Source of the DNA: Solibacillus merdavium
GTDB lineage: Bacteria; Bacillota; Bacilli; Bacillales_A; Planococcaceae
Reading direction: 5' to 3'
DNA: 64,000 nt
NCBI RefSeq assembly: GCF_014836935.1
Contig: NZ_JACSPW010000006.1
Span: 1 to 64,000 of the forward strand
The notes below the pieces were generated by a model that was not told where the DNA came from, searched no databases, and saw only the letters and a list, made by a program, of their open reading frames with translations. Below are positions 1 to 64,000 of the stretch, one piece after another. Both the position numbers and the translations under genes were made by a program. The number at the start of each line of letters is the position of its first letter. Positions within the stretch are counted from its first letter, which is position 1.

Positions 1-63
1 TGGTTGACACTCAAGCATCATACAAGAGGGCTTTTTTGTTTTCAAGTCCCCGAAAATCCTTCT

Positions 64-81
64 AACAGGAATGCTCCTGTT
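64..81 (+). terminator. Possible terminator of an upstream gene
   Basis: A 7-bp perfect stem (AACAGGA / TCCTGTT, loop ATGC) is followed by a broken T-rich run. It may end a gene lying before the window. The T-tract is poor, so this is tentative. Confidence 0.35.
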
Positions 82-163
82 TACATTTATTTTACCTTAT
101 ATTGGGATTATATTTTTAAAACTTTCGTAATTTATTTGTGGGAAAATTGGATTTAATTTTATA

Positions 164-697
164 ATGGATAAAGCTGGTATTAAAAAACAAATTCGTTCGG
201 GGGAAAAATACTTGAGAAAAATCACCTTATCAAATGGGGAAACAGTAGAAGTTGAGTGTCTAAGTTGTGCAATTACAAGCGGGTTAGTTGAACCTGAGGG
301 CGGTGTGGTTGTTGAAACACCGTATTTTCATGCCCATCAAGATGTAGCTTATCCAATTAGAGGGTTAATAATTTTAGCTTCTAAAAGACATATTAAATGT
401 TTAGATGAATTAACCGAGTCCGAAAGATTAGATTACATAAATATTTTATCAAGGATAAGAAAAGCACAAAGAGACGTTTTAGGAATCGAATATGTCTATT
501 ATTTTTATAACGAAGACACTACCCACCATTTCCATACATGGATGGTTCCGAGATATGAATGGATGTATGAATTCGGACGTTCAGTAGAGTCAGTTCGACC
601 GGTATTACTTCACGCTAGAAATAAAATGAATGATAAAGGCAATGTTGAAAAAGTTATGGAAGCAATCCGCAATCTTACCGAGGAGTTAAATAAATAA
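164..697 (+). CDS. HIT-like family protein
   Basis: A 177-residue protein that resembles histidine-triad (HIT) nucleotide hydrolases/transferases. The segment THHFHTWMVPR (residues 120-130) aligns with the usual HxHxH..PR motif, but the first histidine position is Thr120; the middle (His122) and last (His124) are kept. The paired cysteines near residue 32-35 (ECLSC) sit where many HIT proteins have a CxxC. No clear Shine-Dalgarno sequence precedes the ATG, so the start is less certain than the family. It is followed by the word array and convergent with the SCO gene. A cytosolic nucleotide-phosphate hydrolase role is inferred from the family only. Confidence 0.7.
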   Translation: MDKAGIKKQIRSGEKYLRKITLSNGETVEVECLSCAITSGLVEPEGGVVVETPYFHAHQDVAYPIRGLIILASKRHIKCLDELTESERLDYINILSRIRKAQRDVLGIEYVYYFYNEDTTHHFHTWMVPRYEWMYEFGRSVESVRPVLLHARNKMNDKGNVEKVMEAIRNLTEELNK

Positions 698-767
698 TTC
701 AACTGCCTGATTCTTTTCATTCATTCGCAGTATTAGAAGGCTCTCATTTATTCTCGATCGAAAAGTT

Positions 768-1225
768 TTTCTAATATCTTACCGAAATGTTCTAATAAAT
801 TTTAAAATGTTCTAATAAAATGAGGATTTGCTAATATATTCTGGAGTTCTTCTAATATACTGCGAAATCCGCAAATAAAGTTACCTGATTTGCTAATAAG
901 TTCATGCGATTTGCTAATAAAATGAAAAATCTTCTAATATCTTAGATCACCGCTGAAATGGGTTCAGCTATTTTTAATATCTGTTGCAATTGTTCTAATA
1001 TATCCCTCCGATTTGCTAATAAAATGAAAAATCTTCTAATATCTCAGATCGCCATTGAAATGGGTACGGCTTTTTCTAATATCCGTTACAATTGTTCTAA
1101 TATATCCCTTCAATTTGCTAATAAAACTAAAAATCTTCTAATATCTCAGATCTCCTATAAAATGGGTTCAGCTATTTCGAATATCTCCACCTGATTTTCT
1201 AAAAAAAACAAAAACCTTCTAATAA
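768..1225. repeat. Intergenic word array A (CTAATA words, ~20.4-bp pitch; 102-bp super-repeat)
   Basis: CTAATA or close variants begin at about 771, 792, 812, 831, 852, 872, 893, 914, 934, 974, 995, 1016, 1036, 1076, 1097, 1118, 1138, 1178, 1199 and 1219. Steps are 19-21 bp, with three double steps of 40. Two word contexts recur: TTCTAATA and TTTGCTAATAA. From 908 the array forms a 102-bp tandem repeat (units at 908, 1010 and 1112, the last decayed), five word slots per unit. It fills the gap between two convergent genes. No coding signature was found; function unknown. Confidence 0.85.
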
Positions 1226-1271
1226 CCGCGACCTTATCCCCTGCCCAGCCCCATACCCCGCTCAAAAACTA

Positions 1272-1309
1272 CAAAAAAACTCACTAAAAGCACTTCCACC
1301 TTTAGTGAG
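1272..1309 (-). terminator. Terminator of the SCO gene
   Basis: Inverted repeat CTCACTAAA / TTTAGTGAG (1280-1288 and 1301-1309), followed on the minus strand by a run of seven T (1272-1279). It lies just beyond the SCO stop codon. Confidence 0.8.
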
Positions 1310-1330
1310 CTCAAACTCAAACCTACGTTA

Positions 1331-1942
1331 TTATTTTAACCGTTCTTTAATTAATGCTTCCATATCGCTGGCAATTGTCTCGTATTGAACACCGTCTGTT
1401 CCTTGGGCTGTGCCGGAATAGTTTTTAACGGCTACTCCTTTTTCATCGACTAGGAAAAATGTATCTGCGTGAATAACTTGATCATTGCCTTCAATTGCTC
1501 TAACCGGTGTTTTGAACGAATTGACTGCGAGCTGCTCGATAAATTTCTGGTCGTAGCCTGTAAGCATATGCCATTTCGATTCATTTGATGGATTGTGGCG
1601 GCTTAAGTATTCCGTTAAGCGCTCTGGTGTATCGTAGTCAGGGTCTACGGAGAAGGCGACAATTTTATATTGCTCAAGCCCCTTCTTTTCGATCTCATCC
1701 TGTACTAGTTTCATATTTTGCGTCATAGGTGAACAAATTGTCGTGCAGCTTGTAAAGATGAACATTGCAAGCCATGGTTCCCCTTTTAAGCTATCTAGCG
1801 ATACTTCCTCATTACGATGGTCGGTTACTGTAAAATTAGAAATTTCGAAACTTGTCGTTGGTTTAAATTGATAATTACTGCAAGCAGAAAGTACTGTAGC
1901 GATTACGAGTACAAATGCTAATGCGATGTTTTTCTTTTTCAT
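1331..1942 (-). CDS. SCO1/SenC family lipoprotein (copper delivery to cytochrome oxidase)
   Basis: A 203-residue thioredoxin-fold protein. The N-terminus is a lipoprotein signal with lipobox LSAC (Cys21). The copper ligands typical of SCO proteins are present: CxxxC at Cys66/Cys70 (TSCTTICSP) and His158 (VIHADTFF). Family members (B. subtilis YpmQ type) help assemble the CuA centre of cytochrome c oxidase on the outer membrane face. Length is normal for the family. It is monocistronic, with its own promoter and terminator, and lies within 3 kb of the ccd cytochrome c biogenesis genes, which fits a respiratory role. Confidence 0.93.
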   Translation of the reverse strand: MKKKNIALAFVLVIATVLSACSNYQFKPTTSFEISNFTVTDHRNEEVSLDSLKGEPWLAMFIFTSCTTICSPMTQNMKLVQDEIEKKGLEQYKIVAFSVDPDYDTPERLTEYLSRHNPSNESKWHMLTGYDQKFIEQLAVNSFKTPVRAIEGNDQVIHADTFFLVDEKGVAVKNYSGTAQGTDGVQYETIASDMEALIKERLK

Positions 1943-1974
1943 TTATCTCTCTCCACTTCCCAAACATTACCTTC

Positions 1975-2003
1975 ATCTTATCGAATGTTGTCCACATTCT
2001 CAA
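1975..2003 (-). promoter_or_regulatory. Putative sigma-A promoter for the SCO gene
   Basis: On the minus strand TTGAGA and TAAGAT are separated by exactly 17 bp, about 33 bp upstream of the SCO start codon. The -10 match is only partial (4/6). Confidence 0.5.
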
Positions 2004-2034
2004 TAGTTATCGTGCGAAAGGTTATGTGTCAAAA

Positions 2035-2055
2035 TTGTGAAACCGCGCTTCACAA
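2035..2055 (-). terminator. Weak terminator after the YvrJ-like gene
   Basis: A perfect 7-bp stem (TTGTGAA / TTCACAA) starts one base after the stop codon of the YvrJ-like gene. On the minus strand it is followed by only TTTTG, so it is a weak intrinsic terminator. Confidence 0.5.
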
Positions 2056-2199
2056 CTAATGGCGTTCTAACGGGTTACTAAGAGAGACGAGTGCAGTATG
2101 AATCGCTTCAAGCTTTGTTTCAATTCGATATAGCAAATAAAATGAAATAAAGATTGGAAACGTTACTTCCTGAATGATTGCAATCCACTGGTCCATCAT
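2056..2199 (-). CDS. YvrJ family small protein
   Basis: A 47-residue protein with one hydrophobic helix near the N-terminus (WIAIIQEVTFPIFISFYLLYRI), then a charged tail with an IETKLEAI segment, the usual layout of the YvrJ family. The start is set at the ATG preceded by GGAAGGAGTGATT; a longer reading upstream has no ribosome site and crosses a terminator hairpin. It is last in the DUF1659-DUF2922-YvrJ cluster, a common Bacillales trio. Function is unknown; a membrane location is inferred from the helix. Confidence 0.8.
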   Translation of the reverse strand: MMDQWIAIIQEVTFPIFISFYLLYRIETKLEAIHTALVSLSNPLERH

Positions 2200-2218
2200 A
2201 ATCACTCCTTCCACTATA

Positions 2219-2251
2219 TAAAAAGCCGGTAAAGCATTGCACTTCACCGGC
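2219..2251 (-). terminator. Terminator between DUF2922 and YvrJ genes
   Basis: GCCGGT / ACCGGC stem (2225-2230 and 2246-2251) extended by a partial AAG/CTT stem. On the minus strand it is followed by TTTTTAT. It sits between the DUF2922 stop and the YvrJ start, so it would reduce read-through inside the cluster. Confidence 0.7.
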
Positions 2252-2258
2252 CTTCCTT

Positions 2259-2480
2259 TTAGTTGATCAGTTCTATAGCTGTCACATGACGCTCGACAAT
2301 TTTTGCGGACTTCTTCACGTTGAATAAAAATCCTTCTTTTGAGAATGCTGCCTGATCAATAATTGTTTGCATTGCTGCATTTACTTCAGCTTCCGTTAAA
2401 TTTGGTTTTGGGTCATTAATATTAATAGTCATTGTACTTCCAGCAGCATTCGCAAATGTTAATTGTAATACTTGTGCCAT
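2259..2480 (-). CDS. DUF2922 family protein
   Basis: A 73-residue protein matching the DUF2922 pattern: an N-terminal strand LQLTFANAAG, a conserved NDPKPNLTEAEV turn, then a helix and a C-terminal strand ending AIELI. It starts MAQVLQ after a GGAGGTGAG site. DUF1659 and YvrJ genes flank it, the usual arrangement in Bacillales. The molecular role is not known. No signal peptide or membrane segment is seen. Confidence 0.85.
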   Translation of the reverse strand: MAQVLQLTFANAAGSTMTININDPKPNLTEAEVNAAMQTIIDQAAFSKEGFLFNVKKSAKIVERHVTAIELIN

Positions 2481-2513
2481 ATGCTCACCTCCGATCCATT
2501 AGTTTTTGTTTGT

Positions 2514-2732
2514 TTAGGCTGTTACACTTTCTTTTTGCGTCTTCACAGATTCGATATAATCATAATCTGTTAACCCAACGATTGTTGTTGCGACATTGTG
2601 AAGTTGCTGTGCTGTTGCATTCAACGCCACATTTCTGAAAGTTGAGCTTTTAATAACCGGCTCATTAAATTCATCGACGCCCGTTTGATAGAATACTGTC
2701 AATGTTGCGGAAAGGAATCCGAATTCATTCAT
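2514..2732 (-). CDS. DUF1659 family protein
   Basis: A 72-residue protein of the DUF1659 family (pattern GVDEFNEPVIKSSTFRNV followed by a helix with a DYDYIESV segment). The start is placed at the ATG (MNEFGFL) because a near-perfect AAGGAGGTGAT site lies 8 nt before it; the in-frame GTG three codons earlier overlaps that site. First gene of the DUF1659-DUF2922-YvrJ group. Function unknown. Confidence 0.85.
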   Translation of the reverse strand: MNEFGFLSATLTVFYQTGVDEFNEPVIKSSTFRNVALNATAQQLHNVATTIVGLTDYDYIESVKTQKESVTA

Positions 2733-2851
2733 GTTTATCACCTCCTTGCCCTATATATGTCACGATTTTTCGAAAAAAGGGACAATGACGATGAAAAAAT
2801 TTACAAAACCTTATATAATAGACAATATTGAGTAAAATTGAGGTGAACATT

Positions 2852-3286
2852 GTGGGCTTAGAAGGCTGGTTTTTATGGTTTATATTATTTTGGGTTGTCG
2901 TGCTAGTTTCGCTTATGGGGATCGGTGGCTTCTTTATGTTCCGCAAATTTTTAAAGGCGCTTCCAAAACAGGATGGAAAATCGGATTTGGACTGGCAAGC
3001 CATTTATTTAGATAAAACGATCCATTTATGGGGTGATGAAGAAAAAGAGCTGCTTTCTGAACTTGTAAGTCCCGTACCTGAGCTATTTCGTCAAGTAGCT
3101 AAGGAGAAAATTGCAGGGAAAATCGGGGAAATTGCTATTGAGGAGCATGCTACGAAAATTGATTTGGATTTAATTATCCGTGGTTATATTATCGCCTCTC
3201 CTAAACGCGACCATAAATTTCTGCGTAAAAAACTGAAGGAAATGGAAATTGATACAACCCATTACGACCATTTATTTGAGGTTTAA
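2852..3286 (+). CDS. DUF2621 (YneK-like) membrane protein
   Basis: A 144-residue protein with one N-terminal membrane helix (WFLWFILFWVVVLVSLMGIGGFF) and a soluble helical domain. It resembles B. subtilis YneK (DUF2621). The start is set at GTG because GAGGTG lies 6 nt upstream; an in-frame TTG 24 nt earlier has no site. In B. subtilis yneK follows ccdA-yneI-yneJ in the same direction; here it is convergent with those genes and shares a terminator with them. Function unknown. Confidence 0.8.
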   Translation: MGLEGWFLWFILFWVVVLVSLMGIGGFFMFRKFLKALPKQDGKSDLDWQAIYLDKTIHLWGDEEKELLSELVSPVPELFRQVAKEKIAGKIGEIAIEEHATKIDLDLIIRGYIIASPKRDHKFLRKKLKEMEIDTTHYDHLFEV

Positions 3287-3293
3287 TGCGTAA

Positions 3294-3336
3294 AAAGGCT
3301 GCCCTTGAAAGTAAATAACTTTCATGGACAGCCTTT
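3294..3336. terminator. Bidirectional terminator between DUF2621 and ccdC genes
   Basis: Long inverted repeat AAAGGCTG..GAAAGT / ACTTTC..CAGCCTTT between two convergent stop codons, with A-rich and T-rich flanks. The GAAAGT-loop-ACTTTC core recurs in the terminator at 9204. Confidence 0.85.
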
Positions 3337-3338
3337 AT

Positions 3339-3833
3339 TTATGCAATGATTCGAGACTTTTCAAGCTTTTTGTACTTGATGAGCATACCGATACGCCACG
3401 GTAAAATCATGGAGAACGCCAAAATGAAGAACATTCCCGCAAGCTCGCCTATATCAAAGCTTTCTGCAAACAATAATTTTAAAATAATCCGTAAAACCAA
3501 TAATCCCACTAATATAAAAGGAAATGCCTTGGATTGCTTCATATATACTGAGTCATCCCGTATTTCAAATTTCGACGTAAGTATTAACACTACGGAAAAC
3601 AATAAGCCTAGAGCCGCCGCTTCCGCTATTTGAATAGGCGCCACACGAAATTCCTCAAAAATAAACATCAATGCCCCTGTTGACATGGCAAATGGAGGAA
3701 TGAGGATTTTTTTTGTAGATACCGGTTTTTTTTGTGCGCGCAGGCGTATAACCATGACAAACGAACCCATGATGACGGCCATAATCGTCGAACCAATTAA
3801 TAAATAGTGAGAAGGTATACTGTCAAACATCAT
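3339..3833 (-). CDS. ccdC: CcdC-like membrane protein (DUF1453)
   Basis: A 164-residue protein with about five predicted membrane helices; it matches the CcdC/YneJ family. It follows a CheY-like gene and ccdA in the same order as in B. subtilis. CcdC is linked to cytochrome c synthesis by that cluster, but in B. subtilis it is not strictly required. The start is one of two consecutive ATG codons after AGGAGG. The gene ends at the shared terminator. Confidence 0.88.
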   Translation of the reverse strand: MMFDSIPSHYLLIGSTIMAVIMGSFVMVIRLRAQKKPVSTKKILIPPFAMSTGALMFIFEEFRVAPIQIAEAAALGLLFSVVLILTSKFEIRDDSVYMKQSKAFPFILVGLLVLRIILKLLFAESFDIGELAGMFFILAFSMILPWRIGMLIKYKKLEKSRIIA

Positions 3834-3862
3834 ATTCCTCCTCTTATGCTGACAAATAAATA

Positions 3863-4228
3863 TTATGTTAAGTTGAGAACATTTGATGCGACCTCTTTTA
3901 ACTGCTCAGGCTGAAAAGGCTTTGTAATAAAATCTTTGGCACCACTTTCAATGGCGGATTTAATTTTACTCTGCTGACCAAGTGCCGTAATCATGATAAT
4001 ATTTGCATCCGAATGTTTAGCAGTTATTCTTCGGACCGCTTCGATGCCTGTCATAACCGGCATTGTAATATCCATCGTTACCAGATCAGGCAATAGCTGG
4101 TCATAAAGCAGAACTGCCTCTTTTCCATTGGCGGCCTCTCCCACCACTTCAAAGCCGTATTCCTTTAATATATTTCCGATTGTAACACGCATGAAAAGCG
4201 AATCATCCACAATCAAAACAGTCGGCAT
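3863..4228 (-). CDS. ccdB: CheY-like single-domain response regulator (CcdB/YneI)
   Basis: A 121-residue receiver domain with no output domain. The phosphorylation pocket is complete: Asp8/Asp9, Asp53 (VTMDITMP), Thr81 and Lys103 (ITKPF). It lies between ccdA and ccdC as yneI does in B. subtilis. No histidine kinase is adjacent. Its partner and output are unknown; placement suggests a link to the cytochrome c biogenesis genes. Confidence 0.9.
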   Translation of the reverse strand: MPTVLIVDDSLFMRVTIGNILKEYGFEVVGEAANGKEAVLLYDQLLPDLVTMDITMPVMTGIEAVRRITAKHSDANIIMITALGQQSKIKSAIESGAKDFITKPFQPEQLKEVASNVLNLT

Positions 4229-4283
4229 TTAACGATCACATCACTTTCCATAGTATAGCATGCTATTTCCAAGCATGGTACTG

Positions 4284-4994
4284 TTAGAATCCCTTAAAGC
4301 CATCGAAAATCGGCAAGAGAATATTAATAATGTACGTCAACCCATCAAAGAACAATAAAATTCCGACCGCTATCATAATATATCCGCCAATTTTAATAAT
4401 TTTTTGACTATGTTTGCGAATCCAGTTTAATCGTGAAATAAAGAACGACAATGTAAAGAATGGAATAGCAAACCCTAAATAATATGCGAGCATATACCAA
4501 ATCGCCGAATCGGGATTTGCTCCTCCGAGGGCAATAATTGATGCGAGTATTGGTCCTGTACATGGCGTCCAACCCGCTGCAAAAGCAAGGCCAATCAGCA
4601 CGGAACCAAAATAGCCGGATGGTCGGTTTTTGAATTGGAACTTACGGTCTTTCATTAAAAAGTCAACTTGCAATAAGCCGACAATCATTAAACCAAACGC
4701 AACAATTAAAATCGCACCTACTTGACGCAGTAAATCCTGATACTGGAAGAAGAAGTCTTTTGCTAAAGACGTTCCAAACCCTATTGCAATGAATATGATC
4801 GAAAATCCGAGCAAGAAAAATAAAGTATGTAATATGGCACGCTTTTGCATCATTCCTTTTTCGGTTTTGAGCTCATCGAGTGTCATGCCGGTAATGTATG
4901 ACAAAAACGCCGGGTAAAGCGGTAAGGTGCATGGTGAGATAAAACTTAGAAACCCAGCACCGAACGCTAAGAAGATATTTAAATCTGTATTCAT
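4284..4994 (-). CDS. ccdA: Cytochrome c biogenesis thiol-disulfide transporter CcdA
   Basis: A 236-residue protein with about six membrane helices and the two transmembrane cysteine motifs of CcdA/DsbD-beta: [18 protein letters not shown] near the N-terminus and AGWTPCTGP in the middle. It carries reducing equivalents across the membrane to extracytoplasmic thioredoxin-like proteins for haem attachment to cytochrome c. The ATG start at MNTDLNIF gives the B. subtilis length; an in-frame GTG 21 nt upstream lies on the ribosome site. First gene of ccdA-ccdB-ccdC. Confidence 0.95.
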
Positions 4995-5128
4995 GCTGCA
5001 TTCAATCTCCTTCACATTGATGCCTCAATCGTACCAAATTTTCCAATACATTACTCACTTTTTTAATGTGAACTTTTTTTGACAGCTGTGTGAGGTATAT
5101 GTGAAACGAAAAATGAAATGGTTTATCC

Positions 5129-5512
5129 CTACCGAATCATATCAATGACCAGCAAACTTGAATAAATGACTGATGTAAATAGTATAACGATGAAGATCGT
5201 AATTGTTTGAAATTTAATCGACCAACGCCAAACACATTCATGTGGATTTTCTTTTTTCCATCGAAGTGCCGCTTTAAAATTGATAAACCAGCAATGTAAA
5301 GTAACGATCAATGAAGGGAAAGTATATAACCCCATTAAAATCCCCACTTGCTGGAACGTTGTCGTCGTATATTTCCCGTAACTAATCACGAAATAAGGAA
5401 GTACAAACCAAAAAACGGATGTAAATAATAATACAATTGCTACTACTAAATGGAGCCATAAATATTCACTATGAACTTGCCTGTAATATTTTAATGCTGC
5501 TTCCACATTCAT
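5129..5512 (-). CDS. Four-helix integral membrane protein, unknown
   Basis: A 127-residue protein with about three to four hydrophobic segments, the first starting near WLHLVVAIVLLFTSVFWFVLP, and a charged loop RWKKENPHECVWRW. I do not recognise the family. The start is placed at the ATG with AGGA six bases before it. It stands alone upstream of ccdA on the same strand with about 130 bp between, so it could be a separate transcript. Confidence 0.7.
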   Translation of the reverse strand: MNVEAALKYYRQVHSEYLWLHLVVAIVLLFTSVFWFVLPYFVISYGKYTTTTFQQVGILMGLYTFPSLIVTLHCWFINFKAALRWKKENPHECVWRWSIKFQTITIFIVILFTSVIYSSLLVIDMIR

Positions 5513-5638
5513 CACCAATCCTATTCTTTTTCATTTACTATTCCCACTAATATAGGCAAATGAAACGAGAAAAGTGATTGATTTTTATATTCATGTGAAA
5601 AATTACCTCTACAATTCATCGATGAGAGTTGAAAAGAA

Positions 5639-6271
5639 CTAAAAAACTGAGGTTAATTCGTATAAATCTCTGTTAGAACGTAAATTCCATTCCGGCTCAA
5701 ATCGATTAATAATTGCATTTTTCAAGCTATTCATTTCCTTTTCATCCTCCATTGGATAAATAGCAAAATGGACGTCATTGTCCGGCAGCATTAACGTAAT
5801 ATTCGCATTCACATGACAATGAGTAGCCGTGCCGTCTCTGAAGCAGCCTTTCGCATATATATTACCTATATGTTGATTAAAGCGCTCTTTAAAGGTCCGT
5901 GCGCAAACCCCGCAAAATTTAAGCTCATTATTGACGATAATTGTATATATCCCTTTCTGCTTCAGTAATTCATCTTCCCCGTTGACGATAAAGCGTGTAT
6001 ATGTAAGATCTCCATAATTGTTTAGAAATTGCTTATAAAAGATGTTCCCCTCATCTTTTAATTGCTTTAACGCCTTTCCAGCTGGCCAATCTATAACATG
6101 CTGTGCATGCCGGCTCGCTTCCTCCTGTAGATGTTCGTATTTTTTTTGCAAAGTAAGTTCATTCAACGTTTTTTTATCGAAACTTACGAATAAATTTTCA
6201 ATCCCCTGTTCTAGTACAAGCAATTCAACTTTATTAAATTTAATCTTTTGCCCTTTTACTTGAATATGCAT
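5639..6271 (-). CDS. GIY-YIG nuclease-like protein
   Basis: A 210-residue protein. The C-terminal half has a GIY-YIG-like fold signature: GIYTIIVNNELKFCGVCART..ERFNQH, in which FCG replaces YIG, and a late NRFEPEWNLR that fits the conserved Glu and the terminal WN. The first ~100 residues are mostly helical and charged. The family cuts DNA or, in some members, RNA; with the altered YIG the activity is uncertain. ATG start with AAAGGGGAG. No partner gene is obvious. Confidence 0.65.
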   Translation of the reverse strand: MHIQVKGQKIKFNKVELLVLEQGIENLFVSFDKKTLNELTLQKKYEHLQEEASRHAQHVIDWPAGKALKQLKDEGNIFYKQFLNNYGDLTYTRFIVNGEDELLKQKGIYTIIVNNELKFCGVCARTFKERFNQHIGNIYAKGCFRDGTATHCHVNANITLMLPDNDVHFAIYPMEDEKEMNSLKNAIINRFEPEWNLRSNRDLYELTSVF

Positions 6272-6370
6272 ATTAGCTCCCCTTTCTATATAAATCCCCC
6301 ATTTACTTTAATTTCTATATAAATTTACAAAATCCTCTAAATATTTAATTTCTACTGTATTAGTACAATA

Positions 6371-6407
6371 AAAAAGCGACTCGCTCTATTTGAACGAATC
6401 GCTTTTT
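6371..6407 (-). terminator. Terminator of the CBS-domain gene
   Basis: AAAAAGCGA / TCGCTTTTT inverted repeat directly abutting the stop codon of the CBS-domain gene; T-run on the minus strand. Confidence 0.85.
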
Positions 6408-6409
6408 CA

Positions 6410-7051
6410 TTAAAAATTCTCTTTATCGAATATTTCAAGATCTATAATGCGCGCACCTTGCTTTGTAATAGCGGCTTCCAGCTCATCAACTGTAGACTGT
6501 TTAGCACCTTTAGTCAAAGTCATGATAACACGGCGCAAATAGGTAGTATCGTCATCCATCGAGAACACACAATGTAATGGCCATACCTTTTTAACTGCCG
6601 TTAGCACTTTAATTAATATGCCATCCGTATCCGGTAGCGCAACTGTAATCGCACAGCTGCCTGTTCTGTAACCCCATGCTTCTTCCAATAGCTCGAATAC
6701 TTTAGAATGAGGTAAAATGCCTGAAAAATTGCCTTTTGTATCAACTACGGCTAGGTATGGTAGTTGCTTAATGGAGTGAAACACTTCAAAAAACGAACTG
6801 TTTTCATGAATGAAAGCATCGGCTTCTTCTGTTAGTACCTTTACCGGTGACTTCATATCGCCATCTTTTAATTTATGTTCGAGCAATTCTACTTTATAGA
6901 TATTGCCGATAAATTTTTCGCCGGCTTCGTCCAGCACGGGAATGCATCGGTAGCCATTCTCATTTAATTGACCAAGTACATCTGAAATCAGGTCAGTTTC
7001 TTTAACATAGCTTACGTCTTTCTTTTTAACATACTTTTGTTTAACAAGCAT
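6410..7051 (-). CDS. CBS-pair plus ACT-like protein (CbpA-type)
   Basis: A 213-residue cytosolic protein. Two CBS repeats occupy roughly residues 1-125 (RCIPVLDEAGEKFIGNIYK and LPYLAVVDTKGNFSGILP). The remainder (about 135-213) looks like an ACT regulatory fold (CAITVALPDTDGILIKVLTAVKK). This order and length match the CbpA group, members of which bind cyclic di-AMP in Listeria; ligand binding here is inference. Strong AAAGGAGG site; monocistronic with its own terminator. Confidence 0.75.
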   Translation of the reverse strand: MLVKQKYVKKKDVSYVKETDLISDVLGQLNENGYRCIPVLDEAGEKFIGNIYKVELLEHKLKDGDMKSPVKVLTEEADAFIHENSSFFEVFHSIKQLPYLAVVDTKGNFSGILPHSKVFELLEEAWGYRTGSCAITVALPDTDGILIKVLTAVKKVWPLHCVFSMDDDTTYLRRVIMTLTKGAKQSTVDELEAAITKQGARIIDLEIFDKENF

Positions 7052-7147
7052 TGTGTTACCTCCTTTGGTGTTCTATCTATTATTTTAATAGTAGATTCCT
7101 AATTACGAAAGTTATTTTTTGAATATTTTGTAAAATAAAACGATACG

Positions 7148-8482
7148 TTATTTATAAAGTTCATAATATATATACGCATATGCTAAATCGAGACATTTCT
7201 GATAGTTTGTCAGGTTGTTTTCCTTATTATTGACCGAGGCAAAATAGATGGCCTCCAATGCGCTGCCGTTCCTTGGATATTGCTCTCGGATTCTTGAAAA
7301 CACCTTCGCACACAGCTCATCGGTAACCTGTTCAGATAATTGGATAATATAGCCGATTGTGGAGGCGTCAATTCTTGTGCTGGTAATAATCGCCTGTTTC
7401 ATTTCCTTCATCATTTCTTCATTAATTAAATAAAGAATGTCATTAATGCTATCCTCTTCGCATGTTAGTATTTTGCAATCCACCAATACTAGTGTATGCC
7501 CATCATTGTCTATATTACTCAATAGACACTTTCCTGCAAGTTTAAATCGCGATAACGGAGAAAGGAAATGTTCATCCTGTTCATACTCATTGTTATAGGC
7601 AGCTTTAATATACTTTTCCATATAGCGCTTGTCAGTTTCGATTTTTCGGTAAAACCGCGCATGAAACTGCTCCATTTCCCGAGAGATGCTATCCTCATTC
7701 AGCATTCTATATGAGTCGGTAATGAACGTATAGCATTCCTGAACTAAATCTTTATTTCTTTTTAAATTCATGCAGACGACTAGCACTTCATGCAGCAACT
7801 CTATTGCTGTTTCATATTCACCTTTTTGATAATGTATTTTCCCCCGAAGTACACGGATATGTAAATCAATGCGGGAATCCTTTTCCACTTCATATCCGGT
7901 AAAATAGCTATTATATACACTTTCAGCATACTGAACTTTATTAAGATGGAGCGATATTTCAATATGAGCAATAAATCGTGTTATGAAGTATCGCTCATCA
8001 TCTACTGATCCCATCTTAAAAAAGACTGCTGGGAGTTTACTCATTTGCCATAATATATCACTCGGCAAAACTTCCTTCTGTGCTGAAGTGTAGTTATTCA
8101 TAGCAATTGACAGCAAGGAGTAATTTTCAGATTGGAGTGCATAGCTACTCGCAATTTTATAAAAGTTTTTCGCCTGTTCGAAATTCAGACTAAAATAATA
8201 GCAATGACCAATAACCAAATAGAATATGGTTAAACAATCTTTTAAGTTGTCCTTGAAATAAGGTTCCTGATCTATTAGACATTGTAGCAACTTCATATTA
8301 TGGTTCGACAATATAAACGGCTGACTATCCAAGAGTATGAAGTCATTGATTGTTTCGATATCGCCCTCTTGAATGATGTATGTAAAAATTGACTCAAACG
8401 CCTCAAATTGGGCTTCACACGATGGAAATTGTTGTGATCGATAAAATTCAAGCTGATGTATTGTATTCAATCGTTCTACCAT
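7148..8482 (-). CDS. TPR-like protein with possible degenerate GGDEF C-terminus
   Basis: A 444-residue protein. Residues 40-290 are helix pairs of TPR type (for example GKIHYQKGEYETAIELLHEVL). Residues about 317-444 follow the strand-helix order of a GGDEF domain: TLVLVDC, a long helix, RIDASTIGYIIQL where GGDEF would be, AIYFASVNN, and LAYAYIYYELY like the final ADxALYxAK helix. The GGDEF signature itself is absent, so no cyclase activity is expected. It starts 15 nt after the upstream gene stop, so the two are probably co-translated. The GGDEF link is my inference. Confidence 0.6.
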   Translation of the reverse strand: MVERLNTIHQLEFYRSQQFPSCEAQFEAFESIFTYIIQEGDIETINDFILLDSQPFILSNHNMKLLQCLIDQEPYFKDNLKDCLTIFYLVIGHCYYFSLNFEQAKNFYKIASSYALQSENYSLLSIAMNNYTSAQKEVLPSDILWQMSKLPAVFFKMGSVDDERYFITRFIAHIEISLHLNKVQYAESVYNSYFTGYEVEKDSRIDLHIRVLRGKIHYQKGEYETAIELLHEVLVVCMNLKRNKDLVQECYTFITDSYRMLNEDSISREMEQFHARFYRKIETDKRYMEKYIKAAYNNEYEQDEHFLSPLSRFKLAGKCLLSNIDNDGHTLVLVDCKILTCEEDSINDILYLINEEMMKEMKQAIITSTRIDASTIGYIIQLSEQVTDELCAKVFSRIREQYPRNGSALEAIYFASVNNKENNLTNYQKCLDLAYAYIYYELYK

Positions 8483-8497
8483 GGATTCGCGGACCTC

Positions 8498-9121
8498 CTA
8501 CTCCTTTATAGCTACTAATTCAAATAGCTCTCTTTTTGTAATTGTAAATTGATCCATAAAACGTATTACTTTTAATTTCCGTTCTGTATAGGTCGCTTCA
8601 TTCTGTTCCAAGTATTGGCGCATACTTTTAATAATCATTGTTTCGATTAGTACCAGTTTCTTAGGGTAATGTTCATAAGATGAAAACCGATCATTGAAAA
8701 GTTGCTTCGAGCTGTTTTCAAATTTCATGTATAAGTCGCATTCCTCTTTTGGCAGTACATCGAGCAACTCACTCAAAAAGTCCAAAAACAGATTCACTGT
8801 GAGAACAGCAGCCATTAAGGCATTTGTATATGACCCGATTGTCGTTTTCTTCAATCGTTTAAATTTTGAACTGATCAGGACTTCATTCATCATAAAATTC
8901 CGCAATAAAAAGAGTAGCGCATGCTCGGAATTTATAATAGGTACTTCCTCGAAATAATAGTAAACCCAAATGTCACTTAAACTAAAATTCGCGAATGATA
9001 ATGAATGGAAGTCTGGATGGATTAAGTGATAAAAGTAATCATAGTATTCAAGTTTTGAAAATTGGTTATGCTGTTGCTCGTTTAAAAGAAATAAAGAGTT
9101 GGATGCTTCAAAATATTTCAA
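8498..9121 (-). CDS. Unknown helical protein paired with the TPR protein
   Basis: A 207-residue, mostly helical protein rich in aromatic residues. I do not recognise the family and see no signal peptide, membrane segment or catalytic motif. TTG start with GAGGTGAT eight bases upstream. It is the first gene of a two-gene unit with the TPR-like protein. A role as a sensory or regulatory partner is a guess from the pairing. Confidence 0.65.
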   Translation of the reverse strand: MKYFEASNSLFLLNEQQHNQFSKLEYYDYFYHLIHPDFHSLSFANFSLSDIWVYYYFEEVPIINSEHALLFLLRNFMMNEVLISSKFKRLKKTTIGSYTNALMAAVLTVNLFLDFLSELLDVLPKEECDLYMKFENSSKQLFNDRFSSYEHYPKKLVLIETMIIKSMRQYLEQNEATYTERKLKVIRFMDQFTITKRELFELVAIKE

Positions 9122-9203
9122 CTATATATCACCTCATCAATCATTTTATTCCATTATAATAGTTTTTTAACAAAAATATAAAAAATATTCGAAAACAAAA
9201 GGA

Positions 9204-9234
9204 CATACCAGAAAGTAATAAACTTTCTAGTATG
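9204..9234 (-). terminator. Terminator of the DUF1641-ndh operon
   Basis: CATAC..AGAAAGT / ACTTTCT..GTATG stem with a five-base loop. On the minus strand TTTTGTTTTC follows. Same core as the terminator at 3294. Confidence 0.8.
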
Positions 9235-9244
9235 CCCTATATAA

Positions 9245-10432
9245 TTAATACGCTAAACCGAATAGCGCTTTAATATGCGTCATATAACGAACATTTGAAG
9301 CTTCTTTCATTAGTGAAGCAGGTAATCCTACTAATTGAGTATTGTTAGCACCAATTGTAGCGATACCGTCTTTACGTCCTAAAGAACCTAAAGTACCTGA
9401 GTTTGTGAATTTGAATTCTTTTAAATCCGCACCTTTAATTTGAGCGAAGATGTTATAGCCTGCTACTTCACCTTGCTGCCATGCTACTTGTGCAGTTGGT
9501 GCATAAGTTGGACGGTCGCCCGGGTTAGGAATGTGTGCTGATGCATCACCGATTACAAATACTTCTGGGTGAGAAGTTGATTGTAGGAAATCGTTGATTG
9601 TCGCTTTACCGCGGTCTGCCGCTAAACCAGATTCACCTACGATTGGAAGTGGTGCTACCCCACCTGTCCATACCAATGTGTTTGCCACGATTGGTTCACG
9701 GTCTTTTAACTGAATAACATTGCCTTCTACACCTGTAACAGGAGTTGATGTGATAAATTCAACACCACGTTTTTGTAATGAAGTTGTCGCACGCTCGATT
9801 AAGTTATCCGGGAATACTGGTAAAATTTTTGGACCTGCTTCAACTAGCTTGATTTTTAGGTCTTCGAATTTCACGCCGTATTTCTCAGCTACTTTCGGGA
9901 AGTGGTCAACGATTTCACCAACAAGCTCAACACCTGTTAAACCGCCACCGCCGATAACGATTGTCGCGTCTGCTTCATCTTTAGTTTTAGCGTATGCTTT
10001 AATACGAGCTTCGATATGCTCGCGAATAGCGTTTGCTTCATCTACTGATTTTAATACGAAAGAGTTTTCCTCTAAGCCTGGGATACCGAAGAATCCAGTT
10101 TGGCTACCTAAGGCAACTACTAACGTATCATATTGTAAAGTTTTGCCGTTAGAAAGTGCAACTTCTTTATTATCTACATTGAAGCTGTTAACTTTTGCGA
10201 TTTCAAGGTTAATATCCAAGCCTTTGAAGATTTTTTCAAGTGATAAAGATACAGCACCTTCTTTAATTGTTCCACCAGCAAGACGGTGTAATTCTGTAAT
10301 AATTTGATGTGTTGGGAATTGGTTTACGACTGTAATACGCGCTTCATTAGTTGTTAAAAATTTGCGAGCTGTTTGTGCAGCTAATACACCGGCAAACCCA
10401 GCACCTAAAATAACGATTTCTTTAGTTACCAT
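9245..10432 (-). CDS. ndh: Type II NADH dehydrogenase (NDH-2)
   Basis: A 395-residue FAD/NAD(P)-dependent oxidoreductase. The FAD Rossmann motif GAGFAGV is at the N-terminus, the NAD(P) motif GGGGLTGVE in the middle, and a conserved VIGDASA near the C-terminal third. NDH-2 enzymes pass electrons from NADH to menaquinone without pumping protons and sit on the inner membrane face. ATG start with GGAGG nine bases upstream. It follows a DUF1641 gene, the yjlC-ndh arrangement of B. subtilis. Confidence 0.9.
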   Translation of the reverse strand: MVTKEIVILGAGFAGVLAAQTARKFLTTNEARITVVNQFPTHQIITELHRLAGGTIKEGAVSLSLEKIFKGLDINLEIAKVNSFNVDNKEVALSNGKTLQYDTLVVALGSQTGFFGIPGLEENSFVLKSVDEANAIREHIEARIKAYAKTKDEADATIVIGGGGLTGVELVGEIVDHFPKVAEKYGVKFEDLKIKLVEAGPKILPVFPDNLIERATTSLQKRGVEFITSTPVTGVEGNVIQLKDREPIVANTLVWTGGVAPLPIVGESGLAADRGKATINDFLQSTSHPEVFVIGDASAHIPNPGDRPTYAPTAQVAWQQGEVAGYNIFAQIKGADLKEFKFTNSGTLGSLGRKDGIATIGANNTQLVGLPASLMKEASNVRYMTHIKALFGLAY

Positions 10433-10465
10433 GATCAATATCCTCCAATAAATAGATTATGCAAT

Positions 10466-10894
10466 TTATTTTGTTTCTTTACGTTCAGCAGCTACTTGTA
10501 AAAATGCGTTTGCAAAACGTAATGCCCCTTGTACTTGAGGGTCTTTCAACATTTTTAATAAGCCAAAAACACCTACTGTTTCATTGCTTACTTCAGCACG
10601 GTCTTTCGCTTCAATTGCAGTTTGAGCAATAGATTTTGCCGTTCCTACTACTGGACTTGCCATTTCAGTAACTGCAGCTACTGTATCATTTTTCAGCGTT
10701 TCATCTGTTGCAACACTTGTTGCGAAGTCATACGCTTTTGTTAATAAAGTTGTCATTTCAGCTAATTTCGGTAAATTATCTACCAACGTAGTTAATGAAG
10801 CCTGTACCTCTGGCTTTAATAGTTGGTCTAATACGTCTAATTGTTCTTGCGTAACAGACACTTTTTCTACCTGCTGATTGTTCATTTCTGACAT
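10466..10894 (-). CDS. DUF1641 protein (YjlC-like), ndh operon partner
   Basis: A 142-residue acidic helical protein with the DUF1641 pattern (ending FGLLKMLKDPQVQGALRFANAFLQ). In B. subtilis the homologue yjlC is cotranscribed with ndh; here it lies 33 bp upstream of the NDH-2 gene on the same strand. Function is unknown, perhaps in assembly or membrane attachment of the dehydrogenase (inference). AAAGGAG site. A candidate Rex operator lies 55 bp upstream. Confidence 0.85.
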   Translation of the reverse strand: MSEMNNQQVEKVSVTQEQLDVLDQLLKPEVQASLTTLVDNLPKLAEMTTLLTKAYDFATSVATDETLKNDTVAAVTEMASPVVGTAKSIAQTAIEAKDRAEVSNETVGVFGLLKMLKDPQVQGALRFANAFLQVAAERKETK

Positions 10895-10948
10895 AATAAC
10901 TCTCCTTTGCCAACACCAATATTTTTTCTAACGAAAGTTCATACTTAA

Positions 10949-10966
10949 TTGTAATTACTTTCACAT
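10949..10966. promoter_or_regulatory. Candidate Rex operator upstream of DUF1641-ndh
   Basis: TTGTAA-TTACTT-TCACAT matches the Rex consensus TTGTGA-N6-TCACAA at 10 of 12 fixed bases. It lies upstream of an ndh operon, the classic Rex target that reports the NADH/NAD ratio in Firmicutes. The rex gene is not in the window. Confidence 0.55.
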
Positions 10967-10999
10967 TCCCATTCATTAAGCAACGATAGCACAAAGAAT

Positions 11000-11296
11000 C
11001 GCTTGTTACAATTAGAAAAATGAAATAAAATTAGGAAAAGTTAATTAATCGAATATTCTGTAATTTAATCCGATTAAAAAATTTTATTTTTATGTATTTT
11101 AAGAGATATTCTTGGTTTTTTCGGGTTGAATTATTCTTTTATATTTTATTTTCATGAAGTATTTTTTTGCGATAATTTTTTTGAGGTAAATAAATTTATG
11201 CTGTAATTAATAAGAAGAAACTTATAAATGCGGAGTGCAACAACTTAGAAATACTTGCGCAAAGATCTTAATCCAAACCGGAAATGAGGCGGAGCA
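11000..11296. other. AT-rich intergenic gap, nothing recognised
   Basis: Very AT-rich stretch between the divergent ndh operon and the GNAT gene. It must contain promoters but I see no clear hexamer pair, hairpin or short reading frame. Confidence 0.5.
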
Positions 11297-11959
11297 ATGT
11301 ATTATAAAGAGTTATATGTAACCACTGAAAGTAAACCGTTTCCTGCGACGATTCGAAACTATCGGGAAGAGGATTTCGCTGAATTAATCCGCATTCAAAA
11401 GGAGTGTTTCCCCCCTCCATTCCCCGAAGAATTATGGTGGAATACGGAGCAATTAAAAAATCATACTGAACTATTTCCAGAAGGTGCATTGTGTATTGAA
11501 GTGGAAGGAAAACTGGTTGGCTCTATGACAGCCTTGCTTGTCGACTTTGATATGAATGAACCGCACCATACATGGGAGGAAATAACAGACAACGGTTATA
11601 TTAGAACTCATAATCAAAACGGCAATACACTTTATGTAGTTGATATTTGTGTAAGTCCTGGCTATCGTAAGTTAGGCTTAGGAAAATGGCTCATGTTATC
11701 GATGTATGATATAGTCGTCCATCTCAAGTTGGAAAGATTATTAGGAGGAAGTCGGATGCCCGGCTACCATCGTTATGAAAAAGAGCTTACACCAGAATTA
11801 TACGTTCAGTCAGTAGTTAACGGCGATATAAAGGACTCTGTCATCTCTTTTTTGCTGCACTGTGGACGTATACCTGTTCAGGTCATACCCAATTATTTGC
11901 AGGATGAAGAATCCTGTAATTACGGTGTTTTAATGGAATGGAGAAATCCGTTTAAATAG
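11297..11959 (+). CDS. GNAT family N-acetyltransferase
   Basis: A 220-residue protein with a GNAT core: IRNYREEDFAELIRIQKECFPPPF at the start, the strand LYVVDICVSPGYRKLGLGKWLM, which carries the acetyl-CoA pyrophosphate loop, and a following helix. The C-terminal part (SRMPGYHRY..) resembles the long-form GNATs of Bacillales. Substrate is unknown. ATG start with GAGGCGGAG upstream. Convergent with the VOC gene, 14 bp between the stop codons. Confidence 0.85.
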   Translation: MYYKELYVTTESKPFPATIRNYREEDFAELIRIQKECFPPPFPEELWWNTEQLKNHTELFPEGALCIEVEGKLVGSMTALLVDFDMNEPHHTWEEITDNGYIRTHNQNGNTLYVVDICVSPGYRKLGLGKWLMLSMYDIVVHLKLERLLGGSRMPGYHRYEKELTPELYVQSVVNGDIKDSVISFLLHCGRIPVQVIPNYLQDEESCNYGVLMEWRNPFK

Positions 11960-11973
11960 GTTTATTACTTGAG

Positions 11974-12342
11974 CTATTTTTGAGTGTTACTTATAATCTC
12001 TACTCTGTTTCCAAAAGGGTCTCTAAACTCAAAACGTTCAAAATTGGGAATAGGTACTGAATCTAATATTTTTATATCATTTTCAACTAATAATTCTTTC
12101 CAATAGGATACATCTTCTACCTCATATGCTAAATGGGCTTTCGTTGATAATCTGTTAAATCCATCTTCTGTTCCTACATGCACCTGTGTACTACCAACTT
12201 GTAACCAAAAGCCCCCTCTTCCTTGAAGTGAATCTGGCTTTTTAATTTCTTCTAACCGTAAGACATGGCAATAAAAATTTTTTCCTTCTTCTTCGGCACC
12301 TTTTGGTATCGTAATTTGAGCATGATGTAATCCAAGAATCAT
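11974..12342 (-). CDS. VOC family protein (glyoxalase/bleomycin-resistance fold)
   Basis: A 122-residue single-repeat VOC protein: LHHAQITIPKGAEEEGKNFYCHVL at the start, the central GGFWLQVGSTQVHVG, and the C-terminal RFEFRDPFGNRVEII signature. Metal ligands are plausibly the first-strand His and the late Glu. Members isomerise, open or bind small molecules; the substrate here cannot be told. Good GGGGGA ribosome site. Confidence 0.87.
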   Translation of the reverse strand: MILGLHHAQITIPKGAEEEGKNFYCHVLRLEEIKKPDSLQGRGGFWLQVGSTQVHVGTEDGFNRLSTKAHLAYEVEDVSYWKELLVENDIKILDSVPIPNFERFEFRDPFGNRVEIISNTQK

Positions 12343-12462
12343 ATATATCCCCCTAAATATTAAGACTGTAATTTTATTATATGTTATATGGTATATAAAT
12401 AAAATTATGGGTTATTTATGAAAATCCATAAGTATTTCTTATTGAAGTATGAATGCCGTCCT

Positions 12463-12682
12463 AAAATAAGGGGAGATTGTTCCGTTATTTAAATGATGTA
12501 GCTCATTTTCAGGTTAAATAAGGGAACGTTTTACCGTTATTTCAAATAAAATCGTGGAATTTCTTGTTTTTTAGATCAATAACGGAAATCCCTTCCCTTA
12601 TTTTTACTATTTTTTATTTTATTTTCGAAATAAGGGAAATTCATTCCGCTATTTATCTCATTACACAATTCAATCTCCCTAC
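12463..12682 (+). repeat. Dispersed phased element, copy B
   Basis: About 200-220 bp. AATAA and TTATT words start at 12465, 12485, 12517, 12537, 12578, 12598, 12629 and 12649, steps 20-32-20-41-20-31-20, each 20-bp pair having the form AATAAsGG..CCGTTATT. The flank ATCTCATTAC..AATTCAAT recurs in copy D. It lies between two minus-strand genes. Confidence 0.85.
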
Positions 12683-12849
12683 CCTATCACCAAGCAGTAC
12701 AGACTTCATTAGAAAATCTTATTTTTATGCAAATTATATATAACTACTAATTCCTACTAAATAAAAAATAGACACATCTCCATTGAAGAAATGTGCCTGA
12801 AATGAATTTTCATATTTAATTTCGTAATCAATAAAATCTCTCGGAAGCT

Positions 12850-13116
12850 CTATACCTTGGAGGCTACTCCAATAAAAGTACCTATCCATATACCCGCTAA
12901 AATAATAAACGATATAATTCCAAGTCCCATTCCTTCCCAGCCACCAACGCCAATAATGCTATAAATAAATACTACAATACATATTAGACTTATTACAGTA
13001 GAGATAGAAAATATAGATTTTCTTGAAACTTTACGGGATGTAATAAATATCCCTATTGCAGCCACAATTCCGATTAGCAATAAAGGCGTCCATCCATCCA
13101 ACATCAAAATATCCAT
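12850..13116 (-). CDS. Small three-helix membrane protein
   Basis: An 88-residue hydrophobic protein with three predicted membrane helices (start TPLLLIGIVAAIGIFI, middle SLICIVVFIYSIIGV, end LGIISFIILAGIWIGTFIGV). ATG start after AAGGGGGAA. I do not recognise a family, and it has no neighbour on the same strand close enough to suggest a role. Confidence 0.65.
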   Translation of the reverse strand: MDILMLDGWTPLLLIGIVAAIGIFITSRKVSRKSIFSISTVISLICIVVFIYSIIGVGGWEGMGLGIISFIILAGIWIGTFIGVASKV

Positions 13117-13265
13117 TTAATTCCCCCTTATAGAAAATTATAACATTACAGTTTACCTTATTCATTTATTAGTTATATTTTCTATTTGATTTTCCCTTTA
13201 ACTAGTCCTAGAAGTCGTTGGCTCGGAATAAAATGCAAGGAAATCATTTTCTTGGGGGGCTATTC

Positions 13266-13892
13266 ATGAATTCTATTTTGACGTATGTCTTTTTAGGCAT
13301 ATCTATGGCTGCAACAATTGGACCTGTAAAAACCGTTTTATTAAATACGGGTTTGAAAAATGGCTTTTTTCATGCCTGGTTTTTCAGTCTCGGTGCCTTA
13401 ACAACTGACGTCATTTATATGTTTGTTGTTTATTTCGGGATTGGACAATTTATTGATTCGGAATTATTGAAAACGATACTTTGGTCTTTCGGCTGTTTTG
13501 TCCTTTTGTATACAGGTATAGAAAATCTTCTATCGCTACATAAAATTGAGATGGATTCAAATACCAAAAAAAGAACACGTCTTAGACAATCGATTATGTC
13601 CGGTTTCTTCATGTCGCTGCTAAACCCGCTAACGATTCTTTTCTGGCTTGGGATATATGGCTCCATCCTTGCAAAAAATGCTGGTACAACTACAATCTAT
13701 CAAATCATTATACTTAGTATCGCCATTTTAGTTGGTATTATTTTAGTGGATTTCCTTATGTCCTTTTTCTCCAGTTTCGCGCGAAAATTATTATCCACGA
13801 GGCTTTTGAAAATCGTTTCCTTCGTTTCAGCCATATTAATGATCGGATTTGGACTTTACTTCGGCAAAATGGCTTTTCATTTGTTATTTTAA
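13266..13892 (+). CDS. LysE family amino-acid exporter
   Basis: A 208-residue protein with about six membrane helices, and the LysE/RhtB start: GISMAATIGPVKTVLLNTGLKNGFFHA, followed by FMSLLNPLTILFWLGIYGS, a strong family motif. Members export amino acids or related compounds by proton antiport. The start is set at the ATG preceded by GGGGGG; an in-frame ATG 48 nt upstream lacks a site and would spoil the first helix. Substrate unknown. Confidence 0.88.
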   Translation: MNSILTYVFLGISMAATIGPVKTVLLNTGLKNGFFHAWFFSLGALTTDVIYMFVVYFGIGQFIDSELLKTILWSFGCFVLLYTGIENLLSLHKIEMDSNTKKRTRLRQSIMSGFFMSLLNPLTILFWLGIYGSILAKNAGTTTIYQIIILSIAILVGIILVDFLMSFFSSFARKLLSTRLLKIVSFVSAILMIGFGLYFGKMAFHLLF

Positions 13893-14009
13893 TGCATACG
13901 GACAACACTTAAATTGTTATATGAAAATCTTGTCAAATAATTAAGGCGCATAAAATGCCCGAAATGTAACCATACCTTAATAAATAATCAAATTAGTCGA
14001 GGTGTGGTA

Positions 14010-15242
14010 ATGGACAAAAGTAAGGTTCAAGTAAGTGTCTGGTGCATTGTCAGTTTAACTTCAATTCCTCTAATCATGACGCTGGGAAATTCCATGCTTA
14101 TACCAGTGCTCCCGATACTCGAAGACAAGGTCGGGATCACATCATTTCAGTCAAGCATGATTATTACAAGCTATTCTATTGCGGCAATTTTCCTTATACC
14201 TGTAGCAGGTTATTTATCAGACCGATTTGGAAGGAAAATGGTAATATTACCTAGTTTAATCCTCGCTTTAATCGGTGGTCTTATTGCCGGGTTTGCTTCC
14301 TGGAAAATGGATGACCCGTACATGATGATCATTATTGGTAGGGTTATTCAAGGAATAGGTGCGGCCGGAGCAATGCCGATCGTAATGCCACTTGTAGGTG
14401 ACCTATACCAGGATGATGATGAAAAAATAAGCTCCACCTTAGGAATTATTGAAACGTCCAATACGTTCGGGAAAGTGTTAAGCCCCATTTTAGGTTCAAT
14501 ATTTGCAGCTATTTTATGGTTTCTGCCCTTCTTCTCTATTTCAGCGCTTAGTTTAATTTCTATTGCACTTATTTTTTTCTTTGTTAAAGTCCCTAAAGAA
14601 AAAGATGAACCCGTAAAATTCAAGAAATTTTTAAGTAATACGAAAGAAGTTTTCAAAGAGAAAGGCAAATGGTTGTATACCATATTTTTAAATGGTGTAC
14701 TCGTTATGCTGATATTATTCAGTATGTTATTCTTCTTATCCGACAACCTCGAAAAAGTTCATGATATAAAAGGTGTTAAAAAGGGTTTTGTACTAGCTAT
14801 CCCACTTTTACTATTGTGTATTTCTTCTTTTATTTCTGGTCGTAAAATTAAAGGCGACTTGAAAAGAATGAAAAAAATAATTATTATTTCGTTAATTGCT
14901 ATGTCTACAAGCATTGTTTTCGTAGGTTATACAAGCAAAAACCTCATTCTTTTGCTCATAGTAACAAGTATAGTCGGCATCGCCATTGGAGCACTCTTGC
15001 CTGCACTTGATACAATTATTACAGATAACATCAGAAAAGAACTAAGAGGCACAGTTTCTTCTTTTTATAGCTCAGCGAGATTTATCGGTGTTGCAGCCGG
15101 TCCCCCTATTATGTCACTCGTCATGAAAGACTATCTCAATGTCAGTTATATTGTGGCAGGTGTATTAGGATTTATCCTATTATTTGTTGTATTTAAATGC
15201 ATTAATGTCGAGGAAATTGAAAAATCCAAAGAAACAGCATAA
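14010..15242 (+). CDS. MFS drug-efflux type transporter
   Basis: A 410-residue protein with about 12 membrane helices. The MFS loop 2-3 motif is seen as GYLSDRFGRKMVILPSL, and the drug-proton antiporter motif C region as RVIQGIGAAGAMPIVMPLVGDLYQ. The second half has a further RGTVSSFYSSARFIGVAAGPP. This points to a multidrug or metabolite efflux pump in the plasma membrane. ATG start with GAGGTG five bases upstream. It ends at a terminator shared with the YqhV gene. Confidence 0.87.
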   Translation: MDKSKVQVSVWCIVSLTSIPLIMTLGNSMLIPVLPILEDKVGITSFQSSMIITSYSIAAIFLIPVAGYLSDRFGRKMVILPSLILALIGGLIAGFASWKMDDPYMMIIIGRVIQGIGAAGAMPIVMPLVGDLYQDDDEKISSTLGIIETSNTFGKVLSPILGSIFAAILWFLPFFSISALSLISIALIFFFVKVPKEKDEPVKFKKFLSNTKEVFKEKGKWLYTIFLNGVLVMLILFSMLFFLSDNLEKVHDIKGVKKGFVLAIPLLLLCISSFISGRKIKGDLKRMKKIIIISLIAMSTSIVFVGYTSKNLILLLIVTSIVGIAIGALLPALDTIITDNIRKELRGTVSSFYSSARFIGVAAGPPIMSLVMKDYLNVSYIVAGVLGFILLFVVFKCINVEEIEKSKETA

Positions 15243-15247
15243 AAAAT

Positions 15248-15283
15248 AAGGACCTGACAGCTTTTGCGGCTGGAACGGTCCTT
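15248..15283. terminator. Bidirectional terminator, MFS / YqhV genes
   Basis: AAGGACC / GGTCCTT outer stem with an inner CAGC / GCTG stem, between two convergent stop codons. Confidence 0.8.
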
Positions 15284-15287
15284 AAAA

Positions 15288-15563
15288 TTATTGAGCTTTC
15301 AAACTGAACAGAATAAGGGAAATGCCGGCAAAAAGACATATTATTCTAGTCATTGAAATTTTCTCTGCCAGACCTAATAGAGCTAGTCCAGTTGTAACGA
15401 TTAGAACAACCGGACCTACTAAGGCTAACATTGTATTGATATAAAAGGCCTTTTCCAAATCATTGAATTTAAACATTAAAGCGGCAGCCGTCAATTCAAT
15501 ACTTCCTGAAATAAGTCTTAAAATAATGATAATAAGAAGCGCCTTTTCAATAAATGGAACCAC
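15288..15563 (-). CDS. YqhV family membrane protein (DUF2619)
   Basis: A 91-residue protein with three membrane helices and the YqhV pattern LRLISGSIELTAAALMFKFNDLEKAFYINTMLALVGP. The family is common in spore-forming Bacillales; its function is unknown. The GTG used as start is only two bases after GGGG, too close for an ideal site, so the exact start is uncertain by a few codons. Confidence 0.82.
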   Translation of the reverse strand: MVPFIEKALLIIIILRLISGSIELTAAALMFKFNDLEKAFYINTMLALVGPVVLIVTTGLALLGLAEKISMTRIICLFAGISLILFSLKAQ

Positions 15564-15880
15564 ATCCCCTGCTATTATTCATTCATAACATATGCAGCTA
15601 ACCACGAATTTATATTAGCTCGAGACCATTCTCTTTTAATCAGCAGATTCCCATACCTATAAGCATCACCATCACCCCACAATTACATATAATTCCTATA
15701 TAACGTATAAATAATTCTCTTAAAACATAAAAATTCCTCGTTAATATAATAGAATAATTAGTTCATTTAATTCCAATTAATGTTAAAATATTAGCGGTTA
15801 AACCAATATTACCCATTGCTAGGATGCATTATAAATATTCGTTTTAGCCATTCATCATGGAGAAAGAAGGTACAGTAGTT
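15564..15880. other. Intergenic gap upstream of pnuC, no gene seen
   Basis: AT-rich, non-coding. I looked for a riboswitch or NiaR-type palindrome because pnuC-nadR operons are often NAD-controlled, but found none that I could support. Confidence 0.4.
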
Positions 15881-16570
15881 ATGTTCAAAAATTGGACGTT
15901 ATTCGAAAAGGCTTGGTTAATCGTTTCAACAGCTATCATCCTCATTCTTAGTATATTATGGGACGATACGCTCCTAGGAACGATTTCATCTATAGCCGGC
16001 ATTATTTGTGTTGTATTAGCAGCTAAAGGGAAAATCGGAACATATGTAGTCGGGGTAGTTCAATGTACGACATACGGTTACATTGCATATGGCTATGGAT
16101 TATATGGTGAATCCATGCTGAATTTGTTATTCTATTTACCTATTCAATTTATCGGATTTTACTTATGGTTTAAAAATAAGAAATCCCCTGATGAAGCTGC
16201 TTACGGGGAAGAAATTTATGCAAAAAGACTAACAACGAAACAATGGCTATATACGGGTGCCGGAATACTAGTTGCATATATTTCATATTCGCTATTTTTA
16301 TCAAGAATAGGCGCAAACTTGGCGGGGCTTGATGGTTTGGCCGTTGTTTTATCGGTAGTAGCTCAAATTTTAATGATTATGCGGTACGCTGAACAATGGA
16401 TTTTATGGATTATTGTCAATGTCATTACGATTGCCTTATGGGCGATTATTTTAGTTCAGCAAGGCGGCAATGATTGGACAGTATTTGTCATGTGGTGTGC
16501 ATTTTTAGTTAACTCAATTTACGGATATATTAACTGGATTAAAATTAGCAAGGCGCAAGGAGCTGTATAA
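15881..16570 (+). CDS. pnuC: Nicotinamide riboside transporter PnuC
   Basis: A 229-residue protein with about seven membrane helices and the PnuC features VVGVVQCTTYGYIAYGYGLYGE and QFIGFYLWFKNK. PnuC moves nicotinamide riboside down its gradient; trapping depends on phosphorylation inside the cell. The nadR kinase gene starts 2 nt after its stop, so import and trapping are encoded together. The start is set at the ATG after GAAGGTACAGTAGTT; an ATG 24 nt upstream has no site. Confidence 0.92.
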   Translation: MFKNWTLFEKAWLIVSTAIILILSILWDDTLLGTISSIAGIICVVLAAKGKIGTYVVGVVQCTTYGYIAYGYGLYGESMLNLLFYLPIQFIGFYLWFKNKKSPDEAAYGEEIYAKRLTTKQWLYTGAGILVAYISYSLFLSRIGANLAGLDGLAVVLSVVAQILMIMRYAEQWILWIIVNVITIALWAIILVQQGGNDWTVFVMWCAFLVNSIYGYINWIKISKAQGAV

Positions 16571-16572
16571 AA

Positions 16573-17652
16573 TTGAACTTTGGAGTACCAATCAGCGAAT
16601 ATAAAAATAAAAAAATCGGATTATATGGCGGTAAGTTCCTACCATTCCACAAAGGACATTTAAACTGTATTTTTGAAGCACAGTCTCTCGTAGATATTTT
16701 GTTCGTTGTCGTTGGTTATGATGATGTCTATGATAAAAGTTTATGTGAAAATACAGGCTTTGAATGGGTATCGAGTCGTGTCCGTGAACGCTGGATTACG
16801 AAGGAATTGAAGAATTTTAAGAATATACGTGTGCTTTCGCAATATGAAAAGCGCTCGGATGATTACATGAATGATGATTCCATTTTTGATTCGCACAAAG
16901 AGCTGCTATCTAAAATTGGCGGCAAAGTGGATGTAGTGTTCAGCAGTGAGCCCGAATATGAAGAATATTTCGCAAAATACTTACCGCAGGCAAAGCATCA
17001 CATTATTGATACCGCAAGATCAGCATTCAACATTTCTGCAACAGAAATTAGAAAAAACGGTATTTTTCATTCTTGGAATTTCTTACCGCCCGCTGTTCGT
17101 GAACATTATGTAAAACGTATTGCTATTTGCGGCATAGAATCGGTCGGTAAGTCGCATCTTACTAAAATGTTAGCGAAGCACTTCGAAACTAACCATTTGG
17201 AAGAGTATGGTCGGTTATATTATGACGAAATCAATGGGTACGCCGATATATCGGAGCCATCGGACTATGCAGACATTGCAGCAGGTCATGTACATCTGAT
17301 GAATGAGGCCAGCAAAAAATCCAACAAGGTGTTGATGGTAGATACCGATTTAGTTTATACACAATTTTTCCATTTCATGGAGACCGGTGAGTATCACGAA
17401 TTGGTTGATACGATGCTGAACTTGAAAGTAGAGAAAATCGATGAATATATCTTTATCGAACCCCACAACTTCCATGAGCTGGACGGCACACGCAGACCGG
17501 TTACGGATGTTGAGAGACAGAAGCGTAATAATCTCCTGAAATCGATATATGAAATGTATGGCATTAAACTGAAAATTGTCGATGAAATAGATCGAAATAA
17601 ACGGTTTAATCATTGTAAGGAGATCGTAAGCAGCAGTATAACTGGGCATTAA
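16573..17652 (+). CDS. nadR: NadR: NMN adenylyltransferase and nicotinamide riboside kinase
   Basis: A 359-residue two-domain enzyme. The N-terminal half is a nucleotidyltransferase (GLYGGKFLPFHKGHL, then a late ISATEIRKNG). The C-terminal half is a P-loop kinase (ICGIESVGKSHLTKML). It phosphorylates nicotinamide riboside to NMN and adenylates NMN to NAD. The start is a TTG 10 bases after AAGGAG, which lies in the end of pnuC; coupling of translation is likely. There is no N-terminal repressor HTH, unlike E. coli NadR. Confidence 0.92.
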   Translation: MNFGVPISEYKNKKIGLYGGKFLPFHKGHLNCIFEAQSLVDILFVVVGYDDVYDKSLCENTGFEWVSSRVRERWITKELKNFKNIRVLSQYEKRSDDYMNDDSIFDSHKELLSKIGGKVDVVFSSEPEYEEYFAKYLPQAKHHIIDTARSAFNISATEIRKNGIFHSWNFLPPAVREHYVKRIAICGIESVGKSHLTKMLAKHFETNHLEEYGRLYYDEINGYADISEPSDYADIAAGHVHLMNEASKKSNKVLMVDTDLVYTQFFHFMETGEYHELVDTMLNLKVEKIDEYIFIEPHNFHELDGTRRPVTDVERQKRNNLLKSIYEMYGIKLKIVDEIDRNKRFNHCKEIVSSSITGH

Positions 17653-17672
17653 TAAATTTACCGCGGATTTTT

Positions 17673-17722
17673 ACATTTCAACAACGGCTACTCCCCTGTA
17701 GACGCTTGTTGAAATGTTTTTT
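17673..17722 (+). terminator. Terminator of pnuC-nadR
   Basis: 12-bp perfect arms ACATTTCAACAA / TTGTTGAAATGT with an inner CTAC/GTAG stem, followed by TTTTTTAATT. Confidence 0.88.
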
Positions 17723-17728
17723 AATTAA

Positions 17729-17945
17729 GCAAAATAAGCGGAGATTTTACCGTTATTTGTTGACTGGAGCCGTTATCTTGCAGAAATAAGGGGAGATTTT
17801 CCGTTTATTTGAATTAAAAGCTTTCATTTTTATGTTTTTTGAACGAATAACGGTAATTTCTACCGTTATTTTGGCCTTTTTTTAATTTATTTTCTGAATA
17901 AGGGAAATTTCTCCGTCTATTTCATCAGTTACCTGCCCTACCCGT
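17729..17945 (+). repeat. Dispersed phased element, copy C
   Basis: Diverged copy of the element at 12463. Words start at 17733, 17753, 17785, 17805, 17846, 17866, 17897 and 17917, giving the same spacing 20-32-20-41-20-31-20 although the spacers share little sequence. It lies between the convergent nadR and methyltransferase genes. Confidence 0.8.
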
Positions 17946-17985
17946 AGATGCATCCGGGTCAGATCATCCCACTACCGCTTATAAA

Positions 17986-18762
17986 TTATTTAACCGCTAT
18001 CCAAATTGTCCATCTGTCTTTTTCCACGATGTTTTGATCAGACGAGATTGCTTCATCTATATACTCAATTAATAATTTTAATTCCTCATCCGTTAGCTCG
18101 TGTAATATACTTCTTCCTGTTCTCTCACTTAAATCTTTTAGTAATTGCGCTTTATTTGTATATTCTTTTCTAGTTTCCCATAACTTAATTTCCTGAATCT
18201 CTGTAAATCCAACATCAGTAAGTGTTTCTATGACAAATTCACTGCTGTATCTCCGTTTCGTCTCGCTCTCAATTAATTGTGGAAAGCGTTCAAAAAAATA
18301 TCCCCTAATATGATTCGCATCACCTTTTAATAAACAATCTTCCGGTGTCCGGTCCTGGACGATATAAATTCCTTTTTCTAGCAACAGTCTATAGGCCTCT
18401 TTGAAGCACATTTGCAAATCCTGTATATGATGGATTAACGCTCTTTCCAAAATTAAATTGTATTCGTTACTTTCTAAATCAGTTTGTAGCGCATTCCCTA
18501 ATTTGAATGATATGTTTGGATACTCGTTACAATTTTCTCTAGCAGCTTTCAGTATTTCCTCGGAATAGTCGACCCCTGTAACAGACATTACGCCCATGTC
18601 AGATAACGCTTTCGAGTAAATCCCCCCACCGCAGCCTATATCCAATGCTTTAGGAATATTGTTGAAATTTACTAACTCCTTCATAGCATGAATCCATGAA
18701 CTATCTGCCTTTCGAGTTGAATAAGAATATCTGTTTTTTTCATTATGAAAATCAATTCCCAC
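17986..18762 (-). CDS. Class I SAM-dependent methyltransferase
   Basis: A 258-residue protein with the SAM-binding motif I ALDIGCGGGIYSKAL, motif II-like VTGVDYSEEIL, and ERALIHHIQDLQMCFKEAYRLL at motif IV. It belongs to the UbiE/Methyltransf_11 group. The substrate is probably a small molecule but cannot be named. GTG start after AAGGGGGA. No operon partner. Confidence 0.85.
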   Translation of the reverse strand: MGIDFHNEKNRYSYSTRKADSSWIHAMKELVNFNNIPKALDIGCGGGIYSKALSDMGVMSVTGVDYSEEILKAARENCNEYPNISFKLGNALQTDLESNEYNLILERALIHHIQDLQMCFKEAYRLLLEKGIYIVQDRTPEDCLLKGDANHIRGYFFERFPQLIESETKRRYSSEFVIETLTDVGFTEIQEIKLWETRKEYTNKAQLLKDLSERTGRSILHELTDEELKLLIEYIDEAISSDQNIVEKDRWTIWIAVK

Positions 18763-18814
18763 TATAAATCCCCCTTGTCTTTTATTTCTCCGCTCTGTTT
18801 GTATAATACTTCAA

Positions 18815-18848
18815 CAAAAAAAGCGCTGAATCCTTTTTGGATCAACGC
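18815..18848 (-). terminator. Terminator of the ankyrin gene
   Basis: GCGTTGATCC / GGATTCAGCGC imperfect stem on the minus strand with a TTTTTTTG tail, 80 bp beyond the ankyrin stop. Related hairpins occur at 23281 and 24527. Confidence 0.7.
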
Positions 18849-18927
18849 ACTTAAAAGATTACTATAGGGGCTAAAAGAAATAATACCAAGTTCCGTCTCC
18901 TTACGTTATGGATAATTAAATTCTTAG

Positions 18928-19977
18928 TTATCGCTTATAGCCTGGCTGTTCCAAACTAATAGGATTTGGATTACTGAGTACCCATTGCACTGCCAGTTCG
19001 CAAAGTCTCGTAGGATCATTATTACCGTTATGCAGTTCTTTCACTAATGTTTTGACCTCCTGAAGAGTTGCGGGATGTAAAGGCGTACCCATGCTAAAGT
19101 ATTGATCTAAGCTGTTAAGCATTTTACGAAATTGATTATCCCAGTTGACACCACCATTATCCAATATTTCATAGGATACTTTACCGGTAATACGAATCAC
19201 TTCACCCTGTACAGTTTTCGCATGCCCTTGTGAAGGAATTAATAAATTCCATAGTTCATTATGTTGCGCCTGCCATCCTTTTGTTTTAACTGTTATTGGA
19301 GAGGAGTCATCGTGAGTTATCCGTTTCTCTACTGGAGGAACATCAAATAGTTCATATAGATGTAAAAGTGCCTCATCTGTTTGATTCAAAAATTCTGGAT
19401 TAAAGCCTTCTCTGTAAAATTCAAACTCATTTCCAATTCGCTTAATAGAGTCTTTCATTTTCTGCGTTTTAGTTGCTCCAGCTTTAAGCAAGATGTCAGC
19501 AACTTTCGCCATATTGACGATATCTATGTTTCTACAAAACGACAAAGCTTTTTCTAAAGGCGTCTGTTTCTTTTTATTTTCTGCACTGATATTTGCACCT
19601 TTGGCAACTAATATGGATACTGCATTTGGATTAAATGAACCTGCTGCGGCAAATAAAGGTGTTTCGTTTTGATAATCATTTGCTTCTATATTTGCACCTA
19701 ACTCAAGAAGCAATTCCGTATTACCGCGCCAACTTTTTGCATGATTATGTAGAGCTGTTTTTCCGTAACTGTCACTAGCATTTATATCCGCACCCTGTTC
19801 CACAAGCCAGCGAACAAATTCATCCGGTATATTGAAAAAGCTTAAAGCAGTTGATTTACTGTAACCGCCACGGGCATCTAATTCGCAATGCACAAATACT
19901 TCTTTTAATGCTGAAATATCACCCGCTTCAATTAGTTCACTGAAATTTTTCGGTAAAGTTTTTTTCTTCTTCCCCAT
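18928..19977 (-). CDS. Ankyrin-repeat protein
   Basis: A 349-residue protein. Residues about 15-170 hold four or five ankyrin repeats, seen in GADINASDSYGKTALHNHA, GANIEANDYQNETPLFAAAG and GANISAENKKKQTPLEKAL. The C-terminal half (about 190-349) is unlike any family I know. No signal peptide or membrane segment. Ankyrin repeats mediate protein binding. The N-terminus MGKKKKTLPKNF is very basic. Good GGAG site. Confidence 0.82.
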   Translation of the reverse strand: MGKKKKTLPKNFSELIEAGDISALKEVFVHCELDARGGYSKSTALSFFNIPDEFVRWLVEQGADINASDSYGKTALHNHAKSWRGNTELLLELGANIEANDYQNETPLFAAAGSFNPNAVSILVAKGANISAENKKKQTPLEKALSFCRNIDIVNMAKVADILLKAGATKTQKMKDSIKRIGNEFEFYREGFNPEFLNQTDEALLHLYELFDVPPVEKRITHDDSSPITVKTKGWQAQHNELWNLLIPSQGHAKTVQGEVIRITGKVSYEILDNGGVNWDNQFRKMLNSLDQYFSMGTPLHPATLQEVKTLVKELHNGNNDPTRLCELAVQWVLSNPNPISLEQPGYKR

Positions 19978-20049
19978 CCCAGCATCTCCTCAGTTCAAAT
20001 TTTTAAAATTACGTTAGTTAACACTTACATAATACTCCCAAAGAAAATG

Positions 20050-20610
20050 CTATAAATCGAATTTCAACTTTACTATCTTGGCAACTTCTTCAGCACTTAA
20101 GTTCGTATTGTTAATCTTGATGTAATTTTGGAATAAAATTTCATCTTCTAAAGAATTTAGTCTATGTTTCTCCATTGTGCTTCTCAAGTCATTTTCAGAC
20201 CATTCAATATCTCTTTTTTTAGGTTTATGCTCCAGCCTATTTTGGGTTTTATTCCGCTCAAGTCTCTCGTCTAAGTCAGCTTCCAATTCTACATAATAAA
20301 CAGTGCCTCCTCTGGACTCGAAAAGCTGGGAAAGTTGCTTTACATAATCCCAATCCGACTCCTGATCAAACATCCAGACGTAAGTAAAGATCATTCCATA
20401 CAGATTACTTTTTGAAACCTCTTCAAAAATCTCCTGACGAAATAAATTTACTAATCTTTTCCCTTCTTTTGTACTGTAATCAAAAAAATGAGTAACTAAA
20501 TCAATTGTCATATGGTTATGAAACAGTTTTAAATCTGTTATTTTAGCTAGCTCCTGCCCAACTGTCATTTTACCAACCGCCTGTGGTCCAAATATATGTA
20601 TCAATTTCAT
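20050..20610 (-). CDS. P-loop kinase-like ATPase
   Basis: A 186-residue protein of the small P-loop kinase group. Walker A is GPQAVGKMTVGQ (Lys at about 14), followed by a substrate-site segment HNHMTIDLVTHFFDYS and a lid-like region rich in Arg/Lys (ERNKTQNRLEHKPKKRD). It resembles shikimate-kinase-like AAA_33 proteins. Substrate unknown. A 30-bp relic of a paralogue sits at 26469. ATG start with GGGGGAAG. Confidence 0.75.
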   Translation of the reverse strand: MKLIHIFGPQAVGKMTVGQELAKITDLKLFHNHMTIDLVTHFFDYSTKEGKRLVNLFRQEIFEEVSKSNLYGMIFTYVWMFDQESDWDYVKQLSQLFESRGGTVYYVELEADLDERLERNKTQNRLEHKPKKRDIEWSENDLRSTMEKHRLNSLEDEILFQNYIKINNTNLSAEEVAKIVKLKFDL

Positions 20611-20881
20611 AAACTTCCCCCTAATTCAATATAGTACAACTTCAGTACTCCAATTCTATAGCATTTTCCATATATTACAATTCTTTTTTATAAGGAAAAT
20701 TCCTTCTTCCACTCATCTGCTGCATTAGTAGTAAAAAATCACCAACCCTCGTCATTATACAAATTTCGCTCTCATTTAAATGAAACAATAATTCTCCTAG
20801 TTATTTTGCCTTTTCTAAATTACAATATAACAAAATGGAAGATTTAAACATTTATAGAATGATGTAAAAAGGAGCGCGTTA

Positions 20882-22726
20882 ATGCGAAAATTAACTTTAA
20901 TAGTATTAGTACTTCTGTTTTGTTGTGCATCAGTTGTGTCTGCAAATGAGGATGTGTTAACACCTTCAGGAATTCCTTATTCTGAACTGAAGGACCGGGT
21001 GGATGAATATGTTTCTGAATATATTGGGACATCTTCTGCTGGAGCTAATGTATTAATTATTAAGGACGACGAAATTATCATGAACACGTCCTATGGCTTC
21101 GCAAATATTGAAAATCAAATTAAAGTTACACCAAATACTGTGTTTGAGTGGGGTTCTGTTACGAAGCTTCTTGTATGGACCAGTGTCATGCAGCTTGTAG
21201 AGCAGGGAAAATTAGAATTAAATGAAGATATTCGCACGTATTTACCAGAGGGATTTTTAACTAAACTACAATATAATGCACCTATTACGATGTTAAATCT
21301 TATGCACCATAATGCCGGGTGGGAGGATCGTTTTATCGATTTATTCTATAAATCAGCAGATGAAATAAAACCTTTGGAGGAAATGCTTCACATTGTTACG
21401 CCTTATCAAATTCATGAACCAGGAACTATAGTTGCCTATTCCAACTATGGTGTAGCACTGGCCGCTTTCATTGTCGAACACCTCACTGGACAGCCATTTT
21501 ATGAATATGTAAATGAACATATATTTTCTATTTTAAATATGAACGACACATCGATTCACCCTAAACAGCAAGATAACCTAAATATAGCTACAAAAAGAGA
21601 TGCAGTTCTTGGATATCGTAGTAGTGAAGGTGAGTTAAGTATTTCAAAAAACGAGCGTATCTTTATTGGTTTGTATCCAGCAGGTAGTGCAATTGGTACT
21701 ATAGGGGATTTAGCTAAATTTATGATGGCCCTTATGCCAGGAGATGGTGAGAATAGCGCGTTATTTCAAAGTAACAGTACATTGGATGAAATGTTAACGA
21801 CGAGTGATTTCTATAACAATGGTTTACCACGAAATGCCCATGGTTTTTGGAGAGGTCTTTATGCAGTAGATGTATTAGGGCATGCAGGAAATACTGATAG
21901 TTTTTCTAGCAATTTTATCTTTTCCAATGAAAACAACTTAGGTTTAATTATCATGACCAATCAACAGAATGAAGTAGAGCTTAGTTATGGCTTACCAACA
22001 CTCCTATTTGGAGAATATTCACCAACAAACGTAACTCAATCCATGCCCAATGTAGAGAATCATAAGGAAGGTTACTATTGGGCGAGGCAACCTTATAAAG
22101 GTTTTGGCAAACTATATGGAGTATTCACCCTTAATAGATTTGAAGTACCAGGTCCAAACAAAATGAATGCTTTTGGAGGGACGTATAAACAAATTTCCCC
22201 TTCTCTCTATCAATCTACAGATGGTTCTAATGATTATCTTCATGTAACGTTGAACAGTGGTCAATTTGAAAAAATCTCAACGCTAACAAGTGATATGTTA
22301 CCGATCTCTCAAAGTTCAAAAATCTTTAAGCTGCTCAGTATCGTAGCTATAACTTTTAGTATTCTTTATTCAGTTATTACACTCCTAATCAGTTTCATCC
22401 AATCCATAAAAAACAGAAATAAAACAGCTCACACTGCAATTTCGAAAAAATGGGAAACGATACTACTTTTAGCGAATATCATACCTGTTATAAATGTAAT
22501 CATTTTATTTTATAGAACACTAAATTACACTCCTTATGCCCAACTAAGAATTCATTTTTTGATTAATTATGCATATGTGTTCGTAGTTGCAGTTTGTATA
22601 GCAGCACAGTTACTAGAGTGGCGAAAAAAGACGATACTACGTGGTCAAAAAATTCGCATTGCACTTTGTTGTTTCTCCTCACTGCTAATTATCATCTTAA
22701 TTTTCGGCTGGGAGCTTTATTATTAA
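20882..22726 (+). CDS. Serine beta-lactamase-like hydrolase with membrane C-terminus
   Basis: A 614-residue protein with a signal peptide (cleavage near VSANED), a beta-lactamase/penicillin-binding domain (residues about 30-370) and a C-terminal region with four predicted membrane helices (about 480-610). Catalytic motifs SxxK (Ser92-Val-Thr-Lys95) and YxN (Tyr186-Ser-Asn188) are present, and a GHAGNTDSF segment fits the third motif. Such proteins are usually peptidases or esterases outside the membrane. Strong AAAAGGAG site; single gene. Confidence 0.85.
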   Translation: MRKLTLIVLVLLFCCASVVSANEDVLTPSGIPYSELKDRVDEYVSEYIGTSSAGANVLIIKDDEIIMNTSYGFANIENQIKVTPNTVFEWGSVTKLLVWTSVMQLVEQGKLELNEDIRTYLPEGFLTKLQYNAPITMLNLMHHNAGWEDRFIDLFYKSADEIKPLEEMLHIVTPYQIHEPGTIVAYSNYGVALAAFIVEHLTGQPFYEYVNEHIFSILNMNDTSIHPKQQDNLNIATKRDAVLGYRSSEGELSISKNERIFIGLYPAGSAIGTIGDLAKFMMALMPGDGENSALFQSNSTLDEMLTTSDFYNNGLPRNAHGFWRGLYAVDVLGHAGNTDSFSSNFIFSNENNLGLIIMTNQQNEVELSYGLPTLLFGEYSPTNVTQSMPNVENHKEGYYWARQPYKGFGKLYGVFTLNRFEVPGPNKMNAFGGTYKQISPSLYQSTDGSNDYLHVTLNSGQFEKISTLTSDMLPISQSSKIFKLLSIVAITFSILYSVITLLISFIQSIKNRNKTAHTAISKKWETILLLANIIPVINVIILFYRTLNYTPYAQLRIHFLINYAYVFVVAVCIAAQLLEWRKKTILRGQKIRIALCCFSSLLIIILIFGWELYY

Positions 22727-22731
22727 ACTGA

Positions 22732-22772
22732 AAAGGATAGATAAAGTTGATTTCTATACTCTACTATCCTTT
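22732..22772. terminator. Bidirectional terminator between serine hydrolase and NTF2-like genes
   Basis: AAAGGATAG / CTATCCTTT arms, directly between two convergent stop codons (22726 and 22774). Confidence 0.75.
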
Positions 22773-22773
22773 C

Positions 22774-23151
22774 TTACCTTTCCAACTCAATATATTCTCT
22801 TAGTAATTTCCACTCATTACTTTCTTTTCTCCATACAAACATACATTGAGCATAATAAGGCACTCCATTTATTAAATTGGTTTCCCTGCCCAAAACTAAT
22901 ATTTCATTTTCATTATTGCGTTTAGTAATTGACACAGCTTCAAAGCTTTTCTCGGCATTATCCATTTGTCTTAGTACGCTGTTAAGATCATAGTCATAGT
23001 AATATACATCCGGCTTATCTAAATTTGAATGTGCCCAATACCCTACAAAGCTCTTTGACATATAATCTCTAATCCCATCACTGTTCTTACTAACAAAACC
23101 ATCATTCCAAGCCTTAAAATAACTATTTAACAAATCCTTCACGAAGTCCAT
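22774..23151 (-). CDS. NTF2-like / SnoaL-type small protein
   Basis: A 125-residue protein with the cone-shaped NTF2-like layout: helix LLNSYFKAWNDGF, ISDYMSKSFVGYWA-like turn, and three late strands ending CMFVWRKESNEWKLLREYIEL. The final WKLL-like strand is typical of DUF4440/SnoaL-like proteins. Ligand or enzyme role unknown. ATG start with AAAGGGGAA. Confidence 0.65.
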   Translation of the reverse strand: MDFVKDLLNSYFKAWNDGFVSKNSDGIRDYMSKSFVGYWAHSNLDKPDVYYYDYDLNSVLRQMDNAEKSFEAVSITKRNNENEILVLGRETNLINGVPYYAQCMFVWRKESNEWKLLREYIELER

Positions 23152-23280
23152 TCTTATTCCCCTTTGCTTTGATTCCTCGATAGTAATAATTTCAACAAAA
23201 TGAGCATTAATCCTTCTTTTATCAACACCCCATTTGCTTAAGTATACAATTTATCTCCCTATATAAAAGGCACTTTTAAT

Positions 23281-23312
23281 GAAAAAAGAGCCGATTCTTG
23301 TAAGAGAATCGC
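23281..23312 (-). terminator. Terminator of the gene at 23422
   Basis: GCGATTCT..AGAATCGGC stem on the minus strand with a CTCTTTTTTC tail. Confidence 0.7.
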
Positions 23313-23421
23313 GCCCTGTATCGACTACTAATTAATTTTATTTTCTTACTAGTTGAGGAAAAAACTTCATACAATTTTAAACAAAGGAGCATGAAATTAT
23401 TATGTTCCTTTGTTTTCCACT

Positions 23422-23775
23422 TCACCCTTCGACCAAATAACCAGCCGCGAATAGGGCATTTAAATTCTCTTGGTGCTTTTGCTCATTTCCTTCTTTCGCT
23501 ATTACTACTTCTCCGAAATACGGTTTTCGATACAGATAAACGAGTGTAGAACCACACTTACTAATATAAGCATTTTTATAAATATCTAATTGATACCCTA
23601 ACTTATTCAACATCCGACTATCAACAAAATCATTTACTTGCAACATATTTAGTATCAACATGGCTAGTTCCCCCATTTCTTGTTCAGTTTCAACAATTAC
23701 TTTCTTTAGCAGACTAGGCGTCTTCGCAAATGGTTCATAATAAAAACTACCGTAATCCTTATTACAGAATTGCAT
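23422..23775 (-). CDS. Unknown protein, possibly a 3' remnant
   Basis: A 117-residue soluble protein that I do not recognise. There is no Shine-Dalgarno sequence before its ATG, and the upstream 200 bp are non-coding with stops in all likely frames. It may be the rest of a longer gene or a leaderless gene. The composition is ordinary, and it has its own downstream terminator, so the 3' end looks real. Confidence 0.45.
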   Translation of the reverse strand: MQFCNKDYGSFYYEPFAKTPSLLKKVIVETEQEMGELAMLILNMLQVNDFVDSRMLNKLGYQLDIYKNAYISKCGSTLVYLYRKPYFGEVVIAKEGNEQKHQENLNALFAAGYLVEG

Positions 23776-23984
23776 TTAAGGTATATCATATGCTTTTTAA
23801 TAGCTCTGCAATACCTTTCAAAATTTGATGTTATTGCATTGTTAATTTGATAGAGCAATTATAAACCGTTTCTATACCATACCCAGTTTTTGAAGAAAAT
23901 AGGCAATCCCTTATGAATAGTTGATCTAGCCCTATTGCTGAAAAAAACGCAATTTTGCTTCAAGAATCGTGCCAATTAGAGGCC

Positions 23985-24431
23985 TTAACAATTTTGTTGT
24001 TCTTTAATTAAATCTAAAAGACCTTTAGGAACAAGTCGTAGTTCATCGTTTTGAAACCTACTTATAGGTAATCGCATAATTTTGAAGGTGTTCCCGTCAC
24101 TTTCCTTACCTTCAAACAATGCCTCTGTATAAAAAGTTGAATCAACAAAGTCGGCATCATATACTTGGACAATCTCATGACCTACTTCTTCGTTAAAAGT
24201 GAAAATATTTTCAACCGTCCCTAAATATGTAAGATTAAAAATTTCGGTTTCAATTTCTTCTCGTACCTCTCTCATTAATGCTTCTGTGCTTTTTTCTCCG
24301 TATTCAATTCCGCCTCCTATAGGACGGTAAAAATACTCACCTTTTACTGAATCATAGCCCTCTGCAACAAGAATGGAGTCGTCTTTTTGAAATATACAAA
24401 TAACCAGTGCTCTTATTATTCCTTTTTTCAT
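23985..24431 (-). CDS. NUDIX hydrolase
   Basis: A 148-residue protein with a NUDIX box: GGGIEYGEKSTEALMREVREEIE, which carries the G-x5-E-x7-REUxEE signature (two residues per the usual spacing). The family hydrolyses nucleoside diphosphates linked to another group. Substrate unknown. ATG start with TTGGAGG. A separate broken NUDIX gene lies at 27183. Confidence 0.88.
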   Translation of the reverse strand: MKKGIIRALVICIFQKDDSILVAEGYDSVKGEYFYRPIGGGIEYGEKSTEALMREVREEIETEIFNLTYLGTVENIFTFNEEVGHEIVQVYDADFVDSTFYTEALFEGKESDGNTFKIMRLPISRFQNDELRLVPKGLLDLIKEQQNC

Positions 24432-24526
24432 TGTAATCCTCCAAATTATTAATCAATAATCTTTAGTTGTTTCGATTCACTTACGAATAATTCCTTCTTT
24501 TATTCCACTTATTCGACCAATCATGA

Positions 24527-24560
24527 AAACGAGCGCGAGTCCTTGTTACAGAATCGCACC
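24527..24560 (-). terminator. Possible terminator of the DUF4179 gene
   Basis: Imperfect hairpin GTGCGATTC..GACTCGCGC on the minus strand, followed by TCGTTTTC. Similar in sequence to the hairpin at 23281, so it may also be a dispersed palindrome. Confidence 0.45.
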
Positions 24561-24611
24561 CGCATATTGGATAAGAATTATCATTCTGGAACCTTTAATT
24601 TCAGGCAAAAG

Positions 24612-25715
24612 CTACTTATTTAGGGGAAATACAATTGGGTCAATTTCGTATGGTGCCATTACAGGTACCAATGGTCTATTTCCATCGCTGTCTGATTTAC
24701 CAACTGTTAAAACATGAACTGTTGGTGTAATAGTGATGGACTTTGCTCTATTATCAAAATCACCTAGAGTTAATCTAGGAAAGCTTACATTACCGAGAAA
24801 ATCAGTACTATGACCAGTATCTCGATAGTGAATGAAGTTTTGTTTATTTCCTAAATCATCTGTTACATTATATTCAATAAGTACACCTCGGAATTCATCA
24901 TCTTCCTTCGAAACCAGACGTTCGTCTACCAATTCCGATAAATAAAATGTACTCGAGATAGGCGTTTCAGTCTTTTTTATAAGTGTTATTGCTACCCCAG
25001 TGTCTTCAGTGTTGTAACCGGTTCCGATTAAATTTTCCGTTTCGCTTTCTAAAGCCTGTAAAGCGAATTGATAAGACCATTCTCCAGAATTTTGTTGTTT
25101 CCCATTATTCAAATTTCTAACTGAGTTCCCTTCCCATGAAACATTTATTTTACTAGGCTTAGGACCTTTGATTAATTCATTTACATAAAGAACGGCATAC
25201 TCATTCTCACCAATTTTTTTAGTTAAATAGTTTTCAGAGTATCCATTATGTTCATACGCTCCATTAAATTCTTCTACTATGAAATCTCCTTCTAAAATTG
25301 GTCTTTCTCCTAGATCCTTTTCACTTTCAATTGTATATGCTATTGCAACATTTTCACCGTCATAAACTGCATCTGTTAAGGTAATATTTATACCATTACT
25401 TTCTTTTGAAATACCGATATCAGTCGAATAATTGCTATACTCTCCAAAAACATAACGATCATCTTCATTAAACAATTCAAAAACACTACCGATAATTGGC
25501 AACTTGGCAGCATAGGTTGGAAATGCAATACTTAAAGTGAAACTAGAAGCTAACAAAAGGGATGCAGCAACGGCTATATTTCTGAATAAGTTATTTTTCT
25601 TTTTGCCTTTCAGAACATTTTTTTTAATTCTAGCCTTTTCCAATTCGTCTACATCCATAGGTTCAATGTCCATTTCGATTTTTAAATCGTTTAATTTACG
25701 ATAAAATTTTTTCAA
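24612..25715 (-). CDS. DUF4179 membrane protein, probable anti-sigma factor
   Basis: A 367-residue protein: a cytosolic N-terminus of about 45 residues, one membrane helix (IAVAASLLLASSFTLSIAFP) and a long extracytoplasmic part starting AAKLPIIGSVFELF, the DUF4179 signature. Such proteins are usually encoded after an ECF sigma factor and act as membrane anti-sigma factors. Here the TTG start overlaps the sigma gene stop by 4 nt, so translation is coupled. The signal sensed is unknown. Confidence 0.85.
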   Translation of the reverse strand: MKKFYRKLNDLKIEMDIEPMDVDELEKARIKKNVLKGKKKNNLFRNIAVAASLLLASSFTLSIAFPTYAAKLPIIGSVFELFNEDDRYVFGEYSNYSTDIGISKESNGINITLTDAVYDGENVAIAYTIESEKDLGERPILEGDFIVEEFNGAYEHNGYSENYLTKKIGENEYAVLYVNELIKGPKPSKINVSWEGNSVRNLNNGKQQNSGEWSYQFALQALESETENLIGTGYNTEDTGVAITLIKKTETPISSTFYLSELVDERLVSKEDDEFRGVLIEYNVTDDLGNKQNFIHYRDTGHSTDFLGNVSFPRLTLGDFDNRAKSITITPTVHVLTVGKSDSDGNRPLVPVMAPYEIDPIVFPLNK

Positions 25716-26266
25716 GAGAAAACGCCTCCTAAACGTAATTGTTGAAGTCTTTTTTTACCACGATATAAGCGATTATCAACTGCTGCCTTTGTTAAGCCTA
25801 GTTGATGAGCAATTTCTTCATTTTTCATATTTAAAAAATATTTCATAATGAAAATGTCATGATCTATCTGATCCAATTTTTCCATGAGTATTAATAATTC
25901 ATCCATCATGTACTTAGAGAAAAATTCATCCTCTGCCGATTTCACTTCGGAGCCATTCACGGTTAATTCGACAACCTTTGGTGAATTTACCGATCTCCTT
26001 TGTATATCAATCGCTTTAAATTTGGCAATCGTACAAATCCACTTACTGAAGTCCTCTTGGTTTCCTTGAAACTGCTTTGCATTTTCAAATGCTCCTAGAA
26101 ACGTATCGCTTATACATTCCTCAATAAGCTGCGAGTCCTGGAAGGATATTAACGCATTATATATAATTGCTTTCACAATCCCAATATATTGGTCAATTAC
26201 AAATACAAGTGCATCTTCTCTTCCCTTCTTAAAATACTTGATAAAGTTCTCACTCGTAATCTTCAT
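25712..26266 (-). CDS. ECF-type RNA polymerase sigma factor
   Basis: A 184-residue sigma-70 family protein with region 2 (LIEECISDTFLGAFENAKQFQG..FSKWICTIAKFKAIDIQRR) and region 4 (FIMKYFLNMKNEEIAHQLGLTKAAVDNRLYRGKKRL, a helix-turn-helix). It should direct RNA polymerase to its own regulon, held in check by the DUF4179 protein encoded immediately downstream. ATG start with AAAGGAG. Confidence 0.9.
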   Translation of the reverse strand: MKITSENFIKYFKKGREDALVFVIDQYIGIVKAIIYNALISFQDSQLIEECISDTFLGAFENAKQFQGNQEDFSKWICTIAKFKAIDIQRRSVNSPKVVELTVNGSEVKSAEDEFFSKYMMDELLILMEKLDQIDHDIFIMKYFLNMKNEEIAHQLGLTKAAVDNRLYRGKKRLQQLRLGGVFS

Positions 26267-26409
26267 ACAATTAACTCCTTTGTCTTTGTAAGGGCCCTAC
26301 ACTTAATACATCGTATAAACCTAAAATAATTCTCATTATTCTAATTTTTTTATTTATGGAAACGCTAAAACATAAAAGATGAGAGATATCGAGCATAATA
26401 TGAGCCTTT

Positions 26410-26442
26410 AATAAAAAAACACTTTCCTTATTTCAAGGAAAG
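26410..26442 (-). terminator. Terminator of the gene at 26633
   Basis: CTTTCCTT / AAGGAAAG stem with a GTTTTTTTATT tail on the minus strand, about 190 bp beyond the stop; the gene relic lies between. Confidence 0.65.
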
Positions 26443-26468
26443 CGCATGATTGTTGTTGAGTGATGTTC

Positions 26469-26500
26469 GAAAATGATTAACTAAATCAATCGTCATATGG
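26469..26500 (-). pseudogene. Relic of a second P-loop kinase-like gene
   Basis: On the minus strand the sequence encodes HMTIDLVNHF, matching HMTIDLVTHF of the kinase-like protein at 20050. The DNA matches that gene at about 28 of 30 positions; the surroundings do not match. This is a small remnant of a decayed paralogue or of a recombination event. Confidence 0.65.
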
Positions 26501-26632
26501 ATGCATTTTATTTAGTCAGCAAGTCTTATTGAAAACGTTTTTTTGAATACAATATTGTGGAAAAGCATTTCACCGACATCGAATGTAAATCTTTAAGATG
26601 ATAGACTTCGTATTATACTCATAATCTGCAAA

Positions 26633-27148
26633 TTAAACTGTAATATTTTCATCTGTGACGTAAATCACCTTTTCATTCGCCAAAGCAACACTTAAGATAC
26701 GATAATCATCATTAACCCAATTCGCTTCAAACAATAGTACTACGTATCTTTCTTCTTCAATACCATCTAGTTCTTCTTTCATTACTTTATGATAGAGGTT
26801 TGAATCCGTAACTCCCCCATGAAGTTCTGTTTGAAGAGCAATTTCAAAAAGTTCGGTACTTTCTATGATATCATTAGTATTTTCGAAATATTTAAAACTC
26901 GCTGTATAGTCAGTGTCATCATGACATTCATTCTGATATTCAATGATAGAATGTATTATATCTGGGGTTATTCTATCTAAATTTTCTATAAAAGATTGAT
27001 ATGCTCGACAATGTTCCTCGTTGATTTCATCATCAAAAGTTATTTTCACTTTTTTTTCTAATCCTGAAAACTTTATAAGTCTAATTGCTTCGTATTCCTC
27101 AAATTCATTTAACTCTAACTCTCCGAATATAGGGTGCAATAAATCCAT
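26633..27148 (-). CDS. Unknown acidic protein, possible immunity-type family
   Basis: A 171-residue very acidic protein starting MDLLHPIFGELELNE. The pattern of an opening beta-rich segment followed by a helix around SFIENLDRITPDIIHSI resembles DUF2004/DUF6985-like proteins, some of which are found with polymorphic toxins. No toxin gene is next to it. I cannot assign a function. Strong AGGAGGAAG site. Confidence 0.6.
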   Translation of the reverse strand: MDLLHPIFGELELNEFEEYEAIRLIKFSGLEKKVKITFDDEINEEHCRAYQSFIENLDRITPDIIHSIIEYQNECHDDTDYTASFKYFENTNDIIESTELFEIALQTELHGGVTDSNLYHKVMKEELDGIEEERYVVLLFEANWVNDDYRILSVALANEKVIYVTDENITV

Positions 27149-27182
27149 AAATAAGCTTCCTCCTTAAAACTAATAGATGTTT

Positions 27183-27296
27183 CTAAAATTCTATTCCACC
27201 ACCGGGAAAAACATAATAAACAGAGCTATCTCTAATTCTTTTAATTAACCCAACTTTATCATTTTCTATTATTACTACTGAACCTCTATCCCGCAT
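27183..27296 (-). pseudogene. Truncated NUDIX hydrolase gene
   Basis: A 37-codon frame with an AGAGG ribosome site encodes RGSVVIIENDKVGLIKRI, then a short segment ending in VFPGGGIEF and a stop. This is the N-terminal strand pair and the start of a NUDIX box; the catalytic REUxEE part is missing. It is a broken gene. Its sequence differs from the intact NUDIX at 23985, so it is not a simple copy. Confidence 0.75.
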
Positions 27297-27392
27297 ATCC
27301 GTAACCTCTTTTCATTCAATTCTAAAAAAATCCCTATCCTTAAATGAAAACAAGCGATGTTGCTCTCTATGTAATTACATAACTACTAATGT

Positions 27393-27962
27393 TTAATTTG
27401 GGGACGTTATTTTATTTTCATGATTAAATTTCTGTGCTGCCCATTCTTCTCGCAAGATGCCCATTTTAATCGAATCATAGTAATTTCCTTCATAATAACG
27501 AACTTTACGAATGCGCGCTTCTAATTGCATCCCTAATTTTTCACCTACGCGGATCATCCGTTCATTTCCTGACCATGTAGTAAAGCCAACGCGAACTAAA
27601 GGCATTGTGTTAAATAAATGATCAATCCATAGTTTTAAAGTACGGGTTCCCAGCCCCTTCCCCCAGTTTCCACCTTCGTAAAAAAGAATACCCATCTCTA
27701 GCCATTTTGATGGTTCATGTTCCCAGTAATATGACACCGTTCCGCACAACACATCATCAACTTCTACTACCCACACATTCGATTGATCTATCCAATCTCT
27801 ACCGATGGGTAAAAATTTATCAAAAGATTGTGTTTCATGGGGATAATAAGGAGCATTCCATTTTTTCCACTCTGGCTTTTCTTCTTTGTATTCCAATTCC
27901 CAAATACGAGGTAAATCCATTTCTTCTATCGGTCGAATGATTAAGTTTTGATCTTTATACAA
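27393..27962 (-). CDS. GNAT family N-acetyltransferase (RimJ/RimL-like)
   Basis: A 189-residue protein of the Acetyltransf_3 type: LIIRPIEEMDLPRIWELE at the start, VSYYWEHEPSKWLEMGILFYEGGNWGKGLGTRTLKLW, with the acetyl-CoA loop, and VGFTTWSGNERMIRVGEKLGMQLEARIRK near the end. It may acetylate a protein N-terminus or a small amine. TTG start nine bases after AGAGG. Confidence 0.85.
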   Translation of the reverse strand: MYKDQNLIIRPIEEMDLPRIWELEYKEEKPEWKKWNAPYYPHETQSFDKFLPIGRDWIDQSNVWVVEVDDVLCGTVSYYWEHEPSKWLEMGILFYEGGNWGKGLGTRTLKLWIDHLFNTMPLVRVGFTTWSGNERMIRVGEKLGMQLEARIRKVRYYEGNYYDSIKMGILREEWAAQKFNHENKITSPN

Positions 27963-28282
27963 GTTAAATTTCCTCTTTTCTTATAAATTTGTTCTTACAC
28001 TTATGAATTGAAGAGAAATCCCGCTACATTCCACATTATACCATTTATTATCTTTTCTTGGTCCAACACCATAAGTTGGGGAAGACAAATTTGAAAAATA
28101 AGATTTTCTTATGAAGTCCGCTCTGCTTTGATATAAAGTGAATTTCTGCAAAAATGAAGATATAAAATATATTAGTTCCGCTCTCTGCCTCCTCGAGATA
28201 GCGCAAGCGGCATAATAGAATGTTTTACTGTTAAAGTAATTATAGATTTTAACGTAGTGTATTACTTTGAGTTGGAGTGGTT
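27963..28282. other. Non-coding gap before element D
   Basis: No reading frame with a ribosome site and no hairpin with a T-tail were seen. The stretch adjoins the dispersed element copy D. Confidence 0.4.
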
Positions 28283-28506
28283 GGGGAGGGCGATTGAATT
28301 ACGTAATGAGATAAATAGAGGAATGAATTTCCGTTATTTTTAAAATAACATAAAATACAGTAAAAATAAGGGAAGGGATTTCCGTTATTGACCTAAAAAA
28401 CATGAAAATTTATGATTTTATTTACAATAGCGGTAAAATGTTCCCTTATTTATCTTAAAATGAGCTACATCAATCAAATAACGGTAAAATCTCCCCTTAT
28501 TTTATG
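28283..28506 (-). repeat. Dispersed phased element, copy D (inverted)
   Basis: Reverse-oriented copy of the element at 12463; most of its sequence aligns, including the GATGTAGCTCATTTT spacer and the ATCTCATTAC flank. Words start at 28314, 28334, 28365, 28385, 28426, 28446, 28477 and 28497, steps 20-31-20-41-20-31-20. Confidence 0.87.
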
Positions 28507-28527
28507 TTGTCCTAAGCATCTTTTTGA

Positions 28528-28722
28528 TCAAACGCCATCTAAAACAGTTAACAGCGCAATTGTTATACAGGACATCATTATTGTAAATGCTCCCGTCATT
28601 AAGTAGACATTTACCTGAAAATCCTTATCGTTACGGGATTTATCGATTATTAGGGCCAAGTTTAAGCAAAAAATAATCGCTAAAACTGGTGTACCATATA
28701 CAGCCATAAAAATAAAAAACAT
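28528..28722 (-). CDS. Two-helix small membrane protein
   Basis: A 64-residue protein with two membrane helices (FFIFMAVYGTPVLAIIFCLNLALII and AFTIMMSCITIALLTVL). The start is set at the ATG 4 bases after GGAGGTCACA; an upstream in-frame ATG has no site. Family unknown. Confidence 0.6.
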   Translation of the reverse strand: MFFIFMAVYGTPVLAIIFCLNLALIIDKSRNDKDFQVNVYLMTGAFTIMMSCITIALLTVLDGV

Positions 28723-28807
28723 TGTGACCTCCAAATTGCTATGTAATATTTTACAATTGTAGCATAATGGTTTTAATACTAAAACCAGTGTAATCACTTC
28801 TTAACGC

Positions 28808-28839
28808 TAAAAAACGCTCACCTGTTGATCAAGTGAGCG
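28808..28839 (-). terminator. Terminator of the DUF1275 gene
   Basis: CGCTCAC / GTGAGCG stem with a TTTTTTAG tail on the minus strand, eight bases beyond the stop. Confidence 0.85.
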
Positions 28840-28846
28840 CTGTAAA

Positions 28847-29551
28847 TTACGGGCTTTCTTTTACCTCAATTGGTTCATCTGTGCCTTCCTGTTCTCTCGT
28901 TTTATGATAAAGGATTGTTATAACGAGGATAATTCCCGAGGCAATCCATATTGCTTTGTATTCCAATGTCGTACTGAAGTAGGTTCCAATTAAGGCTCCA
29001 CCGATAAAAGAAAGGATGATGGCTGAAAAACTTATAAATTTTTTCATGGCTTCTTTATTCTGATTGGCAAACGCCTCATAGGAAGCTGAAGATGCTGTTC
29101 GTAAATTCCCTGTCGTAATGGTTGAGTTATAGCTCCATTTCCCCAGTTTGTTAAATGTTGCAATCTGTAACGAAGACACAAATGCCACGCTTATTGTAAT
29201 GATCATATTAGGAACACTTCCTGGTAACCAACCGACGATAAATAAAATCACACATTCTAAAGCCAAAACGAATCGTCTGTGCATATCCAGTCGATCTTTC
29301 ATATGCTCGGCAACTAAAACGCCCGCTATAAAAGCCACGAATGGTGGGATATTTTGAAGTGCTCCGTTATATTCCGGACTCGCAGCCCGCACCGCAAACA
29401 AGACTGTATTTCCGGTCTGTGCTGTCGCAAATACCCCGTCTCTGGTGATATACGTATAAGCATCCAAATATCCCCCGACTAGAGCCAGTATCATACCCAT
29501 AACTAAAGAATTAGGTGCTAATGAGTACCACCTTTTCGTTTTATCCTTCAT
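28847..29551 (-). CDS. DUF1275 (YoaK-like) membrane protein
   Basis: A 234-residue protein with about six membrane helices and the DUF1275 pattern GGYLDAYTYITRDGVFATAQTGNTVLF near the N-terminus. Homologues such as B. subtilis YoaK are common; the transported compound, if any, is unknown. ATG start with GAGGAGAT. Divergent from the hrt operon. Confidence 0.87.
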   Translation of the reverse strand: MKDKTKRWYSLAPNSLVMGMILALVGGYLDAYTYITRDGVFATAQTGNTVLFAVRAASPEYNGALQNIPPFVAFIAGVLVAEHMKDRLDMHRRFVLALECVILFIVGWLPGSVPNMIITISVAFVSSLQIATFNKLGKWSYNSTITTGNLRTASSASYEAFANQNKEAMKKFISFSAIILSFIGGALIGTYFSTTLEYKAIWIASGIILVITILYHKTREQEGTDEPIEVKESP

Positions 29552-29723
29552 TTACTTTATCTCCTCACACAAAATGCTCTAATAATATTGGGCAGGCTTG
29601 AAGAACATTATTATTTAATTGGCATTATTCCACATGCAGCTGCTAATTATTCGAAATAGAGTTATTAACTAAATCAAATAATTCTTAAGTGCAAACTATG
29701 CTGACGACAGTATTTAATACCCC

Positions 29724-29743
29724 GTTCATCGTGTGTTCATAAT
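29724..29743 (+). promoter_or_regulatory. HssR-type direct repeat upstream of hrtBA
   Basis: GTTCATCGT-GT-GTTCATAAT: two GTTCAT half-sites 11 bp apart. The S. aureus HssR box is a direct repeat GTTCATATT with a two-base gap, the same 11-bp period. It lies 45 bp upstream of hrtB, and TATACT at 29751 would be the -10 box. Confidence 0.75.
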
Positions 29744-29787
29744 TAGTCTATATACTAACGCTATCAACAATATTAGGAGGCAATTTT

Positions 29788-30819
29788 ATGAACTTAGCAT
29801 GGAAAGAGATGAAGAAAAATAAAAGTAAATTTTTCATTTTTGGACTAATTGTCCTTTTAATTAGCTTACTGACATTTATGATAGCAGGGTTAGCAAACGG
29901 ATTATCTCAAGATAATGCAGCACTAATTAAAGAGCTACCAGATGGACAGTTTTATATGACAACCGAGGCAGAAGATAACTACGCCCTATCAAGAATATCA
30001 AGTACACAGCAAAAGGAGCTTCTTCTAAAGTATCCAGATGCTACGGCCCTTTCTATTCAAATGGGTATGTTCCACAATGCTGAAGGTAATCAGCAGAGTG
30101 TGGCCTTTGTAACAACAACCGAATCCGATATCTTCCCTAAGGTCGCTGCAGGTGAAATGATTGTAGATATTTCTTTAAAAGAAGAAGGGTTTAAAATTGG
30201 TGATATTTTAACGAGTAATCAATTTAGCGGTCAGTGGGAAATTGTTGGTTTCTCCGATCAAACCAAATTTAATCACGCAGCTGTAGCCTTTATTCATCAA
30301 GAGGATTTCACAGAAATGTACCGAACAACTGATCTTCAACTACTGTATTTAGCAGATGAAGAGGTAAAAACAATTGATGGCTTAACTATGTATTCGAACA
30401 AAGATTTTTTAAATACGATTCCTAGTTATTCTGCTGAACAGCTTTCGCTTAACATGATTATTTGGTTTTTAGTTGTGATTAGTGGCATGCTATTTGCAAT
30501 TTTCTTTTATATGATGAACGTGCAAAAAATAGGTTTATATGGAATTTTGAAAGCAATTGGAGTAAAAACAAGCACATTATTTATCATGATGTGGACGCAA
30601 ATGCTCCTAATTTCAGCAATTGCTTTAAGCATTTCCCTTTTGTTAAGCCAACTATTTCAAAACTTTGCTCCACAAGGTATGCCCTTCCATTTAACACTGA
30701 ATACGACCTTATTATTTGCTGCAATATTTTTAGTCATTGGCTTTTTCGGAGCAACATTATCAGGGCTTCAAATTAAAAAAGTTCAACCTTTACAAGCAAT
30801 ACAGCAAGGAGAGATATAA
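29788..30819 (+). CDS. hrtB: Haem exporter permease HrtB
   Basis: A 343-residue FtsX/MacB-type permease: an N-terminal membrane helix (FFIFGLIVLLISLLTFMIAGLANGLS), an extracytoplasmic domain, and three C-terminal helices. The start MNLAWKEMKKNKSKFF and the FMIAGLANGLS segment resemble HrtB. With HrtA it removes toxic haem from the membrane. ATG start with AGGAGGC. First gene of hrtB-hrtA, with hssRS following; S. aureus has hrtAB divergent from hssRS. Confidence 0.87.
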   Translation: MNLAWKEMKKNKSKFFIFGLIVLLISLLTFMIAGLANGLSQDNAALIKELPDGQFYMTTEAEDNYALSRISSTQQKELLLKYPDATALSIQMGMFHNAEGNQQSVAFVTTTESDIFPKVAAGEMIVDISLKEEGFKIGDILTSNQFSGQWEIVGFSDQTKFNHAAVAFIHQEDFTEMYRTTDLQLLYLADEEVKTIDGLTMYSNKDFLNTIPSYSAEQLSLNMIIWFLVVISGMLFAIFFYMMNVQKIGLYGILKAIGVKTSTLFIMMWTQMLLISAIALSISLLLSQLFQNFAPQGMPFHLTLNTTLLFAAIFLVIGFFGATLSGLQIKKVQPLQAIQQGEI

Positions 30820-30820
30820 T

Positions 30821-31498
30821 ATGAGTTTTTTTACTATACAACAATTAGAAAAATCATTCACTGTCGGAGAAACAAATGAAATGATTTTAAAAGGCATTGA
30901 CCTGCCCCTTCATAAAGGTGAAATCACAGCACTTGTCGGAGCTTCTGGGTCAGGGAAAAGTACTTTATTAACAATTGCCGCTGGGTTACAATCTGCGTCA
31001 AATGGACATATTTATTTTAATGAGCAAGACCTAACAAGCCTTTCCCAGGAACAGCTTCGCCAAATGCGGGCCGAGCAATTTGGCTTCGTTTTTCAGTTTG
31101 CACACTTAGTACCGTTTCTTACAGCAGAAGAGCAGTTATTATTAATGTTGGATGTTGCAAATAAGAAAAAAAATAAAAAGGATGTCGCTCGTGTACTAGA
31201 ACTTGTAGGAATGACACATCGAAAAACTGCGTATCCTTCTTCACTTTCTGGTGGTGAAAAACAAAGAATAGCAATTGCTCGTGCCATCATTCATGAACCA
31301 AAAATATTATTTGCAGATGAACCGACAGCTAGTCTTGATTCAAAACGTTCCAGTGAAGTTATGATGCTTCTTCAAAGTTTAACAAAAACATTAAACTTAA
31401 CAACCTTACTTGTAACACATGATGAAGAAATGCTTCGTTATGTTGATAAAACTGTACACATGAGAGATGGTAAAATTCTGGATGAACAGCTTTCATAA
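30821..31498 (+). CDS. hrtA: Haem exporter ATPase HrtA
   Basis: A 225-residue ABC ATPase of the MacB/LolD type: Walker A GASGSGKST, Q-loop FQFAHLVPF, signature LSGGEKQR, Walker B LFADEPTASLD and the switch His (VTHDEEM). The start is the ATG one base after the hrtB stop, with AAGGAGAG; longer readings run into hrtB. Partner of HrtB; named from gene order and the HssRS neighbours. Confidence 0.88.
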   Translation: MSFFTIQQLEKSFTVGETNEMILKGIDLPLHKGEITALVGASGSGKSTLLTIAAGLQSASNGHIYFNEQDLTSLSQEQLRQMRAEQFGFVFQFAHLVPFLTAEEQLLLMLDVANKKKNKKDVARVLELVGMTHRKTAYPSSLSGGEKQRIAIARAIIHEPKILFADEPTASLDSKRSSEVMMLLQSLTKTLNLTTLLVTHDEEMLRYVDKTVHMRDGKILDEQLS

Positions 31499-31528
31499 AA
31501 TAGATTTCAAAAATACTGTAACTTATTT

Positions 31529-31558
31529 AAAATAGCGCAGCTTATGCTGGGCTATTTT
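31529..31558 (+). terminator. Hairpin between hrtA and hssR
   Basis: AAAATAGC..CAGC / GCTG..GCTATTTT stem with one internal mismatch and a four-base loop, followed by only TTTTAAATA. It could partly uncouple hssRS from hrtBA transcription. Confidence 0.6.
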
Positions 31559-31582
31559 AAATAGAGGTTAGGAGTTTAGACG

Positions 31583-32260
31583 ATGACTACCATTTTAGTT
31601 GTTGATGATGATCCGCATGTACGCGACGTCATTACAATTTACTTTTCCAAGATAGGCTATCAAGTCCTGAATGCAAAGAATGGTATGGAGGCACTTCAGC
31701 GGTTGAAGACGCATACGATTACAATTGCAATTGTTGATGTGATGATGCCCTATTTAGACGGCTATGAGCTTACTAAAGCTATTCGTAATTACTATAATCT
31801 TCCTGTCATTTTATTAACAGCCAAGGGACAACTTGAGGATAAGGAAAAGGGGTATGTAGCTGGAACGGATGATTATGTCGTAAAGCCTGTTGATCCAAAA
31901 GAATTACAGTTTCGTGTAGAAGCGCTCCTTCGTCGTTACGAAGCAACTACACCTTCAGCTACTTACCATTTAGGTCCACTTACAATTTTATATAAAAGCT
32001 ATGAAGTCATTATAAATGAACGGACATTATTGCTACCTTTAAAGGAATTTGAGCTATTGGCCTTTTTAGTCAAACATGCTACACAAGTGCTAACACGCGA
32101 ACAAATAATTGAGGAAGTATGGGGTATTGATTATAGTGGTGATGAACGGACGGTTGATGTACATATTAAGCGATTACGTGCACGACTCTTAAAATTAACA
32201 CCGCGAATTCAAATTAAAACCGTTCGTGGTATTGGCTACTCCATAGAGGAAATTCAATGA
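31583..32260 (+). CDS. hssR: Haem-responsive regulator HssR
   Basis: A 225-residue OmpR-type regulator. The receiver domain has Asp8-Asp10 and the phosphorylated Asp52 (IVDVMMP), and Lys of VKPVDP. The C-terminal winged helix has LPLKEFELLAFLVKHATQVLTREQIIEEVWG and VDVHIKRLRARL. It should bind the direct repeat upstream of hrtB. Its stop overlaps the hssS start (ATGA). Confidence 0.87.
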   Translation: MTTILVVDDDPHVRDVITIYFSKIGYQVLNAKNGMEALQRLKTHTITIAIVDVMMPYLDGYELTKAIRNYYNLPVILLTAKGQLEDKEKGYVAGTDDYVVKPVDPKELQFRVEALLRRYEATTPSATYHLGPLTILYKSYEVIINERTLLLPLKEFELLAFLVKHATQVLTREQIIEEVWGIDYSGDERTVDVHIKRLRARLLKLTPRIQIKTVRGIGYSIEEIQ

Positions 32261-33633
32261 AATCATTATATGCAAAATTTGTCATAACAACGGTTGTCAT
32301 TATGGTATTCAGCAGCATAGTGGCCTTCTTTTTTTCCAACCTGTATTATCAACAGTCCTTAAAGCCTCAAAATGATGAGAAGACAACACTACTTGCTGTT
32401 GAATTGGCAAATTATATTGAAACTCATCCAGAACTTGAGTTACACGAGTATTTACAGCACTCGGCATCACTCGGTTACCATATTATGGTTTTTAACCGTG
32501 AATTGCAATCTACTACATTTCAGGATCCATTTCGTGACACATCTATTGAAGATGCAACAATTCAGCAGGTTCTAGATGGTACTATTTATCATGGGATTTT
32601 ACAATTTCCCCATCAAACATTTGTGACTGGTTTTTTTGCAAATGAATTAAAAAACTCAATAGGTGTTCCGCTTCAGTATCAAAGTGAGACTTACGCATTA
32701 TTTGTAAGAACGAATATAAAGTTGTTATTTAATGAAATGCACTTTTTATTTGCCACAATATTATTATTAATGATTATCCTTAGCATATTACTTGTTTTAT
32801 TATGTACGAAGTTAATTGTTAAACCTATTACAAAGTTAACCGAAGCTACCACTTGTATTGCAAAGGGAAAATACGATATTAAGCTAGATATTAAAAGACT
32901 TGATGAACTCGGACGATTATCACAAAGCTTTATGCAAATGTCAAAACAGCTTTCACAAGTTGAAGAGAAGCGTAAAGAATTCATCGCAAATATTTCGCAT
33001 GATTTCCAATCACCTCTCTCAAATATTAAAGGCTATGTCACATTAATTGAAAAAGAGCATCCAATAAATCAAAAATATATTAATACAATCCATCATGAAA
33101 TTACTCGACTGTCGACTATGACGAATCAACTTTTACAGCTCACAACGCTCGATCAGCAAGACCTGCCTTTAAAACCTAAATTATTTTCAGTAAGTAAACA
33201 AATCAAACAGCTGCTCCAGCATTATGAATGGCAAATTCAACAAAAAAATTTAATGCTTAGCTATTCTCTACCTGAAGTACAAATCTATGCAGATGCAGAA
33301 TTGTTAAATGCGGTGTGGGATAATTTACTATCAAATGCGATAAAATATACAAATGAGTTTGGGTCCATTGATATTGAGCTTATTGAACAGCCAGAAACTG
33401 TTACTATTACATTTGAAGATAACGGCATTGGGATTAGTGAACACGACCAACAGCAAATTTTTGAACGCTTTTATCGGGCTGATTCATCGCGTACACGTAC
33501 GATTGAAGGTATAGGATTAGGGTTATCAATAGTAAAGAGTGTATTAACACTGCATAATGGAACCATACATTTTACAAGTAAACCAGGAGTTGGGACAACC
33601 GTTACAGTGACAGTGACAAAAACCATCGAGTGA
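32257..33633 (+). CDS. hssS: Haem-sensing histidine kinase HssS
   Basis: A 458-residue membrane kinase: helix 1 at about 7-27, extracytoplasmic domain about 28-160, helix 2 about 162-187, HAMP, phospho-accepting His248 (ISHDFQSPLSN), N-box DNLLSNAIKY, and G-boxes EDNGIGI and GIGLGLS. The sensor segment YHGI..FVTGFFANELKNSIGV resembles the S. aureus HssS sensor (YHGI..FVTGFF..NTVGI), which supports the name. Ligand binding has not been shown here. Confidence 0.88.
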   Translation: MKSLYAKFVITTVVIMVFSSIVAFFFSNLYYQQSLKPQNDEKTTLLAVELANYIETHPELELHEYLQHSASLGYHIMVFNRELQSTTFQDPFRDTSIEDATIQQVLDGTIYHGILQFPHQTFVTGFFANELKNSIGVPLQYQSETYALFVRTNIKLLFNEMHFLFATILLLMIILSILLVLLCTKLIVKPITKLTEATTCIAKGKYDIKLDIKRLDELGRLSQSFMQMSKQLSQVEEKRKEFIANISHDFQSPLSNIKGYVTLIEKEHPINQKYINTIHHEITRLSTMTNQLLQLTTLDQQDLPLKPKLFSVSKQIKQLLQHYEWQIQQKNLMLSYSLPEVQIYADAELLNAVWDNLLSNAIKYTNEFGSIDIELIEQPETVTITFEDNGIGISEHDQQQIFERFYRADSSRTRTIEGIGLGLSIVKSVLTLHNGTIHFTSKPGVGTTVTVTVTKTIE

Positions 33634-33674
33634 ACACCGATGCTTTAAGATATTTTCACATTGTAAGTATTTAT

Positions 33675-33719
33675 GAATCAGCCTCTTCCTAATCGTTGAG
33701 ATTAAGAAGAGGCTGATTC
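33675..33719 (+). terminator. Terminator of hssRS
   Basis: GAATCAGCCTCTT / AAGAGGCTGATTC arms with an inner AATC/GATT stem and a CCTTTATAT tail. Confidence 0.85.
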
Positions 33720-33769
33720 CTTTATATAGAAAATTATCCAATCTCCTTAATGACTTAGAATTGCTAAAA

Positions 33770-33798
33770 AGGATAAGCCTATTACTTATGCTTATCCT
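33770..33798 (-). terminator. Terminator of the LCP-like gene
   Basis: Perfect 9-bp stem AGGATAAGC / GCTTATCCT, followed on the minus strand by TTTTTAGC. Confidence 0.8.
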
Positions 33799-33812
33799 CA
33801 TACAATCCTTAT

Positions 33813-34850
33813 TCAGTTAAATGTAGTTAACTCTTGTTTAACAGCTTGCAAAAAGTCTTCCTCAAATCTATAAATGTGTTTACCTACTGTCTTCCCTAAT
33901 GGTATGACGTCCGAAAACATTCCTTCATTTAAAGGCAACGATTTTATAGAATTAATCTCTCTAGGATAATCTACTAAATGATCCAGGGGTGTATTGGTTT
34001 CTATTTGAGAAAACAACTCTTTTAATTTTGCTTTTGGAATTTCGTTTTCTGCCTTATTCATTACAGCGTTTATTAGATTTATTAAGTTTTCATGATCCAG
34101 GTATACCCCATCTGTCGCAGCCATCATTAATGATAACACCTGCTCCCCGTTAAAATAATGTGTACCCTTTTCGAAATCAAAAGCCGCCTGTGTTACTCCT
34201 CTTAATCGAATATCTTTTTGTATTTCATACTCAATCCCATTCATCGATTCAATTAACTCTGAAACGGTTTTTAAATCAAGCACTGCATAATAATCAATTG
34301 GTATATCAAAAAACTTTGAAGCCGTCTTTTTTACATTTTCAGCATCGCCAAAAGAATAGGCAAACAATAATTTATCATAATAAAATGTTCCATCCTCATT
34401 CTCCGATATCGGGGCATAAGTATCATTAGGAAGCGAGACAACTTTTATCAACTTTTTATCTTTACTATAAGTAAGTAAAAGATTAAGGTATATTCGATTA
34501 TCCATAACTTCGGACTTTACCGTAATCAACGAGGTAGAAAACTCGGCTTCCAAGGCGTTTGATTCGCTTGCAACACCTTTGTTCGATTCTTGACTCAAAT
34601 TGCTACTATTAGATCTTTCAATAAAATCCCCGGAAAGCATTGATGGAAAAAACAGAATCATACATAAACCGACTACCAATAAAGATACTGTTATGGGAAC
34701 GAATTTTTTTGAAAAAACATTCTTTTGAGTATGAGAATTCTCGTCCTGTTTACGGATTTCTTCAAATACTGCATTACGTTCTTCCTTCGTAAATGTCAGG
34801 TGTTGATGAGACGAATTATGAATTTTTTCTCGTAATCGTTTATCTTCCAT
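33813..34850 (-). CDS. LCP-like protein fused to an anti-sigma-type N-terminus
   Basis: A 345-residue protein: cytosolic N-terminus (about 1-48), one membrane helix (FVPITVSLLVVGLCMILFFPS) and an extracytoplasmic LytR-CpsA-Psr domain (about 105-290; LPNDTYAPI, KLLFAYSFGD, DYYAVLDLKTVSELIESMNGI, GEQVLSLM). LCP enzymes attach polymers to peptidoglycan. Here the usual Arg of IPRDTY is Asn and the late arginines of the YVRSR-like segment are missing, so catalysis is doubtful. It overlaps the sigma gene by 11 nt and probably acts as its anti-sigma factor. Confidence 0.78.
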   Translation of the reverse strand: MEDKRLREKIHNSSHQHLTFTKEERNAVFEEIRKQDENSHTQKNVFSKKFVPITVSLLVVGLCMILFFPSMLSGDFIERSNSSNLSQESNKGVASESNALEAEFSTSLITVKSEVMDNRIYLNLLLTYSKDKKLIKVVSLPNDTYAPISENEDGTFYYDKLLFAYSFGDAENVKKTASKFFDIPIDYYAVLDLKTVSELIESMNGIEYEIQKDIRLRGVTQAAFDFEKGTHYFNGEQVLSLMMAATDGVYLDHENLINLINAVMNKAENEIPKAKLKELFSQIETNTPLDHLVDYPREINSIKSLPLNEGMFSDVIPLGKTVGKHIYRFEEDFLQAVKQELTTFN

Positions 34851-35367
34851 GAAGTTCTGCCTCCTTTAACATTGATTCTAATCGATGCTTCGCTCTTCTT
34901 AACCTGGTCTTTACGGTATTAACCGGAATATCTAATACATTGGCAATTTCCTCTGTCGATAAAGAATCATAATAATAAAGATAAACTACTTCCCGATACA
35001 CCTTTGGAAGAGAATAAATCGTATCTTTTATTTCTTCATTATTGTATTTGTCGATTACCTTTTTTTCAGTTGATGGTAATATAGACTTCGCAGTTTCATT
35101 GATAAAGCTTTTTACCTGCACCATTTTATAATTCCAGCTTTTTAAATAATCCTTACATTCGTTAATCGTAATTCGATAGAGCCATGTTTTGATATGAGCA
35201 TCGTACCGAAACGAATCAATGTTTTTATAGCATTTGATAAACGTATTTTGTACAAGATCCTTCGCAGTTTCTACATCCTTTACATAAGAAAATGCCAGCC
35301 GAACCAGCTCATTGCCATATTCAATCATTATTTTTTCTAATAGAAAATCCTTTTCCTCCCTGTCCAA
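34840..35367 (-). CDS. ECF sigma factor, LCP anti-sigma partner
   Basis: A 175-residue sigma-70 family protein: region 2 RLAFSYVKDVETAKDLVQNTFIKCYKNIDSFRYDAHIKTWLYRITINECKDYLKS and region 4 SLPKVYREVVYLYYYDSLSTEEIANVLDIPVNTVKTRLRRAKHRL. It resembles SigV/SigW-type factors for envelope stress. TTG start with GGGAGGGGGAG. The gene overlaps its LCP-like partner, so the two are translated together. Confidence 0.9.
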   Translation of the reverse strand: MDREEKDFLLEKIMIEYGNELVRLAFSYVKDVETAKDLVQNTFIKCYKNIDSFRYDAHIKTWLYRITINECKDYLKSWNYKMVQVKSFINETAKSILPSTEKKVIDKYNNEEIKDTIYSLPKVYREVVYLYYYDSLSTEEIANVLDIPVNTVKTRLRRAKHRLESMLKEAELHGR

Positions 35368-35480
35368 TTGACTCCCCCTCCCTTTACAACCTTCTTCAAA
35401 TTCTGCTATTAGACGATTACCAATTTATATTAGGTTCAATTTCCCAAAAAATCTTTATAGTTATTTTAATATATATTTCC

Positions 35481-35531
35481 CACAAAAAAATCATCTCTCC
35501 TCTAAGAAAAGTTATAGAGGGAAGATGATTT
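35481..35531 (-). terminator. Orphan terminator upstream of the sigma gene
   Basis: AAATCATCT..CCTCTA / TAGAGG..AGATGATTT stem, followed on the minus strand by TTTTTTTGTG. The gene to its right is on the plus strand, so no minus-strand gene ends here. It lies in the sigma leader region. Confidence 0.7.
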
Positions 35532-35624
35532 AAACCTGTTATGAAAGGTCGATTTGTCAAATATATCGTTATTTTCATCGCTACACTGGGATTATATGTT
35601 AAAATTAATAAAAGGGGTGTCTGA

Positions 35625-36068
35625 ATGAGCAACGTTTCTAACTATTTTAAAAAAATAATTTGGGTTATAGGATTAATAATATTAGTAAAATTAAGTTTCG
35701 ATTTCAAAATTCATCTGCAACAAACGGCACAAATGGAGTTCAATATTGTACCTGTTCTTTGGTATGATGTAATGATTTCACTATTGTTGGGCTGGTATAT
35801 TTCTATACTGCTAGTACAAAAGTGGTCAGTAAACGTTAATCATGCTTTATTATGGTGTGTAGCGGTTCCTTGTTTAATAATTTTATTAATCTATCCAACG
35901 GTTGTAACGCTGGCAGTAAATAAACTTATACCGGAAAGCTTTTCTTACAGCTTTATTACAGCTTGGTTCTTTAAAGTAGCGATGCCTTCCCCAAACGTAG
36001 TTGGCATTGTTGCAGGAATGACATTGGCAATAAGCATTTTCAGTAATGATTCCAAAGTGGCCAAATAG
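35625..36068 (+). CDS. Membrane protein of unknown family
   Basis: A 147-residue protein with about four membrane helices (first IIWVIGLIILVKLSF; later VMISLLLGWYISILLV, LLWCVAVPCLIILLIYP and NVVGIVAGMTLAISIF). ATG start with AGGGGTGTCTGA. Divergent from the sigma/LCP unit. I do not recognise the family. Confidence 0.7.
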   Translation: MSNVSNYFKKIIWVIGLIILVKLSFDFKIHLQQTAQMEFNIVPVLWYDVMISLLLGWYISILLVQKWSVNVNHALLWCVAVPCLIILLIYPTVVTLAVNKLIPESFSYSFITAWFFKVAMPSPNVVGIVAGMTLAISIFSNDSKVAK

Positions 36069-36274
36069 CGGTTTCAGTTTTATAGTTTACTTTTTCTTTG
36101 AGATTTAATAAACGTTTTAAATATTTCAATTCCTATATATAACGAAATGAAAAAAATGTTAGAGCAAATAATTTTGAGACAGTGTGTTCCCTCATTAAAA
36201 ACTGTGAAAATGACAGGTACATAGCTAAGGATAAAAGAACAAATTCTAATAATTTCTTGAAATAATGCATGTGC

Positions 36275-36502
36275 TTAACGTTTCGTAATATGATTAGGTT
36301 CATAGTCGATATTCTTTTTAATTTTGTTAAGATCCTTTTCTATTTTAGAAATAAGCATATGTATCTCTTCATTTTCTGAAGCGGTAAAAGTTTCACCTCT
36401 TCGTATATTTAAAATCACCGTTTGATTGACCAGTCTCAAACAAGATTTAATAAAGGCCAAATCCATTTTGATTGCTTCTTTACTTGTATCAATCCCATCC
36501 AT
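36275..36502 (-). CDS. Small helical protein, unknown
   Basis: A 75-residue charged protein with a likely coiled-coil tail (HMLISKIEKDLNKIKKNID). ATG start with GGAAGGGAG. No recognisable family and no close neighbours on the same strand. Confidence 0.6.
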   Translation of the reverse strand: MDGIDTSKEAIKMDLAFIKSCLRLVNQTVILNIRRGETFTASENEEIHMLISKIEKDLNKIKKNIDYEPNHITKR

Positions 36503-36575
36503 TTATACCACTCCCTTCCATAAATTATATAACATTATATAGTAGGAGTGTAAAATGTATGTCACAATAACAAAT

Positions 36576-37028
36576 TTAAAAATCTATGGATAAACGAATC
36601 ATATCTCTGCATTGTATACCGTTCTCAAAAATTTCTTCCTCGTAATGCTTAATAAAAAAATCAAAATCAATAGCGATAATTCGAAAACCACATTTCTGAT
36701 ATAAAGCTAATTGACTTAAACTTGAATTTCCTGTCCCGATTTCGATTGTTTTATATCCTTTACTCTTTGCAACACGTATTGCATCAGTGACCAATAATTT
36801 CCCCATACCTTTACCTTGATGTTCTTCAGCCACTGCTACATTTACTAATTCAACGGTTTTAGGTCTTGTTGGTAATAATACATATACTCCAACAACTTGT
36901 TTTTCGATTTCGGCTATATAACATTCGCCTCTCGTAACATATTCTTTAACTATACTTTCTGAAGGATCCGCCAATAACAGTAACTCCATTGGAATTATAT
37001 CTTGTTTCTCCAGTTTTCTTATAATCAA
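36576..37028 (-). CDS. GNAT family N-acetyltransferase
   Basis: A 150-residue GNAT: IRKLEKQDIIPMELLL, VVGVYVLLPTRPKTVELVNVAVAEEHQGKGMGKLLVTDAIRVAKSKGYKTIEIGTGNSSLSQLALYQKCGFR. The AEEHQGKGMGKLL loop binds acetyl-CoA, and the GTGNSS..LYQKCGF end is typical of Bacillales YjdJ/YhbS-like enzymes. The start is set at a TTG preceded by GGGGGA; an in-frame TTG 21 nt upstream overlaps that site. Substrate unknown. Confidence 0.83.
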   Translation of the reverse strand: MIIRKLEKQDIIPMELLLLADPSESIVKEYVTRGECYIAEIEKQVVGVYVLLPTRPKTVELVNVAVAEEHQGKGMGKLLVTDAIRVAKSKGYKTIEIGTGNSSLSQLALYQKCGFRIIAIDFDFFIKHYEEEIFENGIQCRDMIRLSIDF

Positions 37029-37257
37029 TGTCGATTCCCCCTTTTTCAACCATTATTCCATTTTCCGATTCCTACGTGAACATATTATTTATATTCCTCA
37101 ATTTTATTGCGAAAAAATCTAATATAAAACTGTTTTAAACCTTTAGATTTGGTTAAGTTTATGTGGTAAGTTTAGAATTCTTAAGATATTCTTAAGAATT
37201 CTTATCAGTTTTTATTAAGTTTTATGCGCTATGCTTGGTTTAAAGGAGAATTATTAT

Positions 37258-38052
37258 ATGAAAAAACTAATTTTTGTACTTATAGTTGCCGTTATAGGCT
37301 ATCAATTTTTTATGGGTAAACAAGTAGCTGCTCCAGATTTACCACAGCAGTTATCCCTAGAACCTTATGCAATTTCGAGCGGAAATCTTGTACTCGTCAA
37401 TCGGGACATTCAGCTAAAGCAGGACCCGACCAATTTAGCGCCAATCCCAGCTGATATCGCGGAAAATGTTATTGTTAATTCAGAATTTCTACTCGAGAAT
37501 CAGGCAATAAAGCCGCTCAAGCTACTTTTCGATGCAGCAACGAATGATCGAATTGAACATTTTATCATAAATAGTGCGTATCGCAGCGGTAAACTGCAGC
37601 AGCAGCTTTATGAAAAGCATGGAGCTGACTATGCGTTGCCATCCGGCTATAGTGAACATCAGACTGGCTTATCACTTGATATTGGTTCAACTGCCGGAAA
37701 AATGGAGAATGTCGATGAAGGTAAATGGTTGGAAGAACATGCAGCGGATTTTGGCTTCATCTTACGTTACCCGGAAGACAAAGTTGATGTGACTGGTATC
37801 AACTACGAACCATGGCATTTCCGCTATGTTGGCCTGCCCCATAGTTTGATCATGAAGAAGCAAAATTTCGTGCTGGAGGAATATATTACTTTTCTTAAAA
37901 AAGAGCAGTTTTTTACGACGGAAGTAAATGATACTACTTATTTCATCCAATATACCGACAATGAGACAACGGTTAACATACCCGATACTGCAAACTATAG
38001 AGTATCCGGCGATAATGAAAGCGGATTTATCATTACATCTATTATAGAATAA
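37258..38052 (+). CDS. D,D-carboxypeptidase of the VanY family
   Basis: A 264-residue protein with an N-terminal membrane or signal helix (LIFVLIVAVIGYQFFMG) and a VanY zinc-peptidase domain. The ligands are in SEHQTGLSLDIG (His and Asp) and EPWHFRYVG (His, with the base Glu just before). It trims the terminal D-Ala of peptidoglycan stems outside the cell. ATG start with AAAGGAG nine bases upstream; an upstream ATG has no site. No vanRS or ligase genes nearby, so general wall maturation is more likely than glycopeptide resistance. Confidence 0.87.
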   Translation: MKKLIFVLIVAVIGYQFFMGKQVAAPDLPQQLSLEPYAISSGNLVLVNRDIQLKQDPTNLAPIPADIAENVIVNSEFLLENQAIKPLKLLFDAATNDRIEHFIINSAYRSGKLQQQLYEKHGADYALPSGYSEHQTGLSLDIGSTAGKMENVDEGKWLEEHAADFGFILRYPEDKVDVTGINYEPWHFRYVGLPHSLIMKKQNFVLEEYITFLKKEQFFTTEVNDTTYFIQYTDNETTVNIPDTANYRVSGDNESGFIITSIIE

Positions 38053-38065
38053 TTTTTGGAATTAA

Positions 38066-38102
38066 AAATCGGCCATTTGCATTTAAGCAATGTGGCCGAT
38101 TT
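38066..38102. terminator. Bidirectional terminator, VanY / RarD genes
   Basis: Perfect 10-bp arms AAATCGGCCA / TGGCCGATTT with TTGC/GCAA inside, between two convergent stop codons. Confidence 0.87.
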
Positions 38103-38109
38103 CTTTTAG

Positions 38110-39024
38110 TTAGACACTTTTCGCATAAGCGATATGCTGTTTTCTTGCTTCGTGAACCTTTGATGCAGAAAAGATAAATACCGCGAGCCAGATGCAGAGG
38201 AATGTTACAAATTCTGTTGTAGTAAAGGGCTCTTTGTATAGAAAAATCCCCAGTAACAAACTGATTGTCGGCGATAAAAACTGGATGAAGCCCATTAAGT
38301 AAAGCGGAATTTTTTGTGCGCCCTTCGCAAAGAAGATAAGCGGAATGGCTGTAACAATACCACTACCGATTAAGAATAAATTCGTCTTCCAATCGATGTG
38401 CATAAAAGCAATTTCCGTCGTTTGCATTAAGTAAATATAGCTGATAATTGCGATAGGTAATATAAATAAAGTTTCAATCGCTAAACCTCGCGTTGCATCA
38501 AGCGGAATTTTCTTTTTGATGACACCGTAAGAGGCAAATGATAAGGCCAGTGCTAATGAAACCCATGGAATTGTACCACCTAAAAATGCCTGGTAGCCAA
38601 CGCCAACTGCAGCAATCAGTACAGCAACAGTAGTAGCTTTAGAAATTTTTTCTTTAAAGAAAATCAGCCCGAACAATACGGAAATGAGCGGATTAATATA
38701 ATAACCTAAACTCGCCTGTAGTAGATGATTGTTATTTACTGCCCAGATGAAAATTCCCCAATTGATGGAAACCACAACAGACGCGATAAATAGTAAAATA
38801 AAATTCTTCTTATTCTTCCATAGTATCTTTATATCGGAAATCGTTTCTTTATATTGGCGGATAATTAATATAAAGAGCGCTGTAAACACGAATGACCAAA
38901 TAACTCGCCCTACCAATATTTCCATGCTGCCAACATGATCGATTTGCTTCCAATAAAGTGGGACAATCCCCCACATGAAATAGGCACCCATTGCAAACAG
39001 GATACCCTTTTTTTGTTCTGACAT
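38110..39024 (-). CDS. rarD: RarD-type EamA family transporter
   Basis: A 304-residue protein with about ten membrane helices. The start GILFAMGAYFMWGIVPLYWKQIDHVGSMEILVGRVIWSFVF and the middle LLQASLGYYINPLISVLFGLIFFKEK are the RarD signature (chloramphenicol-sensitive protein family). It is likely a metabolite transporter; substrate unknown. ATG start with AAGGTGCAATA. Confidence 0.9.
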   Translation of the reverse strand: MSEQKKGILFAMGAYFMWGIVPLYWKQIDHVGSMEILVGRVIWSFVFTALFILIIRQYKETISDIKILWKNKKNFILLFIASVVVSINWGIFIWAVNNNHLLQASLGYYINPLISVLFGLIFFKEKISKATTVAVLIAAVGVGYQAFLGGTIPWVSLALALSFASYGVIKKKIPLDATRGLAIETLFILPIAIISYIYLMQTTEIAFMHIDWKTNLFLIGSGIVTAIPLIFFAKGAQKIPLYLMGFIQFLSPTISLLLGIFLYKEPFTTTEFVTFLCIWLAVFIFSASKVHEARKQHIAYAKSV

Positions 39025-39108
39025 TATTGCACCTTCTAGTATTTTTATATTTCAATTATAGATGTCGGAATTAAGGAAGTAAATGTTGATGTGTGGGGCA
39101 GGTGCTTT

Positions 39109-39716
39109 TATTCGCCACTTATTTTGTGATAATCGCCAGTTCTTCCTACATATTAGCCAATCACTCTAACTTTATCGTCAATTCAACATCGATATTCGTC
39201 ACCTAGCACCTTATATTCGCCACTTTCATTTTTATTAGCCACTTCAGCGCACTTATTCGTCATTTCAAACCCGATATTCGTCACTTAACACTACATATTC
39301 ACCCTTTTGAATGCTGGGGAAATTATTCGCCACTTATTTTGTGATAATCGCCAGTTCTTCCCACATATTAGCCAATCACTTCAACTTAATCGTCAATTCA
39401 ACTTCGATATTCGTCACCTAGCACCTTTTATTCGCCACTTTCATTTTTATTAGCCACTTCAGCGGACTTATTCGTCAGATCAACACCTATATTCGTCACT
39501 TAACACTACATATATGCCCTTTTGAATTGCGGGAGAAATTATTCGTCACTTATTCTATGATATTAGTCAATTCGTCTAACTTAATCGTCAATCACTCTAA
39601 CTTAATCGTCAATTCAACACTGATATTCGTCACCTAGCACCCTATATTCGCCACTCCTAAGCACTTATTCGTCATTTCAAGCCCGATATTCGTCACTTAA
39701 CACTACATATTCGCCC
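39109..39716 (+). repeat. Intergenic word array E (TATTCG/TATTAG words, 21-bp pitch)
   Basis: About 29 words (TATTCGYCA, TATTAGCCA, TAATCGTCA and close variants) start at 39109, 39130, 39151, 39172, 39193, 39214, 39233, 39254, 39275, 39296, 39324 and so on to 39708. Nearly every step is exactly 21 bp; exceptions are 19 twice, 28 and 29. A super-repeat of 215-216 bp (starts 39109, 39324, 39540) carries ten words per unit; the third unit is shortened and reordered. It fills the space between two minus-strand genes. Non-coding. Confidence 0.9.
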
Positions 39717-39750
39717 CTATCCATCTCCAACACCGCTCCACTAATGGAAT

Positions 39751-39795
39751 AAAGTCATATCCACCCCCGTACATCTTAGGAATGAATATGACTTT
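39751..39795 (-). terminator. Probable terminator of the ABC exporter operon
   Basis: Perfect 10-bp arms AAAGTCATAT / ATATGACTTT with a 25-base loop, then TATTCCATT on the minus strand. Long loop and weak T-tail. Confidence 0.6.
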
Positions 39796-39808
39796 TCAAT
39801 TCAACTAG

Positions 39809-41581
39809 CTACTCTACTATCCCATTTTGCAGCAAATACATTTTCTGATATAAGCCTTTTTGTGCAATAAGCTGCTGATGTGTACCCCGCTCGATAATTT
39901 CACCTTTATGCAACACTAAAATCTGCTCTGCATCTTGAATTGTCGAGAGTCGGTGCGCGATGGCGATAGTCGTACGGCCTTTTCGCATTTTCTCCAATGA
40001 TTGCTGAATGCCGACCTCTGTTTCCGTATCGATCGCTGCAGTCGCTTCGTCCAATACTAAAATTTTCGGGTTCGTTGCAATCGTTCGTGCAAAGGCAACT
40101 AATTGACGCTGCCCGCTTGAAAATGTAGATCCACGCTCCGTCACACGGCTTTCATAACCATCTGGAAGGGCTTCGATAAAGTCGTTCGCCTGCACAAATT
40201 CAGCTGCTTCCTTCACCTTTTGTAAAGTCAACTTTTCATTGTACAAACGGATATTCGAATCGATCGTCCCGTAGAATAAAAATGGATCTTGCAACACTAA
40301 GCCCATTTTGTCACGAAGCTCCTGTTGTTCAAAATCTTTAATCGATTGGCCATCTATTAAAATATCGCCGCGCTCAAACTCATAAAAGCGCATAAGTAAA
40401 TTGATAATCGAGCTTTTCCCGCTGCCTGTATGACCGACGAGTGCAACCGTTTCACCAGGATTGACTGTAAACGATATATTTTTCAGTACATCCTGTTTCC
40501 CATCATAGCTGAACGACACATTTTTAAACTCAATATGACCTTGTGACACGGTAACAGCCTTATTTTCCTGTGCTGGCTCCAGCTCTTCGTTATCAAGGAG
40601 TTCAAATACACGTGAAGCAGCAACAATTGCCTGTTGGAACAATGCCAACCGTTCCATCACTTGATTAATCGGATCAAAAAAACGGTTCATATAAGTAATA
40701 AACGCATACACAACCCCTACTTCAACCGCTGTTTCAAACGATGTCCACCCAAAGTAAAACAGTAAAACAATTATAGCCGTGAAGTATACTAAATCAATAA
40801 TCGGTCTAAGCAGTAGACTATTCATTTTCGTATTCGCCATCATCGATTGGAAATGCTCTTCATTGACACGGTCAAATTCGTCATTAAAGCGCTTCTCTTG
40901 ACGGAAAGCCTGCACAATGCTCATGCCTGACAGTGTTTCTGATAGTTTCGCATTAAGCTCACTCAATTTTTCGCGCATACGCATATACACGACCGCACTC
41001 ATTTTGCGGTACAGCCAAATAATATAAATAATGACCGGCAATAGTAGCAGCATATATAGCGCAAGCTTTGCATTAAGGAAAAACATCGCACTGTATACAC
41101 CGACAATTAAAAATGCTGCCTGTACAAAGCTAATTAATACCGATACGAACATATCCTTAATCGCTTCGGTATCATTTGTCGCTCTTGATACAATGGAACC
41201 TGCTGGTACTTTGTCAAAATAACGCATTCCAAGCCTATGGATTTTCGAAAATACATCTATCCGAAGTTGCTGTATGACCTTTAACGCAAGCTGCTGAAAT
41301 TTAATGTTTTGATAATAAGTAATGAAGACGTTTAATAACTGGATCATGAAATAACTAATCCCCAAAATTAAAATCGGTGTCATATCAAAATTACCGATCA
41401 TTAAATGGTCATCAATATATACTTTGATTAAATACGGACCGATTATATCCCCTATTACAGTAAGCACAAGCAGGAACAGCGCAATCGCCAATAACTTTTT
41501 ATGAGGCTTTAAATATGTAAACAGCCGTTTCAAAACAATTTGCTGTTCTTTACTTGAAATGGTATTTGTATCATTCGCCAT
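39809..41581 (-). CDS. ABC exporter half-transporter, subunit 2
   Basis: A 590-residue membrane-ATPase fusion: six membrane helices (residues about 30-320) and an ABC ATPase with Walker A GHTGSGKSS, signature FSSGQRQ (degenerate, Phe-Ser-Ser-Gly), Walker B ILVLDEATAAID and switch His (AIAHRLST). It overlaps the upstream partner by 11 nt, which suggests a heterodimer like BmrCD or YfiBC for drugs or lipids. Substrate unknown. Confidence 0.9.
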   Translation of the reverse strand: MANDTNTISSKEQQIVLKRLFTYLKPHKKLLAIALFLLVLTVIGDIIGPYLIKVYIDDHLMIGNFDMTPILILGISYFMIQLLNVFITYYQNIKFQQLALKVIQQLRIDVFSKIHRLGMRYFDKVPAGSIVSRATNDTEAIKDMFVSVLISFVQAAFLIVGVYSAMFFLNAKLALYMLLLLPVIIYIIWLYRKMSAVVYMRMREKLSELNAKLSETLSGMSIVQAFRQEKRFNDEFDRVNEEHFQSMMANTKMNSLLLRPIIDLVYFTAIIVLLFYFGWTSFETAVEVGVVYAFITYMNRFFDPINQVMERLALFQQAIVAASRVFELLDNEELEPAQENKAVTVSQGHIEFKNVSFSYDGKQDVLKNISFTVNPGETVALVGHTGSGKSSIINLLMRFYEFERGDILIDGQSIKDFEQQELRDKMGLVLQDPFLFYGTIDSNIRLYNEKLTLQKVKEAAEFVQANDFIEALPDGYESRVTERGSTFSSGQRQLVAFARTIATNPKILVLDEATAAIDTETEVGIQQSLEKMRKGRTTIAIAHRLSTIQDAEQILVLHKGEIIERGTHQQLIAQKGLYQKMYLLQNGIVE

Positions 41582-43334
41582 GACGATCGCCTCCTTGCTC
41601 GACTAATTGCTCTAGTTGCTGTAGCTGATACATCTCATAATAGGTTCCTTGTAGAGCCATTAAATCTTCATGCGTACCTTTTTCGATTATCGTACCATCT
41701 TCTACAACGATAATGACATGCGCTTGTTGAATCGCACTTAGACGGTGGGATGTAATAATCGTTGTCGCATCTTTACGCTCTTCCTTTAAGGCATGTAAAA
41801 TTGCTTCCTCTGTCCGTGCATCCACTGCAGACAGAGAATCATCTAAAATTAGAAGCTCTGGTTTCATTAATAGTGCACGGGCTATTGAAATTCGTTGCTT
41901 CTGCCCACCGGAAAGTGAGACACCACGTTCACCAACAAGGGTGTTATAACCATCTGTGAAGCTCAAAATATCTTCATCTATATTTGCCAGTCTCGCTGCA
42001 GCACGCACTTCTTCCAAACTAGCATTCGGATTGGCAAATGCAATATTGGAGTATAGTGTTGCAGAAAATAAGAAATGATCCTGAGGGACATAGCCAATTG
42101 ACTGTCGTAAATATTCTTTCTTGTAATCGTTTATATTGTGGTCGCCAAATTGAATCGTACCTTCATATCCTTCAAATTCACGAAGCAACAGCTTTAATAT
42201 CGACGTTTTCCCTGCACCTGTTTTCCCTACAATACCTAGCGTTTCTCCACGCTTTAATTCAAAGTGCATATCCCGTATCGTTGGGGACGCATCTCCTGGG
42301 AAAGTAAATGATTGAACGTTAAAAACAAGATCCCCTGAAGGATTTTCCATAATGGCATTAGGCTTGTCGTCAATATCAAACGGTGTATTTAATATTTTTT
42401 CGATACGGTCATAGGAAACACTACCTCGCTCGACAATATTAAACAGCATCCCAATCGCCAGCATCGGCCAAATAAGAATGCTTAAATACGTAGTGAACGT
42501 AACTAAATCCCCGACAGTCATTGCCTCTTCTAGAATAAATTTTGTTCCGAAGCCGAGACTTAGCATAAAGCTTAAGCCTACGACAAAGCTGATTGTCGGA
42601 TCGAATAAAGAATCGACCTTCGCCACACGCATATTTTTCTCTACTACTTCATCCGAAAGCTTAGTAAAATCAGCTACATCTTCAGATTGCTGACCGAACG
42701 TTTTTAACACTTTCATGCCGCTAATACTTTCCTGTGTTTTGTCATTCAAATCCGAAAACGCAGCCTGGGCATGGCGGAAACGTTCATGCAATAGTTTGCC
42801 ATAATAACTCGTCGATAGCGCAACTAATGGCATCGGAATTAATGCAATTAACGTCAAACGCCAATCAATGGTAATCGCCATTGCTAAAATAACAAACCCG
42901 CCTGTTGTAATCGAGTCAAATAACGTTAAAACTCCACCGCCAGCTGTTTGCTGTACTGCACTAATATCATTTGTCGCATGGGCCATTAAATCGCCGACAC
43001 GATTTTTTTGATAAAATGACGGGGACATTTGCGTAAAATGACGATGTAGCTTTTCACGCAATGTACGTGCCAATAAGTTGGAAGAACCGAAAATCATTTG
43101 ACGCCAGTAATAGCGCAACACATACATTGCGATCGCTACAACTGCAATGATGGCAAGCCATTTGAATAGGCCTGATTTCGTTAATGTTTGATCCCCAATT
43201 TCATCGATAGTATATCCAATAATTTTTGGTGGTACGAGCTGTAGAATCGCTACAAATATAAGCATCAGCAACCCGACTGTATACTGAAACTTCCGCTCTT
43301 TAAAAAACCAGCCTAATTTCAAAAACACCTTCAT
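41571..43334 (-). CDS. ABC exporter half-transporter, subunit 1
   Basis: A 587-residue partner with the same layout: six membrane helices, then Walker A GKTGAGKTS, signature LSGGQKQR, Walker B LLILDDSLSAVD and switch His (ITSHRLS). The residue after Walker B is Asp (DD) instead of the catalytic Glu, so this site is likely the degenerate one of a heterodimer; the other subunit has DE. ATG start with AGAAGGTG. First gene of the pair. Confidence 0.9.
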   Translation of the reverse strand: MKVFLKLGWFFKERKFQYTVGLLMLIFVAILQLVPPKIIGYTIDEIGDQTLTKSGLFKWLAIIAVVAIAMYVLRYYWRQMIFGSSNLLARTLREKLHRHFTQMSPSFYQKNRVGDLMAHATNDISAVQQTAGGGVLTLFDSITTGGFVILAMAITIDWRLTLIALIPMPLVALSTSYYGKLLHERFRHAQAAFSDLNDKTQESISGMKVLKTFGQQSEDVADFTKLSDEVVEKNMRVAKVDSLFDPTISFVVGLSFMLSLGFGTKFILEEAMTVGDLVTFTTYLSILIWPMLAIGMLFNIVERGSVSYDRIEKILNTPFDIDDKPNAIMENPSGDLVFNVQSFTFPGDASPTIRDMHFELKRGETLGIVGKTGAGKTSILKLLLREFEGYEGTIQFGDHNINDYKKEYLRQSIGYVPQDHFLFSATLYSNIAFANPNASLEEVRAAARLANIDEDILSFTDGYNTLVGERGVSLSGGQKQRISIARALLMKPELLILDDSLSAVDARTEEAILHALKEERKDATTIITSHRLSAIQQAHVIIVVEDGTIIEKGTHEDLMALQGTYYEMYQLQQLEQLVEQGGDRHGE

Positions 43335-43678
43335 TTTTTCACCTTCTTTTTTTACTCAAGTTCCACTATTTTAACAAATTTTATAATTTTCGGATATATT
43401 AAAAAGAAATATTTTTTCGGATTCCGAATTATTTTTTTAGTGCAACGAAATTAAATATAGAATTAGCCGATTTTCCACCAAGCTAAGCTTTCTTTTAAAC
43501 ATGAAAAACATAAGAAACACTTCATTTCTATCCTTGTATATTTAGATATTTCCACAGCTTTTTGTCCATACTAAATTTATCACTCCATTCTCAGCAATTT
43601 TAAATCCAAGTGTATATAGGATGTTCTCCACTGCGATTGGGAACGGGTTAATACGATTATGAAAGGAAGTTTAGTTAA
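43335..43678. other. AT-rich gap between exporter and CopC genes
   Basis: Divergent promoter region. No hairpin with T-tail, direct repeat or small reading frame that I could support. Confidence 0.4.
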
Positions 43679-44251
43679 ATGATGAAACAACTATTACTCG
43701 CGCTTGCAGCTACATTTTTACTATTTGTACCTGGAGCTAACGCACACACGTACTTGGATTCAACAAATCCGGCTAAAGGCGCGACTGTTACAGAGGATTT
43801 GCGAAAGATTGAATTAAAGTATTCAGGGGAAATTGAAGAAGGCAGTATTTTTAAAGTACTGTCCAGTGACGGCTCCGAAATGCCCATAACTTCGATCACT
43901 TTAAATGATGGGGTCTTAACAGGTACATTAGCTTCACCTCTTCCTAACGACACTTATATAGTTGAATGGAATAGTATTAGTGAGGACGGACACCCGTTGA
44001 CAGGTACATTTTCCTTTACAGTAAATACGGCAAAAAATCCTAATAATCAAGAGACTGCGGCAGATACAGTGGAAAAATTGGATTCCAATGTAGACTCCAT
44101 TGTCGATACATTAAAAGATGAAACCGATTCCGAGGGCGACAATTCCATCTGGACTCTTATCATCGTTGTTGCCATTATTGTTCTTGTATTAGTTGTTATT
44201 ACGATGTACAGCTATAAAAGATGGTTAGTTAAGCGCAAAGGAAATAGTTAA
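43679..44251 (+). CDS. CopC-domain copper-binding membrane protein
   Basis: A 190-residue protein: signal peptide ending at ANA, then a CopC domain beginning with the copper ligand His23 (AHTYLDSTNPAKGATV) and ending GHPLTGTFSFTV, a Thr/Asp-rich linker, and a C-terminal membrane helix (IWTLIIVVAIIVLVLVVITM). Known CopC/YcnJ proteins bind copper outside the membrane. No CopD partner follows; it stands alone with its own terminator. Confidence 0.88.
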   Translation: MMKQLLLALAATFLLFVPGANAHTYLDSTNPAKGATVTEDLRKIELKYSGEIEEGSIFKVLSSDGSEMPITSITLNDGVLTGTLASPLPNDTYIVEWNSISEDGHPLTGTFSFTVNTAKNPNNQETAADTVEKLDSNVDSIVDTLKDETDSEGDNSIWTLIIVVAIIVLVLVVITMYSYKRWLVKRKGNS

Positions 44252-44267
44252 TTATTTTTCCTATTGG

Positions 44268-44300
44268 AGGAATGCCTTTTCAATTGGGCATTCCTATTTG
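44268..44300 (+). terminator. Terminator of the CopC gene
   Basis: Perfect 9-bp arms AGGAATGCC / GGCATTCCT followed by ATTTGT. Confidence 0.75.
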
Positions 44301-44393
44301 TCGCGCTTCTTTTATCAATTCACACGCTTTCTTTATATAGAATGCTCCAAAATTTGTTCCATAACTACATTACTTTATAAAAAGGAGTTTCTT

Positions 44394-45635
44394 ATGACAG
44401 ACAAATTAATCCAGGCTATTTCAGAACATTCCATGCCACTGGACAATGCAAGTTTAAATAAAATAGTAGAGGCTGTTGGAAATGCCAAAATTGTAATGAT
44501 CGGCGAGGCATCCCATGGAACATCGGAATTTTATACTGTGCGTGCTGAGCTCTCGAAAAAGTTAATTGAACAAAAAGGCTTTCAACTCATTGCAGTAGAA
44601 GGAGACTGGCCATCCGCCCAAGCAGTGAATCGATATGTAAAGGGCTACAGTACAGAAAATGGGACAGCAAAAGAGGTTTTAATGAAAGCCTTCCATCGCT
44701 GGCCGACATGGATGTGGGCCAATGAAGAAGTCGCAGAATTTACAGAATGGTTAAAAGAGATTAATACCCATCGCGAACATAAAGTAGGCTTTTATGGTAT
44801 CGATATGTACAGCCTGTTTGAATCAATTGATGAAGTACTGAAATTTTTATCGAATAATCCGCAGCATCAGGTTGATCTGGAACATGCCAAAAAGGCTTTT
44901 TCCTGCTTCGAACCATACAACAGGAGCCATGAGCACTATGCCATTTCTGCCGTTCAATTTTCTGATGCATGTATTCATGAAGTGACGGGCTTGTTAAGCT
45001 CATTGCGTAACCACCAAGATCATTTTTCCAGTCTGCAAGAATCAGATTTAAATGTCGTGATGAATGCCCTCGTCGCAAAAAATGCAGAATCGTACTATAG
45101 GGAAATGATGTCGGATGAAAAATCGTGGAATACACGCGACTATCATATGGTGGAAGCAATTCATGAGCTGCACAAATATCACGGAGAAGAAACGAAAATC
45201 ATTGTTTGGGAGCATAACACACATATCGGTGATGCTTCCGAAACATCGATGAAGGATGAGCAACTCATCAATGTCGGTCAAGTTATCCGTGAGCAATATG
45301 GAAAGGAAAATACCTATGCAATTGGCTTTGGCACATATGAAGGCACAGTAATTGCTGCTGACCGTTGGGGAGACCCTTTTGAAATCATCACAGTCCCACC
45401 GGCAAGTTTAAACAAATGGGAAGGCCAACTTCACGCAGCAAGTCCGGACGATAAAGTACTTTTATTTACGAATGAAAACAGACAGTTATTTAATGAATGG
45501 ATGGGTCACCGTGCAATTGGCGTTGTTTATGATCCTGCTTACGAGGCATACGGTAATTACGTTCCTTCGAGAGTAGGTAGCAGGTACGATGCATTTATTT
45601 ATATTGATCAAACGACTGCTTTGCGTCCTTTATAG
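44394..45635 (+). CDS. Erythromycin esterase family protein
   Basis: A 413-residue protein of the erythromycin esterase-like family: GEASHGTSEFYTVRAELSKKLIEQKGF and VEGDWPSA near the start, KIIVWEHNTHIGDA in the middle. The catalytic His and Glu residues of the EreA/EreB fold are in these segments (GEASHG, VEGD, EHNTH). Many members are not macrolide esterases, so the substrate is open. ATG start with AAAGGAG; an upstream in-frame ATG has no site. Confidence 0.87.
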   Translation: MTDKLIQAISEHSMPLDNASLNKIVEAVGNAKIVMIGEASHGTSEFYTVRAELSKKLIEQKGFQLIAVEGDWPSAQAVNRYVKGYSTENGTAKEVLMKAFHRWPTWMWANEEVAEFTEWLKEINTHREHKVGFYGIDMYSLFESIDEVLKFLSNNPQHQVDLEHAKKAFSCFEPYNRSHEHYAISAVQFSDACIHEVTGLLSSLRNHQDHFSSLQESDLNVVMNALVAKNAESYYREMMSDEKSWNTRDYHMVEAIHELHKYHGEETKIIVWEHNTHIGDASETSMKDEQLINVGQVIREQYGKENTYAIGFGTYEGTVIAADRWGDPFEIITVPPASLNKWEGQLHAASPDDKVLLFTNENRQLFNEWMGHRAIGVVYDPAYEAYGNYVPSRVGSRYDAFIYIDQTTALRPL

Positions 45636-45647
45636 TAAGGGTAATGT

Positions 45648-45669
45648 GCCCCAGGAGTTCTACTGGGGC
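45648..45669 (+). terminator. Hairpin after the esterase gene
   Basis: Perfect 7-bp GC-rich stem GCCCCAG / CTGGGGC, but no T-tract follows. Confidence 0.5.
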
Positions 45670-45702
45670 GCTTCCACTAGTTCCGCATAAATTATTTCCC
45701 CT

Positions 45703-46482
45703 TCACCGCTCTGTCAACCAATCATAAAAAGGCACTGGTCGAGTACTTTGCTGCTGTTCCACCACTTCTCTTATAACAGGACGTGTAATGGCCTTTTCAT
45801 ATGCTCCTTTATAAATCGCCCGTAATGTTGTACGAATCGATAATTTCCCCTCATGAATATCTTGAATTATTCGCCACATTGCATCCTTTGCGATTGTAAA
45901 CTCCCGTTTGTTTTGTATCGGTGTCGCTAAAATTGCTGCTCGTAACCCATCTTTTAACTCGTCATTTATTGGCAAGCTCTTCATGAATTCATATAATATT
46001 TTTTGCCACTCGTTCATTTGATCAACTGTATATTTATATATTTCATGTAAAGAGCTTGTTTTAAAAAGATTAAAAGAAATAGTTTGTTGTTCTGAAAAAT
46101 TGTCAATTCCCGCTATTTCATTTACTTCTTCAGCTGGGACCCGTTCGGACATTTCCGATGGGACATGTAAGATTTGATAAATATTCGCCCCTTTTATCCC
46201 GTTCAATTTCGTGCTAGCAACGACTCTTATTATCCCAAGTTCGGCTGCTTTTTTAACCGCGCGATAAACCGTTTTCGTACTGATTCCCACACTATCAGCA
46301 ATTGTCTTAGCCTTTAAATGAGCCGCCCCTGGATATGCAAGTGCCGACTGCGCGATGCGTAAAATGATATTGCGCTCACTATCCGTTAAATCATTCGCTG
46401 CAAGGTGCTGTGCCACTGCCTCATCCATTTCCGCTACTGTGTTGAATGTTTCATAATTTTTTAAATAATCGAATACCATCAT
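45703..46482 (-). CDS. Winged-helix DNA-binding protein
   Basis: A 259-residue protein with an HTH at about residues 60-95 (KAKTIADSVGISTKTVYRAVKKAAELGIIRV) followed by a wing. The remainder is helical and resembles no family I know well; Planococcaceae carry several such HTH proteins, sometimes linked to plasmid replication. The start is set at an ATG six bases after AAGGGAG. No partner gene. Confidence 0.7.
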   Translation of the reverse strand: MMVFDYLKNYETFNTVAEMDEAVAQHLAANDLTDSERNIILRIAQSALAYPGAAHLKAKTIADSVGISTKTVYRAVKKAAELGIIRVVASTKLNGIKGANIYQILHVPSEMSERVPAEEVNEIAGIDNFSEQQTISFNLFKTSSLHEIYKYTVDQMNEWQKILYEFMKSLPINDELKDGLRAAILATPIQNKREFTIAKDAMWRIIQDIHEGKLSIRTTLRAIYKGAYEKAITRPVIREVVEQQQSTRPVPFYDWLTER

Positions 46483-46567
46483 TTGCATCTCCCTTCACCA
46501 TACATATGTCAAAAAAATTGGTGAAAAGGGACATGCTTTTGAAAAAAAACCAAAATTTTTTGAGCAC

Positions 46568-46603
46568 AAAAAAAAGCTAAACCTGAGTTCATACAAGTTT
46601 AGC
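46568..46603 (-). terminator. Terminator of the M50 protease gene
   Basis: Perfect 7-bp arms GCTAAAC / GTTTAGC with an eight-base T run on the minus strand. Confidence 0.85.
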
Positions 46604-46610
46604 GTTTCAT

Positions 46611-47786
46611 TTAGTTTTCTCGTCTTTTTTTCCTTGCCAAATATACGAGCAGGATAAGCAGCAACATCGTTTGAACTAAAAATGCAATTGCATCCCAAAA
46701 CGCCGCACGATCCCCTGCCCCCATAATATTCAAATAAATGGTAGTAAACATATAATAAAGCTGTGGTATAAAATACAAAACTGTCAAAAATAACGTTAAA
46801 AAAACTCCAATTATGTAAAACACACTATATATACGAATTAAATTCCATTCATCCTCGAACATCTTTTTATGGTCCATCTTTGATTTCTTAAAGAATGAAC
46901 TTAAATAGATTTCGCCGCTCTCCATTAGGTTATAGCACCCCGTTGCATTTTCTACTACATAATATACATCTGTTTTCATATAGAAGCAGCATTGATATAC
47001 GGTCTTAATAAAAATGTCCAACACGATGATGCTAAGGATTCCTACAAAATATGCATCCGGAAAAAGAAGCATAAAGACAAATGAAAGGAAAAGAATGACC
47101 TGTTCAAAAGACATGCCAGCAAGATATAAGATATTCCTCTTTTTAGGGTCGAGCTTCCAAGCTTGAGTCAAGTCAGTTTCAAATACAATAAATATGAGCC
47201 GATTCCCGATACTTAAATTAGCCGGTAAATCATGCGACCTAATGGCAAGGATATGCCCGAATTCATGAATTACAATTAACACTAAAGAAATCAATAGATA
47301 TGTAAGGACATTTAGCACCATAGAGTCGAACAGGAATATATCTTTGTAATGAGGGAAAAGTTCTGGATTCAGTATAAGAATAAATATGTTCGCTGCTAGC
47401 AGAAGTAAGTATACCTTGTTTATTTTTCGATTAAAAAACAAACGTCCAACCCATTGTGGAATCCATAAAAAACCACCTTCAGATTTAGCCTGCTTCTCTT
47501 TTCCTCTATGTACTTGCACCCCATCTACTTCTTGAACAAGGCCTAACTCGACCAATTGTTCCACAAATTCTATAATATCTACTTCTTCCTCAGGATAAAA
47601 TTCTTTTAAAACTTTTTCAATCTCGGCCATCCCTTCACCTTTATCCAAACGTCTGATTGCATCAACACTTATCTCAGGCAATTCAAAGAAGTCACCGGAA
47701 ATCGGCTCCTCCACGATGTAATTTTTTTTATCTTTTTGAATGGATAATGGATATAATGTTATTTCGGATTCCAAGGATACCTTCAA
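46611..47786 (-). CDS. Membrane zinc metalloprotease (M50-like) with PqqD-like N-terminus
   Basis: A 391-residue protein. Residues about 20-90 resemble a PqqD/RRE-type winged helix (SGDFFELPEISVDAIRRLDKGEGMAEIEKVLKEFY..), a peptide-binding module in RiPP systems. The rest has about eight membrane helices with the zinc motif HEFGH (174-178) in one of them. YydH and similar membrane proteases pair such a domain with RiPP precursors. No precursor, radical SAM or ABC gene adjoins it. TTG start with AAAGGAGG. Confidence 0.75.
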   Translation of the reverse strand: MKVSLESEITLYPLSIQKDKKNYIVEEPISGDFFELPEISVDAIRRLDKGEGMAEIEKVLKEFYPEEEVDIIEFVEQLVELGLVQEVDGVQVHRGKEKQAKSEGGFLWIPQWVGRLFFNRKINKVYLLLLAANIFILILNPELFPHYKDIFLFDSMVLNVLTYLLISLVLIVIHEFGHILAIRSHDLPANLSIGNRLIFIVFETDLTQAWKLDPKKRNILYLAGMSFEQVILFLSFVFMLLFPDAYFVGILSIIVLDIFIKTVYQCCFYMKTDVYYVVENATGCYNLMESGEIYLSSFFKKSKMDHKKMFEDEWNLIRIYSVFYIIGVFLTLFLTVLYFIPQLYYMFTTIYLNIMGAGDRAAFWDAIAFLVQTMLLLILLVYLARKKRREN

Positions 47787-47813
47787 CGGATAACCTCCTT
47801 TATAAATTAAAAT

Positions 47814-47837
47814 AGGATGCTAAAATTATAGCATCCT
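47814..47837 (-). terminator. Terminator of the HD-GYP gene
   Basis: Perfect 9-bp arms AGGATGCTA / TAGCATCCT, then ATTTTAATTTAT on the minus strand. A second hairpin ATACCG / CGGTAT lies at 47844-47866. Confidence 0.75.
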
Positions 47838-47898
47838 AGGGTCATACCGTACTTATCCTCTCGGTATAAGGAAACACCAGAAGCAAGTAACTTTAATT

Positions 47899-49095
47899 TT
47901 ATTTAGTTTGCGAATTTTCACTCTTTTTTCCTCCTCTCAAGTCCACACCCTTAGAATACGTTTTAGAAATTTGTAACCAATCAGGGTATATCTGTTTAAA
48001 TAATTCTGTAAGTTGTGGATCGAATTGACTCCCCTGTCCATCAACTATTCGTTCATATGCAACTTCAAATGGAAGTGCAGGACGATAGGATCTGGAAGAA
48101 GTCATCGCATCAAACGCATCGGCAACCGCTGTAATTCTGGCAAGAAACGGAATATCTTCCCCAGCCAGTCCATCTGGATAACCTTTCCCGTCCCATCTTT
48201 CATGATGATGATAGATTACGTCAATATTATCAGCAATCCCCTCAACATCACGAATAGCTTCAGCTCCAACAACCGGGTGTGTTTTAATAATAGCATATTC
48301 CTCGTCTGTTAATCCACCAGATTTTGTCAAAATAGAATCCGGTATATTAACTTTTCCAATATCGTGTAATAGACAAGCATAATAAAAATAATTTAATTCA
48401 GAAGGTTTAAATTTTCCCGTCGACTCTGCCATGCTCATCGCGTATGCAGCAACCCGTTCACTATGCCCTCGTGTGTATGGGTCTTTTAATTCAAGCGTTG
48501 CAATTACCCCTTTCACAATACCTTCTAGTTGTTCGTCATACGAATATTTCAATGCTTTAATATAATTTAAAATACGATAAAGTAGAAGAAAAGCAATAAA
48601 TGAACACACCATCATAATAATAATCGGAAAAATAACAACTGGTTCTTGTGTAAATATACCAACTAAAATATATTTAAGAATTAGACCGTATGATACAAAA
48701 TATGTAAATTTTTTATTTACAAATATAGGTGAGAACAGAATTATAATAATTTCAACTAAGTTTCCACTCGTATACACAAGAGCACTATCTTTATAATAAA
48801 ATATATCAGAGATTAGATTAGTAGAAAAATAACCAAAAAACACTATATATTTCACATATTCTATTTTATTTTTTTTAATCAAATAGATGGACAAAGGTAT
48901 AATCCCAGTAATAACTCCATATTTCACATACATAAACTCGTACCATATCGTACTGGCAGTACCTACATCGAGCCATGGAAATGTTGGGAATAATTTATAA
49001 TAAAAAATATCATATATATAAAACACAGTATAAAATAGAAATAAAAAAAGGATTGTTGAACGTTTTTCTTCTTGTAACAAAGATGTTTTCTTCAT
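47899..49095 (-). CDS. Membrane-anchored HD-GYP phosphodiesterase
   Basis: A 398-residue protein with about seven membrane helices (residues 15-185) and a C-terminal HD-GYP domain: GHSERVAAYA, LLHDIGKVNIPD, THPVVGAEAI, HHHERWDGKGYPDGLAGEDIP and RITAVADAFDAM. All metal-binding residues of the active HD-GYP domain are present, so cleavage of cyclic di-GMP is likely. Signal unknown. ATG start with GAGG. The gap upstream contains an orphan T-box-like terminator. Confidence 0.9.
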   Translation of the reverse strand: MKKTSLLQEEKRSTILFLFLFYTVFYIYDIFYYKLFPTFPWLDVGTASTIWYEFMYVKYGVITGIIPLSIYLIKKNKIEYVKYIVFFGYFSTNLISDIFYYKDSALVYTSGNLVEIIIILFSPIFVNKKFTYFVSYGLILKYILVGIFTQEPVVIFPIIIMMVCSFIAFLLLYRILNYIKALKYSYDEQLEGIVKGVIATLELKDPYTRGHSERVAAYAMSMAESTGKFKPSELNYFYYACLLHDIGKVNIPDSILTKSGGLTDEEYAIIKTHPVVGAEAIRDVEGIADNIDVIYHHHERWDGKGYPDGLAGEDIPFLARITAVADAFDAMTSSRSYRPALPFEVAYERIVDGQGSQFDPQLTELFKQIYPDWLQISKTYSKGVDLRGGKKSENSQTK

Positions 49096-49412
49096 ATTTT
49101 ACCTCGCAATTTTTTTACCAATCAATAGACCTTATGTTGCATAGCCCAATTATAACATGATTTTAGAATTTAGTTCTATATGTCTAAATACTATTTTTCC
49201 AATATTTCATTAATTTAATCTATTAATATGTATTCGTTAAATGGATAAGTAAAAGAACCCATTTTATTTCCATTGAAAGGGAATCTTATATTACAATACT
49301 ACTTTTATTACAAACCCACCCAATTCTTATTTTACCTTTTAAACGAGAGTTTATAAGAACCCGTTTAAATCGATAAAAAACTTTAATTGAAAGCGCAATT
49401 TTCTCTAATAAA
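49096..49412. other. Gap between T-box-like remnant and HD-GYP gene
   Basis: About 320 bp of AT-rich sequence with no reading frame or hairpin that I can support. If the T-box once served a gene on this strand, it would have stood here. Confidence 0.4.
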
Positions 49413-49500
49413 TATAAAAAAGCCCTAACCGCGAAACGCGATTAGGACCTAGTACTCTCGATAATACCACCTAATTTTACAAATAGCAATCATTATTTAA
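49413..49500 (-). ncRNA. Orphan T-box-like antiterminator and terminator
   Basis: On the minus strand: ATTAGG, then the bulge TGGTATT, a short ATC..GGT helix, then CCTAAT. CCTAAT can pair back to ATTAGG (antiterminator) or forward into CCTAATCGCG / CGCGGTTAGG (terminator) with a CTTTTTTATA tail. TGGT would pair with ACCA of a tRNA end. Upstream only an AGAGAG and a small ATAG/CTAT stem remain before the ALDH stop; there is no room for a full stem I. It may now simply terminate the ALDH gene. Confidence 0.6.
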
Positions 49501-49566
49501 CTATACCAATTATCTCTATTTTAACATTTGATTAACTCTCTCTATCCGACGCTTTATTTTTACCTA

Positions 49567-51018
49567 TTAAAACGGATACTCCCTTGGGTCTGTCTGAACG
49601 GAAATCCATTTCGTTGTTGTAAATTCATGAATTGCCCATTCCCCGCCATATCGACCTAAGCCTGAAGCTTTTTCTCCGCCAAAGGCAACAATTGGTTCGT
49701 CATTTACCCCCTGATCGTTGACGTGAATCATTCCCGTTACAATTTGTTTCGCGACTTCAACACCACGTTCAGTTGTACCGGCATGAACGGCACCGCTTAG
49801 TCCATAGTCACTGTCATTTGCAACGCGAATTGCTTCTTCTTCGCTATCTACAACGATTACGCCTACCGCCGGACCAAAGATTTCTTCCTGTGCAATCGGC
49901 ATATCATTCGTGACATTCGTCAAGATTGTAGGAGCTAATACATTTCCCTCAACTTCACCTTTCAAAGCATATTCTGCTCCTAATGCAATACTTTTGTCGA
50001 TTAAATTTTGTATTCGTTTGATTTGTTTATTGTTGATTAGAGGACCAACAACAACATCCTCATTTTTGGGATCTCCATATTTAATCTGGGATGCCTTATC
50101 CACAAAGGCCTTCATAAACGCTTCGTATGCTGGGCGCTCGACAACAATTCGATTCAGCGACATACAAATTTGTCCGCTATTCAGGAATTTCCCAAAGGCT
50201 GCAGAAGCTGCTGCTCGTTGTACATCGGCATCTTTTAGTACAATCATGACATTGTTCCCACCAAGCTCTAAAGCTACCCGCTTAAGATGTCTTCCGCAAA
50301 GCTCCCCAATATGCCGCCCTACAGGAGTAGAACCAGTAAAAGAAATAATCTGCGGAATGGGATGTTCAATAAAAGCATCTTTAATTTCAGAAGAGCTACA
50401 AACCGTAATATTAAATAAGCCTTTTGGAATTCCAGCCTCCTCAAAAATTTCCCCTAGAATGAGACCCCCTGAAATCATTGTTTGCAAGTCTGGCTTAAGC
50501 ACTACCCCATTACCAGTTGCCAAAGCTGGCGCAAGGGAACGCATTGTTAAATGAAATGGGAAATTGAATGGACTAATAATACCCACTACCCCTGCAGGAT
50601 TGTGAAATACTCGATTTTCCTTCCCAGGAATGATAGATGGCATGATTTGCCCGTGCATTCGAAGAGGGAATGTAGCGGATTCTTTCATAATTCCTATTGC
50701 GGCAGAAACTTCAATGTTTGCTTTCGTATAGGAAGCCCCATTCTCCTCTACTAATACCTTTACAATTTCATCTCTTCGTCTTTCTACTATTTGTGCAGCC
50801 TTTTCTATAATAGCTTGTCTTTGATAAGGATTAACCTGTTCCCACTCTTTTTGGGCTTCTTTGGCAGCTTGATATGCCTTATCTATATCCTTTTCATTTG
50901 CCAATCGAATTTCCGAAATCGTTTCCTCGTTATAAGGATTCTGATCTACATACACTCTGTCGCTATTTCCTTCTATCCATTCGCCACCAATATATTGTTT
51001 ATTAAATTTTTTATACAT
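49567..51018 (-). CDS. Aldehyde dehydrogenase
   Basis: A 483-residue NAD(P)-dependent ALDH: IISPFNFPFHL, LELGGNN (Glu base) and SGQICMSLNR (catalytic Cys), plus EEIFGPAVGV near the end. It is closest in look to benzaldehyde/vanillin dehydrogenases. The start is the ATG at MYKKFNKQY preceded by GGAAAGG; readings from further upstream lack a site. Monocistronic. Confidence 0.9.
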   Translation of the reverse strand: MYKKFNKQYIGGEWIEGNSDRVYVDQNPYNEETISEIRLANEKDIDKAYQAAKEAQKEWEQVNPYQRQAIIEKAAQIVERRRDEIVKVLVEENGASYTKANIEVSAAIGIMKESATFPLRMHGQIMPSIIPGKENRVFHNPAGVVGIISPFNFPFHLTMRSLAPALATGNGVVLKPDLQTMISGGLILGEIFEEAGIPKGLFNITVCSSSEIKDAFIEHPIPQIISFTGSTPVGRHIGELCGRHLKRVALELGGNNVMIVLKDADVQRAAASAAFGKFLNSGQICMSLNRIVVERPAYEAFMKAFVDKASQIKYGDPKNEDVVVGPLINNKQIKRIQNLIDKSIALGAEYALKGEVEGNVLAPTILTNVTNDMPIAQEEIFGPAVGVIVVDSEEEAIRVANDSDYGLSGAVHAGTTERGVEVAKQIVTGMIHVNDQGVNDEPIVAFGGEKASGLGRYGGEWAIHEFTTTKWISVQTDPREYPF

Positions 51019-51182
51019 AAGTACCATCCTTTCCAAAGCCTTTTGCTGCATAACTTAAACTTATCTTTTACTTCAACACTTCTTCCCGATTAGTATTAGT
51101 AATAATCCTCACTCCATACATTGTTTTCCTCTTAAGGGCTTACAATTTCCCACGTTTAATACAAGAGAAATTTCACAAAAAT

Positions 51183-51225
51183 GAAAAAGCGCTTTAAATC
51201 CTATGATTCAAGGATTTAAAGCGCT
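51183..51225 (-). terminator. Terminator of the opuC operon
   Basis: Perfect 14-bp arms AGCGCTTTAAATCC / GGATTTAAAGCGCT with a TTTTTCAT tail on the minus strand. Confidence 0.92.
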
Positions 51226-51270
51226 CTTTAATTAATTCAAAATAAAACTAGCGAAAAGTAAAAAGATGGA

Positions 51271-51978
51271 TTACTCCACTCCTGCATTAGAAATAGAGGC
51301 TTTATTAAGCCGCTCTTGACGTTTTGCTGGGTCGAAACGGCGCTCCAGCCAGCCCAAACCTATATCTACAATGACCGCCATTAACGCCGTCGGAATTGCA
51401 CCGGCCAATATTATAGCTGTACCATCCGTTGCGTTCGTACCGCGGATAATGATATCTCCTAATCCGCCCGCACCGATGAATGCGCCAATTGCCGTAATCC
51501 CTATTGCTATAACTAGTGCAATACGGATACCTGTAATAATTATCGATAAAGATAACGGCAGTTCGATCATATAGAGAATTTGTCTACGTGTCATCCCCAT
51601 ACCGCGCCCCGCATCCGTTAAACTTTTATTAATGGTAGTAATGCCAGTATACGTATTTTTAATAATCGGTAGCAATGAATAAAGGAATACCGTTGCGATA
51701 ACCGTTGATTTTCCTAAACCGAGTACCAGCATAATCATGGCCATTAAAGCTAGTGCCGGAATCGTTTGAATAATATTTGCCAATGTAATGATAAACCCTG
51801 CTAGCTTCATATTCTTGGCGATAAAAATGCCGATTGGAATTCCAATAATTGCAGCAAGCAATACACCGTATACTGAAATGTAAAAATGCGTAAAAAATAA
51901 TTCAAGTACATATAGACCATTTTCCTTGAAATAATAGAAAAGCTGTTCAAATGTATTTAATTGCGATAAATCTTCCAT
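51271..51978 (-). CDS. opuCD: Glycine betaine/carnitine/choline ABC permease OpuCD
   Basis: A 235-residue permease with about six membrane helices and the OpuC/OpuB pattern YGVLLAAIIGIPIGIFIAKN, IIQTIPALALMAMIM and LSLSIIITGIRIALVIAIGITAIGAFIGAGGLGDII. Last gene of opuCABCD; its ATG overlaps the stop of the binding-protein gene by 1 nt. The complex imports compatible solutes during osmotic stress. Confidence 0.92.
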   Translation of the reverse strand: MEDLSQLNTFEQLFYYFKENGLYVLELFFTHFYISVYGVLLAAIIGIPIGIFIAKNMKLAGFIITLANIIQTIPALALMAMIMLVLGLGKSTVIATVFLYSLLPIIKNTYTGITTINKSLTDAGRGMGMTRRQILYMIELPLSLSIIITGIRIALVIAIGITAIGAFIGAGGLGDIIIRGTNATDGTAIILAGAIPTALMAVIVDIGLGWLERRFDPAKRQERLNKASISNAGVE

Positions 51979-52904
51979 TAGTCACCCTCCTCATTACTGA
52001 AATAATTATTTGCGATCAGGAAATTTTCTGCTACTACAGAGGGTTCTAATAAATTATTATCTGATAAATAGTTTAATTCCTGCATTTTATCTGTAGAAAT
52101 TTTGCCAACTAAACGCTGGAGAATGCCTTTTAGTTCTGGCTTTGCCTCTAAAATTTCATTCGTTGCAAGCACGCTTGTTTCATAAGGTGGGAAGAAGTTC
52201 AAATCATCTTCAAGAACCTTTAAGTCATATGACGCAATACGGCCATCTGTTGTATACCCAAGGACAGTGTCGATTTCACCTGCTTGTACAGCATCATACA
52301 CTAAACCAATTTGCATTGGATATGTACGTTTAAACTGAAATCCGTATTCCCGGACAAAAGCCTTAAAGCCATCACCTTCACGACTTAGCCAAGATGTATC
52401 AACACCTGCTTCAATATCAGCAGCGATTGCAGCCAAGTCACTGATTTTATTGAGGTTATATTGTTGCGCTGTTTCTTGCGTTACCATAAACGCATATGTG
52501 TTTTCGAAGCCATACGAGTCAAAGAAAGTTTGATTGTATCTTTCCTGAAACGCTTTTTGCACAAAGGCCAATGCCTCGGCTGGGTCTTTTATAAGTTCCG
52601 CATTTAAAGCACCCGTTATGTCTGTACCTGTATAACGTGTTGCAGAGATGTTTGCGTCACCTTTGATCATTGCTTGGTGTACAACAGTACTGGAACCAAG
52701 GTTATTAATAATTTCTACTTGTTCATCTGAATAATATTCAATCATATGTTTGAGCATATAGCCCATAATTTGTGATTCAGTTGTGACAACACTTGCAATC
52801 TTAATTTTCTCAGTATTGCTTGCCTGATCACCGCCAATCGAACAGCCAGCAAGAAAACTTAATGCCAGCAGTATACTCCCGAATAAAAGAATCGTTTTTT
52901 TCAT
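51978..52904 (-). CDS. opuCC: Compatible-solute binding lipoprotein OpuCC
   Basis: A 308-residue lipoprotein (lipobox LAGC at about 18-21) of the QAT substrate-binding type: VVTTESQIMGYMLKHMIEYYS at the start, then TDGRIASYDLKVLEDDLNFFPPYE. It captures betaine, carnitine or related solutes outside the membrane and delivers them to OpuCB/OpuCD. Third gene of the operon. Confidence 0.92.
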   Translation of the reverse strand: MKKTILLFGSILLALSFLAGCSIGGDQASNTEKIKIASVVTTESQIMGYMLKHMIEYYSDEQVEIINNLGSSTVVHQAMIKGDANISATRYTGTDITGALNAELIKDPAEALAFVQKAFQERYNQTFFDSYGFENTYAFMVTQETAQQYNLNKISDLAAIAADIEAGVDTSWLSREGDGFKAFVREYGFQFKRTYPMQIGLVYDAVQAGEIDTVLGYTTDGRIASYDLKVLEDDLNFFPPYETSVLATNEILEAKPELKGILQRLVGKISTDKMQELNYLSDNNLLEPSVVAENFLIANNYFSNEEGD

Positions 52905-52914
52905 CCTGTTAGCC

Positions 52915-53550
52915 TCATTTCTCTACTTTTAGTCCTTTTGGTGTTGTCCAAATCTCTACTTTAGACAATATAAAATCAGTGAGCAGTGCCAATGCCGTAA
53001 CAAGTACTGCACCGCCAATAATTAGTTCTGTTTGATAGAGGTTTAAACCGTTAAAAATGAAATCACCTAAACCACCAGCCCCGATATACGATGCAAGTGT
53101 TGCCCAAGCAATGACGTAAACAGCAGATAGTCGTACACCTGCCATAATGACCGGGATTGCTAGAGGCAATTCCACCATCCATATAGACTGCAATGGCGTC
53201 ATCCCCATACTAATGCCCGTTTTACGCAAATCGGCATTGACAGATTTCAGTCCGATATAAGTATTGTTGAGAATTGGAAGTAAAGTATAAATAAACAAAG
53301 CAACAATTGCCGGTACTTTCCCAACACCTAAAAATGGAATCATAATAGCTAAAATGGCTAAAGAAGGTAATGTTTGGAAAACACTTGTAATGGCTAATAC
53401 AATTTTTGCTATTGTTTTGGTTTTAGATAAAAATATACCAAGAGGAATCGCGAAGATTACACCAAGAAATAATGCAATAATGGAAATATAAAAGTGTTCC
53501 CATGTTTTTAATAGTATGTCACTGCTGTTTTCAGTAAAAAAGGCTATCAT
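52915..53550 (-). CDS. opuCB: Compatible-solute ABC permease OpuCB
   Basis: A 211-residue permease paralogous to the gene at 51271: FYISIIALFLGVIFAIPLGIFLSKTK, SVFQTLPSLAILAIMIPFLG, GISMGMTPLQSIWMVELPLAIPVIMAGVR and YIGAGGLGDFIF. Its ATG overlaps the opuCA stop by 4 nt. Confidence 0.92.
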   Translation of the reverse strand: MIAFFTENSSDILLKTWEHFYISIIALFLGVIFAIPLGIFLSKTKTIAKIVLAITSVFQTLPSLAILAIMIPFLGVGKVPAIVALFIYTLLPILNNTYIGLKSVNADLRKTGISMGMTPLQSIWMVELPLAIPVIMAGVRLSAVYVIAWATLASYIGAGGLGDFIFNGLNLYQTELIIGGAVLVTALALLTDFILSKVEIWTTPKGLKVEK

Positions 53551-54713
53551 TGAACATTCTCCTCTCGAGTTACAAGAAGAGCATTTTTATTTTCTTCCTC
53601 GTCGCCCCAAATCGTGTCATAAATCGTATCAACAATATTAGCACGGGTAATTAATCCGATTAGTTTGTGGTCGTTGTCGACTATCGGGATGTTTTGAAGG
53701 TTCCGTTTTAAAATACGGCGGACAGAATCCTGAAGTTTTGTCCCGGTTTTAACGTATATAACCTCTCGTTGCAATACTTCATTAATACTTTGCTGTGTTC
53801 GTTGCGGACCTGTAAAACTATCAACGTTTAAATAACCTATCAAACGTTTGTCAGCATCTGTCACGAATAACGTATCAACCCGTTTTGATACCATCAGACG
53901 AAGTGCATCGTCTAGACTTTTTTCAATTGTAATGGAGATAGGCTGTATCATTACTTCATCTACTATTTTGACGCTTGGTTTATTTTGAATTAGGCGGTGG
54001 GAGCCAATAAAATCGCGTACGAAATCATTTGCGGGGTTTGCTAATATATTGTCTGGTGTATCAAACTGAACTACTTTCCCTTCGTGCATAATGCAAATTC
54101 GGTCAGCCAGCTTGATCGCTTCATCCATATCATGTGTTACAAAAATAACGGTTTTGCCAAGGCGCACTTGCAAATCTTTCATTAGGTCCTGAAGTGTGTC
54201 ACGTGTGATTGGATCTAATGCACCAAATGGTTCATCCATTAAAATGATGTCCTGATTTGCCGCCAATGCACGTATAACACCGATTCGCTGCTGCTGACCA
54301 CCGGATAATTGGGCAGGATACATATCCAAGTATGAGGTAGGTAGGTTTACAAGTCCGATTAAACGTTCAGCTACTTTGTCCTTTTCTTGTTTATCCCATT
54401 TTAGGAGTTTTGGTACGAGGGTAATATTCTCTCGGATGGTCATATGTGGCATTAAACCTATTTGCTGAATAACATAGCCAATTTGTCTGCGAAGCTGCAC
54501 TGGATTCATTTTGGATAAATCCATTCCATCCATCATGATTTTGCCACTGGTCGGCTCAATCATGCGATTAATCATACGGAGTGCGGTTGTTTTACCACTG
54601 CCGCTTGTTCCGATAAAGACGATAAATTCGCCTTGTTCAATATCAATACTTAAATTGTCTACCGCCTTTTTGTTACCACGGTAAGTTTTCGTTAAATTTT
54701 GTATGGATAGCAT
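53547..54713 (-). CDS. opuCA: Compatible-solute ABC ATPase OpuCA with two CBS domains
   Basis: A 388-residue protein. The ATPase (1-240) has Walker A GTSGSGKTT, signature LSGGQQQR and Walker B ILMDEPFGALD. The C-terminus has two CBS repeats (about 255-370: DDALRLMVSKRVDTLFVTDADKRLIGYLN and QDSVRRILKRNLQNIPIVDNDHKLIGLI). CBS domains of OpuA/OpuC sense ionic strength or cyclic di-AMP. ATG start with AAAAGGAG. First gene of the operon, about 180 nt after an AT-rich control region. Confidence 0.93.
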   Translation of the reverse strand: MLSIQNLTKTYRGNKKAVDNLSIDIEQGEFIVFIGTSGSGKTTALRMINRMIEPTSGKIMMDGMDLSKMNPVQLRRQIGYVIQQIGLMPHMTIRENITLVPKLLKWDKQEKDKVAERLIGLVNLPTSYLDMYPAQLSGGQQQRIGVIRALAANQDIILMDEPFGALDPITRDTLQDLMKDLQVRLGKTVIFVTHDMDEAIKLADRICIMHEGKVVQFDTPDNILANPANDFVRDFIGSHRLIQNKPSVKIVDEVMIQPISITIEKSLDDALRLMVSKRVDTLFVTDADKRLIGYLNVDSFTGPQRTQQSINEVLQREVIYVKTGTKLQDSVRRILKRNLQNIPIVDNDHKLIGLITRANIVDTIYDTIWGDEEENKNALLVTREENVQ

Positions 54714-54810
54714 ACAATACCACTCCTTTTCATCAAAATTAGAATTTTAAAACCCCTTAAGGATTTCACATAATTCTTATATTGCTTAAGCAACCTGCAT
54801 TAAAATACCC

Positions 54811-54838
54811 ATTACAAGCAGATTACAAACCATTACAA
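54811..54838 (-). promoter_or_regulatory. Three phased ATTACAA repeats upstream of opuCA
   Basis: ATTACAA begins at 54811, 54822 and 54832, spacings 11 and 10, one helical turn each. They lie about 100-125 bp upstream of the opuCA start codon. Likely a binding site for a regulator acting in tandem; the regulator is unknown. Confidence 0.55.
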
Positions 54839-54886
54839 ATGTTTCGTACAATCGAACGGGATAATTAATATATTGCTCAAAAGTAA

Positions 54887-54910
54887 CAACTTAACATTTA
54901 AATTAAGTTG
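54887..54910. promoter_or_regulatory. Palindrome upstream of opuCA
   Basis: Perfect 8-bp arms CAACTTAA / TTAAGTTG with an eight-base AT-rich centre (written on either strand). Could be an operator of a GbsR/OpcR-type repressor. TATATAAT-like boxes lie just to the right on the minus strand. Confidence 0.45.
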
Positions 54911-55043
54911 CTTTACAATCTATTATATAATATAACTGAAAAAATAAAACCATCAGTTAGTTTAGTTTTTTATCAGATTAGACAATGACAAAATGACTAA
55001 TCAAATTATTTTGTAAGACATTGATGAACTAAATAAATTAAAA

Positions 55044-55073
55044 AGGAGCATTTCGAATATCGAAAATGCTCCT
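55044..55073 (-). terminator. Terminator of bdhA
   Basis: AGGAGCATTT / AAATGCTCCT stem with an inner CGA/TCG pair and a TTTTTAATTTA tail on the minus strand. Confidence 0.85.
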
Positions 55074-55119
55074 TTAGACGAATTCCGTTAAACTGGAAAG
55101 TCAATGTTTCCTCAATTAT

Positions 55120-56166
55120 TTAATTTGGCTTAACAAGAATTTTTACTTGATTTCGTTCTTTTAACAAAGCATCAAATCCTTCTTCAACGACTTGATCTAG
55201 TTTAATTTTTTTCGTAATAATTTTCTCAGCTGAAAAATATCCTTGTGCCATTAAACTAATTACCGCTGGAAATACATCGCGGTATCCGATAATTCCTGTT
55301 ACATTGCGTTCGTTTAGTACAATATCTTTTGGATCAACAGAAGCTCTATTTTCAAAAATACTTACAATCATCGCTTCTCCACCAACTTTCACGGCATTAA
55401 TGGACTGCGTTAATACTGGATCGACGCCGGAAACCTCAAAGGATACATCTACTCCACCATTGGTACGTTTACGGATTTCCTCTACTACGTCGACTTCTTT
55501 TGGATCTATGACAGTTGCGCCAAATTCCGCTGCCTTCTGCTTTCGTTCCTCAGAAACTTCACTTACAAAAACTTCGGATGCCCCCGCAGCTCTTAATGCT
55601 TCTATTATTAATAAGCCAATTGGTCCTGCCCCGAATACAGCCGCTTTATCTCCTACTTTAAAAGTACTTTGCTTTACCGCGTATAACGCAACGGCAGATG
55701 GTTCTACGAGTGCTCCCTGTTCAAAGGAAACGCTATCAGGAATTTTATGAAGCATGACTTCAGGAACATTCGCATATTCTGAAAATCCGCCGCCTCCTCC
55801 AGCTAAGCCAAAGAACCCCATTTTTACACAAAGGTTATATTTACCCTGTTTACAGGACTGACATTCACCACAAGCATAAATCGGTTCGACGACAACACGA
55901 TCACCAACCTGGACTTTTGTTACACCCTCACCGACTTCTACCACATGTCCGGAAAATTCGTGTCCCAATACAATCGGTGCCTTGTCGCCACTTAACGGGT
56001 GTGTTTCTATTGGAATAAAGATTGGCCCTGCCGTATATTCGTGTAAATCGCTCCCACAAATTCCGCACCACTCCACTTTAACCTTAACTTTACCCTTCTC
56101 TGCCTTTGGTTCTTCAATGTCCTCTACTCGTATATCTTTTACACCGTGCCATCTTAATGCTTTCAT
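55120..56166 (-). CDS. bdhA: (R,R)-butanediol dehydrogenase / acetoin reductase
   Basis: A 348-residue zinc-dependent MDR dehydrogenase. The catalytic zinc ligands are Cys37 (CGICGSD) and His69-Glu70 (GHEFSGHVVEVG); the structural zinc Cys cluster is CGECQSCKQGKYNLC. The cofactor loop is FGAGPIGLL. The FIPIETHPLSGDKAPIVLGHEFSGH insert is typical of butanediol dehydrogenases. It interconverts acetoin and 2,3-butanediol with NAD(H). ATG start with AGGGAGCTAAG. Monocistronic. Confidence 0.9.
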   Translation of the reverse strand: MKALRWHGVKDIRVEDIEEPKAEKGKVKVKVEWCGICGSDLHEYTAGPIFIPIETHPLSGDKAPIVLGHEFSGHVVEVGEGVTKVQVGDRVVVEPIYACGECQSCKQGKYNLCVKMGFFGLAGGGGGFSEYANVPEVMLHKIPDSVSFEQGALVEPSAVALYAVKQSTFKVGDKAAVFGAGPIGLLIIEALRAAGASEVFVSEVSEERKQKAAEFGATVIDPKEVDVVEEIRKRTNGGVDVSFEVSGVDPVLTQSINAVKVGGEAMIVSIFENRASVDPKDIVLNERNVTGIIGYRDVFPAVISLMAQGYFSAEKIITKKIKLDQVVEEGFDALLKERNQVKILVKPN

Positions 56167-56292
56167 GTACTTAGCTCCCTTAGTAAAAATAATTTAAAAC
56201 CAAACTTTTCTTAGTATTGGCTATTTTGATTATTATTATTTGGTTTTTATTTTTAACTTTAAGTAAACATGATCCGCAGAATTACAAAAGAA

Positions 56293-56320
56293 GATCCTGC
56301 CTAAATATTTAGACAGGACC
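56293..56320 (-). terminator. Terminator of the amino-acid ABC operon
   Basis: GGTCCTG.CTAAATATTTAG.CAGGATC inverted repeat followed by TTCTTTTG on the minus strand. Confidence 0.75.
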
Positions 56321-56328
56321 CTCGATGT

Positions 56329-57072
56329 TTATTTCAACATTGTTGTTTTTAAAAACTCTTGAGTTCGCTCCTCTTTCGGATGTTCGAAAAATTGCTCAGG
56401 ATCGCCGCGCTCGATAATTTCCCCATCGTTCATATACACAATCCAATCGGCTACTTCTCTAGCAAATCCCATTTCATGCGTAACAACAACCATCGTCATT
56501 CCTTCATTAGCCAGTTCTTTCATCGTAGTTAAAACCTCTCCCACAAGCTCTGGGTCAAGTGCTGAAGTCGGCTCATCGAAAAGCATGATGTCTGGTTCCA
56601 TTGCAAGTGCTCTTGCAATGGCTACCCGTTGCTTTTGCCCGCCTGATAGTTTATTAGGGAAGACATCGGCCTTATCTTCCAAGCCTACTTTTTCTAGTAA
56701 TTCTTTTGCTTTAGACGTTGCGACTTTTTTGTCAACGCCCTTTACCATAACCGGAGCTTCAATAATATTTTCCAAAACGGTTTTATGAGGGAATAGGTTG
56801 AAATGCTGAAACACCATTCCGACCTTTTCTCTAATCTTATTCAAATCGTCGTTGCTAGGATCGACTTCTTTACCTTCTATAATAATACTGCCACTATCTT
56901 TTCTTTCTAAAAAGTTTAGACAGCGAAGAAGAGTACTTTTCCCTGAACCACTTGATCCTATTAAACAAACAACATCGCTTTCGTAAACGGTCATGTCGAT
57001 ATTTTTTAATACATGCAACTCACCAAATGACTTATTCAATTGGTTTACTTTAATCATTTCCTTTGCTTCCAT
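56329..57072 (-). CDS. Polar amino acid ABC transporter ATPase
   Basis: A 247-residue GlnQ-type ATPase: Walker [11 protein letters not shown]-loop QHFNLFPH, signature LSGGQKQR, Walker [14 protein letters not shown] and switch His (VTHEMGF). Third gene of a binding protein-permease-ATPase operon of glutamine or cystine type; 12 nt after the permease. Substrate not determinable from sequence alone. Confidence 0.9.
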
Positions 57073-57084
57073 CGGTCTTGCCTC

Positions 57085-57750
57085 CTACCTATCGCTAATT
57101 GCTAATTTCTTTTCTAATCGGTTTACTATGAATGTTAACAATGCTACCAGTACTAAATAGTAGACTGCTACAATGAGTAAATAAGTCATTTCATCAAAAT
57201 TATTGGACCCTAGTGTTGTCGCTACATTAAAGAGTTCATTCATGGAGATAAATGCGGCCAACGAAGAATCTTTCAAACCGATAATAAATTGGTTACCAAG
57301 AGGAGGTAGCGCTCGGCGGAATGCCTGCGGAAGAATAATTCTTCTTAATGTCAGAACTTTGGTCATCCCTAAAGAGCGTCCTGCCTCCATCTGACCTTTG
57401 TCGACTCCTTGGATTGTCCCACGAAGGATTTCAGAAATATAAGCGCCATTATGTAATGCCAAAGCAAGTGAAGCAGCCCAGAAATCTGGAATCAGGAAAA
57501 TCCCGCTAAGTCCGAAGTATAGAATAAAGATTTGAACAATCAACGGTGTTCCTCGAACTAAAAAAACATATACATCTGAAATGAGTTCTAATACTTTTAT
57601 TTTAGAAATTTTCATTAAAGCAAAGAAAAGTCCAATTACGATCCCTATCAGGATGGATACAACCGTCAGCTCTAATGTTAGGAGCATGGCTTTAAGAAAA
57701 ACATCTTTTGTGTCTATTAATACTTCAAAAAAATGTGAAAAACTTGGCAC
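57085..57750 (-). CDS. Polar amino acid ABC transporter permease
   Basis: A 221-residue His/Glu/Gln/Arg permease: five membrane helices, ALALHNGAYISEILRGTIQGVDKGQMEAGRSLGMTKVLTLRRIILPQAFRRALPPLGNQFI, the EAA loop that contacts the ATPase. GTG start after AAAGGACG. Middle gene of the operon. Confidence 0.9.
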   Translation of the reverse strand: MPSFSHFFEVLIDTKDVFLKAMLLTLELTVVSILIGIVIGLFFALMKISKIKVLELISDVYVFLVRGTPLIVQIFILYFGLSGIFLIPDFWAASLALALHNGAYISEILRGTIQGVDKGQMEAGRSLGMTKVLTLRRIILPQAFRRALPPLGNQFIIGLKDSSLAAFISMNELFNVATTLGSNNFDEMTYLLIVAVYYLVLVALLTFIVNRLEKKLAISDR

Positions 57751-57784
57751 TGTACATACGTCCTTTCTTCTTTAATAAATTGAA

Positions 57785-58570
57785 TTATTCCGGTTTTTTT
57801 GTAATGTCCTCACCAAAATATTTCATACTGATTTTTGTGAGTGTTCCATCTTCCCGGAGATTTTCCAGCGCCTCGTTAACTCGCTTCAAAAGGTTCGGGT
57901 TATCCTGTGGCAGTACAATCGCTTGTTCACTTCGCTCAATTAACTGTCTACCCTCAATTTTAAAGCCTTCTTTTGCAGCATTTTTACCGGTAACAAAATC
58001 GGTAATTACCGCATCATGACGTCCGCTGTTTAATGCTTGCAAAGCTGTGATATCGCTGTCATAGGTTTTTATATTGTCTGTATACTTGGAGGCAGTATCA
58101 GAATAGGTTGAACCTTTTGCTACTGCTACTTCCTTTCCCGCTAAATCGTCAACAGTCTCAATTTCACTTTCTGGTCTGGTGAAAATTTGCGGTCCGGAAT
58201 AGTAATAGGGGGTACTGAATGAAACATGTTTACTTCGCTGAGGATTAATCGTGTGGCTGGCAACAGCTACATCTGCACGGCCAGTTTTGACTCCTTCTAC
58301 AATTCCTTTAAATTTGATCCGCTTTTGAACAGGCTCAAGACCTAGTTCCTTTGCGATTGCTTCGCCAACTTCAATATCAAAGCCTGACATGCTAAGATCT
58401 TCATTATTTACAAAACTAAATGGCTTAAATTCGCCAGAAGCAGCAAAAACAAACTGACCTTTATGTATCAGTTCAGATCCATCGGCAAGCTTCTCTTTCT
58501 CGGCACAAGCAGATAAGAAGCAAACCGCGAGTAAACTGAAAATGAATATGATTCTTTTATTAAACTGCAT
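57785..58570 (-). CDS. Polar amino acid ABC binding lipoprotein
   Basis: A 261-residue lipoprotein: signal with lipobox LSAC, then a SBP_bac_3 domain (FKPFSFVNNEDLSMSGFDIEVGEAIAKELGL, GRADVAVASHTINPQRSKHVSFSTPYYYSGP, DDLAGKEVAVAKGSTYSD). The start is set at the second in-frame ATG because the first is only one base past GGG. It delivers a polar amino acid, possibly cystine or glutamine. First gene of the operon; a candidate attenuator lies upstream. Confidence 0.88.
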   Translation of the reverse strand: MQFNKRIIFIFSLLAVCFLSACAEKEKLADGSELIHKGQFVFAASGEFKPFSFVNNEDLSMSGFDIEVGEAIAKELGLEPVQKRIKFKGIVEGVKTGRADVAVASHTINPQRSKHVSFSTPYYYSGPQIFTRPESEIETVDDLAGKEVAVAKGSTYSDTASKYTDNIKTYDSDITALQALNSGRHDAVITDFVTGKNAAKEGFKIEGRQLIERSEQAIVLPQDNPNLLKRVNEALENLREDGTLTKISMKYFGEDITKKPE

Positions 58571-58644
58571 ATTTCCTACCATTCCCTTTCATAAATTTAT
58601 AAGATCTTTTGCTAAGTACCTTACAATAAAAGTGAATACCCCTT

Positions 58645-58696
58645 TAGGTGTCCACTCAAACAAAAAGTGCCAGACACCTATACGGCACCTGACACT
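58645..58696 (-). promoter_or_regulatory. Attenuator-like hairpins upstream of the amino-acid ABC operon
   Basis: Minus strand: AGTGTCAG..CTGGCACT plus TTTTTGTTT forms an intrinsic terminator. TAGGTGTC, inside its loop, can instead pair with GACACCTA downstream, enclosing the terminator's right arm. The two pairings exclude each other. It lies 75 nt before the operon start and 150 nt beyond the SDR terminator. Confidence 0.55.
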
Positions 58697-58843
58697 CTTT
58701 GCATAATTATTCAATGTAAAATGGTTCGTTTCGCAGATATTATTGCTATAGGTAGAAAATTTATCATTACCGAATCATAAAAAAATAAAATAAAATTCTA
58801 AAATATTTAATGGAATTTAGGAGGAAGTCAATTATTTTCCCAT

Positions 58844-58875
58844 AAAAAAACTGCATTCCAAACATTGGAATGCAG
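58844..58875 (-). terminator. Terminator of the SDR gene
   Basis: Perfect 9-bp arms CTGCATTCC / GGAATGCAG with a TTTTTTTATG tail on the minus strand. Confidence 0.88.
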
Positions 58876-58889
58876 AACTTTTGTACATT

Positions 58890-59624
58890 TTATTGAGCTG
58901 TAATTCCGCCATCTACAACAAATTCAGAACCTGTTGAGTAGCTAGACTCGTCCGAAGCTAAGAATACTACTAATTGCGACACTTCTTCTGGTTGAGATAC
59001 GCGTTTTAGAGGAATATGTTTTGCAAACTCTTCGATAGCCGCTTTAGAATCTTCCTGCATAATCATTGGAGTGGCAATTACTCCTGGGTGTACTGAGTTT
59101 ACACGAATGCCCATCGGCGCTAAGTTTAATGCAGCAGCTTTTGACATACCACGAACAGCAAACTTAGTATCTGTATAACCTACTGCACCACCAACTAAGC
59201 CGTTGATCGATGAAATGTTGACAATAGAGCCGCCGCCAGCTTTCATCATTGAAGCAGCTACTGCTTTCATGCCTAGGAAAACAGATACTTGGTTAATATT
59301 TACGATTTTCATGTATTCATCTAAAGACATTTCTAACATGTTTTTAGCCATTGAAATTCCAGCGTTGTTTACTAATACATTAATAGGGCCAAAAGCTTCT
59401 TCTGCTTTCTTTATTACATTTGCCCAATCTTCCTCAGAAGTAACATTCTGTTTTACGAAGATGGCATTTTCACCTAGTTCTGATGCAAATGCGTTACCTT
59501 TTTCTTCATTTAAATCTGTTAACACTACTTTTGCACCTTGTTCTACAAATGCTTTTGCGTGTGCTGCACCCATACCTTGTGCTGCACCTGTGATTATAGC
59601 TACTTTACCTGATAAACGAGACAT
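58890..59624 (-). CDS. Short-chain dehydrogenase/reductase
   Basis: A 244-residue classical SDR: cofactor loop TGAAQGMGAAHA, NNAGIS, catalytic Ser-Tyr-Lys (SSINGLVGGAVGYTDTKFAVRG: Ser, Tyr, Lys; the usual YxxxK is YTDTK), and a C-terminal GSEFVVDGGI. It resembles glucose/3-alpha-hydroxysteroid dehydrogenases. ATG start with GAGGAGG. It follows a TetR gene and a perfect palindrome, so substrate-induced control is likely. Confidence 0.9.
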   Translation of the reverse strand: MSRLSGKVAIITGAAQGMGAAHAKAFVEQGAKVVLTDLNEEKGNAFASELGENAIFVKQNVTSEEDWANVIKKAEEAFGPINVLVNNAGISMAKNMLEMSLDEYMKIVNINQVSVFLGMKAVAASMMKAGGGSIVNISSINGLVGGAVGYTDTKFAVRGMSKAAALNLAPMGIRVNSVHPGVIATPMIMQEDSKAAIEEFAKHIPLKRVSQPEEVSQLVVFLASDESSYSTGSEFVVDGGITAQ

Positions 59625-59644
59625 ATAAATTTCCTCCTCTAAAT

Positions 59645-59666
59645 AAGTGATAGTCGACTATCACTT
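59645..59666. promoter_or_regulatory. Perfect palindrome, probable TetR operator
   Basis: A 22-bp perfect inverted repeat with arms AAGTGATAGTC / GACTATCACTT. It lies 20 bp upstream of the SDR start codon, between the TetR and SDR genes, the usual place for a TetR-family operator. Confidence 0.75.
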
Positions 59667-59707
59667 TATCATCTTTACAATAACAATATTTCACACACAC
59701 GTCAAAC

Positions 59708-60334
59708 TTAAGATTTAATAAAATTTAAAAACATTTCTTTAATTAATTGTAATTGCTTTTTTGGATCAAGTTTTACCGGTAGTTCTGGGTCGTGTTCAGT
59801 TAAAAAAGATTCTACCGTAAAGTAACTTATATTTTGAACAACCGTAAAAACATATTCAGGAATGTCTATACCTTCTCGAATAGACTGATCTTTCTCTCCC
59901 TTCTTTGCAATAAGATATAACACATGTGCCATTTTTCTTCGAACTTTAATATAATCATGATATTCGTTCGAATCCTGCGGCATTTGTTTATATGCTTCGA
60001 TTGCCTTGAAAAACTTTATAAACTGATGCTGTGGATCATCAATTAAATCAATATAATACGTTAAAATACGTTCAATTTGTTCATACGCAGACGAAGATTC
60101 GCTAACAATCCGTTCTAACTCGAGATTCATTTGCGAAATTATTTCATTATGAACAGCTAATATTAGAAGTTCTTTATTCGCAAAATAACGATAGAAGGTT
60201 GCTATGCCAATCCCTACCTCTTTAGCTACGTCTTGTAATTGAACTTGCTGCACATCATTTTTTAATATCATTTCTTTAGCTACCTCGATGATTTGTTCTC
60301 GGCGTTGTTGCTTCATTAGTTCTCTTTTATTCAA
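59708..60334 (-). CDS. TetR family transcriptional regulator
   Basis: A 208-residue TetR repressor: N-terminal HTH (QRREQIIEVAKEMILKNDVQQVQLQDVAKEVGIGIATFYRYFANKELLILAV) and a ligand-binding helical C-terminus. The start is a TTG seven bases after GAGGGG; an in-frame TTG 15 nt earlier overlaps that site. It probably represses the SDR gene downstream through the palindrome at 59645. Ligand unknown. Confidence 0.87.
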   Translation of the reverse strand: MNKRELMKQQRREQIIEVAKEMILKNDVQQVQLQDVAKEVGIGIATFYRYFANKELLILAVHNEIISQMNLELERIVSESSSAYEQIERILTYYIDLIDDPQHQFIKFFKAIEAYKQMPQDSNEYHDYIKVRRKMAHVLYLIAKKGEKDQSIREGIDIPEYVFTVVQNISYFTVESFLTEHDPELPVKLDPKKQLQLIKEMFLNFIKS

Positions 60335-60449
60335 TGGTATTCCCCTCAATAAGCTTATTATAGCCTTATTTTAACATGATGATGCTCTTTTATTTGAGAG
60401 CCGTTACTCGGAATAAAAAATAAAATTTTATTTATATAAAACAACATAA

Positions 60450-60483
60450 AAAAACACCGCAACAATTATAGTAAATCGTTGCG
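60450..60483 (-). terminator. Terminator of the small gene at 60493
   Basis: CGCAAC / GTTGCG stem with an inner AATT/AAAT-like part, followed by GTGTTTTTTTATG on the minus strand. Confidence 0.7.
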
Positions 60484-60492
60484 ATGTAAATA

Positions 60493-60681
60493 TTAACGTA
60501 GTCTTTCTAAATCCTGATAATCTTTCATGTATGGGCCATCTTCTGCCACAGCTGAATGATATAATGCTTTAACAGCAAAGTTCTTCTCAAGACCCATTTC
60601 TGATTTTAATTTCTTTAATTCATCATGTAGCTCGCGATGTTCATTTATAAGTTTTAGCATTATCGTTTTATTATATTTCAT
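60493..60681 (-). CDS. Small helical protein, unknown
   Basis: A 62-residue protein with a coiled-coil stretch (INEHRELHDELKKLKSEMG). ATG start with GGAGTG. It lies 15 bp after the methyltransferase gene on the same strand, so it may be cotranscribed with it. No family recognised. Confidence 0.65.
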   Translation of the reverse strand: MKYNKTIMLKLINEHRELHDELKKLKSEMGLEKNFAVKALYHSAVAEDGPYMKDYQDLERLR

Positions 60682-60696
60682 ATAAAATCACTCCAT

Positions 60697-61893
60697 TTAG
60701 TTGATCACTTGTATGATGACAACTTTTAAATAATTGAATTCCGGGAAGTTGTGTGGCACCGTAAAATCTTCCGGTAATTGATGCTCTTCCAGAATTTTAT
60801 AGCGAGTACCGGCATCTTTAAACGCTTTGTCGATAAACGTTTTGAACTTTTTCATATTAAAGCTTGCGTTATTTGTTGAGGCAATGATAACCCCATTGTC
60901 ATTTGTAATAGCTAATGCATCCTTCAACAACTTCGGATAATCCTTAGCCGTGCTGAATGTCATCTTTTTCGTACGGGCAAAGCTTGGTGGATCAAGGACC
61001 ACAACATCAAACTTCAAGCCTTTACGAGCCGCATAGCTAAAGTAATCAAATACGTTCATTACTTTTATATCTTGTGATTCAAAGTCAATTCCATTCACAC
61101 TAAATTGCTCGATTGTTTTCGGCAAGCTTCGTTTAGCCAAATCTACGCTCGTTGTGCCAGCCGCGCCACCAAGTGCTGCTGCTACAGAAAACGCACCTGT
61201 ATAAGAGAATGTATTTAATACCGTTTTCTCTAGAGAATAGCTGTCTCTTAAAGCTTTGCGTACATTACGCTGATCAAGGAAAATACCTGTCATTGCGCCA
61301 TCATTTAAATCGACCGCAAAATTCATGCCATTTTCCTGCACAATTAACGGGAACTCACCTTTTTCGCCAGTTACATAATCATCTTGATCGATATATTGGC
61401 CGTTCGTATTGAAGCGTAGTTTTTCATACACACCGCGCGTATTGACTGCTTGCTTTAATGCTTCATAAATTTCTTCGCGGAATGAATAAATGCCTTCACT
61501 ATACCAGCTCACCATGTAAAAACCGTTAAAGAAATCTATCGTCAAGCCACCAATACCATCGCCTTCACCATTGAATACACGGAATGCGCTTGTATCCTCT
61601 GATGCAAAGAAATCTGCGCGCTTTTCAGCAGCTTCTCGAATTTTTTTCGTGAAAAACTTAACATCAATCTGCTCTTTTTCTTTACGGGAAAGAACCCAGC
61701 CAATCCCTTTATTTTGTTCACCGTAATAGCCTGTTGCAATATAGCCGCCATTTTTATCGACTAAATGCAGTAGGCTGCCTTCTTCAATTGATACTTCATT
61801 AGTTACAATCGCATCTTTTAAAATGAGTGGATAGCCGTTAGTTAAATCTTTAATTGCTTTTGCATCTACTTGTAGTTCTACTTTTTTTCTCAT
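60697..61893 (-). CDS. RlmI-like class I rRNA methyltransferase
   Basis: A 398-residue protein: an N-terminal PUA-like domain (residues 1-80: GYPLILKDAIVTNEVSIEEGSLLHLVDKNGGYIATGYYGEQNKGIGWVLS), a linker, and a SAM-dependent Rossmann domain (LNTFSYTGAFSVAAALGGAAGTTSVDLAKRSL) with VVLDPPSFART as the catalytic-type motif. This is the YwbD/RlmI family, which makes 5-methylcytosine in 23S rRNA in E. coli; the exact target here is inferred. AAGGATG start context. Confidence 0.88.
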   Translation of the reverse strand: MRKKVELQVDAKAIKDLTNGYPLILKDAIVTNEVSIEEGSLLHLVDKNGGYIATGYYGEQNKGIGWVLSRKEKEQIDVKFFTKKIREAAEKRADFFASEDTSAFRVFNGEGDGIGGLTIDFFNGFYMVSWYSEGIYSFREEIYEALKQAVNTRGVYEKLRFNTNGQYIDQDDYVTGEKGEFPLIVQENGMNFAVDLNDGAMTGIFLDQRNVRKALRDSYSLEKTVLNTFSYTGAFSVAAALGGAAGTTSVDLAKRSLPKTIEQFSVNGIDFESQDIKVMNVFDYFSYAARKGLKFDVVVLDPPSFARTKKMTFSTAKDYPKLLKDALAITNDNGVIIASTNNASFNMKKFKTFIDKAFKDAGTRYKILEEHQLPEDFTVPHNFPEFNYLKVVIIQVIN

Positions 61894-61921
61894 GTTTTCA
61901 TCCTTACTACTGTTTTTCGTT

Positions 61922-61955
61922 CAAAAAAAGAGAGATTTGTGTATACAAATCTCTC
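61922..61955 (-). terminator. Terminator of the Nat-type ABC operon
   Basis: Perfect 11-bp arms GAGAGATTTGT / ACAAATCTCTC with a CTTTTTTTGA tail on the minus strand. Confidence 0.9.
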
Positions 61956-62004
61956 CGTACTTCTTTAGTTTACTACGAATGACGGACAATAGCTACTCAC
62001 ACCA

Positions 62005-63237
62005 TTAAGTCGTCACTTTAAATACTGTTTTCATTTTTTCAATAATACCACCCGAAGAATATGTTAAAACACTTCGTTTGTAGAATGATAGGCTCAGGAA
62101 ATATAACGCTAATACAGTACCCAACAACAAGCCGAAGCTAATAATTGGTTCGATCGCACTTATATCTGTTGCACCTAAACGCATCGGCATAACCATTCCC
62201 GAAGTAAATGGAATGTACGAGAATACTTTAATTAGCATCGTATCTGGATTGCCCATACCTGTAAGCATTACATAGAACCCTACAAGAGTCAGCATCATTG
62301 CCGGCATCATCACTTGACCTGCTTCCTCTACCTTTGAAACAAGTGAACCGAATAGTGCCCCGATGATTAAATACATAAAGATTGTTAAGAATAAGAATCC
62401 CATAACATACAGGAAATAGCCGATTGACATCGAATCAAGCAAGTTCGTTACGATGGACCATTTATTACCCCCGTCCGAGAAGCGGAGCAGTAACAGCAAG
62501 CCACCAAATAGGATGATAAACTGTGTAAGTGCTACTAAAAATACACCAACGATTTTCGAACGGAAGTGGATTTCAGGCTTTACACTTACAAGTAACATTT
62601 CTAGTGCACGTGACCCTTTTTCTGAAGCCACGTCTGTCGTAATAATTGATAAATAGGTTGCGACAAAAATATAAATAATAATACCGATTGCATATGAAAT
62701 CCATACACCAGCCATTTTTTCATCAGCGGACTTCCCATCTGCTGCTGCTTCATTAATCGAATTTAATGTAATAATTGGTTCAGATGATAATAAAAGTTGC
62801 TGTTGCTCCGGTGATAAATCTAATTGACTCATCGCATAAATTTGACCTGCTTGGCTTAGCATACCTTGAAAGCTTTGCTGATCATTTAACGGTAACGGGT
62901 CATAGGATTCAATTTTTGCTGCCAGTTTTCCGTCTGCATCCGTTAATGTAAAGGCCGCATAATAGTCCCCGTCTTTTAATTTCTCGGCGACTTCACCTGC
63001 TGTTACATATTCGTATTCGTAATCATCTGTATTTTGCAGTACTTCCGATACATCAAAATTTGTTTCATTTACAACTGCAATCGTGTCAGCATCGCCAGAG
63101 AAAATCAAGTCTCTTATTTCAGACCAGTACATAATCCCCGCAAGGACGACTAAATAAAGTAATGTAGTTAATATAAATGATTTAGCTGATACTTTTTGTT
63201 TATACAGTTGTTTGACAAGTACCATAAATTTAGACAA
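62005..63237 (-). CDS. ABC-2 type exporter permease (NatB-like)
   Basis: A 410-residue permease with one N-terminal helix, an extracytoplasmic domain (about 45-175), and five or six C-terminal helices (from WISYAIGIIIYIFVATYLSII). It belongs to the ABC-2 family like NatB and YhaP. The start is set at a TTG seven bases after AGGTG; the SKFMVLVKQLYKQKV opening is family-typical. It overlaps the end of the ATPase gene by 8 nt. Role in ion or drug export is unknown. Confidence 0.85.
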   Translation of the reverse strand: MSKFMVLVKQLYKQKVSAKSFILTTLLYLVVLAGIMYWSEIRDLIFSGDADTIAVVNETNFDVSEVLQNTDDYEYEYVTAGEVAEKLKDGDYYAAFTLTDADGKLAAKIESYDPLPLNDQQSFQGMLSQAGQIYAMSQLDLSPEQQQLLLSSEPIITLNSINEAAADGKSADEKMAGVWISYAIGIIIYIFVATYLSIITTDVASEKGSRALEMLLVSVKPEIHFRSKIVGVFLVALTQFIILFGGLLLLLRFSDGGNKWSIVTNLLDSMSIGYFLYVMGFLFLTIFMYLIIGALFGSLVSKVEEAGQVMMPAMMLTLVGFYVMLTGMGNPDTMLIKVFSYIPFTSGMVMPMRLGATDISAIEPIISFGLLLGTVLALYFLSLSFYKRSVLTYSSGGIIEKMKTVFKVTT

Positions 63238-64000
63238 GACCAGCACCTACTTTCTCTTTGAAAATCTCATGCAATGATAAATAATCCAAACTGAACTTTT
63301 CCATATAGCCTCCATTGGAAAGTAAATCGAAAATAGCAGGTGCATAAGATTCGTCTTCCAAAGTCAGTACTGCCTGTGAGTCACGCTCCATTTTCACATG
63401 AACTACACCAGGGAACTTGCTTAACTCTTCAAACGATTTGTCTGTTCGCACTGTTAATTTCGTTTTGCCGTATTGCTTTTTCAAATCGAGCAATGAGCCG
63501 GAGAACAATGATTCACCACGTTTTAATAAACATAGATGATCACACAGCTCCTCGACATTATCCATTTGGTGACTTGAAAATAAAATCGTCATTCCTTGAT
63601 CACGTAAATAAAGAATCGCATCTTTCAGCAACTCCATATTAACTGGGTCCAGCCCACTAAACGGCTCATCCAAAATTAAAAACTTCGGTTTATGGATAAA
63701 GCTTGCAATAAGCTGTACCTTTTGTTTATTACCTTTTGAAAGTGTTTCTGCTTTTACATTGCGCTTTTCTTCCAGATCAAAGCGTTGAATCCAGAAATCG
63801 ATATCCTTTTTAATTACCGCTTTATCCATACCGTGAAGCTCACCGAAGAAGTACAATTGCTCTTCAACTTTCATTTGTGGGAAAATGCCGCGCTCTTCCG
63901 GTAAATAGCCTAAAATATCACGATCGACGGATTTAATCGGTTGCCCGTCCCACGTAATTAAGCCTTCCGTCGTATCCTGCAAATCCAAAATCATACGGAA
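63230..64000 (-). CDS. ABC exporter ATPase (NatA-like), partial
   Basis: The 5' part lies beyond the window: the reading frame is open to base 64000 (..FRMILDL), so Walker A is missing only because of the cut. Present are a Q-loop region (YLPEERGIF), signature SKGNKQKVQL, Walker B LILDEPFSGLDP and switch His (FSSHQMD). The signature LSKGNKQK is the NatA/CcmA-type variant. Pairs with the ABC-2 permease that overlaps its stop. Confidence 0.9.
   Translation of the reverse strand, partial: FRMILDLQDTTEGLITWDGQPIKSVDRDILGYLPEERGIFPQMKVEEQLYFFGELHGMDKAVIKKDIDFWIQRFDLEEKRNVKAETLSKGNKQKVQLIASFIHKPKFLILDEPFSGLDPVNMELLKDAILYLRDQGMTILFSSHQMDNVEELCDHLCLLKRGESLFSGSLLDLKKQYGKTKLTVRTDKSFEELSKFPGVVHVKMERDSQAVLTLEDESYAPAIFDLLSNGGYMEKFSLDYLSLHEIFKEKVGAGLV

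What the first reader, a model, noticed from the sequence alone, without database searches (positions are those of the whole stretch)
720..39725. Three different word families obey one helical-pitch rule
Arrays A (CTAATA), B-D (AATAA/TTATT with GG/CC edges) and E (TATTCG/TATTAG) have different words but all place an AT-rich core on a ~10.4-bp grid, always between genes. Array A on the minus strand reads TATTAG, which matches a word of array E. They may be members of one class, each with its own specificity, perhaps read by related DNA-binding proteins or shaped by one expansion mechanism. No described bacterial repeat (REP, ERIC, BOX, bcr) known to me has this layout.
Basis: partly seen in the sequence, partly recalled or inferred. 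Interest (0 to 1): 0.9.

Follow-up and report, generated by a model that had tools for sequence, protein, structure and literature searches.

The report
Gene-end DNA arrays with lineage-specific words
Scattered between the genes of Solibacillus and related bacteria are rows of short DNA words spaced two turns of the helix apart, usually next to gene ends; different lineages use different words on the same spacing, which looks like docking rows for an unknown family of DNA-binding proteins.

Summary
Arrays A and E are real and related. Of same-strand neighbour distances under 30 bp, 325 of 325 (A) and 98 of 99 (E) are 19-21 bp. Both use one scaffold of about nine sites with an odd 19-bp step (31 of 42 A rows, 9 of 18 E rows) but different words (TKCTAATA; GRCGAWTA). 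A occurs in 11 of 16 Solibacillus, 2 of 25 Ureibacillus and 0 of 220 other genomes of the family. Other lineages carry other words at that pitch: TGTCTATTAA, CGCTCATAA, CGCTGATAA, AGCCGATTAAA, CGTTGTAAAA. In 1.6 Mb scanned word-blind, all 8 intergenic rows of four or more exact words had pitch 20-21, 41 or 51-52. Between orthologues, word positions differ 3.1%, the rest 13.8%. 38 of 40 A arrays adjoin a gene 3' end, often past a terminator. B-D are a separate dyad element, cores on a ~10.2-bp grid. Best reading: dispersed gene-end rows of sites for lineage-specific DNA-binding proteins, probably insulators or roadblocks; protein and function are inferred, not shown.

The parts
769..1224 (+). 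Array A: 17 recognised words T(T/G)C(T/A)AA(T/A)A; one element followed by about 2.7 copies of a 102-bp (five-unit) duplication
1273..1309 (-). Terminator-like hairpin plus T-run of the SCO1/SenC gene, between that gene and array A
   Evidence: read by eye; similar hairpins, by eye, in all 8 array-bearing orthologues
1331..1942 (-). SCO1/SenC gene whose 3' end faces array A (PF02630)
164..697 (+). ORF of 177 aa, convergent with the SCO1 gene, 72 bp before array A; no Pfam match
39109..39715 (-). Array E: 26 recognised words G(A/G)C(G/T)A(A/T)TA in three groups of 9, 9 and 8 (repeat period 215 bp); the first group has eight 21-bp steps and no 19-bp step
39749..39796 (-). Terminator-like hairpin between the ABC transporter gene and array E
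   Evidence: read by eye; not seen in the short intergenic of six relatives
38110..39024 (-). EamA transporter gene; a promoter-like TTTACT...TATAAT lies between array E and its start
   Evidence: promoter by eye
39809..41581 (-). ABC transporter gene, upstream neighbour of array E
12465..12653 (+). Array B: element of four dyads AATAASGG-N9-CCSTTATT
17733..17922 (+). Array C: diverged copy (73% identical) of the same four-dyad element
28314..28501 (-). Array D: four-dyad element in reverse orientation (88% identical to B)

Best explanation
Arrays A and E belong to a class of dispersed extragenic elements of the Solibacillus family. Each is a row of asymmetric 9-13-bp sites repeated every two helical turns, so that all sites face one side of the DNA. 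Each site has a variable half that differs between lineages and a constant A/T-rich half (AWWA(A)). I propose that a sequence-specific DNA-binding protein binds the sites as an ordered row of about nine units and forms a nucleoprotein block. The block usually adjoins the end of a transcription unit, often just past its terminator, where it would stop read-through and insulate the neighbouring gene. Different lineages carry proteins of different specificity. SHOWN: the phasing, the dispersal, the shared scaffold with different words, stronger conservation of words than of spacers, gene-end position, terminator proximity for A. INFERRED: the protein, cooperative binding, and the insulating or roadblock function, which is the least certain step.
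For: Phasing. Same scaffold with different words. Constraint on words: 36 of 1169 mismatches at word positions against 223 of 1618 elsewhere in 17 orthologous pairs, Fisher p 3e-24 (earlier count). Gene ends: 20 of 40 arrays convergent and 2 divergent, against 21 and 45 of 152 intergenic regions of this genome (p 4e-6 and 7e-4); own-genome arrays alone 8 of 19 convergent, p 0.005. Terminators: found on 41 of 58 sides whose gene points at the array and 1 of 22 pointing away. At the SCO1 locus an array follows the terminator in all 8 clade-I genomes, also where the sequence beyond it differs, and in both orientations. At the EamA locus G000 and G005 hold a hairpin plus array E where six relatives have about 85 bp and no array. 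Other words at the same pitch. No RNA fold: z from -1.7 to +2.3 for three arrays, both strands.
Against: No binding protein was found or tested. Selection on words does not say what reads them. 17 of 58 facing sides showed no terminator with my crude finder, and for 20 arrays with other words the excess was weak (14 of 27 facing, 4 of 13 away). Avoidance of promoters alone could give the gene-end bias. Eight of 16 Solibacillus species have no array at the SCO1 terminator and evidently manage without one. Blind samples of three A-less Solibacillus (G003, G010, G014) showed no strong array. The shared scaffold of A, E and G009 could be common descent rather than a structural need.
Confidence: 0.5

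Rival explanations
1. Selfish short mobile element: the word row is the binding platform of a transposase or other mobilising enzyme, lineage-specific words reflect diverging enzymes, and the gene-end position reflects survival of harmless insertions.
For: Dispersal, empty and filled sites, an array inverted in place between two species, tandem duplications, many similar B copies.
Against: No terminal inverted repeats or target-site duplications were recognised by eye, though no close empty site was available. A dead element should not keep words conserved more than spacers at fixed orthologous loci.
Confidence: 0.25
2. Intrinsic DNA mechanics: phased A/T blocks bend or wrap DNA (for example for gyrase or HU) at gene ends, without a sequence-specific reader.
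For: All words carry an A/T half in phase; gene-end position as recalled for E. coli BIMEs, which bind gyrase.
Against: The GC-containing half is kept too: the C at word position 3 of A differs in only 2 of 146 aligned sites between orthologues. One A/T block per two turns is a poor bend design (my inference).
Confidence: 0.1
3. RNA element: words act in 3' untranslated or read-through RNA as sites for an RNA-binding protein or for decay control.
For: Position downstream of genes.
Against: Both orientations occur at the same gene; tandem orientations are mixed (12 against 6; 8 against 1 in the own genome); no fold; no Rfam match in the window; one-base precision of spacing suits duplex DNA.
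Confidence: 0.07
4. DNA identity label, such as an uptake or segregation signal with lineage dialects.
For: Lineage-specific words; uptake sequences of Haemophilus also form terminators (passage in PMC5217627).
Against: Only tens of clustered loci in the two genomes listed at length (G000; G008); no test of uptake; strands looked mixed by eye in G008, whose origin was not located.
Confidence: 0.05
5. Chance or low-complexity artefact of A+T-rich spacers.
For: The genome is 36% GC.
Against: Control patterns near zero (16 against 132); conservation at orthologous loci.
Confidence: 0.01

Closest known systems
REP / BIME / REPIN elements with RAYT transposases
   Same: Many extragenic copies, lineage-specific sequence; gene 3' ends and both orientations as recalled
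   Different: REPs are defined as palindromic and stem-loop forming (PMC12306157, passages seen). These words are asymmetric direct repeats with no fold, and Y1/RAYT-type transposases (PF01797) were not found in G008 and G012, which are rich in arrays.
ERIC, BOX, bcr and similar dispersed repeats (recalled)
   Same: Dispersed, intergenic, about 100-200 bp
   Different: Recognised by overall sequence or structure; here mainly words and their helical spacing are conserved between copies, and the word differs between lineages. The B-D element is closer to this kind.
Iterons and plasmid centromeres with ParR-type binding; multi-site transposon ends bound by TnsB (recalled)
   Same: Direct repeats of about 20-22 bp spacing bound by an ordered row of one protein
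   Different: Those are single loci on a replicon or paired transposon ends; these are tens of chromosomal loci at gene ends. No cognate protein is known.
DNA uptake sequences with dialects (USS/DUS; recalled, USS-in-terminator passage seen)
   Same: Lineage-specific words near terminators
   Different: Uptake words are single sites in very many copies, not rows on a helical pitch.
Spo0A boxes, TGNCGAA (recalled)
   Same: Many array E words contain TGRCGAA
   Different: A and other words do not match; recalled boxes lie at promoters. A lead only.

Membership tests
REP/BIME | Multiple extragenic copies | tested here: met
REP/BIME | Palindromic, stem-loop forming unit | tested here: not met
   148-nt pieces of three A arrays, both strands: z -1.7 to +2.3; words are asymmetric direct repeats. 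The B element does score z -3.0 and -2.3.
REP/BIME | Cognate Y1/RAYT transposase in bearing genomes | tested here: not met
   PF01797 in 9 of 16 genomes; none in G008, G012, G002 and G015, which carry A arrays. G000 itself has one.
REP/BIME | Gyrase, IHF or Pol I binding (recalled) | not testable with these tools
   needs binding assays
MITE (non-autonomous transposon) | Terminal inverted repeats and target-site duplication | tested here: inconclusive
   none recognised by eye in the copies read; relatives with empty sites are too diverged to define edges
CRISPR array | Long near-identical repeats with unrelated spacers | tested here: not met
   repeat is 8-13 bp; spacers are inherited and drift by point mutation between orthologues
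Structured RNA of Rfam 15 | Covariance-model match above gathering score | tested here: not met
   0 matches in the whole window
Simple tandem repeat / satellite | Head-to-tail copies alike over the whole unit | tested here: not met
   within the arrays TRF scores the 102- and 215-bp duplications and three short stretches at 21-23 bp; most 19-21-bp units share the word, spacers only weakly
Two-turn array class described here (A, E, G009, G011 and other-genus words) | Words at 19-21 bp, variable half plus AWWA(A) half, intergenic | tested here: met
   B-D do not meet it

The most novel reading that the evidence does not exclude
A fast-diverging protein-DNA recognition system at gene ends: a family of related DNA-binding proteins, each lineage with its own word, assembles rows of about nine units on a conserved two-turn scaffold to form bacterial insulators. 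Whole sets of sites switch words together with the protein while the scaffold stays, so one genome can carry two sets (A and E) at once.
Probability: 0.4. Interest if true: 0.92.

Novelty: categorically new. Interest (0 to 1): 0.85.

Why it matters
If right, one bacterial family holds a widespread, unrecognised layer of chromosome organisation at transcription-unit ends, with a word code that changes between lineages while its geometry does not. That gives a natural series for studying how a DNA-binding specificity and all its genomic sites change together. It also gives ready-made baits for finding the protein.

Tried and rejected
Chance and A+T bias: rejected by control patterns and by conservation. 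RNA structure: rejected. REP/RAYT: rejected as membership. Phage origin: 13 IMG/VR stretches match the three-word A pattern; of the nine chains my script could follow, five lie in ORFs and the longest has five words at exactly 20 bp. Matches outside Solibacillus and Ureibacillus (84 stretches, 80 listed and examined): 37 chains, 17 inside ORFs, 20 not; of those 20, 15 have three words, four have four and one has five. I treat them as chance or coding repeats, but no chance expectation was computed for that scan, so they stay partly unexplained. Relation to replication strand: looked mixed by eye in G008. Literature: ten searches of the open PMC library listed no paper that I recognised as describing such arrays; PMC12306157 and PMC5217627 were seen as passages, all others as listings. 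Subscription journals and preprints were not searched, so absence from print is not shown. A proteome comparison to find the reader protein was not possible. One search stopped on a script error after 16 rows and was redone; one search ran on nothing because one search had failed. Dropped before counts: two A rows at stretch ends, and stretches L019 and L028, which held no row of four words; L345 and L347 were left out, which does include the three 51-bp rows of G252. Tools for similarity to annotated phage, plasmid and E. coli records, structure prediction and RNA models were not used.
Full report
WHAT IS THERE. The window is contig C53 of a 3.78-Mb genome. Array A (769-1224) lies between convergent genes. 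Array E (39109-39715, words on the minus strand) lies between an ABC transporter gene and an EamA gene.

PHASING. Same-strand neighbour distances of TKCTAATA, measured without chaining, were 19 (51), 20 (88) and 21 (186), with nothing at 1-18 or 22-29; the next clusters are at 39-42, 58-63 and 79-84. Most loci were fetched because they hold arrays, and sister-species loci are not independent, so the shape of the distribution is the evidence, not the counts. E words give 19 (10), 20 (2), 21 (86), plus one at 29. The fullest A elements have nine sites with steps 20,20,19,21,21,21,21,21 or 21,20,19,21,21,21,21,20, site 6 often TTCAAATA or TTCTAAAA. 12 of 42 A rows have exactly nine recognised words, and 31 of 42 have an explicit 19-bp step. 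E elements carry similar steps (L315: 21,20,19,42,21,21,21; L101: 21,20,19,21,21,21), the 19 being explicit in 9 of 18 rows and missing from the first group of the window's array E. G009 arrays with the word TGTCTATTAA also have a 19 step (L129: 21,21,19; L087: 21,19,21,21). Words changed; the scaffold largely stayed.

DISPERSAL. Word E by similarity: 12 matches at 10 places in the own genome, and matches in 7 of 16 Solibacillus. The B element: 54 matches here and 48 in G005, none in the other 14; the matches include second, reverse-strand matches to the same element and only 40 candidates per genome were scored, so they are not element counts.

CONSTRAINT. In 17 orthologous pairs (13 G000/G005, 4 G001/G004), geometry-anchored word positions 1-8 differ in 36 of 1169 and positions 9-21 in 223 of 1618, with a minimum of 0 of 146 at position 5 and 16-23% at 13-16. 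Sites were laid out from recognised words in the first sequence, which lowers the word rate somewhat; doubling it would still leave a gap.

POSITION. Of 40 A arrays with both neighbours (2 more at stretch ends dropped), 20 are between convergent genes, 18 between tandem genes and 2 between divergent genes. Own-genome intergenic regions of 150 bp or more are 21, 86 and 45 of 152 (crude ORF calls). Own-genome arrays alone: 8, 9 and 2 of 19. Terminators were found on 41 of 58 sides facing the array and 1 of 22 facing away, 36 of the 41 with the T-run 18-58 bp from the array. For 20 arrays with other words (three of them 51-bp rows), 8 are convergent, 11 tandem and 1 divergent, with terminators on 14 of 27 facing and 4 of 13 away sides, a much weaker contrast.

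TWO LOCI ACROSS 16 SPECIES. Past the SCO1 terminator, all 8 clade-I genomes have an A array: G000 and G005 in one orientation, six in the other; in G004 and G006 the sequence beyond the array differs from that in the other four, yet the array stays with the SCO1 terminator. The other 8 genomes have a terminator-like hairpin (by eye) and no array. Between the ABC and EamA genes, G000 and G005 have a hairpin and E (784 and about 340 bp); six relatives have about 85 bp, no A or E words and no hairpin by eye. Arrays therefore appear to be gained, or lost, as units. One array is inverted in place between G000 and G005 (L026, L111).

OTHER WORDS. Blind scans of A-less Solibacillus found TGTCTATTAA (G009) and TTATGAGCGAAA (G011); no strong array in G003 (193 kb), G010 (100 kb) or G014 (60 kb), nor with that first scan in the 17 stretches of Ureibacillus and other genera. 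Genus g3 has TTATGAGCG/TTATGATCA rows of up to 24 sites at 20-21 bp, in 11 of 31 genomes by similarity; neighbour distances 20 (76) and 21 (26), one 17, nine at 39-42. Genera g30 and g33 gave rows of 4-5 exact six-mers at 20-21 bp, with words CGCTGATAAA, GTCGATAAA, AGCCGATTAAA and CGTTGTAAAA (the consensus words rest on only 2-5 sites each). Read in one orientation, the words align as a variable half with G or C followed by AWWA(A). In 85 stretches (1.603 Mb) not chosen for arrays, exact rows of four or more gave 8 intergenic cases, with pitch 20, 21, 21, 21, 41, 51, 52, 52; the 3 coding cases had 27, 40, 45. Three of the eight are from one genome (G252). The 51-bp rows in L146 hold TGTCC...GGACA dyads. 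With three copies allowed, other intergenic pitches appear once or twice each and 21 bp leads with 6. The 400-kb own-genome sample had no exact four-word row and no A array; it held three degenerate E arrays and B dyads in three stretches.

MECHANISM. Spacing held to about one base on duplex pitch, constraint on a 9-13-bp site, independence of orientation, and gene-end position together favour a DNA-bound protein row that insulates transcription units. The protein, its cooperativity and the insulation are inferred. Mobility, DNA mechanics and RNA models are weighed as rivals.

NOVELTY. No membership test for REP, CRISPR, Rfam families or simple tandem repeats was passed in full, and MITE features were inconclusive. 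Ten open-literature searches listed no description that I recognised, but large parts of the literature were out of reach.

Noticed in passing
window 12465-12653, 17733-17922, 28314-28501: A dispersed ~220-bp four-dyad element (B and D in a group mostly 83-91% alike, C in a more diverged one), many copies in this genome and in G005, none found in 14 other Solibacillus genomes.
   Followed up: partly
L026:3841-4012 and L111:1911-2082: The same A array lies in opposite orientation relative to conserved flanks in two sister species; two sites are missing in G005.
   Followed up: partly
L146:9410-9660 and 14485-14800, L147:5300-5480: In one Ureibacillus genome (G252), intergenic rows at 50-52-bp pitch (five turns); two of them hold TGTCC...GGACA dyads, with similar DNA in 4 of 25 genomes of the genus.
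   Followed up: partly
window 39109-39715: Many array E words contain TGRCGAA, which resembles the recalled Spo0A box TGNCGAA; not tested.
   Followed up: no
G008:C1: Of about 39 strict A loci (merged by eye from 100 of 106 matches listed), only 3 lie between 1.45 and 2.75 Mb of the 3.99-Mb contig; origin and terminus were not located.
   Followed up: no
L253-L258, SCO1 3' flank: Beyond the SCO1 array the sequence differs in G004 and G006; in the other four it looks like a cobalamin riboswitch (recalled, not tested).
   Followed up: no
L170:1645-1794 and other loci: 20 TTCTAATA chains outside ORFs in distant phyla, mostly three words; one in a Bacteroidia bin has five words (82,19,21,20). Chance or real, not decided.
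   Followed up: partly
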